This document shows positions 1 through 64,000 of a stretch of 64,000 bases of DNA, in pieces. The DNA comes from a bacterium (GTDB lineage: Bacteria; Sysuimicrobiota; Sysuimicrobiia; Sysuimicrobiales; Segetimicrobiaceae). Both the position numbers and the translations under genes were made by a program. The DNA is taken from positions 29,172-93,171 of the forward strand of contig DATGFS010000023.1 of the NCBI GenBank assembly GCA_035308905.1. The letters run 5' to 3'. Numbering within the stretch: position 1 is the stretch's first letter; each line of letters opens with the position of its first letter. The notes under the pieces were generated by a model. The model had not been told where the DNA came from. It was given only the letters and a program-made list of their open reading frames with translations, and did no database searches.

Positions 1-2512
<2,512 letters not shown>

Positions 2513-2532
2513 CACAAAGCCTCCGCTCCGCC

Positions 2533-2562
2533 ATTGTACGGGAGGGCGGGAAAACGCGTCAA
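2533..2562 (-). promoter_or_regulatory. Sigma70-type promoter of mfd
   Basis: On the minus strand TTGACG (2562-2557) and TACAAT (2538-2533) are separated by 18 nt. Transcription would start about 14 nt before the mfd ATG. The promoter lies just past the nadE stop, so mfd can be transcribed independently of nadE. Confidence 0.6.
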
Positions 2563-2570
2563 ATGCAGGA

Positions 2571-4346
2571 TCAGGCGCTGGGTGGGCGGGTAGGCGCTGT
2601 GTCCAGGGCGCGGCGGCCGCGGTACCAGTTCGTAATCGGCAGCCGCCGGTCGCGTCCGAACGCCTTCGGCGTGATCTTGATCCCGGGGGGCGCCTGGCGC
2701 CGCTTGTACTCGCTCACGTCGACCATCCGGATCACGCGGGCGACGGTCGCCGGATCGAAGCCGTGCGCGATGATCTCCTCCGCGGAGCGGTCGTCCTCGA
2801 CGTACAGCCGGAGGATCGGATCGAGGACCTCGTACGGCGGCAGCGTGTCCTGATCGGTCTGCTGCTCGCGCAGTTCCGCGGTGGGGGCGCGGCCGATGAC
2901 GCCCGCGGGGATGAGGTCCCGGCCCGCGCGCTCGTTGAGCCGGCGCGCCAGCCGGTAGACCAGCGTCTTCGGCACGTCCTTGATGACCGCGAAGCCGCCC
3001 GCCATGTCCCCGTACAGGGTCGCGTAGCCGACGCTCATCTCGCTCTTGTTGCCGGTCGTCAGCACGAGCCAGTTAAACTTGTTGGACAATCCCATGAGCA
3101 GCGTGCCGCGGATCCGCGCCTGGATGTTTTCCTCCGCCTCGTTGCGCGGCTTGCCGGCAAAGGCCGGCGCGAGCGCGGCCTCGTAGGCCCCGGCCATCGG
3201 CTCGATCGGCAGGTCGATGGTCCGGATGCCGAGCGCGCCGGCCAGCGCCGCCGCGTACCGGCGGCTCTCCTCCGACGTGAACCGCGACGGCATCGTGACG
3301 CCGGTGACGGCGTCGGGGCCGAGCGCGTCCGCGGCGATCGCGGCGACGAGCGACGAATCCACGCCGCCGCTCAGGCCCACCACGACGTGGCGAAACCGGT
3401 TCTTGCGGACGTAGTCGCGGGTGCCGAGGACGAGGGCACGGTAGACCTCCTCGACTTCGCCGGGCGGGTCCGTCTCCTCGGCCCGCGGCAGGGCCGGGCG
3501 CCCGGCCTCGGGCGGATCGGTGGAGAGCGTGTAGACCGGCGCCCGCACGCCTTCGCCGGTCAGCGCGTCCAAGGTCCGAATCGGATTGTAGCGCCGCAGG
3601 GTCCGGATCGCCTCGACGTCCAGGTCGGCGACGATGAGCGCCTCGTCGAACGCCGGCCCGCGCGCCACCACCCCGCCGGCCGCATCGACGACGAAGCCGA
3701 GTCCGTCGAAGACGAGCTCGTCCTGGCCGCCGACCATGTTGTTGTAGGCGATCGCGATCGCGTAGTCGCGGGCCCGCGTCCGCAGCATCTCCTCGCGGAG
3801 CCGCCACTTGCCCATCGAGTAGGGCGAGCCGTTGACGTTCACCGCGACGAGCGCGCCGGCGAGCGCCTGGGCGAGCAGCGGGCCGCCGGGCGCCCAGACG
3901 TCCTCGCACACCGTCACGCCGACCGGTACGCCGCGCACGACGAACACCGGCGCGTCCGTGCCCGGCTGAAAGTAGCGCTTCTCGTCGAAGACCCCGTAGT
4001 TCGGGAGGCGCATCTTGCGGTACATGCCGGCGATCCGTCCGCCGGCGAGGACCGCGGCGGCGTTGTAGAGATGCTCGCCGGAGTCGACGCAGCCCACGAC
4101 CGCGACGGTGCGGCTCGTGTGCCGCGCGATCTCGTGGAGGCAGGCGAGATTTTCCTCGATGAAGTCCGCCTTGACCAGCAGGTCCTCGGGCGGGTAGCCG
4201 GGGACGGCGAGCTCGGGGAACGACACCACGTCCGCGCCGAGGGCCTGCGCCTCGTCGAGGCGCTCGATGATCTTGCGCGTGTTGCCCTCGAAGTCCCCGA
4301 CCGTGGGGTTGATCTGAGCCATCGCGATCCGAAACCGCGGCGTCAT
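2571..4346 (-). CDS. nadE: Glutamine-dependent NAD+ synthetase
   Basis: Two-domain enzyme converting nicotinate adenine dinucleotide to NAD+ with ammonia from glutamine. The N-terminal nitrilase-type amidase shows Glu in SFPELAVPGYPPEDLL, Lys in YRKMRLPNYGVFDE and the nucleophile Cys in VTVCEDVW. The C-terminal synthetase has the SGGVDSS P-loop and the YKRRQAPPGIKI end. About 591 residues, normal for the fused form. Two ATGs are in frame (4355 and 4346). The first overlaps a TATAAT box, and if that box is the promoter only the ATG at 4346 would be on the mRNA, so the shorter start is chosen. The NAD synthetase assignment is firm; the start is inferred. Confidence 0.95.
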   Translation of the reverse strand: MTPRFRIAMAQINPTVGDFEGNTRKIIERLDEAQALGADVVSFPELAVPGYPPEDLLVKADFIEENLACLHEIARHTSRTVAVVGCVDSGEHLYNAAAVLAGGRIAGMYRKMRLPNYGVFDEKRYFQPGTDAPVFVVRGVPVGVTVCEDVWAPGGPLLAQALAGALVAVNVNGSPYSMGKWRLREEMLRTRARDYAIAIAYNNMVGGQDELVFDGLGFVVDAAGGVVARGPAFDEALIVADLDVEAIRTLRRYNPIRTLDALTGEGVRAPVYTLSTDPPEAGRPALPRAEETDPPGEVEEVYRALVLGTRDYVRKNRFRHVVVGLSGGVDSSLVAAIAADALGPDAVTGVTMPSRFTSEESRRYAAALAGALGIRTIDLPIEPMAGAYEAALAPAFAGKPRNEAEENIQARIRGTLLMGLSNKFNWLVLTTGNKSEMSVGYATLYGDMAGGFAVIKDVPKTLVYRLARRLNERAGRDLIPAGVIGRAPTAELREQQTDQDTLPPYEVLDPILRLYVEDDRSAEEIIAHGFDPATVARVIRMVDVSEYKRRQAPPGIKITPKAFGRDRRLPITNWYRGRRALDTAPTRPPSA

Positions 4347-4353
4347 CACGTTC

Positions 4354-4362
4354 ATTATAACA
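4354..4362 (-). promoter_or_regulatory. Extended -10 promoter of nadE (likely leaderless)
   Basis: Minus strand reads TGTTATAAT, an extended -10 element, whose last base is 7 nt before the ATG at 4346. No good -35 is visible. With this spacing the A of the ATG would be at or next to +1, giving a leaderless transcript. Confidence 0.5.
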
Positions 4363-4367
4363 TGGCC

Positions 4368-5003
4368 CTACCGGCCGCCTTCCGCCGCGAGACGCACCCC
4401 CGCGCCGACCAGCACGGCGCCCGTGATCCGGTCGAGCGAGCGCGACACCGCGGGGCGCTGCAGCAGACGGCCGACCGACCGGGTCGCGACGATCAGGAGC
4501 CCGAGCCAGATTACGCTCAGCGCGACGTGGATCACGACGAGCAGCGCGATCCAGGGGGCGACGGCCACGTCCGCCGGCACGAACTGCGGCAGGAACGTGA
4601 TGAAGAAGACGCCGACCTTCGGATTGGTCACGTTGGAGAGCAGGCCCCGCCAGAACCAGGCCGCGTCGGTGCCGTCGGTGACCTGCGGTGCGTCGCCGTC
4701 CGCCGGGGTTCGGCGCGGCCGGAGGAAGAAGATACTGCATCCGAGCCAGACGAGCCAAGCGGCACCGATCGCACGCAGGACCGCGTAGGCGGTATGCGAG
4801 GCCGCGAGCACCACGCTGATGCCGAGCGCCGCGGCGAGACCCCACCACAAGAGGCCGAAGCAGATGCCGGCCGAGGTGTAGGCGCCGCGCCGCGGACCTT
4901 CGACCGCGGCGGTCCGCAGCACGAGCGCGGTGTCGGGTCCCGGCGTCACGATCAAGACGCACCCCGCGGCGATGAAGGCGAGCAGCGCAACGGCCGGCGA
5001 CAT
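4368..5003 (-). CDS. LysE/RhtB-family amino-acid exporter
   Basis: Integral membrane exporter of about 211 residues with the family signature TPGPDTALVLR near residue 20 and the second signature NPKVGVFFITFLPQF near residue 130. Several hydrophobic helices alternate with short loops as in LysE/RhtB proteins. The ATG at 5003 is preceded by GAGGAGGA. The family exports lysine, arginine, homoserine lactone or other small amino acids; the substrate cannot be read from sequence. The gene follows a beta-lactamase-like gene in the same direction with a 20-nt gap, so the two may be cotranscribed. Confidence 0.85.
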   Translation of the reverse strand: MSPAVALLAFIAAGCVLIVTPGPDTALVLRTAAVEGPRRGAYTSAGICFGLLWWGLAAALGISVVLAASHTAYAVLRAIGAAWLVWLGCSIFFLRPRRTPADGDAPQVTDGTDAAWFWRGLLSNVTNPKVGVFFITFLPQFVPADVAVAPWIALLVVIHVALSVIWLGLLIVATRSVGRLLQRPAVSRSLDRITGAVLVGAGVRLAAEGGR

Positions 5004-5023
5004 ACGGATCGTCCTCCTCGGCG

Positions 5024-5809
5024 TCAGCCTTCGACGGTGGCGTTTTCCACAATCGCCCGCCCGACCCGCTGAATCGCGAGCCGTCCCGCGGCCGGCGCGG
5101 TCAGGTCGTTTGTGTAGACGGCGGCGATCACGGGACCCGACGGGAGGAACAGGATCCCGCTGTCGTTCTGGACGCCGGGCAGCTCCCCGGTTTTGTGCGC
5201 GGCGGCCGTATCGGCCGGCAGCCAGGCGGGCAGCTTGTCGTGCAGCTGCTGGGCGCGGAGGATCTCGAGGACGGCCTCGGTCGAGGCGGCGGAGAGGAGC
5301 CTCCCGCCGAGGAGCCGGACGAACAGATCGGCGGTCTCGCGCGGGGTGGAGAAGTTGTCGCGGCCGCGCGCGCGGGCGTCGAAGTCGAACATCCGGCGGC
5401 CGAGGATCGTGCCCGGCCATCCGGCCCGCCGGCAGTAGTCGTTGATGCGGTCCAGCCCCAGGAGATCGATGACCAGATTCGTCGCCCGGTTGTCGCTGAC
5501 GATGATCATCAGCACCGCCACGTCGCGCAGCGTGTATTCGGGGCGCGACAGATGCTGAATGACGCCGCTGCCCGCCGCCGCGTCGTCCCGGTTTACGGGC
5601 ACGACGTCCTCCCAGCGGCGCTCGCCCGCGTCCACCGACGCGGCCAGGGCGATCAGGATCGGGACCTTGATCACGCTGGCGGTGACGAAGCGCTCGTCGG
5701 CGCGGTGGGACGCCCAGACGCCGCCGGCCGCGTCGCAGATGTGACAGCCGAGCCGTCCCGGCAACTCGTTCGCGGTCTGCCGGACGGCCTGCGTGAGCGC
5801 GGATTTCAT
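5024..5809 (-). CDS. Class A beta-lactamase-like serine hydrolase, no signal peptide
   Basis: A 261-residue PF13354-type protein. It keeps the nucleophile motif SVIK (in TASVIKVPIL), the SDN loop (VSDNRATN) and HKTGELPG, which is KTG of the third motif. The omega-loop segment at the place of Glu166 and Asn170 reads RRMFDFDARARGRDN: aligned by distance from SDN, Glu166 is replaced by a hydrophobic residue, so beta-lactam deacylation is doubtful. There is no N-terminal export signal (starts MKSALTQAVRQTANEL). It could be a peptidase or esterase of the fold. A paralogue lies at 56.2 kb. Confidence 0.75.
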   Translation of the reverse strand: MKSALTQAVRQTANELPGRLGCHICDAAGGVWASHRADERFVTASVIKVPILIALAASVDAGERRWEDVVPVNRDDAAAGSGVIQHLSRPEYTLRDVAVLMIIVSDNRATNLVIDLLGLDRINDYCRRAGWPGTILGRRMFDFDARARGRDNFSTPRETADLFVRLLGGRLLSAASTEAVLEILRAQQLHDKLPAWLPADTAAAHKTGELPGVQNDSGILFLPSGPVIAAVYTNDLTAPAAGRLAIQRVGRAIVENATVEG

Positions 5810-5826
5810 CGGCGGCCTCCCGGTAC

Positions 5827-6651
5827 TCAGAGTCTCGGGTCCAGCGCATCGCGCAGCCCGTCGCCGAGCAGGTTGAAACCGAGCACGGCGAGTGAGATCG
5901 CGAGCCCGGGGAACACCGCGACGTGGGGCGCCGAGACCATGAACTGCCGCGCCTCGTTCAGCATGGTGCCCCAGTCCGGCGCCGGCGGCGGCGTCCCCGC
6001 GCCGAGAAAGGACAGCCCCGCGTCGATGACGATCGCGCTCGCGAAGCCGAGCGTCGCTTGCACGAGCACCGGCGCGATGCAGTTCGGCAGCACGTGGCGG
6101 CGGAGGATGGCGAGGTCCGTCTGCCCCAGCGCGCGGGCGGCTTCCACGTACTCCTCCTGCCGGCGGACCAGCACGGCGCCCCGGGTGACGCGCGCAAACA
6201 CCGGCACGTAGACGACGCCGATCGCGATGATGCCGCTTTCGGTCCCCAACCCGAGCGCCGCCACCAGGCCGATCGCCAGCAGCAGTCCCGGGAATGCGAG
6301 GATCGCGTCCATGCCGCGCATCACGAGCGCGTCGAACGCCCCGCCGGCGTATCCGGCGGCCGCGCCGAGCGGCACGCCGGCCGCGGTCGCGAGCAGCATC
6401 GAGGCCAACCCGACCGTGATCGAGAGCCGCGCGCCGTAGACGACCCGCGACCAGACGTCCCGTCCGAACTCGTCCGTGCCGAACCAGTGCTGCGGCGTGG
6501 GCGGCTGGAGCGACTGCGACATCTGCATCGCGAGGGGATCCTGCGTCCGCCACAAAGGCGCCCCGGCCGCGGCCAGCAGCATTGCGGCGACCACGACCCC
6601 GCCGGTCATGCCGAGCCGGTGGCGCAGGAACCGGGACCGCCGCCGCTTCAT
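5827..6651 (-). CDS. Dipeptide/oligopeptide ABC transporter permease, DppC type
   Basis: Inner-membrane permease of about 274 residues. The N-terminus is typical of DppC/OppC (FLRHRLGMTGGVV, then HWFGTDEFGRDVWSRVVYGAR). The ATPase-contacting EAA loop is EYVEAARALGQTDLAILRRHVLPN, and the C-terminus ends with the conserved LGDGLRDALDPRL. The ATG overlaps the stop of the upstream permease gene (ATGA), so the two are translationally coupled. It works with the DppB partner and the binding protein next door. No ATPase genes are present in this operon; they must be elsewhere. Confidence 0.92.
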   Translation of the reverse strand: MKRRRSRFLRHRLGMTGGVVVAAMLLAAAGAPLWRTQDPLAMQMSQSLQPPTPQHWFGTDEFGRDVWSRVVYGARLSITVGLASMLLATAAGVPLGAAAGYAGGAFDALVMRGMDAILAFPGLLLAIGLVAALGLGTESGIIAIGVVYVPVFARVTRGAVLVRRQEEYVEAARALGQTDLAILRRHVLPNCIAPVLVQATLGFASAIVIDAGLSFLGAGTPPPAPDWGTMLNEARQFMVSAPHVAVFPGLAISLAVLGFNLLGDGLRDALDPRL

Positions 6652-7592
6652 CCGAAGCGGATCCTCGGATTCATGACGGCGTAGGCGAGATCGACGAGCA
6701 GCTGGACCACCGCGGCCAGCACCGCCACGATCAGAATCCCGCCCTGCAGCACCGGATAGTCGCGGCTCTGGACCGCCTGGACGATCAGCTGGCCCACACC
6801 GGGCCAGGCGAAGATCTGCTCCGTGATGACGGCGCCGCCGAGCAGCACGCTGACCTGGACGCCGAGCACCGTCAGCGTCGGCAGCAGCGCGTTGCGGAGG
6901 ATGTGCCGGGCGATGACGCGCGCGAACCTGAGGCCCTTGGCCCTCGCGGTGCGCACGTACTCGCGGCCCAATTCCTCCAGGACGTCGGACCGGACCATCC
7001 GGGTCAGGGCGCCGGCGAGTCCGAGGCCCAGGGTCACCGCCGGGAGCACCATGTGCCGCAGCGCGTCCGCGGGATCGCGGGCGACCGGCACGTAGCCGAT
7101 CGCGGGAAAGAGCCGCCAGTGCAGCGAGAACAGCAAGATCAGCATCACGCCGAGCCAGAACGACGGAATTGAGACGCCGCCGAGCGCGATGCCCATGGCA
7201 CCCAGGTCGACCGCCGAGTTGCGCCGCACCGCGGCGAGCACGCCGGCCGGCAGCGCGATGGACAGTCCCACGATCATCGCGGCCGCGGTCAGCTGGAGGG
7301 TCACCGGCAGCTTCTGGCCCAGGATCGCCGCGACGGGTTGATGCGTGCGCACCGATTCGCCGAGGTTCCCCCGCAGGGCCCCGCCGACCCACAGCGCGTA
7401 CTGCGCGAGCAGCGGGCGGTCGAGGCCCATCGCGTGCCGCAGGCTCTGCTGCGTCTCCTGATCCACTTCCGTCCCGAGGATGGCGACGACCGGATCGCCC
7501 GGGATCAGATGCACAAACGAGAACACGATCACGGACATCAAGGCGAGCACCAGGACCAGCGCGAGCAGGCGGCCCTGCAGGTAGCGGATCAC
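6648..7592 (-). CDS. Dipeptide/oligopeptide ABC transporter permease, DppB type
   Basis: A 314-residue membrane protein with the DppB N-terminal topology: a first helix (LLALVLVLALMSVIVFSFVH) followed by the periplasmic/extracellular segment LIPGDPV. The EAA loop is EYVRTARAKGLRFARVIARHILRNALLP, and the C-terminus (DLAYAVMNPRIRFG) is the conserved family ending. It pairs with the DppC-like protein encoded immediately downstream and receives substrate from the binding protein encoded upstream at 7651-9222. The substrate class (peptides, or other family-5 ligands such as nickel or opines) is not determinable. Confidence 0.92.
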   Translation of the reverse strand: MIRYLQGRLLALVLVLALMSVIVFSFVHLIPGDPVVAILGTEVDQETQQSLRHAMGLDRPLLAQYALWVGGALRGNLGESVRTHQPVAAILGQKLPVTLQLTAAAMIVGLSIALPAGVLAAVRRNSAVDLGAMGIALGGVSIPSFWLGVMLILLFSLHWRLFPAIGYVPVARDPADALRHMVLPAVTLGLGLAGALTRMVRSDVLEELGREYVRTARAKGLRFARVIARHILRNALLPTLTVLGVQVSVLLGGAVITEQIFAWPGVGQLIVQAVQSRDYPVLQGGILIVAVLAAVVQLLVDLAYAVMNPRIRFG

Positions 7593-7650
7593 CGGCCGGC
7601 AGCAGGAAGGGGAGCCGGCGCGCGGCTCCCCTCCGGCGCCCCGTTCGGCG

Positions 7651-9222
7651 TTACTTCGCCAGCCATGCCTCCTGGAGGCCGCCTCCGGCGTAGGACAGCG
7701 CGCCGATCAGCTGCGGCGAGTAGCCCTGAACGTTCGACCGCCAGCCGGCGGCGGAGTGGCCGCTTCCGAAGATCAGCATCGACGCCGAATCCTGTAAAAT
7801 CTCCACGACCCGCGTGTACGTCGTCTTGGCCTTCGCGATGTCGGCCTCGGTCCGGCCCTCGTCCAGCAGCCGGTCGAGCTCGGGATCGTTCAGGTAGCCG
7901 CTGAGCTGCCAGACCCCGCCGTTCGAGTGGGTGTAGCGGTAGTAGGCGTCGTCCGGATCGACCTTCGCGAAGAACCCCGTGAGATCGATATCGAAATTCC
8001 CGGTGTTGATGCGGTTGGCCCACGACGGCACGTCGTAGAGTTGGATGGCGACGTCGACGCCGATCCGGCGCACCTGCGCCTGGATCACCTGTGCGACCTC
8101 CGGAAACCCGTAGCCGTTGGCGATCGATATCGTGATCTTGAAGCCGTTCGGCATGCCGGCCTCGGCCAGCAGCGACTTGGCGCGCGCGACGTCGAACGGG
8201 CGGTCCTTCACCGGCAGATACCACGGCGAGGTGGGCGAGAAGTTCTGGTTGTCGGTCACGCCCCAGCCGCGGTACTGCGCGTCCACCATCTCGCGCTTGT
8301 TCACCGCGTAGGCGACCGCCTGGCGGACCTTCACGTTGTCGAACGGCTTACGGCGGGTGTTGAGCACGATGACGCCCTGGCCGGCGCCGCCACGCACGAG
8401 GCGGATCACGTAATCGCGGGAGGGCTGGGCGAACAACCCCTGCAGGCGCGCCTGCGGCACGGAGTCCACAATCGAGACGTCGCCCGTCTGAAGCGCCGTG
8501 AGCCGCACTGTCTCGTCGGGAATCGGCTTCAGCGTCACCTCGTCGAGATACGGCTTGCCGGACTCCCAGTAGCCGTCGAAGCGCCGCATGGTCAGATGGT
8601 CGTTCGTCACCCAGTCGCCGAACTGGAACGGCCCGGTGCCGATCGGCTTCGTGACGTTGTTGCTCGCGTTGACGGCCTCCCGCGGTATGATGGCCTGGTA
8701 CGTCGTCGCGAGCTTGTTCGGGAAGAAGCCGAACGGCGCTTTCAGCCGGAAGACGACGGTGTTGGGGTCGGGCGTGTCGATCGCCGCGATGGCGCTCAAG
8801 TCGCCGCGGCCGCGCGCGCCGGTCTTGGGGTCGAGGATGCGCTCGACGCTGAACCGCACGTCGCGCGACGTCAGCGTCCGGCCGTTGTGGAACCGGACCC
8901 CGCGCCGCAGCGCAAACGTCCACGACAACCCGTCCGGGGAGACCTTCCACGATGTCGCCAGCTGCGGACGCAGCTCGAGGTTGGGGCCGAGCTCGGTCAG
9001 CGCCTGGTACATCGGCGAGAGGCTGACGTACGAGATCGTGAGCGCGGTCCGGTGCGGGTCGAGGTGAGGAATTTCCGCCTGGACGCCGACGGTCACGCGT
9101 CCCCCGCGGACCGGCGCGGCCGCGGCGGGTGCCGCGCCCAGCCACGGAGCGGTCGCCAGCCCCGCGCCGATCGCGGCCGTCCCGCGGACGAACCCCCTCC
9201 TCGTCAGTCTGCGGTGCGTCAT
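7651..9222 (-). CDS. Family 5 ABC transporter substrate-binding protein with Tat signal
   Basis: Extracytoplasmic solute receptor of about 523 residues. The N-terminus carries a twin-arginine motif (TRRGFVRG) followed by a hydrophobic Ala/Gly stretch and an AAAAAP cleavage region, so export is probably through Tat. Family hallmarks include EIPHLDPHRTA, a segment resembling KVSPDGLSWTFALRRGVRFHNG, and KVRQAVAYAVNKREMV. The chosen ATG follows a purine-rich GAGAGGGGGATG. The gene is first in an operon with the two permeases. Family 5 proteins bind peptides, nickel, heme or sugars; here peptide is the default inference. Confidence 0.9.
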   Translation of the reverse strand: MTHRRLTRRGFVRGTAAIGAGLATAPWLGAAPAAAAPVRGGRVTVGVQAEIPHLDPHRTALTISYVSLSPMYQALTELGPNLELRPQLATSWKVSPDGLSWTFALRRGVRFHNGRTLTSRDVRFSVERILDPKTGARGRGDLSAIAAIDTPDPNTVVFRLKAPFGFFPNKLATTYQAIIPREAVNASNNVTKPIGTGPFQFGDWVTNDHLTMRRFDGYWESGKPYLDEVTLKPIPDETVRLTALQTGDVSIVDSVPQARLQGLFAQPSRDYVIRLVRGGAGQGVIVLNTRRKPFDNVKVRQAVAYAVNKREMVDAQYRGWGVTDNQNFSPTSPWYLPVKDRPFDVARAKSLLAEAGMPNGFKITISIANGYGFPEVAQVIQAQVRRIGVDVAIQLYDVPSWANRINTGNFDIDLTGFFAKVDPDDAYYRYTHSNGGVWQLSGYLNDPELDRLLDEGRTEADIAKAKTTYTRVVEILQDSASMLIFGSGHSAAGWRSNVQGYSPQLIGALSYAGGGLQEAWLAK

Positions 9223-9360
9223 TCGATCATCCCCCTCTCGTGCGAGTGACTCGGAACGATGGGCCGTACCACCGGAATAGACGCGAACACGCCGAAGACG
9301 GTTCAGACCCCCAGGTGTTCGGTCCCGCGCACCGATGCCCTGTCGGGCGGCAAAGATGAC

Positions 9361-9387
9361 GAGGCCCGGGATGCTGTCCCGGGCCTC
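9361..9387 (-). terminator. Hairpin after glnA
   Basis: Perfect 11-bp stem GAGGCCCGGGA with a 5-nt loop lies 27 nt past the glnA stop. On the minus strand it is followed by GTCATCTTTG, a weak T-rich tail. It probably ends glnA mRNA and separates it from the ABC transporter operon. The rest of the 9223-9413 gap shows no clear promoter. Confidence 0.55.
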
Positions 9388-9413
9388 GCGACCGGCGTCG
9401 TGCGCCGGCCTGC

Positions 9414-10853
9414 TTACACGTCGTAGTATAGGAAGAACTCGTACGGGACCGGACGGATATTGACCTCGTGCACCTCTTTGGTGCGCTTGTAGTCGAGCCA
9501 CGTGTCGATCAGGTCGCGCGTGAAGACGTCGCCCTCCATCAGGAACTCGTGGTCGTTCTCCAGCGCGTCGAGCGCCGCGGACAGCGAGCCCGGGACGCTC
9601 TTGATCTTCGCGGCCTCGTCCGGCGGCAGGTCGTACGTGTTCTTGTCGAGCGGGCCGAAGCCGGCCTTCACCGGATCGATCTTGCGTTTGACGCCGTCGA
9701 GCCCCGCCATGAGCATCGCCGAGAACGCAAGGTACGGGTTGCACGTCGCGTCGGGGCAGCGGAACTCGATCCGCTTCGCCGACGCGCCCGCCGGGCCGGT
9801 GTGGTACATCGGGATCCGGATCGCCGCGCTGCGGTTGCGCTTGCTGAACGCGATGTTGACCGGCGCCTCGTAATGCGGGACCAGGCGGCGGTACGAGTTC
9901 GTGGTGCAGGCGCACAGCCCGAGCAGCGCGTCGACGTGCGTCAGCAGGCCGCCGATGTAGTGGAGCGCCTCCTGGCTGAGCTCGGCGTAACCGCCTTCGC
10001 TGTAGAAGAGATTCGCCCCGCCTTTCCAGATGCTCTGGTGGCAGTGCATGCCGGTTCCGTTATCGCCGAACAGCGGCTTCGGCATGAACGTCGCCGTCAT
10101 GCCGTGGCGGCGCGCCACGTTCTTGACGATGTACTTGTAGGCCAGCAGGCTGTCGGCCATCCGGGTCAGGGTGTTGTACTTCATGTCGATCTCGCCCTGG
10201 GAGCTCGCGACCTCGTGGTGCTGCATCTCGACCTCGATCCCCCACTTCTCCATCTCGAGCGACATCTCGCTGCGGAGGTCCAGCTGCGTGTCGGCGGGCG
10301 GGACGGGGAAGTAGCCCTCCTTCGTGCGGATGCGGTGCGCCAGGCCGGGCTGGCCGGAGTTCCAAATGCCTTCCGGGCCGTCGATGCTGTACCCCATGCG
10401 ATACGGCTGGATGTCGTACTGGACGTTGCCGAAGACGAAGAACTCGGCCTCCGGCCCCCAGTAGCTGACCTCGCCGACGCCGGAGGCCTTGAGGTGCTCC
10501 TCGGCCTTCTGTGCGACATAGCGGGGATCGCGGCTGTACGGCTTGCCGGTGATCGGGTCGAAGATGTTGCAGATCACCGACAGCGTCGGGATCTCCGTGA
10601 AGGGGTCGGGGCGGGCGGTCGCGGCATCGGGCATGAGCAACATGTCGCTCTCTTCGATCGCCTGAAAGCCGCGGATGCTGCTGCCGTCGAATCCGATGCC
10701 GCGCTTGAACGTCTTCTCGTCCACCTGGCTCGCGGGGATCGTCGCGTGCTGCCAGGTGCCTGGCACGTCGACGAACTTGAAGTCGACCATCTTGACCCCG
10801 CGGTCCTTGATGTACGCGACGACGTCCTGCACCGTCATCTCCTTGCCCGCCAT
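9414..10853 (-). CDS. glnA: Glutamine synthetase type I
   Basis: ATP-dependent synthesis of glutamine from glutamate and ammonia; 479 residues, full length for GSI. Visible motifs: the beta-Asp region DFKFVDVPGTWQH, the active-site Asp loop GFDGSSIRGF, the metal-binding GPEAEFFVF, the ATP region GMHCHQSIWK, NRSAAIRIP, and the adenylylation-type loop KNTYDLPP with its Tyr, which suggests the GSI-beta class that can be regulated by adenylylation. The ATG at 10853 follows GGAGGTGA. The long leader has a promoter, two small hexaloop hairpins and an intrinsic terminator, so expression is probably set by transcription attenuation. Confidence 0.97.
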   Translation of the reverse strand: MAGKEMTVQDVVAYIKDRGVKMVDFKFVDVPGTWQHATIPASQVDEKTFKRGIGFDGSSIRGFQAIEESDMLLMPDAATARPDPFTEIPTLSVICNIFDPITGKPYSRDPRYVAQKAEEHLKASGVGEVSYWGPEAEFFVFGNVQYDIQPYRMGYSIDGPEGIWNSGQPGLAHRIRTKEGYFPVPPADTQLDLRSEMSLEMEKWGIEVEMQHHEVASSQGEIDMKYNTLTRMADSLLAYKYIVKNVARRHGMTATFMPKPLFGDNGTGMHCHQSIWKGGANLFYSEGGYAELSQEALHYIGGLLTHVDALLGLCACTTNSYRRLVPHYEAPVNIAFSKRNRSAAIRIPMYHTGPAGASAKRIEFRCPDATCNPYLAFSAMLMAGLDGVKRKIDPVKAGFGPLDKNTYDLPPDEAAKIKSVPGSLSAALDALENDHEFLMEGDVFTRDLIDTWLDYKRTKEVHEVNIRPVPYEFFLYYDV

Positions 10854-10893
10854 TGCGTCACCTCCGTGTCCCGCCCGGGACTGTGCGGTGCCG

Positions 10894-10937
10894 GTAAAAA
10901 CGAAGACGCCCTCTGAGGGGTATCCCCAGAGGGCGTC
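10894..10937 (-). terminator. Intrinsic terminator inside the glnA leader (attenuator)
   Basis: On the minus strand an 11-bp stem GACGCCCTCTG / CAGAGGGCGTC encloses a short GGGG-ATA-CCCC core and is followed by TTCGTTTTT (tract 10900-10896). It lies downstream of the glnA promoter and about 40 nt upstream of the glnA start codon, so it would stop transcription before glnA unless disrupted. Its 5' arm overlaps the second small hairpin (10931-10944), so the two structures exclude each other. Confidence 0.8.
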
Positions 10938-10963
10938 TCGGCCCGCGGTACCTCTTAGTACCG
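10931..10963 (-). promoter_or_regulatory. Tandem hexaloop hairpins, candidate ANTAR antiterminator of glnA
   Basis: Two adjacent hairpins at the very start of the glnA transcript. P1 (10963-10946) is CGGUAC-UAAGAG-GUACCG, a 6-bp stem with a 6-nt loop. P2 (10944-10931) is GGGC-CGAGAC-GCCC, a 4-bp stem with a 6-nt loop. They are 1 nt apart. P2 uses bases needed by the terminator stem. Dual hexaloops upstream of a terminator are the known target architecture of ANTAR proteins. The conserved loop G4 is present in both loops, but the usual A1 is not, so this is a candidate and not a match to the published consensus. Confidence 0.5.
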
Positions 10964-10968
10964 TCCCT

Positions 10969-10997
10969 TATATACCACGGGGTCCCGGCCCCGTCAA
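10969..10997 (-). promoter_or_regulatory. Sigma70-type promoter of glnA
   Basis: TTGACG (10997-10992) and TATATA (10974-10969) with a 17-nt spacer on the minus strand. Transcription would begin about base 10962, so the leader is about 110 nt and contains both hexaloop hairpins and the terminator. Confidence 0.7.
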
Positions 10998-11031
10998 CCG
11001 CAAATTCCCGTTGATTTCAGGCCTCCCGCGA

Positions 11032-11382
11032 CTACATTCCCTTGACCAGGCCGATCATATGCCCCTCGGGGTCCGCGAACATCGCGATGCTTGGGCCGTT
11101 CGGTATGTCCATCGGGTCCGAGATCTTGCGGCCGCCGAGGCTCTCGACTTTCTTCAGCGCCGCGTTGAGGTCGTCGACGGCGATGTAGAACGTGACGTGT
11201 CCCGGGCTGCCGCCCATGGCCGCGCCGATTCCCCCGTTGATCCCGGTCGAGCCGCCCGGCTTCACCATCGCGTACTCCGGCATCATCGACTCGATCGCCC
11301 AACCGAACGCGTTCTTGTAAAAGTTCTGCAGCGCCTTCGCATCCTTGCCCACCACTTCGAAGTGCACGACCGGGTTTGGCAT
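11032..11382 (-). CDS. VOC (glyoxalase/bleomycin-resistance) family protein
   Basis: A single-domain VOC protein of 116 residues. It has the paired beta-alpha-beta-beta-beta modules of the fold: the first starts PVVHFEVVGKDAKALQNFYKNAFGW, the second HVTFYIAVDDLNAALKKVESLGG and ends FADPEGHMIGLVK with the family Glu. Members bind a metal and act as isomerases, dioxygenases or drug-binding proteins; the substrate is unknown. A second VOC gene with matching order of motifs lies just upstream at 11499, with a relic of a DinB gene between them. Probably part of a stress or resistance gene group. Confidence 0.85.
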   Translation of the reverse strand: MPNPVVHFEVVGKDAKALQNFYKNAFGWAIESMMPEYAMVKPGGSTGINGGIGAAMGGSPGHVTFYIAVDDLNAALKKVESLGGRKISDPMDIPNGPSIAMFADPEGHMIGLVKGM

Positions 11383-11407
11383 ACCCGCTACCTCTCTTCC
11401 GTCTGCT

Positions 11408-11476
11408 CTATCCGATCAGTCTCGGCTTGCCGAGCAGCGCGCGCAGCGTCGCAATCTTGCCGATGTGATTGTTCAC
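11408..11476 (-). pseudogene. Relic of a DinB-family gene (C-terminal 22 codons)
   Basis: Minus-strand reading gives VNNHIGKIATLRALLGKPRLIG and then a TAG stop. This closely matches the C-terminus of the intact DinB protein encoded at 35011-35484 (HIGKINSLRALLGKPRLFG, stop). There is no start codon or upstream DinB sequence, so only the 3' end of a former gene remains, wedged between two VOC genes. Confidence 0.6.
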
Positions 11477-11498
11477 GAGAGGGCTCCGTCGGGCGTCC

Positions 11499-11942
11499 TC
11501 ATTTGATGATGCCGATCCGGTTGCCCTCCGGGTCGGTGAACACGGCGAAGGTCACCATGTCCGGAATGTGCGTCGGCGGGACCGCCGTGCTGCCGCCCAT
11601 CTCGGCGACTCTCCTCAGGACGGCGTCGAGGTTCGGGACGCGTACGTAGAACGTGACGCCCGGAATTCCCTGCGCCGGCCCGATCCCGCCGTTGATGCCG
11701 TTGCCGCCGGCCGTGACCAGTCCGTACCCCATCGGATTGTCCGCGTTGATCTTCCACCCGAACAGCTCCGCGTAGAAGCCGTGGAGCGCCTTTGGGTCGC
11801 GCGCGTTGATCTCCCAGTGCACGACGGGATGGCCGGCACCCCGGCGCGCCGACGCCCTCCGCGCGCCGCCGCGGGGGCGCGCGCCTGTCCCTCGCTTCGC
11901 GGTCTTCCTTGCGGGTCGCGATCGACGTTGCGCCATGTTCAT
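11499..11942 (-). CDS. VOC family protein with basic N-terminal tail
   Basis: About 147 residues. The VOC domain starts near residue 36 (HPVVHWEINARDPKALHGFYAELFGW) and its second half (GVTFYVRVPNLDAVLRRVAEMGG) ends FTDPEGNRIGIIK, similar to the neighbouring VOC protein. The first 35 residues are rich in Arg, Lys and Ala (QRRSRPARKTAKRG...), unlike ordinary family members. Start: the ATG at 11942 has AAGGAGAG just upstream; an ATG six bases later is an alternative. Function unknown beyond family. Confidence 0.8.
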   Translation of the reverse strand: MNMAQRRSRPARKTAKRGTGARPRGGARRASARRGAGHPVVHWEINARDPKALHGFYAELFGWKINADNPMGYGLVTAGGNGINGGIGPAQGIPGVTFYVRVPNLDAVLRRVAEMGGSTAVPPTHIPDMVTFAVFTDPEGNRIGIIK

Positions 11943-12031
11943 CACTCTCCTTGGCGGGCGATTTGGGAGCATCTCTTGATCGGGGAGGTACCGTGTCCAG
12001 CATCGCGGGTGTATGTCACGGTTCTGTTATC

Positions 12032-12490
12032 TTAGCCCGCCCATGGGTCCGGGCCGGGATCGCCGCCGGCCGCCGCGGCGGCGAGGCGCGACAAGTAGTG
12101 ATCCCATACTTCGGCGTGCCCTTCGCGGGCGGTCTCGGGCAGCATCGCGTGGGCGATCCGCAGCACGGTGCCGCTTCCGTCGGGCGCCAGATCGAACTGG
12201 ACGATCGTGGATCCCGGCGGCATCGCCGGGCTGTCGATCCATCCCCATGTGCAGACCACGCGGCGGTGGGGCAGCACTTCGACGTACTCGCCGCTCACGA
12301 TGTGGCCGGGGTTGATGACGGTCCGATGCGCGCCCCCGAGCCGCGGGTCGCTTTCGGCGTGGGTTCCGGCCCAGCGGATCCGCTTGGCCGCGTCGGTGAG
12401 GAACTCGAACACGGTGTCCGGCGCCGCGGCGATCCGCACTTCCCGCCGGACGACTTCCGGACCGTGCGGCGTCGCGGCGGGCATGGGCAT
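12032..12490 (-). CDS. SRPBCC / AHSA1-like protein
   Basis: About 152 residues of the START/SRPBCC superfamily. The N-terminal strand VRREVRIAAAPDTVFEFLTDAAKRIRWAG is the typical opening of activator-of-Hsp90 ATPase-like (AHSA1) small proteins, and the segment GEYVEVLPHRRVVCTWGW is the usual central strand pair. The fold forms a hydrophobic ligand pocket; no catalytic residues can be named. The gene starts 10 nt after the response regulator stop without a ribosome-binding site, so it is probably translated by coupling as the last gene of the hppA-kinase-regulator operon. Two ATGs (12490, 12484) are possible. Confidence 0.8.
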   Translation of the reverse strand: MPMPAATPHGPEVVRREVRIAAAPDTVFEFLTDAAKRIRWAGTHAESDPRLGGAHRTVINPGHIVSGEYVEVLPHRRVVCTWGWIDSPAMPPGSTIVQFDLAPDGSGTVLRIAHAMLPETAREGHAEVWDHYLSRLAAAAAGGDPGPDPWAG

Positions 12491-12500
12491 GGCGGACGGT

Positions 12501-14267
12501 TCAGCGCCTGCGGCGGGTGGTGCGGCGTCCGGAGGCGCGCGCGCGCGCCGGCGCCCGGCGCTTGGGCGCGGCCTTCCGCGCCGCCGATGCGGGGCGCTTC
12601 GCCGCCCGCTTCCGAGACGGTTTCGCCGTCTTCGGACGCCGGGAGGCTCGCGCGGGACGTTTCGCCGGGGGCGGGGCCGGCGGCGTGCCGCCCACCGGTA
12701 CGAGCTCGAATCGCGTCGTCGGCGCCGGCACCCCGGCCCCCTTGACCGTGCCAGGCAGAATCCGGAAGACCGGGCACAGCACGGCGTCGATCCGGCCGCC
12801 GCCGGGGGCGAACAGCGCCGGGATCTGGAGCGTGCGCAGTCCGACAAGGGTCATCGGTCCCGTCGGCGGCGCCGACAGCCAGCGCCGCACCATGTCGTAG
12901 GCCGGCGTGCCGGGGACCGCCACGGCGGTGATCCGCAGGCGGCCCGGGGCGTCTCCGAAGGCGAACAGGAACGGACGGCCCTCGACGAACTGGCTGCGCC
13001 CGCCGTAGAAGCGTCCCGTCATATACACGTACGCGGTGTCCTGCGCGGGCGCGTGCCGGAACGTGAGCGCGGCGCCGGCGATCGCGAGCCGCGTCGGCGA
13101 CTGGAAGTCCGAGAACGGCATCGGGTGGACCGTCTCGACCCGGGTCCACTCCTCGCCGCCCGGCGCGTCGAGCGCGATCGGCGGGAATACGAGGCCGCGC
13201 TCCGTCGCCACGCTGCGCACCGGATGGATCTCGATGAGGTGCGGGAGCTCCGGATGGTCGGCCGACGCGTGGTCGGGCAGCAGCCGGAGAAATCCGCTGA
13301 CCGTAACGCGCTGCTGGGTCGTGATGATCTCGTCGAGCAGCTGCGCGTAGGTGCTGTGGGCCGTCCCGCCGGCGTCGAGCGCGCCCGGCCGGATGGCGTT
13401 CTGGATCACCGCCGCGACGATGCCCTCGCGCTCGGCCGGTGAGGGGGCCAGCCCGAACGCCATGCCGAGCCCGTAGGCGCCCTCGGCCGTCCGGTTGGTG
13501 ACGTAGCCCTCGACCGTGACCTCCGCGCCCGGACCGAGGCGCAGGTAGCCCATCGGCTCCAGGCCGGAGGCCATGATGTCCGTCTCCGCCGAGCCCCCGG
13601 GGACGATCCGGATCCCGGACAGCACGCGCAGCAGGTCCGCGGGCGTGCGGATGACGATGCGGGTGGCGGACTGCGACGGCACCGTTCGCCGGAGCTCGTC
13701 CGACACGAGGATCGCGCGGGCGATCTCGCGCATCGGCGTCCGGGTGTTGCGGCTCTGGCGCTGAATGCGCAGAAAGGCCTCCTGCTCGTCGACGCCCTCG
13801 CGCGACATCAGGATCCCCTTGGCGCGTTCGACGAGCTTGCGGGTCTCGAGCGTGTCCTTGAGGTTGCCGACTTCCTGCTGCAGCGTGCGCAGCTCGGCGA
13901 ACCGGGCCATCGCGATCTCGATCGCCGGCACGAGCTCGGCCTCGCGCACCGGCTTGACGAGGTACGCCAGCACGCCGGCCTCCTGCGCCCGCTGCACCAG
14001 ATCCCGCTCGCTCCACGCCGTCAGCAGGATGATCGGCTTCGGCGCCCGCGACATGATCGTGGCCGCCGCGGAGATGCCGTCGAGTCCCGGCATCTTAATG
14101 TCCATGAAGATCAGGTCGGGCGACGTCTTGTGCGCCAGGGCGACGGCTTCTTCGCCGTCCGGCGCCTCCCCGACGACCTTGTACCCGTGCTCCTCCAGCA
14201 TGGCTTTGAGGCCCATGCGGATGACGGGCTCGTCGTCGGCGATCAGGATCTTCAGCGCGTCCGGCAT
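12501..14267 (-). CDS. ANTAR response regulator with long unknown C-terminal extension and basic tail
   Basis: 588 residues. Residues 1-120 are a receiver domain (acidic pocket ADDEP, phospho-acceptor Asp56 in FMDIKMPG, Lys in LVKPVREAEL). Residues about 125-188 are a coiled coil plus ANTAR RNA-binding domain (ETRKLVERAKGILMSREG, then EAFLRIQRQSRNTRTPMREIA). Then about 330 residues with no family I recognise follow, rich in beta-type segments, and a 60-residue Lys/Arg/Ala/Pro tail. ANTAR proteins bind dual hexaloop RNA and prevent termination. The start ATG overlaps the kinase stop (TGATG). The kinase is the HisKA_2 type that usually partners ANTAR regulators; a candidate target is the glnA leader about 2 kb away. 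Confidence 0.88.
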   Translation of the reverse strand: MPDALKILIADDEPVIRMGLKAMLEEHGYKVVGEAPDGEEAVALAHKTSPDLIFMDIKMPGLDGISAAATIMSRAPKPIILLTAWSERDLVQRAQEAGVLAYLVKPVREAELVPAIEIAMARFAELRTLQQEVGNLKDTLETRKLVERAKGILMSREGVDEQEAFLRIQRQSRNTRTPMREIARAILVSDELRRTVPSQSATRIVIRTPADLLRVLSGIRIVPGGSAETDIMASGLEPMGYLRLGPGAEVTVEGYVTNRTAEGAYGLGMAFGLAPSPAEREGIVAAVIQNAIRPGALDAGGTAHSTYAQLLDEIITTQQRVTVSGFLRLLPDHASADHPELPHLIEIHPVRSVATERGLVFPPIALDAPGGEEWTRVETVHPMPFSDFQSPTRLAIAGAALTFRHAPAQDTAYVYMTGRFYGGRSQFVEGRPFLFAFGDAPGRLRITAVAVPGTPAYDMVRRWLSAPPTGPMTLVGLRTLQIPALFAPGGGRIDAVLCPVFRILPGTVKGAGVPAPTTRFELVPVGGTPPAPPPAKRPARASRRPKTAKPSRKRAAKRPASAARKAAPKRRAPARARASGRRTTRRRR

Positions 14268-15919
14268 CAGGCCGCCGCCGGACGGGGCATCGTGATGACG
14301 ACGCGCGCGCCGCCGGCGTTCGTAAACCAGATGCGGCCCTTCAGGTCGTCCTGGACGAGGGTGCGCACGATTTCGAGCCCGAGGTCGCTCGACCGCTCCA
14401 GCGCGAACCCGTCGGGCAGCCCGACCCCGTCGTCGCGAACCTCGACGCGCAGCGCTTCCGGCCCGAGCATCAGCACGATGACGACCTGGCCCTGCGCGCG
14501 GCCGGGGAACGCGTGCTCCATCGCGTTTTGCAGGAGCTCGTTCACGACCAGCGCCAGCGACGTGGCCTGCTGGGTCGGCAGATGCACGTCGTCGCCGCTC
14601 ACGCGCGCGTCGAGCGCGAAGCCGGGCGGCGCCATCGTCTGCGTCACCGTGTGCACGACGCGGTCGAGCATCTCGCGGACGCTCACCGTGCCGAGGCCCT
14701 CCGCGGCCAGGATCTCGTGCACCGCGGCGATGCTGAGGATGCGGTTGATCGTCTCGGTAAGGACCTCGCGGCCGGACACCTCGCGGCCGTCCCGCATCTG
14801 CAGGCGCAGCAGCATCGCGATCATCTGGAGGTTGTTCTTGACGCGGTGATGCATCTCGCGGACCATCGCCGACTTGACCACGAGGCCCGCGTTCTCGATC
14901 GCGAGCGCGGTCTGGTTGGCCAGCGTCTGCAGCATCGTCGTCTCGGGCGGCGTGAACGCGTGCGGCCGGCCGAGATAGACGGTCACGACCCCGAGCGTCC
15001 GATCGCGCACGCGCAGGGGGACGGCGAGCGCCGAGCGCGCCGGCCCGCGGCCGAGCATCTCCTCGGCGAGAAAGCGCGGATCCGCCCCGGCGTCCTCGCT
15101 GCTCACCGCCTCGCCCGAGGCGGCGGCGTGCCCGGGCAGGCCCGCCCCGAGCCGGAGCGCCATCCGCGGCCGCGCGGCGGCGTTGGGATCCGCCGGGTGG
15201 GCGGCGGCGAGCACCAGCTCGTCCGCGTCCGTCAGCATGAGCGTGCAGAGCGACGCGTCGAACACGCGCGAGGCCATCTCGACGAGGAGGCGGAAGATCT
15301 GCTCCAGGTAGAGCGGCGACGTGAGCGTCTCGCTGACCTCCGCGAGCGTGCGCAGCTCGAGGATCTGCCGGCGCATGCTGTCGTAGAGCCGGGCCTTTTC
15401 GAGGGCGCCGCCGGCGAGGTCGGCGATGATGCTCAGCAGCTCCACCTCGTCGTCGGCCCAGGCGTGCACCCCGGTGGTCTGGACGTTGACCGCGCCGAGG
15501 ACGCGGCCCGCCACCGTCAACGGCACCGCGAGCAGCGACTGGAACAGCGTTTCGTGGGTTTCCGGCAGGTACTTGAACCGCGGATCCGCGGTCGCGTTGC
15601 TCGACGCGACCGCCTCGCCGTGCTCGGCGGCCCAGCCCGTCAGGCCCTCGCCGAAACGGAGGCGCGCGCGGCCGACGGCTTCGGCGGCGAGCCCCGTCGT
15701 CGCCTTGAGGACGAGGTATTCGCGCGAGGCGTCGAGCAGGTAGATCGAGCAGCTGTCGACGCGCATCACTTCCGCCGTCGTGCGGGTAATGAGCGTGAGC
15801 GTCGTGTCGAGATCGAGCGCGGCGCCGATCGCGCGGCTGATCTTCCGCAGCGCCGACAGCTCCTCGGCCTTGCGCGCGAGGGCGTCGGCGGGCGTCCGGT
15901 CCACGCGCTGCGCGGTCAT
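14267..15919 (-). CDS. GAF-GAF-HisKA_2 sensor histidine kinase
   Basis: A soluble 550-residue kinase without membrane segments. An N-terminal coiled segment (ARKAEELSALRKISRAIG) leads into two GAF domains (about residues 30-175 and 195-340). Next comes the HisKA_2 phospho-acceptor MHHRVKNNLQMIAMLLRLQ, then the ATP-binding domain with N-box LALVVNELLQNAMEHAF and G-box DDGVGLPDGF. The GAF domains probably sense a cytoplasmic small molecule or redox state. Start ATG overlaps the hppA stop and its stop overlaps the regulator start, so hppA, kinase and regulator form one operon. Confidence 0.93.
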   Translation of the reverse strand: MTAQRVDRTPADALARKAEELSALRKISRAIGAALDLDTTLTLITRTTAEVMRVDSCSIYLLDASREYLVLKATTGLAAEAVGRARLRFGEGLTGWAAEHGEAVASSNATADPRFKYLPETHETLFQSLLAVPLTVAGRVLGAVNVQTTGVHAWADDEVELLSIIADLAGGALEKARLYDSMRRQILELRTLAEVSETLTSPLYLEQIFRLLVEMASRVFDASLCTLMLTDADELVLAAAHPADPNAAARPRMALRLGAGLPGHAAASGEAVSSEDAGADPRFLAEEMLGRGPARSALAVPLRVRDRTLGVVTVYLGRPHAFTPPETTMLQTLANQTALAIENAGLVVKSAMVREMHHRVKNNLQMIAMLLRLQMRDGREVSGREVLTETINRILSIAAVHEILAAEGLGTVSVREMLDRVVHTVTQTMAPPGFALDARVSGDDVHLPTQQATSLALVVNELLQNAMEHAFPGRAQGQVVIVLMLGPEALRVEVRDDGVGLPDGFALERSSDLGLEIVRTLVQDDLKGRIWFTNAGGARVVITMPRPAAA

Positions 15920-18255
15920 CCCGGCTCCGCAACGCCCCGCGCCGCCGCGGCCATGTCTTCGGGGCTGACCGAGCTGCGGCGGTTCATCGCCACCGCCCAC
16001 GCCATCAGCGCGAGGGTCAGGGCGACCACGAGCGCGCGCACCCCCCAGCCGATCGGCAGGATCGCGACCGGCGCGATGAGGATGCTCACGAGGTTCATGA
16101 CCTTGATGAGCGGGTTGAGGGCCGGGCCGGCGGTATCTTTCAGCGGATCGCCGACCGTGTCCCCGATGACGCCGGCTTTGTGGTACTCCGTGCCCTTGCC
16201 GCCGAGGAAGCCGTCCTCGATCTTCTTCTTCGCGTTGTCCCACGCGCCGCCGGTGTTGGCCATGAAGACGGCCATGAGCTGGCCGGTGAGGATCGCGCCG
16301 GCGAGGAACGCCCCGAGCGGCGCCGCGCCGAGCCCGATCCCGACCATGACCGGGGCGGAGATCGCGACGACCGCGGGGGCCAGCAGCTCCCGCTGCGCCG
16401 CGCGCGTGACGATGTCGACGCAGCGCTGGTAGTCCGGCCGGGCGGTGCCCTGCATGATGCCCGGGATCGTCCGGAACTGCCGGCGGACCTCTTCCACGAC
16501 GTCGAACGCGGACCGGCCGACGGCGCGGATCAGGAACGCGGAGACGAGCATCGGGACGGCACCGCCGATCAGCATGCCGATGAAGACGAGCGGCAGGTTG
16601 ACCTGGATGCCCACGCGCTCGAGGGCGGTCGTGGCCGCCTCCCCCGCCTGCGACAGCGTCGTGCCGAACGACGCGGCCGCGGGCAGCAGATGCGCCTGGT
16701 CCACGAACGACCGGAACAGCGCCGTCGCGGCGATCACCGCGGTCGCGATCGCGAAGCCCTTCGTGAGGGCCTTCGTCGTGTTGCCGGCCTGGTCGAGGTG
16801 CGCGATGATGCGGCCGGGCTCCTCGCCGCCCACGCCGGACATCTCGAAGATGCCGTTCGCGTTGTCGACGATCGGCCCGAACGTGTCCATCGCCAGGATG
16901 TACCCGGTGACGGTGAGGAGGCCGAGCCCGGACAGCGCGATGCCGTAGCCGGCGAGGGCGACGTCGCCCTGAAAGATCGTGAACGAGGCGAGGATCGTCG
17001 CCGCGATCGCAAGGATCGCCCACACGGAGGACTCGAGGCCGAAGCCGAGCCCCGAGAGGATGAGCGTCGCCGGCCCGGTCTTCGTGGCGTACGCCATCTC
17101 GCCGACCGGCCGGTGGTTGGCGCTCGTGTATTGGTCGGTGAGCCACCTGATGACGCCCGCGAGCACGAGGCCGGTGAGCGTCGCGAACGTGAACCGCCAG
17201 TCCGGCGCGCCCGTGCGCGGGTCCGTGAGGTACAGGGCGTTGACCGCGGCGAAGCCGGCGACCGCGGCCGCGCTGGCGACCCAGAAGCCGCGGGCGATCG
17301 GGCGCATCGGGTCGCGTTCCTCCTCGCGCGCCCGCACGGCCCAGGTGCCGATGATCGACGCGAAGACGCCGATCGCCTGGACCAGCAGCGGAAAGAGGAT
17401 CAGCTTGAGCGCGAAGCCGCCCGCGGCGGCGCCGTACGTCGCGCGGAAGCGCGCGTCGAGCAGCGTGCCGGCGGCAAGGATGATCGCGGCGACGAGCGTG
17501 ACCTCGTACGATTCGAAGACGTCGGCCGCCATCCCGGCGCAGTCGCCGACGTTGTCGCCCACGTTGTCCGCGATCGTCGCGGGGTTGCGGGGGTCGTCTT
17601 CCGGAATGCCGGCCTCGACCTTGCCGACGAGGTCGGCGCCGACGTCGGCCGCCTTCGTGTAGATCCCGCCGCCGATCCGCATGAACGACGCGACGAGCGA
17701 CCCGCCGAATCCGAATCCGATGAGCACGCGCGTGGCGTCGCCGCGGAAGATGACGAAGATGATCGTGGCACCGAGGAGGCCGAGTCCGACGGTGAACATG
17801 CCGGAGACGGTGCCGGCCTGGAACGCCGTCTCGAGCGCCTCGCGGAAGCCGCGTGTCGCGGCATAGGCGGTCCGCACGTTGCCGCGGACGGCGAGCTGCA
17901 TGCCGACGGAGCCCGCGCCGTAGCTCGCGAGGCAGCCCATCAGGAAGGCGAGGGCGATGCCGACCGACAGGGCGGGATTCGTGTAGATCGGCCGGTACAG
18001 GACGTAGAGGGCGATCGTGATCAGGACGATGAACAGCGCCATCGTCCGGAACTGCCGGGTGAGATAGGCGCGGGCGCCCTCCTGAATCGCCGCGGCGACG
18101 TTCTGCATCGACGCCGGTCCGGCGCTGCGGCGGAGGACCCGTGCGCTGAGCCACCATCCATAAAGGAGGGCGGCGGCCGCGGCGGCAAGGACCAGCCACA
18201 GCAGCAGCGACTCCAAGCCGCCGAAGGACGGCAGGGTGATGGCGGATTCGCTCAT
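15916..18255 (-). CDS. hppA: Membrane H+-translocating pyrophosphatase, K+-independent type
   Basis: Membrane-bound pyrophosphatase of 779 residues with about 16 helices, coupling PPi hydrolysis to proton pumping. Seen: the substrate loop DVGADLVGKVEAGIPEDDPRNPATIADNVGDNVGD region with its acidic cluster, the second acidic motif DNANGIFEM, and DNAKKKIEDG near the C-terminus. The diagnostic segment is GNTTKALTKG: Lys at the position that is Ala in K+-dependent enzymes marks the K+-independent H+-pumping class. It is first in an operon with a sensor kinase and ANTAR regulator. The ATG at 18255 is preceded by GGGAGG. Confidence 0.97.
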   Translation of the reverse strand: MSESAITLPSFGGLESLLLWLVLAAAAAALLYGWWLSARVLRRSAGPASMQNVAAAIQEGARAYLTRQFRTMALFIVLITIALYVLYRPIYTNPALSVGIALAFLMGCLASYGAGSVGMQLAVRGNVRTAYAATRGFREALETAFQAGTVSGMFTVGLGLLGATIIFVIFRGDATRVLIGFGFGGSLVASFMRIGGGIYTKAADVGADLVGKVEAGIPEDDPRNPATIADNVGDNVGDCAGMAADVFESYEVTLVAAIILAAGTLLDARFRATYGAAAGGFALKLILFPLLVQAIGVFASIIGTWAVRAREEERDPMRPIARGFWVASAAAVAGFAAVNALYLTDPRTGAPDWRFTFATLTGLVLAGVIRWLTDQYTSANHRPVGEMAYATKTGPATLILSGLGFGLESSVWAILAIAATILASFTIFQGDVALAGYGIALSGLGLLTVTGYILAMDTFGPIVDNANGIFEMSGVGGEEPGRIIAHLDQAGNTTKALTKGFAIATAVIAATALFRSFVDQAHLLPAAASFGTTLSQAGEAATTALERVGIQVNLPLVFIGMLIGGAVPMLVSAFLIRAVGRSAFDVVEEVRRQFRTIPGIMQGTARPDYQRCVDIVTRAAQRELLAPAVVAISAPVMVGIGLGAAPLGAFLAGAILTGQLMAVFMANTGGAWDNAKKKIEDGFLGGKGTEYHKAGVIGDTVGDPLKDTAGPALNPLIKVMNLVSILIAPVAILPIGWGVRALVVALTLALMAWAVAMNRRSSVSPEDMAAAARGVAEPG

Positions 18256-18292
18256 TCAGGCCTCCCGGACGTGGGCGTGCGCGGCGTCATTC

Positions 18293-18322
18293 ATAATAGC
18301 AGGTTGCATCGCGGCCCATCAA
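18293..18322 (-). promoter_or_regulatory. Promoter of the hppA-kinase-regulator operon
   Basis: TTGATG (18322-18317) and TATTAT (18298-18293) are 18 nt apart on the minus strand. Transcription would start about 30 nt before the hppA ATG. The 25-bp AT-rich palindrome sits just upstream of the -35. Confidence 0.55.
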
Positions 18323-18325
18323 GCA

Positions 18326-18350
18326 ATTTTCGACAAAAATCGTCGAAAAT
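18326..18350. promoter_or_regulatory. AT-rich 25-bp inverted repeat upstream of hppA
   Basis: Perfect 9-bp arms ATTTTCGAC / GTCGAAAAT around a 7-nt centre, in an otherwise GC-rich region. It lies 4 bp upstream of the hppA -35 box and 60 bp past the end of the DUF192 gene. It could be an operator for the hppA promoter or the terminator of the DUF192 transcript; there is no clear T-run on either side. Confidence 0.45.
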
Positions 18351-18410
18351 ACGCGATTTTGCGCGGTTCCTCGATATAGAAGCGCGGTTTTGAGGCCAGA
18401 CGAGGTTCGC

Positions 18411-18929
18411 TTATGGCTTGGGAGGGTCGCTCGGCGTGAAGCGGACCTGCGCGCGCCCGTCGAGGCCGTGCGCTTTGAAAAACCCCTGGTTCACTTCGAG
18501 CGCGTAGCGATACGACTTGGTCGGCGCCCAGAGGTCGCCGGGCGGCGGGTCGGCGGGGTTCGGCGCCACGCGCATGTCGAAGAGGCCGACGACCTGCCAG
18601 CGATTGTCGAGGAACGCGATCGAGAGCGGGATCAGCGTGTTCTTCATCCAGAACGGCTCGCGGGTGAGGTCCGCGAAGACGAACAGCATGCCGGCATCCG
18701 GGTCGAGCGCGCGCCGGCACATCAGGCCGACCTCGCGTGCCTGCTCGGTGTCCGCGATCTCGACGCGGACGTCGACCGTGCTGCCGTGCTCGCTGAAGGC
18801 GACGACGCCGTGCCGGTACCGGAACGCGGGCACCGCGCAGTCGTCCGCCCCGGCCGGCGCCGGCGGGATCAGGCCCGCGGCCGCGAGCGCGGCGGCGGCG
18901 ATCGCGGTCAGGACGCGCCGCAGTCTCAT
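18411..18929 (-). CDS. Secreted DUF192 family protein
   Basis: A 172-residue protein with a Sec signal peptide (RRVLTAIAAAALAAAGLIPPAPAGA) and one DUF192 domain. The domain shows VRVEIADTEQAREVGLMCRRALDPDAGMLF and the signature PFWMKNTLIPLSIAFLD. The biochemical role of DUF192 is not established; the fold is small and often secreted. Start: ATG at 18929 gives the whole signal peptide. It lies between the secreted hydrolase gene and the hppA operon in the same direction with its own gap of about 70 nt, so it may be cotranscribed with the hydrolase. Confidence 0.85.
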   Translation of the reverse strand: MRLRRVLTAIAAAALAAAGLIPPAPAGADDCAVPAFRYRHGVVAFSEHGSTVDVRVEIADTEQAREVGLMCRRALDPDAGMLFVFADLTREPFWMKNTLIPLSIAFLDNRWQVVGLFDMRVAPNPADPPPGDLWAPTKSYRYALEVNQGFFKAHGLDGRAQVRFTPSDPPKP

Positions 18930-18997
18930 GCTGCCAACAACGCCCCCGCGACGGCGAAAGTTCCGGCGGGCCGGCCCGGAAAGTCGCGCGGGGGCGG

Positions 18998-20623
18998 TCA
19001 CGGCGCCGCCCGGCGGCCCACGGACGGGAGCCAGTTGAGGATGGCGCCGACGGCCTGGTTGTCGACCGCGTCCTCGATGTCGAGGTGCGAGTACTGCGGG
19101 AAAATCGCGATGCGGATGCGGCTGCGCGGCGTGGCCGTATGGTCCAGGTAGAAGCTCGCCAGTTTCGGCGACCGGATGAGGCCGCGTCCCGCGCCGAGCA
19201 GCAGGATCGGCAGGTCCACGTACTGCATCTGCGTCAGGCTCACGTACTGCCGGGCGAATTCGCCGCTCGTGTCGAGGTTCAGGGACAACCCCAGATCGAG
19301 CACGAGCCGCCACGGCATGTACCACGCCGTGAAATCCCCGTCCGGCCGGAGGATCGCCCCCTCGAGCGCGCGCAGATCGACGAGGCCGCGCGGGGTGCTA
19401 CGGTCGTACGGAATCCATTGGATGAGCGTCTGCCCGGGGACGGGACGGCCGGTCGACAGCTTGAGCAGGCCGTTCGGCGAAATGCCGGCGGGATCGGGCA
19501 TCCGGTCGAAGCTGCCGAGAGGGCTGCCGATCGACGCCCGGATGAACATGTCGGGCTCCATCTGGTCCGAGAGCACGGCGCCGAGCAGCGCCTCGTTCGT
19601 GATGGGCAGTCCGTTGCGCGGGTAGCCCGGCAGCCGGCTCGACGCGTCCGGCCTGAGGTACGCGTACACCGCGACCGTGTCGAAGAGGATGCTGTCCTGC
19701 GTGCGCGCGATGCTCGACGTATCGGTGAAGGGGCTGACGCGTTTGCTCGGGTCCGCGGCCAGCAGGGCGTTGATCCCCGGAACCTTTCCGATGAGCGGGA
19801 TCGAGAGGCCCTCGAGGTACTGCGAGGGCTGGAGCGAGACCGGCAGGTGAAGCGGGATGCCGTCGATCAGGACGAGGCCGTCGACATCGCGCGCGCCCGC
19901 CTCGGGCGATCGCTCGATCTTGCCGGCGACGTTCTCGATCGGCTCCGCGCCGGGCAGGCGTCCGAAATCGTACCCCGCGTACAGCGCCGCGAACATCGCG
20001 CCGAGGGAGTGACCGCCGAGCAGCACCCGGGCGTAGGGGAAGCGCTTCCGTACCTGGTTGACCACGACGCGGACGTCGCGGAGATTGAGATCGAGACCCC
20101 AGTAGGCCGCGGACGGCACCGTCTTCGGATCGAGCGCTTTGAACGTCTGCCCGTCGATCGCGAGGCCCCCGTAGTAATAGCCGAGGGCGAAGTCGGGGTT
20201 GCGGTTGGCGAGGGCGGCCGTGATTCCGCGGCGGTCCTGGAGGATGCCGGCCCGCGGCTCCGCGATCCACACTTCCATCGTGGGGCGGCGGCTGATGAGA
20301 GCCCGGGCGAGCAGGTCGAGCGTGTTGGGTCCGGAGTTGAGGCCCGGGATCAGCACGAGCACGGTATCGGGGCGGCCGTTCAGGTTGGCGGTCAGGTCGG
20401 CCGCGTAGCGGTAGGCGTCCACGCGATTGAGCGCCGGCGGCGTGTGCGGCTCCTCCGCGCCCTGAAAAGACAGCCGCTCGCGCTGGACGCTGTCGGGGGT
20501 GACCGACTCGGCGTGCACGTGGATCGCCGGTCCGGCCGCGAGGGCAAGGGTGAGAGCGCCGAACAGGGCGGCGCCGGCCGCGGAGAGTCGTGCGAGAACG
20601 CCTGCTCGGCGCGCGTGGCTCAT
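18998..20623 (-). CDS. Secreted alpha/beta hydrolase
   Basis: A 541-residue protein with an N-terminal signal peptide (ARLSAAGAALFGALTLALAAGPAIHVHA). The core has the oxyanion strand VLVLIPGLNSGPNT, the nucleophile elbow GGHSLG within RVLLGGHSLGAMFAALYAGY, and late in the chain HLDIEDAVDNQAVG with a possible catalytic His/Asp. Length is well above a minimal hydrolase; the extra 250 residues form a cap or lid region. Substrate unknown: lipase, esterase or cell-surface polymer hydrolase are all possible. It is divergent from the flavoprotein gene at 20691. Confidence 0.8.
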   Translation of the reverse strand: MSHARRAGVLARLSAAGAALFGALTLALAAGPAIHVHAESVTPDSVQRERLSFQGAEEPHTPPALNRVDAYRYAADLTANLNGRPDTVLVLIPGLNSGPNTLDLLARALISRRPTMEVWIAEPRAGILQDRRGITAALANRNPDFALGYYYGGLAIDGQTFKALDPKTVPSAAYWGLDLNLRDVRVVVNQVRKRFPYARVLLGGHSLGAMFAALYAGYDFGRLPGAEPIENVAGKIERSPEAGARDVDGLVLIDGIPLHLPVSLQPSQYLEGLSIPLIGKVPGINALLAADPSKRVSPFTDTSSIARTQDSILFDTVAVYAYLRPDASSRLPGYPRNGLPITNEALLGAVLSDQMEPDMFIRASIGSPLGSFDRMPDPAGISPNGLLKLSTGRPVPGQTLIQWIPYDRSTPRGLVDLRALEGAILRPDGDFTAWYMPWRLVLDLGLSLNLDTSGEFARQYVSLTQMQYVDLPILLLGAGRGLIRSPKLASFYLDHTATPRSRIRIAIFPQYSHLDIEDAVDNQAVGAILNWLPSVGRRAAP

Positions 20624-20631
20624 CCGGTCAC

Positions 20632-20666
20632 TCTAACGTTAGAAGCAGGGCAGGAAATGCCCTGCT
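20632..20666. promoter_or_regulatory. Two abutting palindromes between divergent genes
   Basis: TCTAACGTTAGA (20632-20643) is a perfect 12-bp palindrome. It is directly followed by AGCAGGGC, 7 nt, GCCCTGCT (20644-20666). The whole 67-bp gap between two divergent genes is thus symmetric sequence, as expected for an operator or overlapping promoters. No T-run follows, so a terminator is less likely. Confidence 0.45.
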
Positions 20667-20690
20667 CGGCCATCGAACCATGAGAGCCCC

Positions 20691-21929
20691 ATGATGCGTT
20701 ATGACGTCGTCGTCGTGGGTGCCGGTCCGGGCGGCGCGGAAGCGGCCCGGGCCGCCGCGGGACAGGGCCTTCGTACACTCCTGCTCGAGGAACACCGCAG
20801 CGTCGGTCTCCCGACGCATTGCACCGGCAAGCTCTCCCTGCACGCGTTCCGGGAATTCGACCTGCCGCCCGCCCTCGCCGTCAATGCGCTGAGCGCGGCC
20901 GTCTTTCACTCGCCGGGCGGGGTCGTCGTGCACGTCCGGCGGACCTCCGCCGATTCCTACGTCGTGGATCGCGTCAGGTTCGATCGGTGGCTCGTCGAGC
21001 GCGCGGCCTGCGCCGGCGCGGAGGTCGTGACCGGCGTGCGCGTCACGCACGCGGCCCGCCGGGGCGATCTGCTGCGCGTCCGGGGCGATTACGCCGGCCG
21101 GGCCGGGACGTTCGAGGCCGAGGCCCGGACAGTGATCGACGCCGAGGGCGCGTCTCCCCGGCTGCCGGCCTCGCTCGGTCTGCGCCTCGCGCGCACGTAC
21201 GCCAACGGCCTCCAATACGAGATGCGGGGCATCGGGGGTCTCGAGGCGGACACCCCGGAGATGTTTTTCGGCCGCGACACGGCACCGGGGTTCTTCGCGT
21301 GGCTGCTGCCGCTCGACCGGCAGACCGCGCGCATCGGGCTGGCCGTCGATCCGCGCGAGACGCCGCACGCGCCCGTGCGGTACCTCGAGCGCCTGCTGGC
21401 CGCGCACCCGGCGCTGCGCCGCCGGGCGGCGGGCGCCGTGGTCGTGCGCAAGGTCGGCGGACGCATCCCGATGCTCACGGCCGGCGCGCCCACCGCGCGG
21501 GACGGCGTGCTCGTTGTCGGCGACGCCGCCGGCCAGGTGAAGGCGACGTCCGGCGGCGGCATCTACTACGCCATGACCGCGGGACGTCTTGCCGGCACCA
21601 CCGCGGCGCGGTACGCCGCGGGCGACCGCCGGGCCGCGCAGGCGTACGAGCGCGGCTGGCGCCGCGCGTTCGGGCGCGAGGTCGCGTTCACCGCGCTCGG
21701 GCGCCGTGTGATCAACCGGCTCGCCGACCGCGAGCTCGACCTGGTGATGCGGTTCATCCACGCGAGTCCGGCGGTGCGGGCCAGCGTCGAGGCCGCGGGC
21801 GACACGCAGTATCAGTCCCGGCTCTTTCTGCCGCTGCTGCGCACGCTCGCCGCCGCGGCGCTGCGGCGGCCGGCGCTGCTGCCGGTCGTCGGGCTGGCGC
21901 TCGTGCAGGGCATGCTCGCGCAGATGTGA
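20691..21929 (+). CDS. Geranylgeranyl-reductase family FAD-dependent oxidoreductase
   Basis: 412 residues. N-terminal FAD-binding Rossmann motif VVVGAGPGGAEAARAAA, the family segment PTHCTGKLS near residue 43, the second FAD motif VLVVGDAAGQVKATSGGGIYYAM around residue 270, and a C-terminal helical region typical of GGR/ChlP-like proteins. Such enzymes saturate isoprenoid chains of quinones, carotenoids or membrane lipids. The actual substrate is not readable. Start at ATG 20691 or the adjacent ATG 20694; no strong ribosome-binding site. It is followed by EndoQ 33 nt downstream, probably cotranscribed. Confidence 0.85.
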   Translation: MMRYDVVVVGAGPGGAEAARAAAGQGLRTLLLEEHRSVGLPTHCTGKLSLHAFREFDLPPALAVNALSAAVFHSPGGVVVHVRRTSADSYVVDRVRFDRWLVERAACAGAEVVTGVRVTHAARRGDLLRVRGDYAGRAGTFEAEARTVIDAEGASPRLPASLGLRLARTYANGLQYEMRGIGGLEADTPEMFFGRDTAPGFFAWLLPLDRQTARIGLAVDPRETPHAPVRYLERLLAAHPALRRRAAGAVVVRKVGGRIPMLTAGAPTARDGVLVVGDAAGQVKATSGGGIYYAMTAGRLAGTTAARYAAGDRRAAQAYERGWRRAFGREVAFTALGRRVINRLADRELDLVMRFIHASPAVRASVEAAGDTQYQSRLFLPLLRTLAAAALRRPALLPVVGLALVQGMLAQM

Positions 21930-21962
21930 GCGCGCTCCGACGGAGGAGAAGGTTCCCGGCGC

Positions 21963-23234
21963 GTGAAACCATCTGACATGCCGGTGATTGCCGACCTGCA
22001 CCTCCACTCGAAATTCAGCCGCGCCACCAGCCGGGACATGGATGTCGAAAACCTCGCCAGGTGGTGCGGCTTCAAAGGCATCACCGTTGTCGGCACCGGC
22101 GATTTCACCCATCCGGTCTGGCTGCGGGAGCTCAAGTCCAAGCTGAAGCCGAACGGCCAAGGGCTCTTCACGTACGGCGGGCAGCACTTCATGCTGACCG
22201 TCGAGGTCAGCAACATCTACCCGCAGGGCGGCCGGCTGCGCAAGATCCACATCGTCGTCCTCGCGCCGAGCTTCGAGGTCGTGGACCGCATCAACGCCGT
22301 GCTCGCGCGGTTCGGCAGCCTGATGGCGGACGGCCGGCCGACCTTGTCGCTGCCGAGCCACAAACTGGTCGAGTACGTGATGGAGATCTCCCCGGACTGC
22401 ATGATCATCCCGGCGCACGTTTGGACGCCGTGGTTTTCCCTCTACGGCAGCAACTCGGGGTTCGACGCGCTATCGGAATGCTTCGGCGATCAGGCCCGCC
22501 ACATTCGGGCCGTCGAGACCGGATTGAGCAGCGACCCGCCGATGAACTGGCGGCTCAGCCAGCTCGACGGGGTCATGTTGGTCAGCAACTCGGACGCGCA
22601 TTCGCCGGCCAAGCTGGGCCGCGAGGCGAACGTCCTCGACTGCGCGCTCGATTACGCGGACATGCTGCGGGTCCTGCGCGGCGAAGACCGCGCGCGCTTC
22701 CTCTACACGATCGAGTTCTTTCCGGAGGAGGGCAAGTATCACTTCGACGGCCACCGCGCCTGCGGGCAGCGGCTGTCGCCGTCGGAGACGCGCACGGCGG
22801 GCGGGCGGTGTCCCGGCTGCGGCCGGCCGGTTACGGTCGGCGTCATGTCGCGCGTCGACGCGCTCGCGGACCGGCCCGAGGGCGGGGGCGGGGACGGCCG
22901 CGTGCGGTACCGCAACCTGATCCCGCTCGAGGAGATTATCGCCGCGGCGTTCGGCTCGCAGCCCGGCACGGGCGCAGTGCGGGAGGAGTACTTCAAGATC
23001 GTGCAGGCGCTCGGCGGCGAGTTCCACGTGCTGCTCGACGTTCCGCTCGAGGAGTTGGCGCGGCTGACGCGGCCGCGCGTGGTCGAGGGCGTGCGTCGGG
23101 TGCGCGACGGGCAGGTGTCGATCCGTCCCGGCTACGACGGCGTCTTCGGCGAGATTCACGTATTCGGAGGAGCGGCGGACGAAGAACGCCGTGCCGCGGC
23201 AGCGGCGCAGCCGGCCCAGACCAGCCTCTTCTGA
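21963..23234 (+). CDS. Endonuclease Q (PHP-domain DNA repair nuclease)
   Basis: 423 residues matching the EndoQ family, which cuts 5' of deaminated bases (uracil, hypoxanthine, xanthine) and AP sites. Seen: PHP metal motif IADLHLHSKFSR at the N-terminus, HVWTPWFSLYGSNSGFD, VSNSDAHSP, and a Cys zinc module (ACGQRL ... RCPGCGRP) near residue 270. The last residues, QPAQTSLF, match a bacterial sliding-clamp binding peptide (QxxLF). Start is GTG 21963, 11 nt after GGAGGAGAAGG; the inner ATG at 21978 is too far from it. The 3' end overlaps the next gene. Confidence 0.88.
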   Translation: MKPSDMPVIADLHLHSKFSRATSRDMDVENLARWCGFKGITVVGTGDFTHPVWLRELKSKLKPNGQGLFTYGGQHFMLTVEVSNIYPQGGRLRKIHIVVLAPSFEVVDRINAVLARFGSLMADGRPTLSLPSHKLVEYVMEISPDCMIIPAHVWTPWFSLYGSNSGFDALSECFGDQARHIRAVETGLSSDPPMNWRLSQLDGVMLVSNSDAHSPAKLGREANVLDCALDYADMLRVLRGEDRARFLYTIEFFPEEGKYHFDGHRACGQRLSPSETRTAGGRCPGCGRPVTVGVMSRVDALADRPEGGGGDGRVRYRNLIPLEEIIAAAFGSQPGTGAVREEYFKIVQALGGEFHVLLDVPLEELARLTRPRVVEGVRRVRDGQVSIRPGYDGVFGEIHVFGGAADEERRAAAAAQPAQTSLF

Positions 23235-24516
23235 ATCCGCCGAGCTCAGTGGGGCTGCCACTGGGCCCGAGGCGCGAGCCGGGACGCGACGCCTCCCGAT
23301 ACGGTCCTCGAAGCGCCCGGCCGTGGTGCTGCACCCCGGGCGCGACGCGCGGCTGCGTGCCGGCCACCTGTGGGTCTACCGCGCCGAGATCGCGCGTCTT
23401 GTCGGCGAGGCGGAGGACGGCGAGACGGTCACGGTGCTGGACGCCGCCGGCCGTCACCTCGGCACCGGTTTTCTCAACACCCGCTCGCTCATCACGGTCC
23501 GTCTGCTCACCACCTCGGACCGCGACCTGGACGAGGCCTTTTTTCGCGAACGCCTCGAGCGCGCGGCCGCGTTTCGCCGCGGCGTCGTCGCCGACACCAC
23601 CGCGTACCGTCTCGTCTTCGGCGAGAGCGATCTGCTGCCCGGCCTGATCGTCGACCGGTACGCCGGCACGCTCGTCGTGCAGACGCTGACCGCCGGCATG
23701 GACCGCCGCCGGGAGATGCTCGCGCGGCTGCTCCTGGAGCTGACCGGGGCCGGCTCCGTCTACGCCCGCAACGACCCCGCGGTCCGCCGGCTCGAAGGGC
23801 TGCCCCGCGAAACGGGGTGGGTGATTCCGCCGCGGGGCGGAGAGACCGGGGAAGCGCCGGCCGGTGACGGCCCGATCGAGGTGGCGATCGACGAATCGGG
23901 CGCGTCGTTCGTGGTGGACGTGGCCGGCGGACAAAAAACGGGCTTCTTTCTCGACCAGCGCGAGAACCGCGTGTACGCAGCCGGCCTCGTCCGCGGCGAG
24001 GTGCTCGACGTCTTCGCCTATACCGGCGCGTGGGCGGTGCACGCCGCCCGCCGGGGCGCGGAGGTGACCGCGGTCGAGATCTCGGAGCGGGCCGCCGCCG
24101 CGATCGCCCGGCACGCCGCGCTGAACGGCGTGGGAGACCGGTGCCGGGTGGTCACGGCGAACGCCTTCGACGAGCTGCGCCGCCTGGACCGCGCCCGGGC
24201 CCGGTTCGACGCCGTCATCCTGGATCCGCCGGCGTTTGTGAAGACGCGCGCCGCGCTCGAGGGCGGTCTCGCCGGGTACAAGGAGATCAACCTTAGGGCC
24301 CTCAAGGTGCTGCGCCCGGGAGGATGGCTGGTGACCTGCTCGTGCTCATACCACGTTGCCGAGGCCATGCTGGAGGCCGTGGTCCTCGACGCCGCCCGCG
24401 ACGCCGGCCGCTGGGTGCGCCTCGCCGAGCGGCGGTCCCAGGCGCGCGACCATCCGGTCTCGCTCGGGGTGCCCGAGACGCGCTACCTGAAATGCCTGAT
24501 TTTAGAGGTGGAGTAG
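23191..24516 (+). CDS. RlmI-like class I SAM-dependent rRNA methyltransferase
   Basis: PUA-plus-methyltransferase protein of the RlmI/YccW group that makes m5C in 23S rRNA. Seen: PUA start VVLHPGRDARLRAGHLWVYRAEIARL, the central EEHD-like segment ESDLLPGLIVDRYAG, KTGFFLDQRENR, SAM motif VLDVFAYTGAWAVHAARRGA, catalytic region VILDPPAFVKTRAALEGG and the Cys motif LVTCSCSYHV. The ATG at 23191 overlaps endoQ by 44 nt and adds about 44 non-conserved residues; in-frame GTGs at 23323/23326 fit the domain start better but lack a ribosome-binding site. Start therefore uncertain. Confidence 0.87.
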   Translation: MPRQRRSRPRPASSESAELSGAATGPEARAGTRRLPIRSSKRPAVVLHPGRDARLRAGHLWVYRAEIARLVGEAEDGETVTVLDAAGRHLGTGFLNTRSLITVRLLTTSDRDLDEAFFRERLERAAAFRRGVVADTTAYRLVFGESDLLPGLIVDRYAGTLVVQTLTAGMDRRREMLARLLLELTGAGSVYARNDPAVRRLEGLPRETGWVIPPRGGETGEAPAGDGPIEVAIDESGASFVVDVAGGQKTGFFLDQRENRVYAAGLVRGEVLDVFAYTGAWAVHAARRGAEVTAVEISERAAAAIARHAALNGVGDRCRVVTANAFDELRRLDRARARFDAVILDPPAFVKTRAALEGGLAGYKEINLRALKVLRPGGWLVTCSCSYHVAEAMLEAVVLDAARDAGRWVRLAERRSQARDHPVSLGVPETRYLKCLILEVE

Positions 24517-24523
24517 GAAGCCG

Positions 24524-24552
24524 TTGCAGGGCAGGGCGGGAAAACCTATAAT
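24524..24552 (+). promoter_or_regulatory. Sigma70-type promoter upstream of the R3H ATPase
   Basis: TTGCAG (24524-24529), 17-nt spacer, TATAAT (24547-24552). Transcription would begin near 24559, downstream of the methyltransferase stop and upstream of an intrinsic terminator, giving a leader of about 115 nt before the ATPase gene. Confidence 0.65.
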
Positions 24553-24562
24553 AATGGTAGCG

Positions 24563-24667
24563 ATGCTTCGCCGATATCGGTGGACTCGACGGGAGGAGAA
24601 CCCGCGCGGTTCTCCTCCTTGTCTTTTTGAGGCTCGCCGCCCGGGGGCATCGAGAACGAACCGGTGA
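24563..24667 (+). CDS. Possible Arg-rich leader peptide spanning a terminator
   Basis: A 34-codon ORF whose ATG is 10 nt after the -10 box, so nearly leaderless. It begins MLRRYRWTRREE (six Arg in the first ten codons plus Trp and Tyr) and reads through the terminator hairpin at 24592-24618, stopping just before the ATPase start at 24676. Its translation would keep the hairpin open. No homologue is recognised; it may be chance. Confidence 0.35.
   Translation: MLRRYRWTRREENPRGSPPCLFEARRPGASRTNR
24592..24628 (+). terminator. Intrinsic terminator in the R3H ATPase leader
   Basis: Perfect 11-bp stem GGAGGAGAACC / GGTTCTCCTCC with a 5-nt loop, followed by TTGTCTTTTT. It could end the upstream methyltransferase mRNA. 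It is, however, also downstream of a good promoter at 24524-24552, so it would give a 70-nt RNA or act as an attenuator of the ATPase operon. Confidence 0.8.
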
Positions 24668-24675
24668 GGTGACAG

Positions 24676-26217
24676 ATGGTGGTCGCGAGCCACCAGATCC
24701 GGATTACCGACAACCTGGACCTCCTGCTCGAAATCCTGCCGCCGGAGATTCGCCGGCAGATCGAACTGCAGGCCGATCTCGACACGCTGCTGGAGATTGT
24801 GCTCGACCTGGGCCGGGAACCGGAGGCGCGATTCCCGGAGCGGGTGGTTCGAATCTCGGACGGATTCGTGGCGCGCGAGGACCTGCATCACGTCGCGAGC
24901 CGCGTGGGCGCCTTCGGAAAGGACAACCGCGCCGGCATCGAGCGCACGCTCCACCGGATCTCGGCGATCCGCAACCGGGCCGGCGACGTCATCGGGCTCA
25001 CCCTGCGGGTCGGCCGCGCGGTGTTCGGGACGGTGGACATCGTGCGCGACGTGATCGAGGCGGGCCAGAGCGTGCTGCTGGTCGGACGTCCCGGCGTCGG
25101 CAAGACGACGCTGCTGCGCGAGGCCGCGCGCGTGCTCTCGGACGAGGCCGGCAAGCGTGTCGTGGTCGTCGACACCAGCAACGAGATCGCCGGCGACGGC
25201 GACATTCCGCACCCCGGCATCGGCCGGGCGCGCCGCATGCAGGTCCCGTACCCCGAACTGCAGCACGCGGTCATGATCGAGGCCGTCGAGAACCACATGC
25301 CCGAGGTGATCGTGATCGACGAGATCGGCACGGAAGCGGAAGCGCAGGCCGCCCGCACGATCGCCGAGCGCGGGGTGCAGCTGATCGCGACCGCGCACGG
25401 GAACACGCTCGACAACCTGCTGCAGAACCCGACCCTGTCCGACCTGGTCGGCGGCATCCAGGCGGTGACGCTCGGCGACGAGGAAGCGCGCCGCCGCGGC
25501 ACCCAAAAGACGGTGCTCGAACGCAAGGCGCCGCCGACGTTCGACGTCGTGATCGAGATCCAGGACAAGGACCGGCTCGCCGTGCACCACGACGTGGCGC
25601 ACGTGGTCGACCGGTTCCTGCGCGGCGCCCTGCCGAGGCCGGAGATCCGCACGCGGACCCCGGAGGGCGAAGTGCGCATCACCAGCGGCGAGGTTGCCGC
25701 GCAGGCGGCGGCCGCCTCGACGAACGGCCACGGCCATGCCGCTCCGGTTGCGCCGCCGCAGAAGATCGTGCGCATCTACCCGTATGCGGTGAGCCGCAAC
25801 CGGCTCGAGCGGGCGATCCGGGAGCTGCGGGTGCCGGCGATGATCGCCGACGCGCTGCACGACGCCGACGTGCTGCTCACGCTCAAGTCGCAGGAGCGCC
25901 GGCAGCCGAAGCGGCTGCGCGAGGCGGGCCACCGCGGCCTGCCGACGCACATCATCAAGAGCAACACGCTGTCGCAGATCGAGACCGTGCTGCGCGAGAT
26001 TTTCGGCGTGCAGGACCGCATGAGCCCCGAGGAGCAGGCGATGCGGGAGGCGGAGGAGGCGATCTCCGAGGTCATGGCCGCGGCGCAGCCGGTGGAGCTC
26101 GGTCCCCAGAACTCCTACCTGCGGCGGCTGCAGCACCAGCTGATCCAACGCTACGGTCTCGCGTCCGAGAGCAAGGGCACCGATCCGTTCCGTCGCGTGG
26201 TGATCTATCCCCAGTAG
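24676..26217 (+). CDS. Ycf45-like AAA ATPase with R3H nucleic-acid-binding domain
   Basis: 513 residues. The N-terminal region (DNLDLLLEILPPEIRRQIE) leads to a SpoIIIAA/Ycf45-type P-loop ATPase: Walker A GRPGVGKTTLLREAARVL, sensor VVDTSNEIAGDGDIPH, Walker B VIVIDEIGTEAEA, and the arginine-containing QLIATAHGNTL segment. The C-terminal R3H-like domain includes SRNRLERAIRELRVP and the tail GLASESKGTDPFRRVVIYP, where R3H signatures resemble this. The protein family is widespread in cyanobacteria, Chloroflexi and Firmicutes with unknown cellular role. ATG follows GGTGAGGTGACAG. Confidence 0.88.
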   Translation: MVVASHQIRITDNLDLLLEILPPEIRRQIELQADLDTLLEIVLDLGREPEARFPERVVRISDGFVAREDLHHVASRVGAFGKDNRAGIERTLHRISAIRNRAGDVIGLTLRVGRAVFGTVDIVRDVIEAGQSVLLVGRPGVGKTTLLREAARVLSDEAGKRVVVVDTSNEIAGDGDIPHPGIGRARRMQVPYPELQHAVMIEAVENHMPEVIVIDEIGTEAEAQAARTIAERGVQLIATAHGNTLDNLLQNPTLSDLVGGIQAVTLGDEEARRRGTQKTVLERKAPPTFDVVIEIQDKDRLAVHHDVAHVVDRFLRGALPRPEIRTRTPEGEVRITSGEVAAQAAAASTNGHGHAAPVAPPQKIVRIYPYAVSRNRLERAIRELRVPAMIADALHDADVLLTLKSQERRQPKRLREAGHRGLPTHIIKSNTLSQIETVLREIFGVQDRMSPEEQAMREAEEAISEVMAAAQPVELGPQNSYLRRLQHQLIQRYGLASESKGTDPFRRVVIYPQ

Positions 26218-26254
26218 TTCCGACCGCCGGACGGCCGAGGCCCCCGGCCGATTC

Positions 26255-26953
26255 GTGACGCTCGAGGGGCCGGACGGCGCGGGAAAGACGACGCAGGCGG
26301 CGTTGCTCGTGGAGCACCTGCGCGCGGCCGGGCACGAGGTGGTCGCGCTGCGCGAGCCGGGCGGAACGGCGATCGGCGAACAGATCCGGTCGCTCTTGAT
26401 CGATCCGCGCCACGCCGAGCTCGCCCCCCGGACGGAGATGCTCCTCTTCGCCGCCTCGCGCGCGCAGCTCGTCGCCGAGGTCATCGGGCCGGCGCTGGCC
26501 CGGGGACGGATCGTCGTCTGCGAGCGCTACCTCGACGCGTCTCTCGCCTATCAAGGGGTGGCGCGCGGCCTCGGCGTGGACCTGGTGCGGACCGTCAACG
26601 ACGCCGCGACCGGCGCGCTCCGGCCGGATCTCACCCTCCTGCTCGACCTCGATCCGGAGACCGGGCTGCGGCGCGCCCGCGCGGCGTCCCGCCTGCGCGG
26701 GACTAGCCAGCGGGATGCGCTGGCGTCGGCGGGCGCGGGGTCCGAGGGGTGGGAGGGTGGCGACCGGATGGAGCGGGAGACGCTGGCGTTCCATGCCCGC
26801 GTTCGGGAGGGGTTTCTGGCGCTTGCCAGAATTGAGCCGCAGCGCATCCGGGTGGTCGACGCGCGCCGGCCCGTCGTGGACGTTCAGCGGGAGATTACGG
26901 CGGCAGTCGACGGACTGCTCCGGGCAGAGCGTCGCGCGGGAGGGGCTTCGTGA
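26255..26953 (+). CDS. tmk: Thymidylate kinase
   Basis: dTMP to dTDP kinase, 232 residues. Walker A GPDGAGKTTQ at the very N-terminus, DR-type substrate motif seen as CERYLDASLAYQGVARGLG, and the EPGGTAIGEQIRSLL segment are diagnostic. It starts at GTG 26255: a stop lies in frame at 26201 and no other start codon follows it, so the enzyme has almost no residues before the first beta strand. A 20-residue insertion (GTSQRDALASAGAGSEGWEG...) sits before the lid region. It overlaps darA by 4 nt. Confidence 0.95.
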   Translation: MTLEGPDGAGKTTQAALLVEHLRAAGHEVVALREPGGTAIGEQIRSLLIDPRHAELAPRTEMLLFAASRAQLVAEVIGPALARGRIVVCERYLDASLAYQGVARGLGVDLVRTVNDAATGALRPDLTLLLDLDPETGLRRARAASRLRGTSQRDALASAGAGSEGWEGGDRMERETLAFHARVREGFLALARIEPQRIRVVDARRPVVDVQREITAAVDGLLRAERRAGGAS

Positions 26954-27279
26954 AGCTGATCCTGGCGATCGTGCAGGAAAAGGACCAGCGCCGGCTCATG
27001 GAAGGCCTCGTCGCCGCCGAATTTCAGGCCACGATGCTGGCCAGTACGGGCGGGTTCCTCCGCGAGGGCAACGCGACCATCCTGATCGGCGTCGAGGAAA
27101 ACCGCGTCGACGATGTGATGGCCGTGATTCAAAAGTTCTGCCACGTCCGCGAGCAGCTGGTCAGTCCGCTGCCTCCCGTCGTCGAGCCCGTCGATTCGTA
27201 CATCTCGTATCCGGTCAAGGTGCAGGTCGGGGGCGCGATCGTGTTCGTCCTGGACGTTGAGCGGATGGTGAAGGTCTAA
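26950..27279 (+). CDS. darA: Cyclic-di-AMP receptor DarA (PII-like)
   Basis: A 109-residue PII-like protein. The family start KLILAIVQEKDQRRLMEGL, the B-loop/T-loop region ATMLASTGGFLREGNATILIGVEE with the TGGFL motif that binds c-di-AMP, and the C-terminal VKVQVGGAIVFVLDVERMVKV are all present. DarA homologues bind c-di-AMP as trimers; their output is unclear. GTG start overlaps the tmk stop, and holB starts 11 nt later, giving the tmk-darA-holB order also common in Firmicutes. This implies c-di-AMP signalling in the organism. Confidence 0.95.
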   Translation: MKLILAIVQEKDQRRLMEGLVAAEFQATMLASTGGFLREGNATILIGVEENRVDDVMAVIQKFCHVREQLVSPLPPVVEPVDSYISYPVKVQVGGAIVFVLDVERMVKV

Positions 27280-27290
27280 GGCCGCACCCC

Positions 27291-28373
27291 GTGTTTTTTC
27301 GCGAACTGATCGGCCAGCGCGACGCCCGCGCGGTGCTGCAGGGGGCCCTCCGAAGCGGATGCGTGGCCCACGCGTACCTCTTTGTGGGCCCGGAAGGCGT
27401 CGGCCGCCGCGCCGCCGCGCTCGCCTTCGCCCAGGCCCTGCTCTGCGCGACCGGCTTCAATGACATGGTGGCCGGCGAGTCCGCCGACAGGCGGTCCGCC
27501 GGCGGAGACGACGCCTGCGGCACGTGCGCGGCGTGCCGGAAGGTCGCCGCGGGCGCGCACCCGGATCTCCGCATCATCGCCCCCGGGGGACGCACCGAGT
27601 CCGGCGCCGAGCGCCGCGCCGTCGGAATCGAGCAGATCCGCGATCTCAAGCGCGAGGCGTCCTACCCGCCCTACGAGGCCCGATGGAAGGTGTTCATCAT
27701 CGAGGACGCGGAGGCGATGCGCGCCGAGGCGGCCAACAGCCTGCTCAAGGTGCTCGAAGAGCCGCCCGCGCAGAGCGTGATCATCCTCATCTCCGAGTCC
27801 GCCTCGGCGCTCCTGCCGACGATCGTGTCCCGCTCCCAGATTGTGCGCTTCACATTCGTGCCGGCGGCGGAGATCGCCGCGGCCCTGACCGAGCGCGCCG
27901 GCGTTCCCGCGGCGCAGGCGCCGTTCCTCGGCGCGCTGGCCGGCGGACGGCCGGGGCTCGCGCTGCGGGAGTCGGCGGAGGGCGGGGCGGCGCTGGAGTT
28001 CCGCCAGGACGTGGTGAAGACGCTTGGAGCGGTCGCCGGCGGCGGACCGGTCAGGCGGCTCGAGGCCGCGGAAGCGGTCTCACGGCAGAAGGACGAGATC
28101 AACCGCTGGCTCGACACCGCCCTGCTCTGGATCCGCGACGTGGCGGTCTGGCAGGCGGCGCACGACCCGGCGCTGCTCGTGAACCTCGACCGCCGCGATC
28201 AGATCGCGGCGTGGGCCGAGCGCGCGAGGCCGGAGGGTGTGCGGCACGCGGCCGCGGCGATCGAGGGCGCCAAGACAAATTTGCAGCACAATGTCAACCC
28301 GCGCCTGGTCCTGGAGCATCTGTTTGCCGGCATCCACCTCGCGCCGGCCGACAAGCGGCCGGCAACCATGTAA
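27291..28373 (+). CDS. holB: DNA polymerase III delta-prime subunit with in-frame palindromic insertion
   Basis: Clamp-loader subunit, 360 residues. GTG start; LIGQRDARAVLQGALRSG, HAYLFVGPEGVGRRAAALAFAQALLC (P-loop-like), zinc cysteines CGTCAACRKV, HPDLRIIAP, IRDLKREASYPPYEARWKVFIIEDAEAM, LLKVLEEPP and SRSQIVRF are standard. Between the first Cys (LLC) and the CGTC cluster lies a 55-bp palindromic repeat coding GFxxMVAGESAxRRSAGG, in the exposed zinc-module loop. The last codons (ADKRPATM) and the stop come from a second copy in opposite orientation. So the gene carries two repeat insertions and remains open. Confidence 0.93.
   Translation: MFFRELIGQRDARAVLQGALRSGCVAHAYLFVGPEGVGRRAAALAFAQALLCATGFNDMVAGESADRRSAGGDDACGTCAACRKVAAGAHPDLRIIAPGGRTESGAERRAVGIEQIRDLKREASYPPYEARWKVFIIEDAEAMRAEAANSLLKVLEEPPAQSVIILISESASALLPTIVSRSQIVRFTFVPAAEIAAALTERAGVPAAQAPFLGALAGGRPGLALRESAEGGAALEFRQDVVKTLGAVAGGGPVRRLEAAEAVSRQKDEINRWLDTALLWIRDVAVWQAAHDPALLVNLDRRDQIAAWAERARPEGVRHAAAAIEGAKTNLQHNVNPRLVLEHLFAGIHLAPADKRPATM
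27451..27505 (+). repeat. Palindromic coding repeat, copy 1 (in holB)
   Basis: 55-bp element starting CCGGCTTC and ending GGCGG, with a hairpin-forming core (GCCGGCG ... CGCCGGC and CCGCC/GGCGG). It is 51/55 identical to the copy in proS at 52739-52793 and sits in the same codon phase, coding the same peptide. Related shorter copies are at 43418 and 28344. Confidence 0.85.
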
Positions 28374-28383
28374 TTAAAGCCGG
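28344..28383 (-). repeat. Palindromic repeat, copy 4 (3' end of holB, inverted, shorter core)
   Basis: Read on the minus strand it begins CCGGCTTTAATTACATGG and continues TTGCCGGC, matching the left half of the 55-bp element. The core is replaced by GCCGGCC-GCTTGTC-GGCCGGC, another perfect inverted repeat. It supplies the last codons and stop of holB and separates the convergent genes. Confidence 0.75.
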
Positions 28384-28422
28384 CCGACAATGGGCCTGCG
28401 GTGCGAGCCACGAGCGCGCCCG

Positions 28423-28644
28423 TTAGTGGATCGCGAGCCGAAGCAGGAAGAACAACACCGCCGCCGCCAGCACGATAAGCCACCACGGGATGGGGCGCCG
28501 CGGGCGCGCGGCGGCGCCCGGGTTCGCGCACGCCTCGCAGAAGTTTCCCGTCGAGAGCCGGACGAGGCATTCGGGGCACAGCGCCTTGCCGCAGCGCGAA
28601 CAGTAGCCGAGCGCCGCGCGGTCGGGATGGTTGACGCACTTCAT
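28423..28644 (-). CDS. Small B-box-type zinc-ribbon membrane protein
   Basis: A 73-residue protein. The N-terminal half has a B-box-like zinc site (CVNHPDRAALGYCSRCGKALCPECLV, then FCEAC) and the C-terminus is a single membrane helix (WWLIVLAAAVLFFLLRLAI). The start ATG overlaps the stop of nfo (ATGA), so it is translated with nfo. Such small tail-anchored zinc proteins are common in this kind of genome; no function is known. Confidence 0.8.
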   Translation of the reverse strand: MKCVNHPDRAALGYCSRCGKALCPECLVRLSTGNFCEACANPGAAARPRRPIPWWLIVLAAAVLFFLLRLAIH

Positions 28645-29558
28645 CGTGCGCGCACCGCCCTTCGCGGCGGCCGGCCCGTCCGCGTCGCGAGGCGCCGCCC
28701 GGGCATGCCGGCGGAGAGCAGGGCCCTCGCGCGCAGCGCCTTCAGCGTCATCACGTTGCGCCGGTCCGGGCCCTCGCGGTCGAACCCCGGCGTCTCGATG
28801 AGGCCGGGCAGATCGCGGAGCGCCGGATGGCCGAAGACGGCCCGGAACCCGTCGCGGCCGATCCCGCCTTCGCCGATGTTCTCGTGGCGGTCGAGCCGCG
28901 AGCCGAGCGCGCTCTTCGAGTCGTTGAAGTGCAGCACGCGCAGCCGCGTGAGGCCCACCTGCCGGTCGAAGGCGTCCACCATCGCGGCGACGCCCTCCGG
29001 CGTGCGAATGTCCCACCCGGCGGCGAAGAGGTGCGCGGTGTCGAGACATACGCCGAGCCGCGGGCTCCGCCCCGCGGCGTCGAGGACGTCGCGCAGCTGC
29101 TCGAAGGTACCCCCGATCGTGCCGCCGGCGCTGCCTTCCAGCAGCACCATCGCCTCCGATGAGCGCGTGAGCACGGTGCGCAGCGCGAGCGCCACGCGGT
29201 CGCAGCATTCGTCCCAGCCCGCGCCCCGCGTGCTGCCGAGATGCGTGATCGCCGCAAGCCCGCCGAGCGCATCCATGCCGCGCACCGTGTGCGCGAGCGA
29301 GTCGATGGACCGGCGGAACAACTCGGGATCGGCGGTGGCGAAATTGACGAGGTACGAGGCGTGCGCGACCAGCGGGTCCAGCCCGGCCCGCGCGCGGCGG
29401 CGCCGGAATTCAGCGATGTCGGCGGGATCGTACTCGATGAGGCGCCACTGCCGCGGGCTGCCGACGAAGATCTGCAGGCATTCGCAGCCGATCGCGGTCG
29501 CCCGCGGGACCGCCTCGTAGACGCGGCCGGCGACGGAGACGTGCGCGCCGATCGGCAT
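28641..29558 (-). CDS. nfo: Endonuclease IV-type AP endonuclease
   Basis: 305 residues of the AP endonuclease 2 family, a trinuclear-zinc TIM barrel that nicks 5' of abasic sites. Seen: GAHVSVAGRVYEAVPRATAIGCECLQIFVGSPRQW, LVAHASYLVNFAT, THLGSTRG, VLLEGSAGGTIGGTFEQL (Glu ligand), CLDTAHLFAAGWDI (Asp/His ligands), HFNDSKSALGSRLDRHENIGEGGIG, and LIETPG near the end. A C-terminal Arg-rich tail follows. It is divergent from the exporter gene at 29586. With endonuclease Q, Mfd and two clamp-linked proteins it adds to the base-damage repair set here. Confidence 0.94.
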   Translation of the reverse strand: MPIGAHVSVAGRVYEAVPRATAIGCECLQIFVGSPRQWRLIEYDPADIAEFRRRRARAGLDPLVAHASYLVNFATADPELFRRSIDSLAHTVRGMDALGGLAAITHLGSTRGAGWDECCDRVALALRTVLTRSSEAMVLLEGSAGGTIGGTFEQLRDVLDAAGRSPRLGVCLDTAHLFAAGWDIRTPEGVAAMVDAFDRQVGLTRLRVLHFNDSKSALGSRLDRHENIGEGGIGRDGFRAVFGHPALRDLPGLIETPGFDREGPDRRNVMTLKALRARALLSAGMPGRRLATRTGRPPRRAVRAR

Positions 29559-29585
29559 ATCGGGGGCTTCGCGGAGGATCGACGT

Positions 29586-30548
29586 TTGGACCTCCCGAAC
29601 CTGCGCACCATGTCCCCGCGCGCGCGCATCGCGGCCGATCTCTCGCTGGCGGCCGTCGCCGTCGTGTGGGGCACGACGTTTCCGCTCGGCAAGCTGGTGC
29701 TGCGGCACCTCGGGCCGTTTCAATATCTCGCGCTGCGCTTCGGCCTGGCCGCGGTGCTGATGGCGCCGCTCGCGTGGCGCGAGCGCGGACGCCTCACCCT
29801 CGACGGGATGCGCGCGGGCCTGCTGGCCGGCGCCGCACTGTTCGCCGGATACGCGCTGCAGACGGTCGGGCTCCGGTCCACGACCGCCGGCAACGCCGGT
29901 CTTATCACGGGCCTGAACGTCGTCATGATTCCCCTGATGCTGCTGGTCTGGCGCCGGCGCGCGCCGAGCCGGACGCTCGCCGCCGCGGTGCTGCTCGCGG
30001 TGGCGGGGTTGTGGCTCCTGCTGTGGCAGGGCGGACGGTTGGGCGCCGGCGACGCGCTCGTACTCGGCTGCGCCGCGGCGCTCGCGCTGCAGGTGATCAT
30101 TGTCGGACAGGCCGCGGCGTCGGTGCCGGCCGCGGCGTTTGCCTGCGTGCAAATCGCGACGGTCGCCGCGCTGGCGGGCGCCTGGGCCGTGGCCGCGGAA
30201 CCGGCTCCGGCGGCGGTGCCGGCGGCGGTCGGCGGCGCGATCGTCTTCATGGCGGTCGCGGCGACGCTCGGCGCGTACGTCGTGCAGGCGTGGGTGCAGC
30301 GAATCGTGTCGCCGACGCGCACCGGCCTGTTGTTCACCCTCGAGCCGGTCGCGGCGGTGGGCTTCGGCGTCGCGTGGCTCGGCGAGCCGTTCGGACCGCG
30401 CCAGGCCGCCGGGGCGGCGGCGATCTTGTTAAGCGTCGTGATCGGCGAGCTGGGGCGTGATCGGGAATGGGCGGGCCGGGCCGGCCGCGAGGCGGCGCCG
30501 GCGGGCATCACCGTCGACAAAGGAGGACGGTTCCATGGCATCGCGTGA
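29586..30548 (+). CDS. EamA/DMT-family transporter
   Basis: About 320 residues with ten predicted membrane helices in two EamA repeats (first AVAVVWGTTFPLGKLVLRHLGPFQYLALRFG; second ending GLLFTLEPVAAVGFGVAWLGEPFGPRQAAGAAAILLSVVI). DMT transporters export amino acids, nucleosides or drugs. TTG at 29586 is chosen because GGAGGA lies 7 nt upstream; the ATG at 29610 has no ribosome-binding site. The 3' end overlaps the next gene by 14 nt, so export may be linked to the Cys/Met enzyme, for example a thiol or amino-acid metabolite; that is inference. Confidence 0.87.
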   Translation: MDLPNLRTMSPRARIAADLSLAAVAVVWGTTFPLGKLVLRHLGPFQYLALRFGLAAVLMAPLAWRERGRLTLDGMRAGLLAGAALFAGYALQTVGLRSTTAGNAGLITGLNVVMIPLMLLVWRRRAPSRTLAAAVLLAVAGLWLLLWQGGRLGAGDALVLGCAAALALQVIIVGQAAASVPAAAFACVQIATVAALAGAWAVAAEPAPAAVPAAVGGAIVFMAVAATLGAYVVQAWVQRIVSPTRTGLLFTLEPVAAVGFGVAWLGEPFGPRQAAGAAAILLSVVIGELGRDREWAGRAGREAAPAGITVDKGGRFHGIA

Positions 30549-31719
30549 GCGGCGCGGATTTACCACGACCGCGATCCACGGGGGGCGGATCGAAGACGCC
30601 AACAAGTCCGTCGTCGCGCCGATCTATCAGACGGCGACCTTCAAATACGACAGCGTCGAAGACGGCGCGCGCCTCGCCGCGGAGAAGGGCCCCGGTTACA
30701 TCTACACGCGGTGGGGCAATCCGACGACGGATCTCTTCGAGCAGAAGGTCGCGCTGCTCGAGGGCGCCGAGGGGGCGCTGGCCGCGTCGTCCGGCATGGC
30801 GGCGATCGCCACGGCCGTCGTAGGCTCGCTCAAGGCCGGCGATCACCTCATCGCGCCGAAGGCCGTGTACCAGGCGGCGTTCCAGCTCTTTACCGGCGTG
30901 CTGCCGAGGTTCGGGGTCGAGGCCACGGTGCTCGACGATCCCGACGTGTCCGCGTACGAGCGGGCGCTCAGGCCGAGCACGCGCCTGCTCTACGTCGAAA
31001 CGCCGAACAACCCGCTGCTCGGCATCATCGATATCGCCGGCGTGGCGGCGCTCGCGCGCGCCCACGGGGCGCGCACGGTGGCCGACAACACATTTGCGAC
31101 GCCGTACAACCAGCAGCCGCTCGCGCTCGGCGTCGATCTCGTCTGTCACAGCGCGACAAAATATCTCGGCGGGCATCACGACGTCACGGCCGGCGTGATC
31201 GCCGGCTCGCGCGAAGCCCTCCGGCCGTGCGTGGGAGCGCTGCGTGTCTTCGGCGGCGTCCTCGACCCGTTCGCGGCCTTCCTGCTGATCCGCGGCGTCG
31301 CGACGCTTGGGCTGCGCGTGGAACGGCACAACGCAAACGCGCTCGCGCTGGCGCGGCACTTGAGCGCGCACCCGAAGGTCGCCAAGGTGCACTATCCGGG
31401 TCTGCCGGGGCACCCGCGCCACGAGATCGCCGCACGGCAGATGCCCGGCGGGTTCGGCGGCATGATGAGCATCGAAGTAGCCGGCAACGTCGCCGCCGGC
31501 GCGCGCTGCGTCGAGGCGCTGCGCGTCGCGAAGCTGGCGGTGAGCCTCGGCGGGATCAGCACGCTCGTCACCCACCCGGCGTCGACCACGAGCGTCAACA
31601 TGCCGCGGGAGATCCGGCTCGCCGCGGGCATCAGCGACGGGCTGATCCGGATCTCGGTCGGGATCGAGGACGTGGACGATCTGATCGACGACTTCACCCA
31701 GGCGCTCGACAAAGTCTAG
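30535..31719 (+). CDS. Cys/Met-metabolism PLP-dependent enzyme (gamma-lyase/synthase family)
   Basis: 394 residues of the trans-sulfuration fold-type I family. Motifs: TTAIHGGRIEDANKSVVAPIYQTATF, YIYTRWGNPTTDLFE (PLP phosphate contacts from the partner subunit), ASSGMAAIAT, YVETPNNPLLGIIDI, DNTFATPYNQQPLALGVDLVCHSATKYLGGHHDVTAGVI with the Schiff-base Lys, and SLGGISTLVTHPASTTS. Could be cystathionine gamma-lyase, methionine gamma-lyase or O-acetylhomoserine sulfhydrylase; sequence alone does not decide. ATG follows AAAGGAGGA. Confidence 0.93.
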   Translation: MASRERRGFTTTAIHGGRIEDANKSVVAPIYQTATFKYDSVEDGARLAAEKGPGYIYTRWGNPTTDLFEQKVALLEGAEGALAASSGMAAIATAVVGSLKAGDHLIAPKAVYQAAFQLFTGVLPRFGVEATVLDDPDVSAYERALRPSTRLLYVETPNNPLLGIIDIAGVAALARAHGARTVADNTFATPYNQQPLALGVDLVCHSATKYLGGHHDVTAGVIAGSREALRPCVGALRVFGGVLDPFAAFLLIRGVATLGLRVERHNANALALARHLSAHPKVAKVHYPGLPGHPRHEIAARQMPGGFGGMMSIEVAGNVAAGARCVEALRVAKLAVSLGGISTLVTHPASTTSVNMPREIRLAAGISDGLIRISVGIEDVDDLIDDFTQALDKV

Positions 31720-31754
31720 TCCGGGCCACGCCGCCCTCAGCGGGCAGGTTCCGC

Positions 31755-31784
31755 TTGACTTTCATTCCCATATAAGAATATAAT
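31755..31784 (+). promoter_or_regulatory. Promoter of the arsR-led stress cluster
   Basis: TTGACT (31755-31760), 18 nt, TATAAT (31779-31784); the arsR ATG at 31794 is only 9 nt after the -10, with no ribosome-binding site, so the transcript is leaderless or nearly so. This is the best-matching promoter in the window. Confidence 0.7.
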
Positions 31785-31793
31785 GTTCCCGCG

Positions 31794-32168
31794 ATGCCGA
31801 GAGCGGCGACAACGACCGACGTGTTCAACGCGATCGCCGAGCCGCGGCGGCGTGAGATCGTCGACGCGCTCCTCGACGGCCGGGCCCACACGGTCGGGGA
31901 GGTCGTCGACCGGCTCCGGATTCCGCAGCCGTCGGTCTCGAAGCATCTCGGCGTCCTTCGGAAAGTGGGAATCGTCTCAGTGAACAAGTCCGGCCGGCGC
32001 CGTCTCTATCGGCTCAACGCGGAGGAGTTGAAGCCGGTCCACGATTGGGTGCAGACCTACGCGCGGCTTTGGGAGCACCAACTCCACCGGATCAAGGAGC
32101 GGGCCGAGCAGGCGGCGCGCGAACGAGCGGGGCACAAACGCGAACGACCAGCACACGAGGAGGGATGA
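31794..32168 (+). CDS. ArsR-family transcriptional regulator
   Basis: 124-residue winged helix repressor. The N-terminus DVFNAIAEPRRREIVDALLDGRAHTVGEVVDRLRIPQPSVSKHLGVLRKVGIV is a complete ArsR helix-turn-helix; the wing is GRRRLYRL. It lacks metal-binding cysteines, so it belongs to the non-metal group that controls SRPBCC/AHSA1-like genes. The C-terminus is a basic/acidic tail. Its TGA overlaps the ATG of the SRPBCC gene. It probably autoregulates the six-gene cluster. Confidence 0.93.
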   Translation: MPRAATTTDVFNAIAEPRRREIVDALLDGRAHTVGEVVDRLRIPQPSVSKHLGVLRKVGIVSVNKSGRRRLYRLNAEELKPVHDWVQTYARLWEHQLHRIKERAEQAARERAGHKRERPAHEEG

Positions 32169-32638
32169 CCGTGGTGACGACCGCGTCAGAGCTGTCGGTT
32201 CAGACGTTCGAGGTGGCGAAAGAAGAGACGATCGCGGCGCCGATCGAGATCGTGTTCGAGACGATGCTTGAGCAGCTGGGCCCGTCGTTCGAGCCCGCCG
32301 AAGGGATGTCCCTGCACATGGTGCTCGAGGCGTGGCCGGGCGGCCGCTGGTACCGGGATCTCGGGAACAAGGCGGGCCATCTGTGGGGGCACGTGCAGGT
32401 CATCAAGCCGCCGAGCCTCCTGGAAATCTATGGGCCGCTGGCGATGTCCTATCCCGCGGTCTCGCACGTGCAGTGCCGGCTGACCGCGGACGGCGACCGG
32501 ACGCGCCTCAAGTTTGTCCACCGCGCGATGGCATACGCGCCCGAGCCCCGCGACGATTTCGCCCAGGGCTGGGCCCGCGTGCTGACGAGCATTCGTGAAG
32601 CCGCCGAGCGCCGGCGCGCATCCGGTGAGGGACGCTAG
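32165..32638 (+). CDS. SRPBCC / AHSA1-like protein
   Basis: 157 residues. The SRPBCC core is visible from VAKEETIAAPIEIVFETMLEQLGPSF through LEAWPGGRWYRDLGNKAGHLWGHVQVIKPPSLLEIYGPLAM and RTRLKFVHRAM. The pairing with an upstream overlapping arsR is a very common module in which ArsR represses the SRPBCC gene. The fold binds hydrophobic ligands; substrate unknown. Next gene starts directly after its stop, so all are cotranscribed. Confidence 0.88.
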   Translation: MTVVTTASELSVQTFEVAKEETIAAPIEIVFETMLEQLGPSFEPAEGMSLHMVLEAWPGGRWYRDLGNKAGHLWGHVQVIKPPSLLEIYGPLAMSYPAVSHVQCRLTADGDRTRLKFVHRAMAYAPEPRDDFAQGWARVLTSIREAAERRRASGEGR

Positions 32639-33364
32639 ATGGCGGAGCGTCACAGGGTCGTCCCCCACGCCACGTGGCTCGAGGCGCGACGAAGGTTCCT
32701 GAGCAAAGAAAAGGCGTTCACGCGGCTGCGCGACCGGCTCAACCGGGAGCGCCGCAGCCTGCCGTGGGAGCAAGTGGACAAGGCGTACGTCTTCGAGGGG
32801 CCGGACGGGAAGGAGACGCTCGCGCACCTCTTCGACGGCCGGCACCAGCTCGTTGTCTACCACTTCATGTTCGCCCCGGAGTGGGACGCCGGGTGCCCGC
32901 ACTGCTCGTTCTGGGCGGACAACTTCGACGACAACGTCGTGCACCTGGCCCACCGGGACGTCACGATGGTCGCGATCTCGCGCGCACCGTATCGCAAGCT
33001 CGCGGCCTACAAGAAGCGGATGGGCTGGAGCTTCAGATGGCTCTCGTCGTCCGGCACCGACTTCAATTTCGACTACCAGGCCTCGTTCCGGCCGGCAGAC
33101 CTGGCCAAGAGGCGCGCGTTGTACAACTTCAAGGTGCAAGATCCGGGCTTCTCGGACCGCGAGGGGGTGAGCGTCTTCGTCAAAGGTCCGCGAGGCGCCG
33201 TTTTTCATACCTACTCGACGTACGCCCGCGGCATCGACATGCTGAATACCGCCTACCACTACCTCGATCTCGTACCGAAGGGCCGCGATGAAGCCGGCCA
33301 CGCCTTTTCGCAGTTCTGGGTTCGGCGGCACGACGAATACGACCGGCGGACCGGCCGGCGATAG
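32639..33364 (+). CDS. DUF899 thioredoxin-like protein (copy 1)
   Basis: 241-residue DUF899 protein, thioredoxin fold. Seen: HATWLEARRRFLSKEKAFTRLRDRLNRERRSLPW, the redox-type loop EWDAGCPHCSFWADNF (CPHC), VAISRAPYRKLAAYKKRMGWSFRWLSSSGTDFNFDY, and FHTYSTYARGIDMLNTAYHYLDLVPKGRDE. Function is unknown; the CxxC motif suggests thiol redox chemistry in the cytosol. Unlike copy 2 (34192) its insert region between FNFDY and the C-terminus is different. Confidence 0.87.
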   Translation: MAERHRVVPHATWLEARRRFLSKEKAFTRLRDRLNRERRSLPWEQVDKAYVFEGPDGKETLAHLFDGRHQLVVYHFMFAPEWDAGCPHCSFWADNFDDNVVHLAHRDVTMVAISRAPYRKLAAYKKRMGWSFRWLSSSGTDFNFDYQASFRPADLAKRRALYNFKVQDPGFSDREGVSVFVKGPRGAVFHTYSTYARGIDMLNTAYHYLDLVPKGRDEAGHAFSQFWVRRHDEYDRRTGRR

Positions 33365-33373
33365 GAGGGCGCG

Positions 33374-34174
33374 ATGTCGGAACCGCACCGCGTCATGTCC
33401 CGCGAGATGAGTACGGCCGACAACTGGCAGGGCAGCGCCGGGCCGGCCCTCGCGGGTCTCGCCGGCGTCGCCGGCGCCGCGTGGATCTACCTGGCCACCG
33501 GCGCCGGGCTGGGCTCAGCTATGCGCGGGACGGACATGGCCGGCGGCGGCATGATGCCGATGGCGCCGGCCTGGACACCCGGCTACGCGGTGGTGATGCT
33601 CAGTATGTGGATCGTCATGATGACCGCGATGATGCTGCCGACTTCGACGTTCGCCGTGCTCAGGGTTGCCGGCCGGGCAGGCATCGAGCGCGCGGCGGGG
33701 TTCGCGGCCGGCTACCTCGCGATCTGGGCGGGGTTCGGCGCCGCGGCAGCCTCGCTCCAATGGGCGCTCGACTCGGCGCATCTTCTCTCGGGGGCGATGG
33801 CGCTCCAAAATGCGGCGCTCGCCGGCCTCGTGACGGCGGCCGTCGGAGTGTACCAGTTGACCCCGCTCAAGCGCGCGTGCCTGGAGCGCTGCCGCGCGCT
33901 GGACGGTTGTCTGGCGAGGGTCGAGGCCCGGCGGCCGTGGGGCTCGGTGGGGTCCGGGCTCCATTACGGCGTCTCGTGTCTCGGCTGCTGCGCAGCGTTG
34001 ATGGGCCTGCTGTTTGTCGGCGGCCTGATGAGTATCCCGTGGGTGGCCGCGATCGCGGTCTGGGTGCTGGCCGAAAAAACCCTGCCCTGGGGCGGCCGCG
34101 TCGCGCGGCTCGGCGGGGCCGGGCTCATTGCTGCGGGGGCTGTGGCGTTCGCGATCGCTCTGGCCCACGCGTGA
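33374..34174 (+). CDS. DUF2182 integral membrane protein (putative metal-binding)
   Basis: 266 residues with about six membrane helices. The Met-rich region MAGGGMMPMAPAW precedes the second helix, and the DUF2182 hallmark MLSMWIVMMTAMMLPT follows; further on QLTPLKRACLERC and HYGVSCLGCCAALMGLLFVGG carry conserved Cys. The family is annotated as predicted metal binding, based on Met/Cys clusters. It lies between two DUF899 genes, so redox or metal stress is a reasonable context guess. Stop followed by AGGAGGAG for the next gene. Confidence 0.85.
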   Translation: MSEPHRVMSREMSTADNWQGSAGPALAGLAGVAGAAWIYLATGAGLGSAMRGTDMAGGGMMPMAPAWTPGYAVVMLSMWIVMMTAMMLPTSTFAVLRVAGRAGIERAAGFAAGYLAIWAGFGAAAASLQWALDSAHLLSGAMALQNAALAGLVTAAVGVYQLTPLKRACLERCRALDGCLARVEARRPWGSVGSGLHYGVSCLGCCAALMGLLFVGGLMSIPWVAAIAVWVLAEKTLPWGGRVARLGGAGLIAAGAVAFAIALAHA

Positions 34175-34191
34175 GCAGGAGGAGAGCAACA

Positions 34192-34971
34192 ATGACTACG
34201 CACAAGACCGGCACACGTGAAGAGTGGCTGGCGGCCCGGCTGGATCTGCTCGGGGCCGAGAAAGAGCTGACGCGACGCAGCGACGAGGTGGCCCGGCGGC
34301 GGCAGGAGCTGCCCTGGGTTCGAATCGACAAGGAGTACCGTTTCGAGACCGACGACGGCACCGCGTCCCTCGCCGATCTCTTCAGGGGACGGTCGCAGCT
34401 GCTCATTTATCACTTCATGTTCGGCCCCGACTACACGGGCGGGTGTCCGTCCTGCTCATCGATCGCGGACGGGTTCGGCGGCTTCGTCATCCATCTGGCC
34501 AACCACGATGTGACGCTCGCGGCGGTGTCGCGGGCGCCGCTCGCAAAGCTGCAGGCGTACAAGCGGCGGATGGGGTGGGCGTTCCCCTGGGCGTCCTCAC
34601 TGGGCAGCGACTTCAACTTCGACTTCAAGGTCGAGGTCACCGAAGAGCAACAGCGCGAGGGACGCATCGAATACAACTACCGGCGTGAGGCGCCGGCACG
34701 CGAACCGCTCGCAGGGAAGACCGTTCGACAGTGGGAGTCGCCGGTCGCGAAGGTCGCCGCCATGACCGGGACCGACGTGGCCACGTACACGCGCGAGAGG
34801 CCGGGCATGAGCGCGTTCGCGCTCGAGGACGGCGTCGTCTATCACACCTATTCCACGTATGCGCGCGGACTGGACGGCCTCTGGGGCATGTACCAGTGGC
34901 TCGACCGCGCCCCCAAGGGCCGCAACGAGTCCGGCATCTGGTTTCGCCGCCACGACGAGTACCCGTCGTGA
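34192..34971 (+). CDS. DUF899 thioredoxin-like protein (copy 2)
   Basis: 259 residues, paralogue of the protein at 32639. Conserved parts: TREEWLAARLDLLGAEKELTRRSDEVARRRQELPWVRIDKEYRF, GGCPSCSSIADGFGG (CPSC), AVSRAPLAKLQAYKRRMGWAFPWASSLGSDFNFDF, and YHTYSTYARGLDGLWGMYQWLDRAPKGRNE. A central 50-residue region differs from copy 1, and the pair is diverged enough that recent duplication is unlikely. Same operon; ATG after AGGAGGAG. Confidence 0.87.
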   Translation: MTTHKTGTREEWLAARLDLLGAEKELTRRSDEVARRRQELPWVRIDKEYRFETDDGTASLADLFRGRSQLLIYHFMFGPDYTGGCPSCSSIADGFGGFVIHLANHDVTLAAVSRAPLAKLQAYKRRMGWAFPWASSLGSDFNFDFKVEVTEEQQREGRIEYNYRREAPAREPLAGKTVRQWESPVAKVAAMTGTDVATYTRERPGMSAFALEDGVVYHTYSTYARGLDGLWGMYQWLDRAPKGRNESGIWFRRHDEYPS

Positions 34972-35010
34972 TCCGCAGGGGACCGCGAGACGACAAGGAG
35001 TGGTGCGTAG

Positions 35011-35484
35011 ATGGATGATCGTGTACTGATCCAGCAGCAGTTGGGCGCGAGCCGCGGGATTCTCAAGCACAGCGTAGGGGACATTTCCGACGATGAGGCG
35101 CGCCGGATCTCGATTCCAACGTTATCTCCGATCATCTGGCAGGTGGGGCACCTCGCGGTGACCAACGTGGGCTTCGTCAAGCGGGCGGGCATCGAGCCGA
35201 TTCCGTCGCTTCCCGCGACGTACCGCGGTCTCTTCGAGGGGGGGACCGGCGGCGCGGCGGACTACCCGCCGCTCGAGGCAATTATGCGCGTGTTCGACGA
35301 CACGCACGAGGCCCTGCTCGGCGCGGTTGCCGCGGCCGACTTGGACGCCGCAAACGAAGGACCAAGGGGAGTTTGGAACAGCGTGGGCGAGTTGTTCGCC
35401 TTTTCCGTCAACCACCGCTGGTACCACATCGGCAAAATCAATTCGCTGCGCGCGCTGCTCGGAAAACCCCGGCTGTTTGGATAG
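35011..35484 (+). CDS. DinB-family (four-helix bundle) protein
   Basis: 157 residues. DinB/YfiT superfamily features: N-terminal helix with SRGILKHSVGDISDDEA, the metal-type His in IIWQVGHLAVTN, and the third-helix pair NHRWYHIGKINSLRALLGKP. The His triad fits a bound metal; several family members are thiol-dependent S-transferases (bacillithiol or mycothiol). Last gene of the arsR cluster. A relic of a second DinB gene is at 11408. Confidence 0.85.
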   Translation: MDDRVLIQQQLGASRGILKHSVGDISDDEARRISIPTLSPIIWQVGHLAVTNVGFVKRAGIEPIPSLPATYRGLFEGGTGGAADYPPLEAIMRVFDDTHEALLGAVAAADLDAANEGPRGVWNSVGELFAFSVNHRWYHIGKINSLRALLGKPRLFG

Positions 35485-35511
35485 CCCGCGTTCGCGGGCT
35501 CCGCGCAGGGG

Positions 35512-36261
35512 CTACGCGCGGCGCGCCGGCTCGGCGCCGTTCCACGCTCGGATCAGCGGCGGAATCTCGTCCAGGCGCGTGACGGTGGCGGTCGGCCGGG
35601 CCCGCGCCGCGTACCGCGGATTGTCCGGGTTGGGTTCGATGTCGACGAGGATCGAGCGCATGCCCACGGTGTTCGCGCCGAGGATGTCGGCGCCGAGGGT
35701 GTCCCCGATCATCACCGCGGCGTCCGGCTCGATCTTCCAGCCTTCCAGTACGTGCCGGAAGATGCCGGCGTGCGGCTTTGGGCGGCCGAAGCCCATCGAG
35801 GTGACGATCGGGTCGAAGTAGCGGTCGATACCGTGCCGCCGCGCGATGTCGACCACCAGCCGGTGGCTCGTGGCGTTGCTGATCATGCCGAGCCGCAGCC
35901 CCATTCCGGCGAGCGCCTCGAGCGTCTCTGCCGCCGACGGATAGAGCCTGCTCATCGTGACCTCCGGCTCAAAGAAGACCGCTTCGGCCTGGGACAGCGT
36001 CAGGTCGGTGGCGTCGAGCCCGACCGCGGCGAACGCCTCGGCAAACGAGGCCGTCGCGGCGACCTCGACCAGTTCTGCTTCCGAGCGCTTCCAGCCGGCG
36101 AGCCGGATGTCGAGCAGGCGCGCGGCGAACGTCTCCGGGTCGCCGCAGCCGCAGTCGGAGGCGGCGAAGGACGCGAGCGCGGCGCACTTCACGCGTTCGA
36201 GCTCGAGGCCGGTGCGCCGGATGAGCGTGCTGCCGAGGTCGAAGATCGCGCCGCGGATCAT
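35512..36261 (-). CDS. HAD-family hydrolase
   Basis: 249 residues. HAD motifs: I GAIFDLGSTL (nucleophile Asp; the usual second Asp is Gly, a known variant), II GMISNATSH, III GRPKPHAGIFRHVL with Lys, IV VMIGDTLGADILGANTVGMRSI. The cap region between residues 15 and 95 is helical as in COG1011-type phosphatases. Substrate unknown; phosphoglycolate- or nucleotide-type phosphatase would be typical. Start ATG 36261 is where the domain begins; an upstream frame extension lacks similarity. Convergent with DinB, divergent from ddl. Confidence 0.87.
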   Translation of the reverse strand: MIRGAIFDLGSTLIRRTGLELERVKCAALASFAASDCGCGDPETFAARLLDIRLAGWKRSEAELVEVAATASFAEAFAAVGLDATDLTLSQAEAVFFEPEVTMSRLYPSAAETLEALAGMGLRLGMISNATSHRLVVDIARRHGIDRYFDPIVTSMGFGRPKPHAGIFRHVLEGWKIEPDAAVMIGDTLGADILGANTVGMRSILVDIEPNPDNPRYAARARPTATVTRLDEIPPLIRAWNGAEPARRA

Positions 36262-36296
36262 GCGCGTCTCGTACGCTGCCGGAGGGGAACCGTCCT

Positions 36297-37472
36297 TTGT
36301 CCCCGAATACGGCGGCGCATCCCATGACCTCGGTTCCTCCACGTTCGTCCCGGCGGCGGCTTCGCGTCGCCGTATTATTTGGCGGTCCGTCCGCGGAGCG
36401 CCAGGTTTCGTTGTGGAGCGGCGAGCGGGTGCTGGGGTCGCTCGATCCGGCGACGTACGACGCGCTGCCGGTCGAGATCACGGCCGAGGGGAAGTGGCTG
36501 CCGCGGCCCGATCTGTTGAAGCTGCCCGCGCCCGCCCCGGATCCGTCCGCCGCACCCGCCGGCCGTGCGCTGTCGCCGGTGCCGTCGCTCGGCGCGGCCT
36601 CTCACCACATCGACGAGGTCGTGCGCGAAGGCGAGATCGACGTGGTCTTCGTCGCGCTCCACGGACCGTACGGTGAGGACGGCACCGTCCAGGGCCTGCT
36701 CGAGCTGCTCGGCCTTCCGTACACCGGTTCCGGCGTGCTCGCGAGCGCCTTGGCGATGGACAAGCTTCGCAGCCGGCAGGTGCTGCAGGCGAGCGGCCTG
36801 CCGGTGCCGGCGTGGATTCTGCTCGACGGCGAGCGGTGGCCGGCCGTCCGCGAGGAGTTTGCGGCCCGCGTCGCGCGCGATCTCGGGTATCCCTGCGTCG
36901 TCAAGCCCAACGCGCAGGGGTCCAGCATCGGGGTGACGATCGTGCGCGAGGAATCCGCGCTCGATGCCGCGGTCGAAGAGGCGCTCGCGTACGGCAACGT
37001 GGTGCTGGTGGAAGAGTATCTGCGCGGCACGGAGTTGACGTGCGGCATCCTCGAAGACGCGGACACCGGCGTCCCGCAGGCCCTTCCCGTCATCGAGATC
37101 GTCCCGAAGCGCGAGTTCTTCACGTACGAGGCGAAGTATCAGGGCGCGTCCGAAGAGATCTGTCCGGCGCGCATCTCCGGGGCGGCCGCGGCGAAGGCGC
37201 AGGACCTGGCGCTGCGCGCCCATCAGGTGCTCGGCTGCGAGGGGTTCTCGCGCGTGGATCTGTTCCTGTCCGGCACCGACGTCGTCGTGCTGGAGGTCAA
37301 CACCATCCCGGGACTGACCGAGGGCAGCCTGATCCCGCTCGCCGCGCGCGCCGCGGGGATCGAGTATGCGGAGCTGCTGCACCGGATGATCGCCGCGGCC
37401 CTGCGCCGCGACCGCGCGCGCCGGCGCACCCGGCCCGCCGGCGGCCACGATCGTCCGGCCGGCGGAACCTGA
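36297..37472 (+). CDS. ddl: D-alanine--D-alanine ligase
   Basis: ATP-grasp ligase making D-Ala-D-Ala for peptidoglycan. Motifs: RVAVLFGGPSAERQVSLWSGERVL, FVALHGPYGEDGTVQGLLELLGLPYTGSGVLASALAMDK, CVVKPNAQGSSIGV, VEEYLRGTELTCGIL, KYQGASEEICPA, and the metal site VLEVNTIPGLTEGSLIP. About 391 residues from TTG 36297, which has GGAGGGG 9 nt upstream; the ATG at 36324 is an alternative. C-terminal 20 residues are Arg-rich. dapF follows 2 nt later, so both are likely cotranscribed. Confidence 0.95.
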   Translation: MSPNTAAHPMTSVPPRSSRRRLRVAVLFGGPSAERQVSLWSGERVLGSLDPATYDALPVEITAEGKWLPRPDLLKLPAPAPDPSAAPAGRALSPVPSLGAASHHIDEVVREGEIDVVFVALHGPYGEDGTVQGLLELLGLPYTGSGVLASALAMDKLRSRQVLQASGLPVPAWILLDGERWPAVREEFAARVARDLGYPCVVKPNAQGSSIGVTIVREESALDAAVEEALAYGNVVLVEEYLRGTELTCGILEDADTGVPQALPVIEIVPKREFFTYEAKYQGASEEICPARISGAAAAKAQDLALRAHQVLGCEGFSRVDLFLSGTDVVVLEVNTIPGLTEGSLIPLAARAAGIEYAELLHRMIAAALRRDRARRRTRPAGGHDRPAGGT

Positions 37473-37474
37473 TC

Positions 37475-38362
37475 GTGGCGCGTCTCCGCCGCGACGAATA
37501 CGTGCGCTCGCACGCGCTGGGGAACGACTATCTCGTCGTCGATCCCCGCACGTTCTCGGTGCGGCTGACGCCCGAGCGGATCCGCGAGATCTGCGACCGC
37601 CACCAGGGCGTCGGGTCGGACGGGATCCTGACGCTCGAGCGCAGCCGGCGGGCGGACGTCGGCCTCCGGATCTTCAATCCGGACGGCAGCGAGGCCGAGA
37701 AGAGCGGCAACGGCATCCGGATCTTCGCGAAGTGCCTGTGGGATCACGGCTATCTGCGCCGCCGTGCGTTCTCGATCGAGACGAAGGGCGGGATCGTCGG
37801 GGTGACCCTCGACGTGCGCGGCCGCGCCGTCCGGTCGATCACCGCGGAGATGGGGCGGGCGACGTTCCGCAGCGGGGAGATTCCCGCGACGGGGCCGGAT
37901 CGCGAGATCGTCGGCGAGCCGGTCGAGGCCGCGGGCGAGCGGCTCCTGATCACCGCGGTGTCGGTCGGCAACCCGCACTGCGTCGTGTTCGTCGACGATC
38001 CGGCGGCGGTCGATCTGCCCCGCCTCGGGCCGGCCTTGGAGCATCATCCGATGTTTCCGAACCGCATCAACGTCCAGTTCGTGCGCGTGGACTCGCCCCG
38101 CAAGGTCACGATCCGGATCTGGGAGCGCGGCGCCGGCGAGACGATGGCGTCCGGCAGCAGCTCGAGCGCGGTCGCCGCGGCCTGCGTCCGGCAGGGTCGC
38201 ACCGGACGCGACCTGGCGGTGCACAGTCCCGGCGGGGTGCTCCGCGTGGAAGTGGGCGCGGACTACGCGCTGCGGCTCACGGGGCCCGTCGAAGAGGTCT
38301 CGCGCGGGACGCTGAGCCCGGACCTGCTGAGCCGGCTCCGGCGCGGGCGTTCACGACCATAG
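37475..38362 (+). CDS. dapF: Diaminopimelate epimerase homologue with both catalytic Cys replaced by Ser
   Basis: 295 residues of the DapF fold. Family motifs are clear: HALGNDYLVVD, CDRHQGVGSDGIL, RIFNPDGSEAEKSGNGIR, VSVGNPHCVVFV, NVQFVRV and the ERGAGETMASGSSSSAVAA loop. DapF uses two Cys as acid/base; here they are Ser77 (SGNG in place of CGNG) and Ser226 (ASGSS in place of ACGTG). The lysine/DAP pathway role is thus uncertain: it may be inactive, use Ser, or act on another substrate. GTG start 2 nt after ddl stop. Gene context (ddl) supports a cell-wall link. Confidence 0.85.
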   Translation: MARLRRDEYVRSHALGNDYLVVDPRTFSVRLTPERIREICDRHQGVGSDGILTLERSRRADVGLRIFNPDGSEAEKSGNGIRIFAKCLWDHGYLRRRAFSIETKGGIVGVTLDVRGRAVRSITAEMGRATFRSGEIPATGPDREIVGEPVEAAGERLLITAVSVGNPHCVVFVDDPAAVDLPRLGPALEHHPMFPNRINVQFVRVDSPRKVTIRIWERGAGETMASGSSSSAVAAACVRQGRTGRDLAVHSPGGVLRVEVGADYALRLTGPVEEVSRGTLSPDLLSRLRRGRSRP

Positions 38363-38383
38363 CCGCCGGGTGGAGGTGACGTG

Positions 38384-39667
38384 ATGGCGCGCATTCTGTA
38401 CACGGTCCTCGACGGGCTCGGGGATCGGCCGGTCCCGGCGCTCGGGAACCGCACCCCGCTCGAGGCGGCGGCCGTGCCGTTTCTCGGGGCCCTGACACTC
38501 GACGGTCGCACGGGCTTGGTGCAGACGGTCGGCAAGGGAATCGCGCCGGAATCGGACGTCGCGGTGATGGCGATCCTCGGCTACGATCCATTTAAGTACC
38601 ACACCGGCCGGGGGGTCTTCGAGGTGGTGGGCTCGGGGATGCGCTTTGCCGACGGAGACCTCGCGCTGCGCGGCAACTTCGCCACGGGCGGCGAGGGCCG
38701 GACGATCGTGGACCGGCGCGCCGGCCGCAATCTCACGACGGACGAGGCGCACGCGCTCGCGGATGCCGTGACCCGCGGGGTGCGGTTCTCGGCCGCGCCG
38801 GCCGAGGTTGAGGTGCGCGGCAGCGTCGCCCATCGGGCCGCGGTGGTGATGCGGCGCCGCGGCGGCCGCCTGTCGGCCAAGATCTCCAACACCGATCCGG
38901 CCTATGCCCGCGTCGAGGGTCTCGGGGTCGCGCGGGAGCACGCCGGCAACGAGGTCGAGGTCTGCGAGCCGCTCGACGAGAGCGAGGAGGCCAAGGTGGC
39001 CGCCGCGCTCGTCAACGAGTTCACGGAGCAGGCGCGGCGGATCCTCGACGCGCATCCGGTCAACGCGCGCCGCCGGGCGGACGGCAAACCGCCGGCCAAC
39101 CTGATCCTCGTCCGCGACGCCGGGGATCACGCGCCGCAGCTGCCGCCGATCGCGGAGCGGTTCGGGGTGCGGTTCGGCTGTTTCGTGGAGATGCCGGTCG
39201 AGCGCGGCATCGCGGAACTGACCGGGATGCAGGTGATTCCGGTGCCGCCGAGCGGCGAGGACAAGGAACGGGTCTACCGAGAGTGGGCGCAGACCGCCGC
39301 GCGGGAGTACAAGAACTTCGACGGCCTCTACATGCACCTCAAGGGGCCCGACGAGCCTGGACACGACGGCCTGGCCGACGCGAAGCGCGCCGTGATCGAG
39401 CTGATCGACCGCGCGTTCTTCGGGACGCTCTTGGAGCACGTGCCGCTCGACGATGTCGTGATCGCGGTGACCGCCGACCACGCGACGCCGGTCACGCTCG
39501 GCAGGCACTCCGACGATCCGGTGCCGCTGCTCGTCGCGGGCGACGGTATCGAACCCGACGGGACGCGCGTCTTCAACGAGAAAGCCTGCGCGAAGGGCGC
39601 GCTCGGCACCCTCAAGGGGACCGATCTGATGCCGCTGTTCGTGCGGTTGGCGCGCGGCGGCGCCTAG
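38384..39667 (+). CDS. apgM: Archaeal-type 2,3-bisphosphoglycerate-independent phosphoglycerate mutase
   Basis: 427 residues of the aPGAM/ApgM group of the alkaline phosphatase superfamily. Seen: VLDGLGDRPVPALGNRTPLEAAAVP (Asp metal ligand), the nucleophile region KGIAPESDVAVMAILGYDP with Ser, FATGGEGRTIVDRRAGRN, MHLKGPDEPGHDG, and VTADHATPVTLGRHSDDPVPLLVAG. Interconverts 3- and 2-phosphoglycerate in glycolysis/gluconeogenesis. GTGATG start: the ATG at 38384 is spaced best from GGAGGTGA. This enzyme type is typical of archaea and scattered deep-branching bacteria. Confidence 0.95.
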   Translation: MARILYTVLDGLGDRPVPALGNRTPLEAAAVPFLGALTLDGRTGLVQTVGKGIAPESDVAVMAILGYDPFKYHTGRGVFEVVGSGMRFADGDLALRGNFATGGEGRTIVDRRAGRNLTTDEAHALADAVTRGVRFSAAPAEVEVRGSVAHRAAVVMRRRGGRLSAKISNTDPAYARVEGLGVAREHAGNEVEVCEPLDESEEAKVAAALVNEFTEQARRILDAHPVNARRRADGKPPANLILVRDAGDHAPQLPPIAERFGVRFGCFVEMPVERGIAELTGMQVIPVPPSGEDKERVYREWAQTAAREYKNFDGLYMHLKGPDEPGHDGLADAKRAVIELIDRAFFGTLLEHVPLDDVVIAVTADHATPVTLGRHSDDPVPLLVAGDGIEPDGTRVFNEKACAKGALGTLKGTDLMPLFVRLARGGA

Positions 39668-39686
39668 GGGCTGCGAGCGGGTGCGA

Positions 39687-41051
39687 TCAGGCGCGCTCCG
39701 CCAGCACCACGCACTCGACGTGATAGGTGTGGGGGAAGAGGTCGAGCGGCTGCGCATGCCGCACGACGTAGCCCTCGGCGATAAGCTCCCGGAGGTCCGG
39801 GGCGAGCGTCGTCGGGTTGCACGACACGTAGACGATCCGGGGCGCGCCCGCGGCGGCGATCTTGCGCATCACCCGGCCGCCCGCGCCGGAGCGCGGCGGA
39901 TCGAGGATCAGCACGTCGGGCCGCCCGGCCCGTTCCACCAAGGCCGGTAACGCCAGCCGCACGTCGCCGCTCGCGAACTCCGCGTTGGCGATCCGGTTCA
40001 GGACGGCGTTGTCGCGGGCGGCGTCGATCGCCGGGGCGACGATCTCGATCCCGTAGACCCGCGCCGCCCGGCGGGCCAGCGCCAGCGAGAACGTGCCCAC
40101 CCCGCAATAGAGGTCGAAGACGGTTTCGTCTCCGTGCAGGTCTGCGTCTGCCTCCACCACGCCGACGAGGTGCTCGGCCTGCGCGGTGTTGGTCTGGAAG
40201 AACGTTTCGAGGCCGATGCGGAACGTCAGGCCGGAGAGCACCTCGCGGATGTAAGGCTGTCCGGCGACGATCGTGACGTCGGTGAGCGGCACGCCGTCGG
40301 ACGGTCCGGCGTTGACCCCGTGCGCGACGCTTGCGATCTCCGGCACGACGGCCAGCAGCCGGTCCGCGAGGCCTCGCAGTCCCGGCACCTCACGCGCGGT
40401 CGTGACGAGGGCGACCATCACCTCGCCGGTGCCCTTGGCCTCGCGGATCACGACCTGCCGCAGCATGCCCGTGCGGCTGCGCGGATCATAGCTCGACAGT
40501 CCCGACGTCCGTGCGAACGCGTCGACTTCCGAGAGAACGATATTGGCGCGCGGGGACTCGAGGTAGCATGTTTCGATGGGGACGATCTTGTCGAACGCGC
40601 CGCGCCGGTGCAGGCCCAGGCCGTCGGGATGAAACGAGAACTCCATCTTGTTGCGGTAGTACCACGGCGCCGCCATGCGGACGATCGGTCGCACCTCGAC
40701 GTCGCGAAGCCCCCCGAGATGGGCGAGGCTTTCCCGCACAATCGCCTCTTTGGCCGCGGCCTGGGCGTCGTAGGTGACGTGCTGCCAGATGCACCCGCCG
40801 CACGGCCCGAAGTGCGGACAGGGCGCCGCCGTGCGGACGGGCGACGGGGATTCGATGCCGAGGAGGTCGGCCTCGCCGAAGCCGGCCTTCACCCGCCACA
40901 GCCGCGCGCGCACCCGATCGCCGGGCGCCGTATCCGGGACGAAGACGACGAAGCCGTCGAGCCGGCCCACGCCGCGGCCGCCGTAGGCGAGCCGGTCGAT
41001 CGTGAGGGTGATCTCGTCGCCGCGGCGGGGCCGCGTCGCTGCCACAACCAT
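39687..41051 (-). CDS. rlmD: TRAM-domain 23S rRNA (uracil-C5)-methyltransferase, RlmD/RumA type
   Basis: 454 residues. N-terminal TRAM domain (ITLTIDRLAYGGRGVGRLDGFVVFVPDTAPGDRV), iron-sulfur cysteines CPHFGPCGGC with a further Cys downstream in ETCYLESP, the SAM motif VFDLYCGVGTFSLALARRA, and the catalytic nucleophile in IVYVSCNPTTLAPDL plus ILDPPRSGAG. It makes m5U in rRNA (U1939 or U747) or possibly tRNA; the choice among RlmD, RlmC/RlmCD and TrmA cannot be settled here. A -10 TATGAT is 8 nt before the ATG; no ribosome-binding site. Confidence 0.9.
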   Translation of the reverse strand: MVVAATRPRRGDEITLTIDRLAYGGRGVGRLDGFVVFVPDTAPGDRVRARLWRVKAGFGEADLLGIESPSPVRTAAPCPHFGPCGGCIWQHVTYDAQAAAKEAIVRESLAHLGGLRDVEVRPIVRMAAPWYYRNKMEFSFHPDGLGLHRRGAFDKIVPIETCYLESPRANIVLSEVDAFARTSGLSSYDPRSRTGMLRQVVIREAKGTGEVMVALVTTAREVPGLRGLADRLLAVVPEIASVAHGVNAGPSDGVPLTDVTIVAGQPYIREVLSGLTFRIGLETFFQTNTAQAEHLVGVVEADADLHGDETVFDLYCGVGTFSLALARRAARVYGIEIVAPAIDAARDNAVLNRIANAEFASGDVRLALPALVERAGRPDVLILDPPRSGAGGRVMRKIAAAGAPRIVYVSCNPTTLAPDLRELIAEGYVVRHAQPLDLFPHTYHVECVVLAERA

Positions 41052-41059
41052 CGCGAGCC

Positions 41060-41065
41060 ATCATA
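41060..41065 (-). promoter_or_regulatory. -10 box of the rlmD-type gene, likely leaderless
   Basis: TATGAT on the minus strand, 8 nt before the start ATG at 41051. No good -35 is evident 17-18 nt upstream. Spacing suggests transcription starts at or beside the A of the ATG. Confidence 0.4.
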
Positions 41066-41165
41066 GCAGACGCGCGAAGGGGATATAGGTAAGTGCATGG
41101 GCACCGGTCCGTTGCGCGGGCCCCGTGCGCGCACCCGGAGAAGGACCGGTCGGAGGTGAGGCCGC

Positions 41166-42461
41166 GTGGCGACACGACGCCGCACGGCGGTGGTGTGCGT
41201 GGTCGCGACGGCGATGCTGCTGGCGGCGGGCGCGGGAGGCTCGTCCGCCGCGGGGAAGCTCGGCGGGACCGTGAGCGTCCTCGGCACCTGGGGCGGGTCG
41301 GAGCTCGACAGCTTCAACGCCATGGTGAAGCCTTTCGAAGACCGCACGGGCGCGCACGTCGAGTTCCAGGGCACGCGGGATCTCAGCGCGGTCCTGCAGA
41401 CTCGCGTCCAGGGCGGCAATCCGCCCGACGTGGCCGGGCTGCCGAACCCGGGCGCGCTTCCCGCCCTCGTGCGGTCCCACGCGCTCAAGCCGCTCGGCCG
41501 CGTCCTCGACATGACGCGCCTCGCGCGGGAGTATCCGGCGACGTGGCGCGACATCGGCCGGGTCGGCGGTGAACCCTACGCGATCGTCGTCAAGACGGCC
41601 CTCAAGGGGCTCGTCTGGTACGACCCCAAGACGCTTGCGGCCGAGCACGTCGCATTGCCGCAGACGTGGGCGGACATGCTCGCGATCACCGACCGGCTGG
41701 CCGGCCGTGGCACGAGCGCGTGGTGCCTCGGCCTCGGCAGCGGCGCGACGAGCGGCTGGCCGGCCACGGACTGGATCGACATGCTGCTGCTCCGCGCGGC
41801 CGGTCCGGCGGCGCACGACGCGTGGGTGCAGCACAAGATCACGTGGGACGCGGCGCCGGTGCGGCAGGCGTGGGAGCAGTTCGGGCGCATCGCCGCGAAC
41901 CCGAAGTACGTTTACGGCGGCCCGCAGGCCGTGCTCGCGACCGATTTTGGCGAAGCGCCGTTCCCGATGTTCGCCAAACCGCCGCGCTGTCTGTTCCACC
42001 TCCAGGCGACGTTCATCGAGGACATCATTCAGAAGCAGTTTTCGTGGATCCGTCCCGGCGCCGACCTCGCGTTCGTGCCGATGCCGCGGATCGCGCCGCC
42101 GTACGCCGGGGTCGCGCAGATCGCGGGCGACGTGTTCGGCATGTTCCACGACACGCCGCAGGCGCGGGCGCTCATGCGGTACCTCGTGTCCGCGGAGGCC
42201 CAGGCGATTTGGGTGAAGCGGGGCGGAGCGCTGTCGCCGAACAAGAGCGTGCCGTTCGACGCCTACCCGGACGTGCTCAGCCGCCGGGCGGCGGAGCTCC
42301 TGGTGCGCGCGCCCGCGGCCCGCTTCGGCGCGGGCGACATGATGCCGCCGGAGATGACGGCGGCGTTCTATAAAGGGACGCTCGACTACGTCGCCCATCC
42401 GGATCAGCTGCGGGCAATCCTGGCACATCTCGAAGCCGTCGCGCGGGACGCCTACAAGTAG
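41166..42461 (+). CDS. Family 1 ABC transporter sugar-type substrate-binding protein
   Basis: 431 residues. Signal peptide (TAVVCVVATAMLLAAGAGGSSAAG) then the family-1 fold: VSVLGTWGGSELDSFNAMVKPFEDRTGAHVEFQGTRDLSAVLQTRVQGGNPPDVAGLPNPG, GLVWYDPKTLAA, PQTWADMLAITDRL, and the C-terminal LSPNKSVPFDAYPDVLSRRAAELL. Cluster 1 proteins bind oligosaccharides, glycerol-3-phosphate or polyols; the ligand is unknown. GTG start after GGAGGTGAG. An 8-bp inverted repeat ACCGGTCC (41103-41110 and 41143-41150) sits upstream and may be an operator. Confidence 0.9.
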   Translation: MATRRRTAVVCVVATAMLLAAGAGGSSAAGKLGGTVSVLGTWGGSELDSFNAMVKPFEDRTGAHVEFQGTRDLSAVLQTRVQGGNPPDVAGLPNPGALPALVRSHALKPLGRVLDMTRLAREYPATWRDIGRVGGEPYAIVVKTALKGLVWYDPKTLAAEHVALPQTWADMLAITDRLAGRGTSAWCLGLGSGATSGWPATDWIDMLLLRAAGPAAHDAWVQHKITWDAAPVRQAWEQFGRIAANPKYVYGGPQAVLATDFGEAPFPMFAKPPRCLFHLQATFIEDIIQKQFSWIRPGADLAFVPMPRIAPPYAGVAQIAGDVFGMFHDTPQARALMRYLVSAEAQAIWVKRGGALSPNKSVPFDAYPDVLSRRAAELLVRAPAARFGAGDMMPPEMTAAFYKGTLDYVAHPDQLRAILAHLEAVARDAYK

Positions 42462-42464
42462 CCG

Positions 42465-43424
42465 GTGGGCACGCTGCTGCTCGCCGCGATCGCGCTGGCC
42501 GGCGCCCCGGCCGCGTCGGTAGCCTACATCCTGGCCGCCGAACTCGTGCTCGGCCGGCTGCCGGTCCGTTCGCGGCGGGCCCTGCGTCCGTGGGTCTGGC
42601 TGGCGCCGGCGCTGGTGTTCGTCGCCGTCTTTCTCGTCTACCCGACGCTCGACACGGTCGTGCTGAGCGTGCGCGACGCGACCGGCGCCGCGTGGATCGG
42701 GCTCGCCAACTACGTCTACGCGTTCGAGAGCCGAGAGGCGCTGATCGCGCTGCGCAACACCGTCGTCTGGCTGGTTCTCTTCACCGGCGTGGTCGTGGCG
42801 GGGGGCCTCGGGATCGCCGCGCTGGCGGAGCGCGTGCGATACGACGCCGCGGTGCGGGGCATCGTGTTCCTGCCGATGGCGCTGTCGTTCACGGCGGCGG
42901 GGGTGATCTGGAAGTTCGTCTATGAGTTCCGCCCGGCCGGCGCGCCGCAGATCGGCCTCATGAACGCGGCGCTCGGCGCCCTGCTGCCCGGCTTCGAGCC
43001 GCGGGCGTGGCTGGTCGGCGCCCCCTGGAACACGCTGTGTCTCATCGCCGTCGGCGTGTGGACCTGGGTCGGATTCGCCACGGTCGTGTTCGCCGCCGCG
43101 CTCAAGGCCGTGCCGGCCGAAATCGTGGAGGCCGCGCGCGTCGACGGCGCCGGCGAGTGGCGCGTGTTCTTGAATATCACGCTGCCGCTTCTCGGGCCGA
43201 CCACCGGCGCGGTCGCCACGGCGATGGTCATCACGGCGCTCAAGGTCTTCGACGTGGTCTACGTGATGACGAGCGGCAACTTCGACACCGACGTCCTCGC
43301 GACGCGGATGTATCATGCGCTGTTCGTGGATCAGCAACTCGGCCGGGCGGCCGCCCTGGCGGTGATCCTGCTCGCCGCGACGGTGCCGGTCATGGCGGTC
43401 AACCTCCGCCGCCTGCGTCAATGA
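42465..43424 (+). CDS. Sugar-type ABC transporter permease (MalF-like)
   Basis: 319 residues, about six to seven helices. N-terminal TM segment then WVWLAPALVFVAVFLVYPTLDTVVLSVRD, characteristic of MalF-type permeases, and the EAA loop EIVEAARVDGAGEWRVFLNITLPLLGP. GTG start 3 nt after the binding-protein stop. The TGA stop falls within the 49-bp repeat copy 3, so the C-terminus (RRLRQ) may have been set by the insertion; other members often continue a few residues further. Confidence 0.92.
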   Translation: MGTLLLAAIALAGAPAASVAYILAAELVLGRLPVRSRRALRPWVWLAPALVFVAVFLVYPTLDTVVLSVRDATGAAWIGLANYVYAFESREALIALRNTVVWLVLFTGVVVAGGLGIAALAERVRYDAAVRGIVFLPMALSFTAAGVIWKFVYEFRPAGAPQIGLMNAALGALLPGFEPRAWLVGAPWNTLCLIAVGVWTWVGFATVVFAAALKAVPAEIVEAARVDGAGEWRVFLNITLPLLGPTTGAVATAMVITALKVFDVVYVMTSGNFDTDVLATRMYHALFVDQQLGRAAALAVILLAATVPVMAVNLRRLRQ

Positions 43425-43466
43425 CATCTTTGCCGGCGAGTCCGCCGGAGGCGGTCCGCCGGCGCG
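43418..43466 (+). repeat. Palindromic repeat, copy 3 (between ABC permease genes)
   Basis: Starts TCAATGACAT and continues TTGCCGGCGAGTCCGCCGG, AGGCGGTCCGCCGGCG, matching the 55-bp element in holB and proS from position 7 on, with two mismatches near ACATCTTT and a 1-bp deletion in the loop. Here the phase is different: it contributes the stop of the first permease and most of the 58-nt gap to the second. Confidence 0.8.
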
Positions 43467-43482
43467 GCGACGCCGTCCGCTG

Positions 43483-44316
43483 ATGCGCATCCTTCGCCGC
43501 GCCCCGGTGCACCTCGTCCTCTGGCTCATCTGCGCGGTGTGGCTCGCGCCCGTCGTGGGGCTGTTCGTCAGCTCGCTCCGCCCGGCCTCAGACGTGGCCG
43601 CGAGCGGCTGGTGGACCGTGTTCCGGCACCCCGCGTTCACGCCGGCCAACTACCGCGACGTGCTCACGGCCCAGGGCCTCGGCGCCGGGTTCTTCAACAG
43701 CATGGTCATCGCGGCGCCGGCGACGGCCATCCCGCTCTTGATCGCCGCATACGCCGCCTACGCGTTCGCGTGGATGGCGTTTCCGGGACGCGGCGCCCTG
43801 TTCGCGCTCATGGTGATGCTGCTGGTCGTCCCGCTGCAGACGACGCTCGTCCCGGTGCTGCGGCTCTTCACGGCCGCCGGGCTGACGGGCACATTTCCGG
43901 CGCTGTGGCTGGCGCACACCGGGTACGGGCTGCCGCTGGCCGTGTTTCTGCTGCGGAACTTCATCGGCGGGCTGCCGCCGGACGTGCTGGACTCCGCGGC
44001 CATCGACGGCGCCGGCGCGGCGCAGACGTTCTTTCGCGTGGTGCTGCCGCTGTCGCTGCCGGCGGTCGCCTCGCTCGCGATCTTCCAATTTCTCTGGGTG
44101 TGGAACGACCTGCTCGTGGCGCTCAGCTACCTCGGCGGGCGGCCGAGCGTGGCGCCGCTCACGGTCACGATCGCCGGTCTGGTGAGCTCGCTCGGGAGCG
44201 GCTGGCACCTGCTCACGGCCGCGGCGTTCGTCTCGATGGTGCTGCCGCTCGCCGTCTTTTTCACGCTGCAGCGGTACTTCGTCCGCGGGCTCGTCGCCGG
44301 CGCCGTGAAAGACTAG
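43483..44316 (+). CDS. Sugar-type ABC transporter permease (MalG-like)
   Basis: 277 residues. MalG features: N-terminal helix HLVLWLICAVWLAPVVGLFVSSLRP, NYRDVL...GFFNSMVIAAPATAIPLLIAAYAAYAFAWM, EAA loop VLDSAAIDGAGAAQTFFRVVLPLSLPA and the C-terminal YFVRGLVAGAVKD, the standard ending of the family. No ATPase gene follows; a shared MsmX-like ATPase elsewhere is likely. The start lies just after the palindromic repeat without an evident ribosome-binding site. Confidence 0.93.
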   Translation: MRILRRAPVHLVLWLICAVWLAPVVGLFVSSLRPASDVAASGWWTVFRHPAFTPANYRDVLTAQGLGAGFFNSMVIAAPATAIPLLIAAYAAYAFAWMAFPGRGALFALMVMLLVVPLQTTLVPVLRLFTAAGLTGTFPALWLAHTGYGLPLAVFLLRNFIGGLPPDVLDSAAIDGAGAAQTFFRVVLPLSLPAVASLAIFQFLWVWNDLLVALSYLGGRPSVAPLTVTIAGLVSSLGSGWHLLTAAAFVSMVLPLAVFFTLQRYFVRGLVAGAVKD

Positions 44317-44331
44317 CGTAGGGTAGACGGC

Positions 44332-44383
44332 TTGACGGCCCACCGTCCCCGGCCCATAATGTGGTTGTTTGATGGTCCGACCA
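44332..44383 (+). promoter_or_regulatory. Promoter and FadR-type operator of the oxalate locus
   Basis: TTGACG (44332-44337), 17 nt, CATAAT (44355-44360). Just downstream, about +6 to +16, is the palindrome TGGTCCGACCA (44373-44383), which fits the TGGT-N-ACCA operator of FadR-subfamily GntR regulators. Binding there would block transcription, consistent with autoregulation by the gene that follows. Confidence 0.6.
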
Positions 44384-44423
44384 CTGGGCCAGATCGGACC
44401 GGCTCAGTCCGGGGGCGATCGCC

Positions 44424-45221
44424 ATCGCGCCAAGTACCGCGTCACCCATCCAGGCCGATCTTGGTCCCGTCAGGAAGACCAAGGTCTATGCCGAGGTCGC
44501 CGCGCAGATTCAGCGCCTGATCGCCGAGGGACGTCTCAAGCCCGGCGACAAGCTTCCCCCCGAACGTGAACTGGCGGAGATTTTCGGCGTCAGCCGCAGC
44601 TCCGTCCGCGATGCGATCCGCGTGCTCGAGGTGCAGGGACTCGTCGAGCCCCGGCATGGGGACGGCACCCTCGTCCGCGAGATTCCGATCGATCGCCTCG
44701 TCCGGCCGCTCGCCGACGCGCTGACCGCCGGCAAGGACCGCCTCGCCGATCTGTTCGACATGCGCAAAATGCTCGAACCGCCGCTGGCTCGGGCCGCGGC
44801 GTTCCGGGCGACGGACGACGACGTGCGCGCGCTCGAGCAGATCGTGGAGCGCCAGACCCGGCGGGTCCGGGCCGGCGAACTCGCCCTCGAGGACGACAAC
44901 GAGTTCCACTACCGCATCGCCACGGCCGCCAAGAACCAGGTCGTGCTGCGAACGATGGACGTGCTGATGGACCTGCTGCGCGACAGCCGCGCGCGCTCGC
45001 TGCAGGGTCCCGGCCGCGCCGAGAAGTCCCTCGAGGGCCATCGCCGGATACTGGACGCGATCCGCCGGCGGGATCCCGACGCCGCGGCGCAGCGCATGCG
45101 CGGGCACATCGAGGAGATCGAAGGAACGCTGTTTCCGGAGAGCCGTGCGGCAGGAGGCCGCGAAGCGGCCGGAGGTCCTGCGCGAGACGGGACAGAATCG
45201 CCGGCGGGTTCCCGAGGATGA
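44424..45221 (+). CDS. FadR-subfamily GntR transcriptional regulator, start codon unclear
   Basis: GntR-type winged helix (KVYAEVAAQIQRLIAEGRLKPGDKLPPERELAEIFGVSRSSVRDAIRVLEVQGLVEPRHGDGTLV) followed by an FCD effector domain with metal/ligand residues (DMRKMLEPPLARAAA, NEFHYRIATAAKNQV, EGHRRILDAIRRRD). The reading frame is open back to a TGA at 44370, but there is no ATG, GTG or TTG in frame before the helix-turn-helix; the first GTG (44622) is inside it. ATC at 44424, 8 nt after GGGGG, is used here as a placeholder. A rare start or a frameshift in the leader is possible. Likely controls the oxalate genes. Confidence 0.8.
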   Translation: MAPSTASPIQADLGPVRKTKVYAEVAAQIQRLIAEGRLKPGDKLPPERELAEIFGVSRSSVRDAIRVLEVQGLVEPRHGDGTLVREIPIDRLVRPLADALTAGKDRLADLFDMRKMLEPPLARAAAFRATDDDVRALEQIVERQTRRVRAGELALEDDNEFHYRIATAAKNQVVLRTMDVLMDLLRDSRARSLQGPGRAEKSLEGHRRILDAIRRRDPDAAAQRMRGHIEEIEGTLFPESRAAGGREAAGGPARDGTESPAGSRG

Positions 45222-45253
45222 CGCGTCGGTAAGCAGCAGCGAGGAGGCAGGGG

Positions 45254-46426
45254 ATGGGACGCACCATTTCGGTCGAAGTGATCTACCGGGGGATTTTTCA
45301 GACCAACCTCGCCAAGAACATCTGCCGCGGCATCGTGCTGGCGGCCCGTAAGGAAGGCAAGATCGGCATCGCATTCGGCCGCTACGGCGACTCGCCGCAG
45401 CGGAACGGCATTCCGGCGAAGAACTTCGCGATCGTCTCCCCGGACGAGGAAGAACTGCAGCTGAGCATGGCGCAGTACGAGCCGGCGGAGACCGACATCA
45501 CGATCAACCTCGACGACATGCTCTGCAAGGGTGTGGAGTCCTGGGCGTGGTACGGCCTGCAGCCGATCAACGAGAAGGTCCGCGAGGACGCGGTGCTGCT
45601 CGTCACCTCGACGCTGCCGCCGGCCGAGCTGGTCAAGTTCTGCCACACGAAGAAGACGCCGTACCGTCTCGCGGTGCTCCCGGCGCTCCCGAGCTTCTCC
45701 GGCCTGTGGGTCTACAAGGACGACCACACGGACGCGCGGGTGCTCGGCGCGCTGCCGAAGCTGTGCCCCGACCTCGTGAGCCTCGACGCGATGCTGGCCG
45801 CGGTGAAAGAAGAGTGGAAAGACGAGCTCAAGGTCGCCTCCGCCCGCCGCGCGTACGAGTCCGTGACGACGCAGACCGTCCGGGCCGGCGAGGGCAACCC
45901 CGAGGTGCCGTACAGGTTCGACCTGCCGGGCTGGACGAAGATGCGCGAGGGCGTGACGATCGACGGCATGACCCTCGGCGAGCCGATCAAGTTCGGCGAC
46001 CAGATCGGCGGCTACCGCCCGGCGCGCAACCCCTACTTCAAGAAGTACTCGACCCGCACGATGCGCCCGGTCATCGACTTCGACAAGTGCATCAAGTGCA
46101 CGCTGTGCTGGCTGCAGTGTCCCGACTCGTGCTTCGACGTGACGCCCGATCAGACGTACGACCTCAACGCGGAGGCGTGCTGCGGCTGCGGGGTCTGCGA
46201 AGCGGTCTGTCCGGTCGACGACTGCGTGACCATGGTCAACGAGCAGGCGTTCACCGACAACAAGAGCCAGTGGGAGGCCTACAAGACCGACAAGAAGGCC
46301 TACGCAAAGTGGGTCGAGATCAAGATCAAGGACCGGCCGGAGCGCTCGCACGGCTTCCGGTACAAGGGTCAGTACCAACAGCAGGTCGCCCAGGCGGGGA
46401 CCGGGACTTCCGGAGGTGAGGAGTAG
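45254..46426 (+). CDS. Oxalate oxidoreductase gamma-delta fusion subunit
   Basis: 390 residues: an N-terminal 2-oxoacid:ferredoxin oxidoreductase gamma domain (VEVIYRGIFQTNLAKNICRGIVLAARKEGKIGIAFGRYGD) and a C-terminal delta ferredoxin domain with two 4Fe-4S motifs (CIKCTLCWLQCPDSC and CCGCGVCEAVCP). Gamma and delta are separate in most pyruvate oxidoreductases but fused in Moorella oxalate oxidoreductase. Enzyme oxidises its 2-oxoacid with CoA-independent or dependent release of CO2 and reduces ferredoxin. ATG follows GGAGGCAGGGG. Alpha starts on the base of the stop. Confidence 0.88.
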   Translation: MGRTISVEVIYRGIFQTNLAKNICRGIVLAARKEGKIGIAFGRYGDSPQRNGIPAKNFAIVSPDEEELQLSMAQYEPAETDITINLDDMLCKGVESWAWYGLQPINEKVREDAVLLVTSTLPPAELVKFCHTKKTPYRLAVLPALPSFSGLWVYKDDHTDARVLGALPKLCPDLVSLDAMLAAVKEEWKDELKVASARRAYESVTTQTVRAGEGNPEVPYRFDLPGWTKMREGVTIDGMTLGEPIKFGDQIGGYRPARNPYFKKYSTRTMRPVIDFDKCIKCTLCWLQCPDSCFDVTPDQTYDLNAEACCGCGVCEAVCPVDDCVTMVNEQAFTDNKSQWEAYKTDKKAYAKWVEIKIKDRPERSHGFRYKGQYQQQVAQAGTGTSGGEE

Positions 46427-47658
46427 TGGACGCGGAAAGCGCAACGGCCGTCCGGACGGCGGTCGCCGAGCAGGAGGCGCTGATCAGCGGCAGCGAGGCC
46501 GTCGCGGTCGCTTCCAAGCTCGCGGACGTCGACGTCATTACCGCGTACCCGATCCGGCCGTACGACACGATGATGCAGTTCGTGGCGAAGCAGATCGCCA
46601 ACGGCGAGCAGGACGCCGAGTACATCGTCGCGGAGAGCGAGCACAGCCAGTTCGAGATCGCGAAGCACGCGAACGTCGTCGGCGCCCGGACGCTGTGCGG
46701 TTCGAGCGGCGTCGGCTGGTGCTACGCGTTCGAGGCGATCGCCGTCACGCCGGCGCTGCGCCTGCCGATGATCGCGATGGTCGGCAACCGCGCGCTCGAC
46801 GATCCCGGCTCCTTCGGCACGGAGCACAACGACGCTCTCGCGGCGCGCGATCTCGGCTGGATGCACATCTGGGTCGATAGCGCGCAGGAGGCGCTCGACA
46901 CCACACTGATCGCCTATCGGGTCGCGGAGGACCGGCGCGTGTATCTGCCGTGCGCGATCAGCACCGACGGCGCGTTCCTCACCCACTCGCAGTCGCTCGT
47001 CAAGATCCCGCCCAAGCAGTGGGTCGACGAATTCCTGCCCAAGTACGACCGCAAAGACCTTCGCCTGCATCCCGACAACCCGATCACCATCGCGCCGCAG
47101 GTCAACGAGGATTGGCTCATGGAGATCCGCCGACAGACCGACCAGGCGATGCGCAACGCGAGCGCCGTGATCGAGGAGGCGTACAAGGACTTCGAGCGGA
47201 TCTTCCACCGCCGGGTCGAGAACCCGTTCTTCGAGGAGTACATGACCGACGACGCGGAGCTCGTCCTCGTCGGGATGGGTACCCTGTCGATGCCGGTCAA
47301 GGTCGCGATCCGCAAGATGCGCGAGAAGGGCCAGAAGGTCGGGTTCGTGCGCATCCGGTGGTTCCGGCCGTTCGACTATGCCCGGCTCGGCGCGTTGCTC
47401 TCGCGCTTCGCGGCGGTGGGCGTGGCCGACCGCGATTTCTCGATGGGCTCGCCGTACAACAGCGGCGTCGTCGCGAACGAGGTTCGCGCGGCGATGTACA
47501 ACCAGCCGAAGCACCCGCCGGTCGTGAGCTTCATCACGGGCCTCGGGGGCCGCGAGGTCACGATCCCCGGCGTCCGCGAGATGTTCGACCATACCCGCAA
47601 GGCGGCCGAAGCCGGCGTAGCGCCCAACGACACGATCTGGATCGGCGTGCGCGCCTGA
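46426..47658 (+). CDS. Oxalate oxidoreductase alpha subunit
   Basis: 410 residues of the PFOR alpha family (pyrimidine-binding and TPP-contacting domain II). The substrate loop reads AYPIRPYDTMM with Arg44; pyruvate enzymes have YPITPS there, and Arg in YPIRPYD is the known oxalate-binding feature of oxalate oxidoreductase. A second supporting segment is GARTLCGSSGVGWCYAFEAI. The C-terminal domain ends with GLGGREVTIPGVREMFD. GTG start overlaps the previous stop (TAGTG) with strong GGAGGTGAGGAG. Operon with gamma-delta and beta. Confidence 0.88.
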   Translation: MDAESATAVRTAVAEQEALISGSEAVAVASKLADVDVITAYPIRPYDTMMQFVAKQIANGEQDAEYIVAESEHSQFEIAKHANVVGARTLCGSSGVGWCYAFEAIAVTPALRLPMIAMVGNRALDDPGSFGTEHNDALAARDLGWMHIWVDSAQEALDTTLIAYRVAEDRRVYLPCAISTDGAFLTHSQSLVKIPPKQWVDEFLPKYDRKDLRLHPDNPITIAPQVNEDWLMEIRRQTDQAMRNASAVIEEAYKDFERIFHRRVENPFFEEYMTDDAELVLVGMGTLSMPVKVAIRKMREKGQKVGFVRIRWFRPFDYARLGALLSRFAAVGVADRDFSMGSPYNSGVVANEVRAAMYNQPKHPPVVSFITGLGGREVTIPGVREMFDHTRKAAEAGVAPNDTIWIGVRA

Positions 47659-47688
47659 GCGGCGCGCGCAAACAGGAGGGGTTGACCA

Positions 47689-48717
47689 ATGGACAGTCCT
47701 GAACTCGCGGCGATGCCCGTCCCGGTGCTCGAGCCGATCAAGGGCGTCAAGCGGGCGCCGCTCGAGGAGTACTTTACCTCCGGCCACCGCACGTGCCAGG
47801 GGTGCGAGTCGGCCCTGGTCATGAAGCTGATGGTGAAGGCCGCCGGACCGCGCACCGTGGTGCTCGGCAGCACGGGCTGCATGTACGTCGCCAACACGAC
47901 GTACTACAGCACGCCGTGGGTTGTGCCGTGGATGCACACCCAGCTCGGCTCGTCGGGCTCCGCGGCGGTGGGCACCGCGGCCGGCTACACGGCGCTGATG
48001 CGCAAGGGCCGGATCAAGCAGGAGCCGATCAACATCATCTCGTTCTGCGGCGACGGCGGCGGAGCGGACATGGGCCTGTCGGCGATCTCCGCGGCGCTGC
48101 AGCACACCGACTACAACCATCTGATTCTGCTGTACGACAACGAGTCGTACGCCAACACCGACATCCAGGTGTCCGGCAGCAGCCCCTACGGTGTGCACAC
48201 GACGTTCTCGCCGCCCGGCAAGGCCAAGCGGATCCTGCACAAGCGCTGGAAGAAGAACATGGCGGCGATGCTGGCGGCCGGGCACTCCGAGTGCAAGTAC
48301 GTCGGGACGGTCGACGCGTCGTACGCGGTGGACTTCATGAACCGCATCCGGAAGGCCCTCAGCATCGGCGGGCCCACCTTCATCCACTCGCTCGACCCGT
48401 GCCCGAAGGGCTGGGACTACGACCCGATGCTCTCCCACGAGCTCGGCGAGCTGGCCGTGCTGACCGGCGTGTGGCCGCTCTTCGAAGTCGAGAACCACGT
48501 GCTCAAGATGTACGGCAAGAGCAAGGCCATCGTCGAGGGGCGGCAGAAGCGGCTGCCGGTGCGGGACTACCTCTTGAAGCAGGGCCGCTTCGCGCACTTC
48601 ACGGAAGACGACATCGACTACTTCCAGGCCAAGATCGACGAGATGTGGACGAAGTGGCTGGTGCCGGGCGTGCTGCCGTTTTCGACCGACGTGTTGAACG
48701 ACCAGCCGCCTGCTTAG
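47689..48717 (+). CDS. Oxalate oxidoreductase beta subunit
   Basis: 342 residues; TPP- and 4Fe-4S-binding beta subunit. Cluster ligands: RTCQGCES (two Cys) plus STGCMY and SLDPCPKGW. TPP/Mg site: SFCGDGGGADMGLSAISAALQHTDYNHLILLYDNESYANTDIQ (GDG...N motif). Low Cys count elsewhere. ATG after AGGAGG. The three subunits together match the gamma-delta, alpha, beta gene order reported for Moorella. An antiporter of the oxalate/formate family follows, as expected for oxalate import. Confidence 0.88.
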   Translation: MDSPELAAMPVPVLEPIKGVKRAPLEEYFTSGHRTCQGCESALVMKLMVKAAGPRTVVLGSTGCMYVANTTYYSTPWVVPWMHTQLGSSGSAAVGTAAGYTALMRKGRIKQEPINIISFCGDGGGADMGLSAISAALQHTDYNHLILLYDNESYANTDIQVSGSSPYGVHTTFSPPGKAKRILHKRWKKNMAAMLAAGHSECKYVGTVDASYAVDFMNRIRKALSIGGPTFIHSLDPCPKGWDYDPMLSHELGELAVLTGVWPLFEVENHVLKMYGKSKAIVEGRQKRLPVRDYLLKQGRFAHFTEDDIDYFQAKIDEMWTKWLVPGVLPFSTDVLNDQPPA

Positions 48718-48831
48718 GGGGCGCCGGGCAGGGCGCCGGTCCGCACGGCTAGGGGGACCGCGCCGCACAATCGAATAGCGCTGCGTGACCGCGTGATCCG
48801 AAGTGACGCGAAAGCGACACGAGGTGATCGC

Positions 48832-48990
48832 ATGATCGGGGCCTTCGAAGGGCTTCTGCGCGACGTCCGGATGGACCGTTTCATCCGGGCTCGACGGGGG
48901 CCCTTTGATTTTCTTCCGCCGCGCACGACGCGCTCGGTCCGCATGCTCCGGGGGCACCTACGCTGCAGGCGAAGGGTGGTGGACTCATGA
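48832..48990 (+). CDS. Small ORF upstream of and overlapping the antiporter (possible leader peptide)
   Basis: 52 codons; ATG is spaced well from AGGTGAT. The translated product is Arg-rich (RMDRFIRARRGPFDF ...) with no similarity that I recognise. Its stop overlaps the antiporter ATG (ATGA), so it may couple translation. A hairpin (CCGGATG ... CATCCGG, 48867-48888) lies within it. The rest of the 48718-48986 gap shows no promoter. Could be a chance ORF. Confidence 0.35.
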   Translation: MIGAFEGLLRDVRMDRFIRARRGPFDFLPPRTTRSVRMLRGHLRCRRRVVDS

Positions 48991-50303
48991 GTACCGCGGC
49001 AGCCGACCACACGCAGGAATGGATGCTGAAATACCGCTGGTGGATTCTCACGGCGGCGGTGATCGCGCAGATCCCGAACGCGAACCTCCAATACGCGTGG
49101 ACGCTCTTTCCCACGCATCTCGTCAAGGACGGGCTCGGGAAGCTCAGCGCGGTGCAGGGAGTCTTTGCGCTGTTCGTGCTGCTGGAGACGTGGCTCGTAC
49201 CGGTCGAAGGCTGGCTGGTCGACCGGATCGGGCCGCGCCTGCTGACGATCGTCGGCGGCGTCCTGATCGGCGTCGCCTGGGTTATGAGCGCCCAGGTAAG
49301 GACGCTCGGGGAGCTGCTGTTCTGGTACGGCGTGGTCGGTGGGATCGGCGGCGGCATCATCTACGGCGCCACGATCGCGACCGCGCTGAAATGGTTCCCC
49401 GACAAGCGCGGGCTCACGGCCGGGCTGGTGGCCGCGGGGTTCGGCGCGGGCGCCGCGCTCTCGGTCGCGCCGATCGAGAACGTGATCAACCACGCCGGCT
49501 GGCGCGCGGCGTTCTTCCAGTTCGGCATCCTGCAGGGCGTCATCGTCGTGCTCGCCGCGCTCTTCCTGCAGGCGCCGCCGGAGACGTTCAAGGTCGCCGG
49601 GATCATCAGGAAGGTGTCCAGGCACGTCCGGCAGGCGGTCACCGACAGCACCCCCGCGCAGATGCTGCGCACGCCGCACTTCTACGTGACCTACGTGATG
49701 ATGATGCTGGTCGTGGGCGGCGGGCTGATCCTCACCGCGCAGCTGGGGCCGATCGCCAAGTCGACCGGCGTCGACAAGACAATCGTGATGTGGGGGTTGA
49801 CCGCGCTCGTGCTTGCGCTGCAGGTCGACCGCGTCCTCAACGGCATCACGCGGCCGATCTGGGGCTGGGTGTCGGACCACATCGGACGCGAGAACTCGAT
49901 GTTCATCGCCTTCGGGATTCAGGGGTTCTCCATCCTCTGGCTGCTCACGCTGCTCAAGAACCCGGTCGGGTTCGTCGTCGCCTCGGGCGCGGCGTTCTTC
50001 TTCTGGGGCGAGGTGTACTCGCTCGTGCCGGCGCTGGTGGCCGACCTCTTCGGGCGCAGGTACGCCGCGACGAACTATGGACTGATGTACACGGCGAAGG
50101 GGTTCGCGTCGATTTGGGCGGGCCCGCTCGCGGCGATGCTGTTCGAGGCCCAGCACACCTGGACGCTCGTGTTCTACATCGCGGCGATTGCGAACTTCAT
50201 CGCCGCGTTGATCGCGCTGTTCGTCCTGAAGCGCCTGCCGATGCCCGGGGCGGCCGCCGCCCCATCGAGGATGATGCCGGCCACCGCCGGCGGCGGCGGG
50301 TAA
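48987..50303 (+). CDS. OFA-family MFS transporter (OxlT-like oxalate/formate antiporter)
   Basis: 438 residues, 12 membrane segments. OFA signatures: WWILTAAVIAQIPNANLQYAWTLF, the first-loop GPRLL and TATALKWFPDKRGLTAGLVAAGFGAGAALSVAPI motif, and RPIWGWVSDHIGRENSMFIAFG. It lacks any fused domain. Family members exchange oxalate for formate or act on related dicarboxylates. With the preceding oxalate oxidoreductase operon the likely substrate is oxalate; that is inference from context. A terminator hairpin is at 50333. Confidence 0.9.
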   Translation: MSTAAADHTQEWMLKYRWWILTAAVIAQIPNANLQYAWTLFPTHLVKDGLGKLSAVQGVFALFVLLETWLVPVEGWLVDRIGPRLLTIVGGVLIGVAWVMSAQVRTLGELLFWYGVVGGIGGGIIYGATIATALKWFPDKRGLTAGLVAAGFGAGAALSVAPIENVINHAGWRAAFFQFGILQGVIVVLAALFLQAPPETFKVAGIIRKVSRHVRQAVTDSTPAQMLRTPHFYVTYVMMMLVVGGGLILTAQLGPIAKSTGVDKTIVMWGLTALVLALQVDRVLNGITRPIWGWVSDHIGRENSMFIAFGIQGFSILWLLTLLKNPVGFVVASGAAFFFWGEVYSLVPALVADLFGRRYAATNYGLMYTAKGFASIWAGPLAAMLFEAQHTWTLVFYIAAIANFIAALIALFVLKRLPMPGAAAAPSRMMPATAGGGG

Positions 50304-50332
50304 CGTCCGGCGCACTGTGCCATGCCGACGAG

Positions 50333-50350
50333 GGGGGCCGGACGGCCCCC
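50333..50350 (+). terminator. Terminator hairpin after the oxalate locus
   Basis: 7-bp stem GGGGGCC / GGCCCCC with a GGAC loop followed by TTCGCCTTG. The T-tract is weak. It lies 30 nt past the antiporter stop and just upstream of the next promoter. Confidence 0.6.
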
Positions 50351-50356
50351 TTCGCC

Positions 50357-50385
50357 TTGACAGGCCGCGGATCGATTGTTAGTTA
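50357..50385 (+). promoter_or_regulatory. Promoter of the sulfurtransferase leader
   Basis: TTGACA (50357-50362), the only perfect -35 in the window, 17-nt spacer, TAGTTA (50380-50385). The GTG at 50391 lies 5 nt beyond, and transcription probably starts at it. Confidence 0.6.
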
Positions 50386-50390
50386 CTAGA

Positions 50391-50462
50391 GTGACCATGA
50401 CGCGGATGCGTTCGGCGTACAACCCTCGTCGATGTATCTGTCCTGCGCGGAGGCCGGAGTAG
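50391..50462 (+). CDS. Leaderless cysteine-containing uORF
   Basis: 23-codon ORF starting GTG (or ATG at 50397), with no ribosome-binding site, directly after the promoter. The peptide includes RRCICPARR: two Cys codons one apart, flanked by Arg. It is followed by about 175 nt of structured leader before a CysA-type thiosulfate sulfurtransferase. Cys-codon leaderless uORFs before sulfurtransferase operons act as cysteine attenuators in mycobacteria; here the same role is inferred. Confidence 0.5.
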   Translation: MTMTRMRSAYNPRRCICPARRPE

Positions 50463-50563
50463 CCTTCGCCGGGACCGACGTTCTCCTGTCTGTCCCTCGG
50501 TTCGGCGGGTTTCGAAGGCACACCAACATTCCGGTCTCCGCCTTTCTCGTGTGAGGGGACAGG

Positions 50564-50602
50564 CCGCCCGTCCGGCGCTGCGCGCCGGGGACGGGCGGCC
50601 GG
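50564..50602 (+). promoter_or_regulatory. Strong leader hairpin upstream of the sulfurtransferase
   Basis: 11-bp outer stem GGCCGCCCGTC and 6-bp inner stem CGGCGC with a 3-nt loop and a 2-nt bulge. No T-run follows, so it is not a simple terminator. The 50463-50563 part also folds (GCCTTCG / CGAAGGC at about 50463 and 50514). Together they leave the GGGAGGG ribosome-binding site just downstream. The 335-nt gap 50304-50638 thus holds a terminator, promoter, uORF and structured leader. Confidence 0.5.
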
Positions 50603-50638
50603 CGCACGCCTTCATCCAAAACAGGGAGGGTTTGACCG

Positions 50639-51499
50639 ATGCCACAGGGCTACGCGCACGACGTGTTGGTGGAGACCGGCTGGCTCGCCGAGCATCTCGA
50701 CGATCCGGCCGTGCGGGTCGCGGAAATCTCGGAAGACACGACGCTGTACGGCCAGGGGCATATTCCCGGCGCCGTGCACTTCAATTGGCAGACGCAGCTG
50801 CAAGATCCCGTCCGGCGCGACTGGATCGATCAGGAGCAGATCGAGACGCTGCTCGGGGCGCACGGCGTCGGCAACGACACGACGCTCGTCCTGTACGGAG
50901 ACAAGAACAACTGGTTCGCCACGTACACGTTCTGGCTGTTGAAGATGTACGGCGCGGACAATCTCCGCGTGCTGAACGGCGGCCGCGCGAAGTGGATCGC
51001 GGAAGGGCGGCCCGCCGTGACCGACGTCCCGTCCCACCCCAAGGCGCGCTACGAGGCCAAACCCGCCGATGCGTCGATCCGCGCGTTTCGCGACCAGGTA
51101 CAGGCCGCGCTCGGCAAGTCGGCGCTCGTCGACGTGCGGTCGCCCCAGGAGTACAGCGGCGAGCTGATCGCGATGCCGGCGTACCCGCAGGAGGGCGCGC
51201 AGCGGGGCGGCCACATTCCGGGCGCGCAGAACATCCCGTGGGGCCAGAACGTGCGGGAGGACGGGACGTTCAAATCGGCGGAAGAATTGAAGAAGCTGTA
51301 CGAGGGCAAGGGCGTCACGCCCGACAAGAACGTGATCGCCTACTGCCGGATCGGCGAGCGCTCCTCGCTGACCTGGTTCACGCTGAAGTATCTGCTCGGC
51401 TACCCCGCCGTCCAGAACTACGACGGCTCGTGGACGGAATGGGGCAGCCTCGTCGGGGTGCCGATCGAAAAGCCGGCGCTCCGGCAGGCCAAGGGCTGA
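50639..51499 (+). CDS. Thiosulfate sulfurtransferase (rhodanese), CysA type
   Basis: 286 residues, two rhodanese domains. Domain 1 ([44 protein letters not shown]) is inactive; domain 2 has the active-site loop YCRIGERSS with the nucleophile Cys. CRIGERSS is typical of the actinobacterial CysA2/SseA-like thiosulfate:cyanide sulfurtransferases. Transfers sulfane sulfur from thiosulfate to thiols. ATG after GGGAGGGTTTGACCG. Controlled by the Cys-containing leader described above, by inference. Ends 76 nt before the proS promoter. Confidence 0.93.
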
Positions 51500-51575
51500 C
51501 CGGCTCGGACACGGCGGGCGGCGCGGGGGCCGCAGCGGCCGCCCCCGCGCCCGTTCCCGACCGCGCGCGCCTTGT

Positions 51576-51605
51576 TTGACGCTCTCGAAGCAGGCCTGCT
51601 AGAAT
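51576..51605 (+). promoter_or_regulatory. Promoter of proS, leaderless configuration
   Basis: TTGACG (51576-51581), 18 nt, TAGAAT (51600-51605), then 7 nt to the ATG at 51613. No ribosome-binding site. The -10 to ATG distance equals that of nadE. Confidence 0.65.
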
Positions 51606-51612
51606 CGCCGTG

Positions 51613-53121
51613 ATGTCGCGGTCAGCGGCCCGTCCCGAAGACGAGCGCGAGTTCGTCAAAGAGATTCCCTCCAAAGCCGAGCACTTTTCCGACTGGTACA
51701 CCGCCGTCGTGCTCAAGGCGGAGCTTGCCGACTACTACCCGGTGCGGGGCTGCATCGTCGTCCGGCCGTACGGCTACACGATTTGGGAATTGATCCAGGC
51801 GGGCCTCGACCGCCGCTTCAAGGCGACCGGTCACACCAACGCCTACTTTCCGCTGTTCATCCCGCGGAGCTTCCTCGAGCGCGAGGCAAAGCACGTCGAG
51901 GGCTTTGCGCCCGAAGTCGCATGGGTCACTCACGGGGGCGGCGAGGAGCTGAGCGAGCCGCTGGCCGTCCGCCCGACCTCCGAGACCGCCATCGGACACA
52001 TGTACGCGCGCTGGATCCGGTCGTACCGCGACCTGCCGGTCCTCATCAACCAGTGGTGCAACGTGGTGCGCTGGGAGAAGGCGACGCGCCCGTTCCTGCG
52101 CACGATGGAGTTCCTGTGGCAGGAGGGCCACACCGCCCACCGGAACGCGGAAGAGGCCGAGGCGGAAGCCCGCCAGATGCTCGAGGTCTACCGCGACTTC
52201 GCCGAGACCGACGCGGCGATCCCGGTGCTGTCCGGCCGCAAGCCGGAGAGCGAGAAGTTTCCCGGAGCCGAGCGGTCGTACACGATCGAGGCGCTCATGC
52301 CGGACGGCCAGGCGCTGCAGTCCGGGACCTCGCACGACCTCGGCCAGAATTTCGCCCGCGCCTTCGACATCAAGTTTCTGGACAGCGACAACGTCGAGAA
52401 GTACGCGTACACGACGTCGTGGGGCGTGAGCTGGCGGATCCTCGGCGGGATGATCATGGTGCACGGCGACGACCGCGGCCTGGTGCTGCCGCCCGCGCTC
52501 GCCCCGTTTCAGGTGGTCGTGGTGCCGATCCTGAGCGGGCCGAAGCGCGACGACGTCCTCGCCGCGGCGCGGGATTTGACCCGCCGCCTCAGCGCGACCG
52601 TGCGCGTCCGGCTCGACGACCGGACCGAGGTGACGCCGGGCTGGAAGTACAACGATTGGGAGATGCGCGGCGTCCCGCTGCGGCTCGAGATCGGGCCGCG
52701 GGACCTGGCGCAGCAACAGGTGGTGCTGGCGCCGCGGGCCGGCTTCGATAACATGGTTGCCGGCGAGTCCGCCGGCAGGCGGTCCGCCGGCGGCGCCAAG
52801 CAGTCCGTGCCGATCAGCGGGCTCGAGCAGTCGCTGCCGGCCGCGCTCGCCGCGGTGCGCCAGGCCCTGTTCGACCAGGCGAAGCGGTACCTTGACGCGC
52901 ACATCGTCGCGGCCGCGTCGCTTGCGGAGCTGGTGGAAGCGGTCGCGACCCGCCGCGGCTTCGTCCGCGCGGTGTGGTGCGGGACGGAGGCGTGCGAGCA
53001 GTCGATCCGTAAGGCGAGCGGCGCGTCGCCGCGGGTCATCACCGAGGAGCCCGCGGACGGACCGTGCCTCATCTGCGGCGCGCCGGCAAGGGAAGTCGTG
53101 TACTTCGCCCGCGCGTATTGA
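51613..53121 (+). CDS. proS: Prolyl-tRNA synthetase (archaeal/eukaryal type) with in-frame palindromic insertion
   Basis: About 502 residues of the shorter type-3/eukaryote-like ProRS lacking the editing insertion. Class II motifs: 1 IQAGLDRRFKATGHTNAYFPLFIP, 2 RWEKATRPFLRTMEFLWQEGHTAH, TSHDLGQNF and 3 VLPPALAPFQVVVVPI. C-terminal zinc-type Cys CGTEACEQS ... CLICGAP remain. Within the anticodon-binding domain (VVLAPRA then AKQSVPISGLE) a 55-bp palindromic repeat inserts GFxxMVAGESAxRRSAGG in the same codon phase as in holB. ATG 51613 is 7 nt after the -10; a GTG at 51610 is also in frame. Confidence 0.96.
   Translation: MSRSAARPEDEREFVKEIPSKAEHFSDWYTAVVLKAELADYYPVRGCIVVRPYGYTIWELIQAGLDRRFKATGHTNAYFPLFIPRSFLEREAKHVEGFAPEVAWVTHGGGEELSEPLAVRPTSETAIGHMYARWIRSYRDLPVLINQWCNVVRWEKATRPFLRTMEFLWQEGHTAHRNAEEAEAEARQMLEVYRDFAETDAAIPVLSGRKPESEKFPGAERSYTIEALMPDGQALQSGTSHDLGQNFARAFDIKFLDSDNVEKYAYTTSWGVSWRILGGMIMVHGDDRGLVLPPALAPFQVVVVPILSGPKRDDVLAAARDLTRRLSATVRVRLDDRTEVTPGWKYNDWEMRGVPLRLEIGPRDLAQQQVVLAPRAGFDNMVAGESAGRRSAGGAKQSVPISGLEQSLPAALAAVRQALFDQAKRYLDAHIVAAASLAELVEAVATRRGFVRAVWCGTEACEQSIRKASGASPRVITEEPADGPCLICGAPAREVVYFARAY
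52739..52793 (+). repeat. Palindromic coding repeat, copy 2 (in proS)
   Basis: 55 bp, starts CCGGCTTC, ends GGCGG, 51/55 identical to copy 1 with the same phase (one base into a codon) and the same peptide. The surrounding gene is not disrupted. The typical family sequence here is a short beta-hairpin turn, so the insertion sits in a loop. Confidence 0.85.
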
Positions 53122-53122
53122 A

Positions 53123-53833
53123 GTGGCCCACGCGCCCACCCGCCGGCTCGTCCTGATTCCGATCGCGGCGGCGTGCGCCGCCGCGGCCATCGGCGCGACC
53201 GTGCTGTGGATGCGGCCTCCGCACACGATCTCGAGGAACACCGGCCCGGCGATCGTCATCGGCGAACCGGGCAGCCCCGTTCCGCCGGGTCTCGGTCCCG
53301 GCGGGTCCGGCGCGACGGGAGAGGTGAAGCCGGCGCCGGCGCCCGCGTTCTCGCTGACCGTCCTCTCGCCGGGCGCGCCGCCGTCCTCCTCCGCGGTGCA
53401 GCCGGGAACCGCCGCGCCGTTCGTCGTCCCCGCCGCGGGCGGCCGGCTTTCGCTTTCGGCGCTGCGGGGGCATCCCGTCGTCGTCAATTTTTGGGGGTCG
53501 TGGTGCGGACCGTGCCGGGCGGAGATGCCGCTCCTCGTGAAGGCCGCTCATGCGTACGCGTCGCGCGGCGTGGTCGTCGTGGGCTTCGATGTCGACGACA
53601 CGCCCGCCGAAGCGCGCCGGTTCTTGGACCAATACCATGTCGACTATCCGATCGTGACGGTGCCGGACGACCGGCTGCCGCGCGCGTACGGCGTGATCGG
53701 ACTGCCGACGACCGTGTTCGTCGACGCCTCCGGGATGATCCGCGCCCGGCAGCTCGGCGGTTTCGTCGGCGCCGCCGGCGAACGCACGCTCACGCAGCGC
53801 CTCGACGCGCTGCTGGGCGGGACGGGCCGATAG
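53123..53833 (+). CDS. TlpA/ResA-like membrane-anchored thioredoxin
   Basis: 236 residues. One N-terminal membrane anchor (RRLVLIPIAAACAAAAIGATVLWM), a 70-residue Pro/Gly/Ala linker, then a thioredoxin domain with WCGPCRAEMP active site and the cis-Pro segment GLPTTVFVD. Extracytoplasmic reductant for cytochrome c haem attachment or other thiols. GTG start 1 nt after the proS stop. The cytochrome c gene 115 nt downstream fits a cytochrome maturation role. Confidence 0.9.
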   Translation: MAHAPTRRLVLIPIAAACAAAAIGATVLWMRPPHTISRNTGPAIVIGEPGSPVPPGLGPGGSGATGEVKPAPAPAFSLTVLSPGAPPSSSAVQPGTAAPFVVPAAGGRLSLSALRGHPVVVNFWGSWCGPCRAEMPLLVKAAHAYASRGVVVVGFDVDDTPAEARRFLDQYHVDYPIVTVPDDRLPRAYGVIGLPTTVFVDASGMIRARQLGGFVGAAGERTLTQRLDALLGGTGR

Positions 53834-53948
53834 CGCCCGCCGCGCGTCTTAGCGCAGGGAAGTTCCGCGCCGCCGTCTAACATCGTATCCCGGTAATCCG
53901 CGCACGGCATGCGTGTGCCAATCCTCTCGTCGTGATCGGGGGTGAACG

Positions 53949-54500
53949 ATGTCTTCGCGCTCGCTGGCGGGGGCGCTGCTTCTCATGTGCGCCGGCGTGA
54001 CCGGGTGCACGGGGCGGCAGATCCAGTCGATGCGCGAACATCCGGCCGAGACGCCGTCGGGACCCACGGCGTCGGTGTCCGCCAAGCCTTGGACGGGTCC
54101 GGCCGTCGTGGCAAACAGTACGTACCCCAAGGACATCAACGCGGCGCGGCCGGAGCCGCCGGCCCAGTACGCGTCCATGAAAGACCCCCTGCCCCCGGCA
54201 CCGGACAATCTTGCCAAGGGCAAGGAGCTGTTCAACGCCAACTGCGCGCCGTGTCACGGGCCCAACGGTGCCGGGAACGGGCCCGCCGCGGCCTCGCTCA
54301 ATCCGAAGCCCGCCGACTTCCAGACGCCGATTCACGCCAAACTGCCCGACGGCTATTGGTTCTGGCGGCTCTCGGTGGGCGGCACGGTGTCTCCGTTCAA
54401 GGACGTCGGCTCCGCGATGCCGCCCTGGGAGGGCGCGCTCACCGAGCAGCAGCGCTGGCTGATCATCCTCTACGAGCACACCTTCTCAGAGCATAAGTGA
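53949..54500 (+). CDS. Lipoprotein c-type cytochrome
   Basis: 183 residues. Lipobox-like VTGC at residue 20, then one haem motif CAPCH (NANCAPCHGPNGAGNG) and a distal Met in SAMPPWEGALTEQQRWLI. Class I cytochrome c-type fold. Probably surface-anchored electron carrier. ATG after GGGGGTG. Its last codons overlap the YbaK gene. No partner oxidase is in the window. Confidence 0.88.
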   Translation: MSSRSLAGALLLMCAGVTGCTGRQIQSMREHPAETPSGPTASVSAKPWTGPAVVANSTYPKDINAARPEPPAQYASMKDPLPPAPDNLAKGKELFNANCAPCHGPNGAGNGPAAASLNPKPADFQTPIHAKLPDGYWFWRLSVGGTVSPFKDVGSAMPPWEGALTEQQRWLIILYEHTFSEHK

Positions 54501-55009
54501 CGCCCGCCGATCGCGCGCCGGCTGGTTCGCCCGAGCCGGGCAGGCCGGACGCGGTGGCGCGCGTGCGCGCCGCGCTGGCCGCGGCGGGCGTAGAGGTCCG
54601 CATCGTCGAGTTCGCCGAGAGCACGCGCACCGCTCACGACGCCGCGCGCGCCCTGGGGACGTCCACCGGACAGATCGTAAAGTCGCTCGTGTTCTTGGCC
54701 GACGGCCGGCCCGTGCTCGTGCTGGCCTCCGGCGCGAACCGCGTGGACACGGCGAAGGTCGCGCGGCTCGCCGGCGCCGCGCGCGTTGAGAAAGCCAGCG
54801 CGGACGCGAGCCGCGACGCGACCGGCTTCAGCATTGGCGGTGTGCCGCCCGTCGGCCACCGCAGCCCGCTGCCGGTCTTTGTGGACCGAGTCTTGCTGAC
54901 GTACGATGTCGTCTACGCGGCCGCGGGAACTCCGCACGCGGTCTTTCCCATCGAGCCGCCGGCGCTGGTCCGGGTGACCTCCGGTACGGTCGGCGATATC
55001 GCCGAGTAA
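54497..55009 (+). CDS. YbaK/EbsC-type aminoacyl-tRNA deacylase
   Basis: 170 residues of the YbaK/ProX editing superfamily. ARVRAALAAAGVEVRIVEFAESTRTAHDAARALGTSTGQIVKSLVFLADGRPVLVLASGANRVDTAKVARLAG is the conserved core with the active-site Lys (KSL), and GGVPPVGHRSPLPVFVDRVLL is the second family motif. Clears mischarged tRNA, for example Cys-tRNA-Pro or Ala-tRNA-Pro. That is relevant because proS is close by and this ProRS type lacks a cis editing domain. GTG start overlaps the cytochrome stop by 4 nt. Confidence 0.9.
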   Translation: MTPADRAPAGSPEPGRPDAVARVRAALAAAGVEVRIVEFAESTRTAHDAARALGTSTGQIVKSLVFLADGRPVLVLASGANRVDTAKVARLAGAARVEKASADASRDATGFSIGGVPPVGHRSPLPVFVDRVLLTYDVVYAAAGTPHAVFPIEPPALVRVTSGTVGDIAE

Positions 55010-55023
55010 CCGCCGACCGCCGG

Positions 55024-56217
55024 CTACCCTGCCGTGGCCCCCGTGGCCGCGGCGCGCGACGCATATTCGGCGCGCCGCAATGCCGCCGCGGGGACGAAGC
55101 CGGCGAGTGCGATGGCGAGGCCGAGGAGCCAGACCAGCGTGAAACTCCGCGTCGCGTCGAGCACGTAGCCGAAGAGCACGCCGGAGATCGTCGACGCGAT
55201 CTGGCCGACGGCGAGGTTGAGCGACACCGCGACGCCGGCCCGGTGAATGCCGAACAACTCCGTCGTGAGCGTCGTCAGGACCGGCAGCGTCAGCGCGAGC
55301 CCCGTCCCGGCCAACACCGTGCTGACGGCGACGCCGGCGGCGCTGCGGACGCCGGCGAGCAGCGCGAACGACGCGACCAGCACGCCGAAGCCCGCGAGAA
55401 TCACCGGCGTCCGCGCGCCGATGCGGTCGGAGAGATTGCCCGCGACAGGCGACGCCGCGAGCAGCGCCACGTTGACGACCGCGACCAGGCCGCCCGCGGC
55501 CGTGCGGCTGAACCCGAACGCGTTCGCGAGATAGGTCGGTAGCCACGCCGTGATCCCGTACGCGCTGAACAGCGCGAGGAACACCGAGCCCGAGAGCGCG
55601 AGGAAGGTGGGTTGTCCGGCGATACCGCCGATCTGGCGATGCGCCGGCTCCCCGCCGCTGCGCGGTGAGGCGCCGGCCGGCAGCCACACGGCGCCTCCGG
55701 CCAGGACGGCGGCCGTCGCGGCCGCCAGCGCGAGGAACGCCGCGGGAATCCCGGTCCATCCGCTCATCAACGGCATAAGAAAGAGGCCCGCCACCATGCC
55801 CGCGCCTGCGCCCGACTGCAAAATCCCCATCGCGGCGCCGCGGTTCCGGGCGACACCGAGCATCAGCTTGACCGTCGATGAATAGAGGGCCGCTCCGCTG
55901 AGCCCCATCAAGAACCGCAGCGCGAGCGCCGGCACGTAGCGTCCGGTGAGCGCAAAAGCGGCGGAGGTTGCGGTCATGCAGGCGAGGCCGGCGATCGTGA
56001 CCCGCCGCGCCGGCATGTTGTCCGCGGCGAGCCCCGCGGGAATTTGCGCGAGGACGTACCCAAGCAGGTACGCCGACAGCAGCCCACCGACGCCGGCGTA
56101 GTCGACGTGGTAGGCGGCGCGCAGATCATTGAAGAACGGGACGACGTCGATCCGCTGCGCGTTGGCGATGAAGAAGACGCCCCACGCCGCCGCGGCCGTC
56201 CACAGCGGCGCGCCCAT
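55024..56217 (-). CDS. MFS transporter
   Basis: 397 residues, 12 helices. MFS motifs: the first loop GLAADNMPARRVTIAGLACM, ALRFLMGLSGAALYSSTVKLMLGVARNRGAAMGI, and the mid-loop NLSDRIGARTPVILAG. Resembles cyanate/nitrate-type and general NNP-like or CynX-like exporters, but substrate cannot be named. Convergent with the YbaK gene. Transcription from the minus strand probably begins at the beta-lactamase-like gene 22 nt upstream. Confidence 0.88.
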   Translation of the reverse strand: MGAPLWTAAAAWGVFFIANAQRIDVVPFFNDLRAAYHVDYAGVGGLLSAYLLGYVLAQIPAGLAADNMPARRVTIAGLACMTATSAAFALTGRYVPALALRFLMGLSGAALYSSTVKLMLGVARNRGAAMGILQSGAGAGMVAGLFLMPLMSGWTGIPAAFLALAAATAAVLAGGAVWLPAGASPRSGGEPAHRQIGGIAGQPTFLALSGSVFLALFSAYGITAWLPTYLANAFGFSRTAAGGLVAVVNVALLAASPVAGNLSDRIGARTPVILAGFGVLVASFALLAGVRSAAGVAVSTVLAGTGLALTLPVLTTLTTELFGIHRAGVAVSLNLAVGQIASTISGVLFGYVLDATRSFTLVWLLGLAIALAGFVPAAALRRAEYASRAAATGATAG

Positions 56218-56239
56218 CGCGCCGCCTTCAGGCCTGGAC

Positions 56240-57253
56240 CTAGGCGTAGGCGTCGTAGATGGCGCGGCCTACTTCTGCGATCGCGAGACGTCCTTTGAGG
56301 TCGTCCGCCAGGTCGCGGGTAAAGACGCTGACGACAACCGGTCCCGTCTTGGTGTAGAGCACGCCGGCGTCGTTGCTGACCCGCGTCAGGGAACCGGTCT
56401 TGTGCGCCATTTCGACGCCGGGCGGCAGCAGCAGCGGCAGCCGGTCCCGGACCTGCTGCCGGCGCATCAGGTCCAGCATCAGCCGGCAGGCCTCCCGCGG
56501 CACCGGACCGTCCCTGCCGCCTTCGAGGGTCGGCCGCACGATCTGCTCGATCAGGAGCCCCATGTCGCGCGGCGTCGTCATGTTCGCACGCTCGTCGTGG
56601 TACACGCGGGCGTTCCAGTCGAGCTCCCGCCGCCGCAGGCGCTCGGCGGCGAGCCGGCGGGTTTCCGGCGTGTCCGGGGCGTCCGCGAGGCCCACGAGGT
56701 CGCGCAGCAGCCCGCGGCAGCCCATCGTGACGGCGGTGCGGGTCAGCCCGCAGGCGGCGATCCGCGCGTTCACGGCGTCCGCGCCGACGAGGTCGAGCAG
56801 GATGTCGGTCGCGGTGTTGTCGCTGACGATGATCATCAGCATCGCCAGATCGCGGACGGTGAAGCGCGTGCCGGCGGACAGCTCCTTCAGGACGCCGGAG
56901 CCCGGCACTTTCATCTCGTCCGCGAGTGTGATCTGATCGTCGAGCGAGCGCGCGCCCGCGGCGACCTGCGACATCAGTTCCGCGAGGAGCGGCACCTTGA
57001 AGACACTGGCCATCTGGAACGGCCGGTCCGCCTCGAGCGCGGTCGTCTCGCCGCCGGTGAGGTGGTGGACGTACACGCCCATCGTGCCGTCCAGGCGCGC
57101 GGCGATGCGCCGGAGGCGGGAGAGCAACGCGGCCGGCGCGCGGCCGGCGACGCGCGATTTGGCGGCGCGCGATCCGGTGGCGCGCGATCGGGAGGTCCGC
57201 GATCTGGACCTGCGCGTTCCGCCCGTGGGTCGCCGCCTGGTTGTCGTGGCCAT
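56240..57253 (-). CDS. Class A beta-lactamase-like serine hydrolase with RS-rich N-terminus
   Basis: 337 residues. SxxK motif is ASVFKVP, the second is VSDNTATD, and the third HKTGSLTR. The omega region LDWNARVYHDERANMTTPRDM keeps a Glu but not the normal Glu166/Asn170 spacing. It lacks a signal peptide; the first 40 residues are an Arg/Ser-rich tail made by four tandem 15-bp repeats (57151-57210). The chosen ATG gives this tail; inner starts would remove it. Paralogue at 5024. Activity as a beta-lactamase is plausible but not shown. Confidence 0.75.
   Translation of the reverse strand: MATTTRRRPTGGTRRSRSRTSRSRATGSRAAKSRVAGRAPAALLSRLRRIAARLDGTMGVYVHHLTGGETTALEADRPFQMASVFKVPLLAELMSQVAAGARSLDDQITLADEMKVPGSGVLKELSAGTRFTVRDLAMLMIIVSDNTATDILLDLVGADAVNARIAACGLTRTAVTMGCRGLLRDLVGLADAPDTPETRRLAAERLRRRELDWNARVYHDERANMTTPRDMGLLIEQIVRPTLEGGRDGPVPREACRLMLDLMRRQQVRDRLPLLLPPGVEMAHKTGSLTRVSNDAGVLYTKTGPVVVSVFTRDLADDLKGRLAIAEVGRAIYDAYA
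57151..57210. repeat. Four 15-bp tandem repeats in the beta-lactamase-like gene
   Basis: Units of 15 bp beginning CGCGCGAT (57151, 57166, 57181) and a diverged fourth (57196). They encode repeated xSRxx pentapeptides in the N-terminal tail. Being a multiple of three, copy-number change would not shift the frame. Confidence 0.75.
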
Positions 57254-57326
57254 GGTGCCGTCTTCGTCTCCGGATCGCCTTGCTCCCCCGGCGGCGCCCC
57301 GTCTCGCGCAGAACCTCCGGCCGCCA

Positions 57327-57356
57327 TTGCTGGCGGCCTCCTGCCCGTGTTATAGT
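57327..57356 (+). promoter_or_regulatory. Promoter of the riboflavin operon
   Basis: TTGCTG (57327-57332), 18 nt, TATAGT (57351-57356). Transcription starts about 57363, just upstream of the FMN riboswitch. The 57254-57600 gap contains only this promoter, the riboswitch and its terminator. Confidence 0.65.
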
Positions 57357-57387
57357 GTCTCCACAACTGAAGAGAACACGCCACGGA

Positions 57388-57531
57388 CCTTCGGGGCAGG
57401 GTGAGCCGGGGGATCAGCGCCGCAAGGCGCGCCCGGCAATTCCCGATCGGCGGTACAGCCCGCGAGCCGGCACAGCCGGCACGATCTGGTGTGATTCCAG
57501 AGCCGACGGTACAGTCCGGATGAGAGAAGGC
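57388..57531 (+). ncRNA. FMN riboswitch (RFN element)
   Basis: All conserved RFN segments are present in order: CCTTCGGGGCAGGGTG, AATTCCCGATCGGCGGT, AGCCCGCGAGCC, GATCTGGTG then ATTCCAG, GCCGACGGTACAGTCCGG and ATGAGAGAAGG. Closing stem P1 pairs CCTTC with GAAGG. FMN binding would favour the terminator at 57560, shutting off ribD-ribE-ribBA-ribH. Confidence 0.96.
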
Positions 57532-57559
57532 TGTTTGGCCTGATCTAGACGGGTGTGGT

Positions 57560-57602
57560 ACGCCCCGGGGGCGCTGTGTCTTTCCTCGGGGTGTTGTTTT
57601 TT
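57560..57602 (+). terminator. Riboswitch expression platform: terminator reaching the ribD start
   Basis: Stem ACGCCCCG / CGGGGTGT closes a 19-nt loop and is followed by TGTTTTTT. The T-tract runs directly into the proposed TTG start of ribD (57601). The GGGGTG of its 3' arm is also the likely ribosome-binding site, so the hairpin could regulate both transcription and translation. Confidence 0.65.
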
Positions 57603-58728
57603 GGCGGACACGGATCGCGAGACCGGCGACGAAACGTACATGCGCGAGGCCCTGACGCTCGCGGCCAAGGGAGCGGGGACGGCCAGTCCCAATCCCATGG
57701 TCGGCGCGGTCGTGGTCGCCGCCGGCCGTGTCGTCGGGCGCGGCTACCACCCGAAGCCCGGCGAGCCGCACGCGGAGATCTTTGCGCTGCGTGAGGCCGG
57801 CGCGCGCGCGCGCGGCGCGACACTGTACACGACGCTGGAGCCGTGCGCGCACACCGGGCGCACGGGTCCGTGCACCGAGGCGATCGTCGCCGCGGGCGTC
57901 CGGCGCGTCGTCGCCGCGATGGTCGACCCGGATGCGCAGGTGCGGGGCGCCGGCCTCGCGCGGCTGCGCGAGGCCGGCGTGGAGACGGCCGTCGGCGCGG
58001 GTGAAGCCGAGGCCCGGCGTCTCAACGAGGCGTACATCACGCACCGCACGACCGGCCTGCCGTTTGTCACCGCGAAATGGGCGATGACGCTCGACGGGCG
58101 GATCGCCACCCGGACCGGCGACTCGCGCTGGATCTCCAACGAGGTCTCGCGCGCGCACGCCCACCGGGTCCGCGCGGTCTCCGACGCCGTCCTGGTGGGC
58201 GTCGGCACGGTGCTGCGGGACGATCCGGCGTTGACGGCGCGCACCGGCGACTCGGCGCCCAACCGTGGGCCGGGACGGCCGCGCCGCGTCGTGCTGGACA
58301 GCCGGCTGCGGATGCCCCGCGACGCGCGGGTGCTGGCCCGCGACGGCATCCCGGTCATCGTCGCGACGACTCGCGCGTCGCCGGCGGCCGCGCGCCGGGC
58401 GCTCGAGGATCGGGGGGTCGAGGTGCTCGTCTGTGACGGCGCCGGCGAGCGCGTCGACCTTTCCGCGGTGCTTCACGAGCTCGGCGCGCGCGGCGTGCTG
58501 AGCCTGCTGGTGGAAGGCGGCGCCGCGGTACACGGCGCGTTCATCGAGGCGGGATTGGTCGACAAGGTGCTGGCCTACGTCGCGCCGGCGGTCGTGGGCG
58601 GCGGCGGGCCTGCCGCGAGCGCCGGCGCCGGTGTTGCGGCGATGGTGGACGCGCGCCGCCTCCGGACGGTCGAGGTGCACCGGTTCGGCGGCGACGTGCT
58701 GATCGAAGCATACGTGGAACGGGGGTAG
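57601..58728 (+). CDS. ribD: Bifunctional riboflavin deaminase-reductase RibD
   Basis: 375 residues from TTG. Deaminase domain: MREALTLAAKGAGTASPNPMVGAVVV, zinc site HAEIFAL and EPCAHTGRTGPC. Reductase domain: PFVTAKWAMTLDGRIAT, SRWISNEVSRAHAHRVRAVSDAVLVGVGTVLRDDPALTAR and LLVEGGAAVHGAFIEAGLVDKVLAYVAP. Steps two and three of riboflavin synthesis. TTG 57601 is chosen as the first start after the terminator with GGGGTG upstream; ATG 57640 is possible but trims the family N-terminus only slightly. GTG 57553 would put the terminator inside the gene. Confidence 0.92.
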   Translation: MADTDRETGDETYMREALTLAAKGAGTASPNPMVGAVVVAAGRVVGRGYHPKPGEPHAEIFALREAGARARGATLYTTLEPCAHTGRTGPCTEAIVAAGVRRVVAAMVDPDAQVRGAGLARLREAGVETAVGAGEAEARRLNEAYITHRTTGLPFVTAKWAMTLDGRIATRTGDSRWISNEVSRAHAHRVRAVSDAVLVGVGTVLRDDPALTARTGDSAPNRGPGRPRRVVLDSRLRMPRDARVLARDGIPVIVATTRASPAAARRALEDRGVEVLVCDGAGERVDLSAVLHELGARGVLSLLVEGGAAVHGAFIEAGLVDKVLAYVAPAVVGGGGPAASAGAGVAAMVDARRLRTVEVHRFGGDVLIEAYVERG

Positions 58729-58739
58729 GGCGCCGGCCG

Positions 58740-59465
58740 ATGTTCACGGGAATCGTCGAAGGAATGGGGCAGGTTCGCGAGATGCGGCGGGACGCGCGCG
58801 GCGTCCGTTTGGTCATCGACGCGGGCGCCGCGTTGAACGGCGAAGCCCTCCGCGCGGGCGACAGCGTGGCGGTGAACGGAGTGTGTCTCACGGCCGTCAC
58901 GTTCGAGCGCGGCGCCTTCGCCGCGGATCTGTCGCCGGAGACGCTCGCGCGCACCACCCTCGGCCGGCTGGCTCCGGGAACCTCGGTCAACCTCGAGCGT
59001 CCGGTGCCGGTGACGGGACGGCTCGGCGGGCACATCGTACAAGGCCACGTGGACGGCGTCGGCCGCGTCGTGGCGCTGCGCGAGGTTGCGGAGGCACGCC
59101 GCCTCGAGATCGCGGTCGCGCCGGATCTCGCCCGCTACATCGCCGACAAGGGATCGATTGCCGTCGACGGGGTGAGCCTGACCGTCGCCGGGTGGGCGGG
59201 AAACCGCTTCGGGGTGGCGCTGATCCCGCACACGTGCGAGGTGACGACCCTCGGATCGCTCGAGCCGGGGCGCGAGGTCAACCTTGAGGTCGACATTCTT
59301 GCGAAGTACGTCGAGCGGCTGGCCGGCGGGCTCCGGCCGCGCCGCGCGCGTCGCGCAGGCGCGCCAGAAAGGCCGCCCGCCGCTCGGCGGCGGCCGGGCA
59401 GACGGCGCCCCCCTCGGGGACTAGCCGGCGGTATGCGCCGGCGTCGGAAGGCGGTGAGGAAGTAA
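58740..59465 (+). CDS. ribE: Riboflavin synthase alpha chain with basic C-terminal tail
   Basis: 241 residues. Two lumazine-binding repeats, the first [14 protein letters not shown] ... GVCLTAV ... [12 protein letters not shown], the second with GVSLTVAG and [11 protein letters not shown]. Converts two 6,7-dimethyl-8-ribityllumazine to riboflavin. After residue about 195 a 45-residue Arg/Pro/Ala/Lys tail (ending RRRRKAVRK) extends past the normal family end. ATG after the ribD stop. Stop overlaps the ribBA start (TAATG). Confidence 0.95.
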
Positions 59466-60655
59466 TGGTCGAGACGGCCATCGCGGCGATTCGTGACGGC
59501 GGATTTGTCATCGTCGTCGACGACGAGGGCCGCGAGAACGAAGGCGATCTGGTCATGGCAGCGGAGTGCGCCACCGCCGAGAAGGTGAACTTCATGCTCA
59601 CCCACGCGCGGGGACTGGTGACGGTGCCGCTCTCCGCGGAACGTGTGGAAGCGCTCGACCTGCCGCTCATGGTTTCCCACAACACCTCCCATGAGGGCAC
59701 CGCGTTCACAATTTCGGTGGGTGCGAAAGAGAAGATCTCCACGGGCATCTCGGCGGCGGATCGCGCCGCCACCATCCGGGCGCTCGTCGATCCATCCACG
59801 CGGGCGGAAGATCTCTCGCGGCCGGGCCACGTGTTTCCGCTGCGCGCGACTCCGGGCGGGGTGCTGCGCCGCGCGGGACACACGGAGGCCGCAGTCGACC
59901 TCGTGACGCTCGCCGGCCGCCGGCCCGCCGGGGTGTTGTGCGAGATCATGAACGAGGACGGGACGATGGCGCGCCTGCCGCAGCTGCAGGCGTTCGCGCG
60001 GCGGCACGGCCTGCCGATCATCTCGGTGCAGGATCTCATCCGCTACCGCGTGCGGCAGGACCGCTTCGTGCGCCGGGAAGGTGAGACGCGGCTCCCGACG
60101 ACGTTCGGCGAGTTCCGGGCCGTCGTCTACGAAAACACGCTCGACGGCGCGAGCCATCTCGCGCTTACCCGCGGCGATCTCTCCGGAGACGAGCCGGTGC
60201 TCGTGCGCATGCATTCGGAATGCCTCACCGGCGAGGTGTTCGGATCGCTGCGCTGCGACTGCGGGGAGCAGCTGCACGCGGCGCTCGCGGCGATCACCCG
60301 CGAGGAGCGCGGCGTGCTCGTCTATATCCGGCAGGAGGGCCGCGGCATCGGCCTGACCAACAAGATCCGCGCCTACGCGCTTCAAGATACCGGCCGCGAC
60401 ACCGTCGAGGCGAACGAGCTGCTCGGCTTCGCGCCGGATCCGCGCAACTACGGGGTGGGGGCGCAGATCCTCATCGACCTCGGCCTGCGGCGGATCCGCC
60501 TGCTCACCAACAACCCGGCCAAGCGCGTGGGACTGGAAGGGTACGGCATCGAGGTCGTCGAGCGCGTGCCGATCGAGGTGCCGCCGAACCCGGAGAACTA
60601 CCGCTATCTCTCGACGAAGCGCCACAAGCTCGGACATCTGCTGTCCATCGACTAG
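59465..60655 (+). CDS. ribBA: Bifunctional DHBP synthase / GTP cyclohydrolase II
   Basis: 396 residues. N-terminal RibB domain: [82 protein letters not shown]-terminal RibA domain: [23 protein letters not shown] with the zinc Cys, [31 protein letters not shown] and [25 protein letters not shown]. Provides both precursors of riboflavin from GTP and ribulose-5-phosphate. One-base overlap with ribE. Confidence 0.97.
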
Positions 60656-60662
60656 GGCGGAC

Positions 60663-61148
60663 ATGGCGGGACGGCGCGAAGACGAGGGCAGGCCGGACGG
60701 CCGCGATCTGCGGGTTGCCGTCGCCGTCAGCCGGTTCAACGACCGGATCACGCGGCGGCTGCTGCAGGGGGCGCGGGAAGGGCTCGCGCGGTGCGGGGTG
60801 AGCGAGGAGCGGATCGACGTCGAATGGACGCCGGGCGCCTGGGAGCTGCCCGTGCTCGCGCAGAGCCTCGCGCGCACCGGCCGCTACGACGCGATCGTCT
60901 GCCTCGGCTGCGTCATCCGCGGGGAGACGACGCACGACCGGATGATCGGCGTGGGGGCGATGACCGGCCTCGCGCGGGTGGCGCTCGACGAGCAGGTGCC
61001 GGTCACCCTCGGCGTGCTCACCGTGCACACGATGGCCCAGGCCGAGGAGCGCAGCGGCGGCGCCCACGGCAACAAAGGCGAAGACGCGGCGCTGGCCGCC
61101 GTCGAGATGGCGGCGCTGCTGCGACGCGTGCGGGGGGGCGGGGCGTGA
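60663..61148 (+). CDS. ribH: 6,7-dimethyl-8-ribityllumazine synthase
   Basis: 161 residues. VAVAVSRFNDRITRRLLQGAREGL, WTPGAWELPVLAQSLARTGRYDAIVCLGCVIRGETTHDRMI with the catalytic His, GVLTVHTMAQAEERSGGAHGNKGEDAALAAVEMAAL. Last riboflavin gene; assembles as a pentamer or capsid. N-terminal 12 residues are polar. The amidohydrolase start overlaps its stop by 4 nt, so that gene may belong to the same transcript under FMN control. Confidence 0.96.
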   Translation: MAGRREDEGRPDGRDLRVAVAVSRFNDRITRRLLQGAREGLARCGVSEERIDVEWTPGAWELPVLAQSLARTGRYDAIVCLGCVIRGETTHDRMIGVGAMTGLARVALDEQVPVTLGVLTVHTMAQAEERSGGAHGNKGEDAALAAVEMAALLRRVRGGGA

Positions 61149-62749
61149 GCCGGCATGAGGTGCTCTTCGAGAACGCCGTCGTCCACACGGGCGATCCGGA
61201 GACGCCGCGCGCGGCGGCGTTCGTCGCCCGCGGGGAGTGGGTCGTCGCGGTCGGCGAGCACGCCGCCCTTCGCGACGCCTTCCCGCACGCCCGGCGCGCG
61301 GACCTCGGCGGGGCGACGGTGCTTCCGGCCTTCACCGACAGTCACATCCATCTTGCCGCGGTTGGGCTCGCCATGCGCAGCGTCGATTTGAGCGGCGCCC
61401 GGTCGCTGCGGGACGCCGCGGCCACCGTCGCGGGCGCGGCGCGCGCGGCGCCGCCCGGGGCGTGGCTGCGCGGGCGCGGCTGGGACAAGAACCTGTGGCC
61501 GGAGGGCCGCTTTCCCGCGCGCGCCGATCTCGACCCCGTGACAGGCGGCCGGCCCGCGGTCTTCCGCAGCAAGGACGGCCACGCGGCGTGGGTCAATTCC
61601 GCCGCGCTCGAGCGCGCGGGCATCGGCGCCGGCACGCCGGATCCCGAAGGCGGCGTGATCGTCCGCGACCCGGCGACCGGCGAGCCGACCGGCCTCCTGA
61701 CCGAGCGCGCGATCCACGCGGTGACGGACCTCGCGGAAACGGCGTCCCCGGAACTGCTGGAGCAGGCGATTGAGGACGCCACGCGGGCCGCGCACCGCGC
61801 CGGGATCGGCGCGGTGCACGTCGTCGAGGACGGCGACGTCTTCGCGGCGTTCCAACGGCTGCGGGCGCGCGGCGGCCTCGGCGTGCGCGTCTGCATGGCC
61901 ATTCCCGAACACTCGCTCGACGCCGCGATCGCCGTCGGCCTGCGAACGGGGTTCGGCGATCCCTGGCTGCGCGTGGGCGGCGTGAAGATCTTTGCGGACG
62001 GTGCGCTCGGCCCGCAAACCGCGAGCATGCTCGAGCCCTACGAGGGACAGCCGGAAAACCGCGGCGTCGTGGTCCGGACGCGCGAGCAGCTGCGGGATCT
62101 CGCCGCCCGCGCATCGTCGCACGGCATCGCCGTTACGGTGCACGCCATCGGGGACCGCGCCAACCGGTGGGCGCTCGACGCGATCGAGGCGGCGCCGGCG
62201 GACTCGCGGCGCCACGGCCTGCGCCACCGGATCGAACACGCGCAGGTGCTCCATCCGGACGACCTTCCACGGCTCGCCCGGCTCGGCGTCACTGCGTCGA
62301 TGCAGCCGATTCACTGCACGCAGGACCGCGACATCGTGGACCGTTACTGGGGCGACCGGGGCCGGCACGCGTACGCGTTTCGCTCGCTGCTGCGGGCCGG
62401 CACGCATCTTGCCTTCGGGTCGGACGCGCCGGTCGAGACGCTCGACGTGCTGACCGGGATCTACGCCGCGGTGGCGCGGAAACGCACGAACGAGCCCGAG
62501 CGTCCGGCGTGGCGCCCCGACGAGGCGCTCACCGCCCGTGAGGCGGTCGACGCCTATACGGAAGGGGCGGCGTACGCCGCCGGCGAGGAGGACGTGAAGG
62601 GGCGGTTGGCGCCGGGCTGCGTGGCGGACTTCGTGGGCCTGTCGGACGATCTCTTCGCGATTCCGCCGGACCGCATTCCCGAGGTGCGGGTGCGCTTCAC
62701 CGCGGTGGGCGGGACGGTGCGCTACTCGGAGTCGTCGACCTCGTCCTGA
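61145..62749 (+). CDS. Amidohydrolase family 3 protein (YtcJ-like)
   Basis: 534 residues of the metal-dependent amidohydrolase superfamily. Metal residues in FTDSHIHL, the Lys/Glu region VFRSKDGHAAWVNSAALERAGIG, HAIGDRANRWALDAI, HRIEHAQVLHPDDL, and the Asp in FGSDAPVETLDVL. C-terminal composite-domain return APGCVADFVGLSDDLF. Such proteins hydrolyse N-substituted formamides and related amides; substrate unknown. GTG start overlaps ribH. Its 3' end overlaps the convergent zinc-ribbon gene by 28 bp. Confidence 0.9.
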   Translation: MSRHEVLFENAVVHTGDPETPRAAAFVARGEWVVAVGEHAALRDAFPHARRADLGGATVLPAFTDSHIHLAAVGLAMRSVDLSGARSLRDAAATVAGAARAAPPGAWLRGRGWDKNLWPEGRFPARADLDPVTGGRPAVFRSKDGHAAWVNSAALERAGIGAGTPDPEGGVIVRDPATGEPTGLLTERAIHAVTDLAETASPELLEQAIEDATRAAHRAGIGAVHVVEDGDVFAAFQRLRARGGLGVRVCMAIPEHSLDAAIAVGLRTGFGDPWLRVGGVKIFADGALGPQTASMLEPYEGQPENRGVVVRTREQLRDLAARASSHGIAVTVHAIGDRANRWALDAIEAAPADSRRHGLRHRIEHAQVLHPDDLPRLARLGVTASMQPIHCTQDRDIVDRYWGDRGRHAYAFRSLLRAGTHLAFGSDAPVETLDVLTGIYAAVARKRTNEPERPAWRPDEALTAREAVDAYTEGAAYAAGEEDVKGRLAPGCVADFVGLSDDLFAIPPDRIPEVRVRFTAVGGTVRYSESSTSS

Positions 62750-63012
62750 TCCGCCGCGACGTCGGTCTCCGCGTCGTCGTCGATCCAGATGTCCGGCCCG
62801 GGGAGCGTGGCGGCGTCGCCGTCCTCGTCCTCGCTCTCGATGCGGGTTTCTTCCTGCGAGCCGCACTCGGGGCACTCGTACACGAGCACTTCGCCGACGT
62901 CGTCGGCCGTGATCAGTTCCATCTCTTCCTGGCACTCGGGGCACACGCGCGTCAGGGGAATCGCAGCCCGAACGTCATCGCGATGGAATCGATCGCTCAT
63001 GACGCCGGTCAT
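62722..63012 (-). CDS. Small zinc-ribbon protein with acidic tail
   Basis: 96 residues. CPECQEEMELITADDVGEVLVYECPECGSQE is a two-CPxC zinc ribbon of the type seen in small transcription- or RNA-associated bacterial proteins. The second half is strongly acidic (ESEDEDGDAATLPGPDIWIDDDAE, DEVDDSE). No enzymatic motif. ATG at 63012 or 63000 (MSDRFHRDDV); the GGAGGAGG is about 20 nt before the first, so the start is unsure. Overlaps the amidohydrolase tail-to-tail. Confidence 0.78.
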   Translation of the reverse strand: MTGVMSDRFHRDDVRAAIPLTRVCPECQEEMELITADDVGEVLVYECPECGSQEETRIESEDEDGDAATLPGPDIWIDDDAETDVAADQDEVDDSE

Positions 63013-63046
63013 CTTCGGTGGGCCGGTTGCACCTCCTCCTCAACGC

Positions 63047-63077
63047 GGCGGGACCCGGACGCCGTCCGGGTCCCGCC
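63047..63077. terminator. 14-bp perfect hairpin after sod
   Basis: Stem GGCGGGACCCGGAC / GTCCGGGTCCCGCC with a GCC loop, 26 nt past the sod stop and 35 nt before the next gene. No T-run follows on the minus strand, so it may be a factor-assisted terminator or an mRNA 3'-end stabiliser. Confidence 0.5.
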
Positions 63078-63102
63078 CACTCGGGTGTCGCGGCGCGCCG
63101 CG

Positions 63103-63711
63103 TCAGCGGTTGAGGATGCCGAAGTGATCGGCGCGCTTCGTGATCACGTCCCAGTCGAGGTTCTTGAAGAAGGCGTCGATGTACGAGGCCTTGCCGGTGC
63201 CGTAGTCGATAAAGTAGGCGTGCTCGAAGCAGTCGAGCGCCACGAGCGGTGTGCAGTTCCAGATCGGATACGTGTTCTGCTCGTCACCGATGTAGTTGAG
63301 GCAGGCGCCGGTGTCCCAATCGTAGGCGAGCCACGCCCATCCGCGGGCCGCGATCGCGGTGGCCTTCAGCTCGGCCTGCCAGTTCTCGAACGACCCGTAC
63401 GCCTTCTCGAGTAGCTGCAGCGTCTTGCCGGACGGCTTGCCGCCCTTGCCGCCGAGATGCTCGAAGTACAGCTCGTGGTTCTTGACGCCCCCGACGGCGC
63501 GCGTCAGTTCGACTTTGAGCTCGCGGAGCTCGGAGTAGGTCGGATTGGCTTTGGAGAGGTCGACCTGGCCGCTGGCGAGACGGTCCAGGATCTCGTTGGC
63601 CTTGCCCACGTAGCCCTGATAGAGTTTGTAGTGCTCTTCCATCGTCTTCTTGCTGATGCCGGTCAACTCGACGTCAAACGACCGAAACTTCTTGGCCTCG
63701 TACTTGGCCAT
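63103..63711 (-). CDS. sod: Divergent iron/manganese-family superoxide dismutase
   Basis: 202 residues. Metal ligands are all present: His27 (MEEHYKLYQGYV), His in VKNHELYFEHLGG, Asp and His in ALDCFEHAYFIDYG. Structural WAWLAYD and the C-terminal AYIDAFFKNLDWDVI-type region fit the Fe/Mn family. Canonical residues near the active-site gate (HH in HxxxHHxxYV) are missing: the segment is one residue shorter with Leu/Tyr there, while the Tyr34 equivalent remains. It belongs to a divergent subgroup; metal preference unknown. No signal peptide; cytosolic. ATG after GAGGAGGAACAGTGA. Confidence 0.88.
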   Translation of the reverse strand: MAKYEAKKFRSFDVELTGISKKTMEEHYKLYQGYVGKANEILDRLASGQVDLSKANPTYSELRELKVELTRAVGGVKNHELYFEHLGGKGGKPSGKTLQLLEKAYGSFENWQAELKATAIAARGWAWLAYDWDTGACLNYIGDEQNTYPIWNCTPLVALDCFEHAYFIDYGTGKASYIDAFFKNLDWDVITKRADHFGILNR

Positions 63712-63744
63712 TCACTGTTCCTCCTCTCGGGATATCTGGCGAAC

Positions 63745-63807
63745 TGCCGATCCGAAAGCCGGCTCGGGGTCACTGGCGGGACGCCTCCGGCTTACGCCGT
63801 CGGCAGT
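63745..63807 (-). promoter_or_regulatory. Structured 5' leader of sod (orphan RNA candidate)
   Basis: Nested inverted repeats in the sod leader: outer CTGCCGA/TCGGCAG (63745-63751 with 63801-63807), second AAGCCGG/CCGGCTT (63757-63763 with 63788-63794) and inner GGCG/CGCC (63776-63786). They lie between the promoter and the ribosome-binding site. Does not match a riboswitch class I recognise. Confidence 0.5.
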
Positions 63808-63827
63808 CTGTAGAGCGGACGGTTTCA

Positions 63828-63856
63828 TTATAGGCCGCGGTGCGCGCCCCGGGCAA
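63828..63856 (-). promoter_or_regulatory. Promoter of sod
   Basis: TTGCCC (63856-63851), 17 nt, TATAAT (63833-63828) on the minus strand, giving a leader of about 110 nt. Its -35 ends only 5 bp from the insertion-sequence end at 63862. Confidence 0.65.
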
Positions 63857-63861
63857 CCCCG

Positions 63862-64000
63862 TGTACTGGTCCAGTAGATCCGACTACACCAGCCTCCAAA
63901 TTCATCGCTGAGCCGCCTGCCATTGAGCGAGGTACTCGTTCGGAGTGAGGTAACCGAGCGCCTGGTGCGGCCGGACGTTGTTGTAGGTCTCCTCCCAGCG
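63862..64000 (-). mobile_element. End of an IS element (DDE integrase type), cut by window edge
   Basis: The sequence from TGTACTGGTCC at 63862 to the window end holds the C-terminal end of a transposase and a likely terminal region that begins with TGT, as in IS3/IS481-type ends. The other end is outside the window. Confidence 0.65.
63902..64000 (-). CDS. Transposase C-terminus (IS3/IS481-type rve integrase), partial
   Basis: Minus-strand reading gives 32 residues, RWEETYNNVRPHQALGYLTPNE then YLAQWQAAQR and a TGA. The NNVRPHQALGYLTPxEY motif is the conserved end of the rve integrase core of IS3/IS481-like transposases. The catalytic residues lie beyond base 64000. Family cannot be refined. 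Confidence 0.85.
   Translation of the reverse strand, partial: RWEETYNNVRPHQALGYLTPNEYLAQWQAAQR

Follow-up and report, generated by a model that had tools for sequence, protein, structure and literature searches.

Short hairpin repeats inserted in frame in holB, proS and other conserved genes of a GC-rich bacterial genome

The window, the 64,000-nucleotide stretch of DNA analysed here, carries on its plus strand holB (27291–28373), encoding the delta prime subunit of DNA polymerase III (PF13177 and PF09115), and proS (51610–53121), encoding prolyl-tRNA synthetase. Each gene contains, in frame, one copy of a palindromic repeat of a double-hairpin subfamily. Copy 1 in holB spans 27453–27503 (plus strand; head 27453–27470, hairpin part 27471–27503), and copy 4 in proS spans 52741–52791 (plus strand; head 52741–52758, hairpin part 52759–52791). 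As an earlier note on this DNA had stated, the stretches 27451–27505 and 52739–52793 are identical at 51 of 55 positions, both on the gene strand and in equal codon phase. Its 55-bp in-frame insertion stands as to frame in both genes, and the net gain is 48 bp (16 codons) in each, not 55. The holB copy translates to LCATGFNDMVAGESADRRSAGGDDA and the proS copy to LAPRAGFDNMVAGESAGRRSAGGAKQSV, and the peptide GFxxMVAGESAxRRSAGG, which the note had taken to be shared, holds for these two genes, that is, for one subfamily in one phase and not for the family. Translation of the insert, if made, would give peptides spanning GFDNMVAGESAGR. The proS gene is the sole full-length copy found in the genome; one weak extra match corresponds to the insert's surroundings in an rlmN-like gene.

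Two further copies form gene ends, much as the earlier note had placed them (28344–28383 and 43418–43466). Copy 2, a short form inverted to holB, lies at 28343–28381 on the minus strand (head 28364–28381 in the minus-strand reading, stem-loop 28343–28363). The 3' end of holB falls within it, and its variant head supplies the TAA stop; in the holB homologue P0123 the matching tail is RPATMKLKP, without the copy-2 stop. Copy 3 (43414–43463, plus strand), a covariance-model match of the double-hairpin subfamily with a diverged head, supplies the permease gene upstream of it with its TGA stop, and a separate comparison at 43418 finds the congener G002 without the copy. Searched with a covariance model of the short form, the window yields four clear members with E from 1.6e-19 to 1.1e-5 (28343–28381 minus; 27453–27503, 52741–52776 and 43414–43463 plus), where 52741–52776 is the model span of the proS copy and the unit by sequence reaches 52791, and six more, weak matches with E of 0.006–0.081.

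The typical unit consists of an 18-nt constant head, GGCTTTGATTTCATGGTK, followed by an 8-bp stem and a 5-nt loop. Most copies add 36 or 48 bases, 36 bp being the most frequent gain, and those in holB and proS fall into a longer subfamily carrying a second hairpin. ATGGTK comes before the stem, and after it mostly G or A. Among 88 copies found by their head, a stem with at least 7 of 8 pairs closes a loop of 5 in 39 and a loop of 6 in 11, while in the other 38 the core is longer or broken. For the rest of the loop lengths that were tried (0–19) the count is 0–8 copies each, except for 18 at loop 1, an excess that we suspect to be an effect of the palindromic stem sequence. In alignment A3, which comprises 39 of the 43 copies (out of 88) with at least 6 of 8 pairs and, being partly chosen by pairing, leans towards structure, four of the eight stem pairs change on both sides, in 15 cells; shuffles reached 15 cells in 0 of 500 trials and four pairs in 3 of 500. 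Examples of the two-sided changes are GCGCGTGG/CCACGCGC and GCGGGCCG/CGGCCCGC, as against the common GCCGGCCG/CGGCCGGC. Folded as single-stranded DNA, six copies lie 2.4 to 4.5 standard deviations below shuffles. Rfam gave no match at the gathering threshold on any window copy and, for 10 loci at E up to 1, two weak unrelated matches only, and a known RNA family was rejected on these results.

The genome that holds the window (G000; 4.0 Mb in 81 contigs) contains 88 matches to a 19-base head motif at up to three mismatches, a few of which (e.g., L085 and L089, which have no hairpin) may be chance coding matches; a backwards-read control gave 0. Across 43 genomes of the phylum, a longer head pattern occurs 93 times in G000, 13 times in G002 and twice in G001 (the two congeners; all three genus genomes are drafts of 96–98% estimated completeness), once each in G005 and G017, and in none of the other 38, its reversed control having a single match, in G013, and 0 in G000. 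With the covariance model, which was trained on G000 copies and is biased towards that genome, 146 of the 150 candidates scored in G000 reach E ≤ 0.1, a number that may be capped (and in which some weak ones may be noise), as do 66 in G002, 19 in G001 and 1–18 in 22 other genomes. In total the unit occupies some 90–150 places in G000, at least 90, about half of them inside genes, a larger family than the earlier note had claimed. At two mismatches, the head pattern matches in 17 of 100 relatives' genomes (52 in G000, 6 in G002 and 1–4 in the others; the reversed control has one match in each of two genomes). The exact pattern has four single matches, likely by chance, in unrelated taxa of a species-genome collection in which records of the own genome were possibly left out, and 0 in viral contigs; the proS copy has no match in plasmids or phages. 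Carriage by phage or plasmid was rejected on the viral, phage and plasmid results.

By a simple purpose-made gene caller, 42 of the 88 copies lie inside genes, 14 at gene edges and 32 between genes, the coding density of the window being 92.7%. Inside genes, the copies crowd towards the ends, 20 of 42 lying no more than 60 nt from one where 14% would be expected (p = 1.7e-7), and more often run against the gene than with it (29 and 13; p = 0.02). On the gene's own strand the three phases count 7, 5 and 1 copies and on the opposite strand 18, 10 and 1, giving four main phases, and the rarity of the remaining phase is partly circular, since that phase contains a stop and the gene caller demands open frames. 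In all seven inspected of eight 3'-edge cases the copy sits at the real gene end, and the cases inspected, which cover the intergenic ones in part, include no gene that a copy has split. Net length is divisible by three in 24 of 27 copies inside genes versus 24 of 32 outside (59 of the 88 copies; p = 0.20). Such lengths characterize the main forms as a whole, with no significant enrichment in genes; selection on length was rejected as not significant.

Relatives lack the unit at nearly all sites where it can be compared. Twenty of 99 copies (at up to four mismatches) have both flanks in relatives' DNA, representing 18 distinct sites, and at 17 of these an aligned relative has no copy; several of the intergenic alignments are too diverged for base-exact reading of the junction. 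At the 18th site the relative has an inverted copy at the identical GCC^GGC junction. At the five coding junctions that are clean, the gains are 36, 48, 48, 54 and 60 bp, with the frame kept in all five. At the protein level, 20 residues of PurD are missing in G001, and 18 residues of the S15 peptidase and a 12-residue tail of the deformylase are missing in G002, each at a G000 copy. The 16-residue segment of proS is absent from all 21 aligned homologues, one of which (P0002) has at the same place a 12-residue insert that reads as an inverted short form, and another (P0019) a different insert beside it. The holB segment is absent exactly from 19 of 23 aligned homologues; P0122 has a 15-residue relative of it, P0134, P0137 and P0140 have other inserts at the insert place, and G001 holB has a short, different one there.

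The junctions point to a preferred target. In the 58 of 88 copies that can be classified, the left flank ends in CC (C in 64% and 74%), and GGC stands on the right (86%, 98% and 93%). Since the right-hand GGC is the end of the unit's own stem, the target evidence comes from the left side and the empty sites. GGC occurs at both ends in 32 of the 58, which may be duplication or unit sequence, and no clear target-site duplication was seen among the 58, one of the two GGC belonging to the stem. Opposite orientations are found at one junction in the rlmN-like gene (G000 versus G002) and, as read from the proteins, at one place in proS (window versus P0002); a palindromic target GCCGGC would account for both orientations at one site. 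Copies also occur nested in other copies (L029 and L091), in tandems of about 36 bp (L067 and L129) and, at GCC^GGC, within a different repeat (L107 and L137).

Three readings would place the explanation in the protein or its expression. That the segment is ancestral and was lost in relatives could appeal to P0122, which has the holB insert too, and is nevertheless extremely improbable: the segment is missing in 21 of 21 proS and 22 of 23 holB homologues, and the identical DNA family stands in unrelated genes and between genes. We thus regard the holB and proS segment as not ancestral, because the homologues lack it (0 of 21 for proS; P0122 alone shares it in holB), as the earlier note had proposed, and the dispersed copies refute an ancestral segment. 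Neither of the outcomes that the note had named as refuting it, the peptide in distant homologues or a lack of more copies in the genome, was observed. A functional peptide module, GFxxMVAGESAxRRSAGG, spread and kept for its function, would fit its occurrence in holB, P0122 and proS, yet the unit is read in other phases and strands elsewhere, as PATMSSKP in purD, GNHEINAG in the S15 peptidase and PASMKSKP at the deformylase end, and the 32 intergenic copies count against it as well; we consider this very unlikely, a peptide function conserved across the family being refuted by the phase diversity. We hold just as little of the proposal that the insert is skipped, by splicing or ribosome bypassing, and that the proteins never contain it. 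Short GC-rich hairpins within genes are reminiscent of bypassing elements, but the frame is kept in the five clean coding insertions, and the inspected 3'-edge copies lie at real gene ends with no split gene seen. In sum, the phase diversity, the empty sites and the nesting show that it is DNA, not a peptide, that has spread.

This hairpin repeat family is best explained, in our judgement with good probability, as a non-autonomous selfish mobile element served by an enzyme in trans that recognizes the hairpin. The putative enzyme would recognize the hairpin probably as single-stranded DNA, and the hairpin would be joined at palindromic GCC^GGC sites, which would permit either orientation at one site. 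The unit could owe its persistence in genes to main forms whose lengths are multiples of three and which contain no stop in four of six phases, and selection would remove harmful insertions, leaving survivors near protein ends and in loops. The claim that the element is frame-preserving is borne out by the clean coding insertions and not by any enrichment of length in genes; its selfishness we infer, as we do movement and current activity, and polymorphism within a species was not seen.

The closest rival to a mobile element of its own kind is a diverged member of the REP/RPE superfamily, spread by a transposase of the IS200/IS605 type (Y1, RAYT) that has since been lost or has escaped detection. 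In size, in its single 8-bp hairpin with a loop of 5, in having intragenic copies and in its patchy distribution, the family resembles CGTC-tagged REPs, which have stems of 8–9 bp, loops of 4–5 nt, intragenic copies in genes including those of tRNA synthetases and DNA polymerases, and likewise no transposase association (PMC3733652). The present family shares the stem and loop size (8 bp; 5, with some 6) and the kinds of gene invaded; however, it has an 18-nt head, few inverted dimers (one close opposite-orientation pair among 88 copies, L095, 133 bp apart, where CGTC-tagged REPs are predominantly head-to-head dimers) and neither the CGTC tag, the A-T pairs at the stem base (the first stem pairs being G-C and C-G) nor the CCA tail. 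With GTAG-REPs and their RAYTs it has in common a short hairpin, high copy number and, in some species, intragenic copies, but the logo of the 88 copies shows no GTAG tag beside the stem. The Y1 transposase (PF01797) was not found in G000, G001 and G002, drafts whose completeness is estimated at 96–98%, and is present in 1 of 12 family genomes (G005, which has one pattern match), the controls being positive in 5 of 14 named genomes. REP/RAYT membership was rejected on the missing tag and the absence of Y1 in the three genus genomes, and we rate the broader, diverged-member reading as unlikely.

For the mobile element that we favour, no parent insertion sequence was found among the Y1 and TnpB genes sought. 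Two TnpB genes have ends unlike the unit, and in the two 8-kb stretches around them the sole strong model match is some 2 kb away from one TnpB, at another gene's end; a TnpB/IS605/IS607 origin was rejected on the unlike ends. The family resembles MITEs (features from PMC10969869) in being non-autonomous and multi-copy with a junction preference, and differs in being much shorter and GC-rich, and perhaps in its ends, which show only GCC/GGC as inverted repeats and no clear target duplication. The earlier comparison with Rickettsia palindromic elements (RPEs) is upheld: both are multi-copy palindromes of limited lineage, in frame in unrelated conserved genes, here seen against empty relatives in holB, proS, purD, the S15 peptidase and the deformylase. 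We know of no mobilising enzyme for RPEs. They are set apart by description, as PMC10969869 gives them about 150 bp and a conserved peptide, as against 36–60 bp, four main phases, GC-richness and one hairpin with an 18-nt head here, where a shared peptide is confined to the double-hairpin copies of holB and proS; the short RPE-4 and RPE-6 are classed as CGTC repeats (PMC3733652), a tag missing here.

Short palindromes that invade conserved genes in frame are known (PMC10969869, PMC3733652), from Rickettsia and some REP-rich bacteria, so that the kind is not new. In the open full-text literature we found no description of such repeats in this lineage (probably Sysuimicrobiota). Relatives bear the label Armatimonadota or simply bacterium, and the phylum comprises one order among the genomes covered, in agreement with Sysuimicrobiota/CSP1-3 (PMC11604079). 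The present case, from a GC-rich genome of 4 Mb in a phylum that is probably uncultured, has a smaller unit and adds a junction that can be read, empty sites in close relatives, stems that covary and four usable phases. Two long-standing questions, the mode of movement of such elements and their accommodation by proteins, become testable by ordinary comparison and simple complementation. More speculatively, and with low probability, the unit may represent a new class of minimal mobile DNA, a 36-bp single hairpin with a fixed 18-nt leader that moves single-stranded into palindromic GCC^GGC sites, has no transposon-type parent and is frame-neutral through its length and stop-free phases; if so, a minimal-hairpin parasite decorates essential proteins in either orientation.

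The host proteins are predicted to tolerate the insert. A Pfam scan covered 20 of the 22 genes with interior copies, three of them without a match, and the typed hosts include, besides holB and proS, indole-3-glycerol phosphate synthase, PurD, a NuoL-like subunit, an OppC permease, a TGS GTPase and a PucR regulator. The surface-loop placement that the earlier note had given is suggested by low-confidence model segments together with sequence alignment. In the holB model (mean pLDDT 74.8), the sole internal segment below 50 (residues 60–70) lies within the insert. For proS, AlphaFold2 gave a model of poor overall quality (mean pLDDT 45.7, from a shallow alignment), of which only the anticodon domain was considered; within this better-modelled domain the insert (residues 377–394, pLDDT below 50) lies between two strands. 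When proS is aligned with a solved ProRS (1h4q), a gap of 17 takes in the insert.

The main hairpin family also occurs as a variant with a longer core, containing GCTTTGGCTC...GCAGGCCCAG, at loci L061, L076, L083, L109, L110 and L125, where another repeat appears to have been inserted into the main-family loop. At 33660-33716, the covariance model of the short form gives weak hits (E 0.009 and 0.018) on the plus as well as the minus strand, and this segment is perhaps a decayed copy of the main family.

A second hairpin repeat family, with the sequence GGACTAGCCGGCGGGATGCGCCGGCGTC, lies at 26700-26727, at 59418-59445 and at locus L107, and, as in the main family, its stem varies on both sides. 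The copy at 26700-26727 is carried in frame by a thymidylate kinase-like gene (26255-26953), and at this position the sequence is shorter in both congeners, G001 and G002. Copies number six in the genome's own loci and the window, three in 400 kb of G002 and none in 386 kb of G001. A third repeat, GGCAGGAGGCCGCGAAGCGGCCGGAGGTCCTGC (45148-45195), is located at the 3' end of the gene at 44622-45221, and has numerous matches across the genome and both congeners, partly in tandem with a spacing of ~42-50 bp.

Two TnpB-like genes (PF07282) are present in the genome, L291 (contig C35, 43437-43634) and L292 (contig C46, 20862-21059), and no partner IS200/IS605-type Y1 transposase was found for either in the genome. 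The window also contains an FMN riboswitch (RF00050) on the plus strand at 57383-57535 (88.5 bits).
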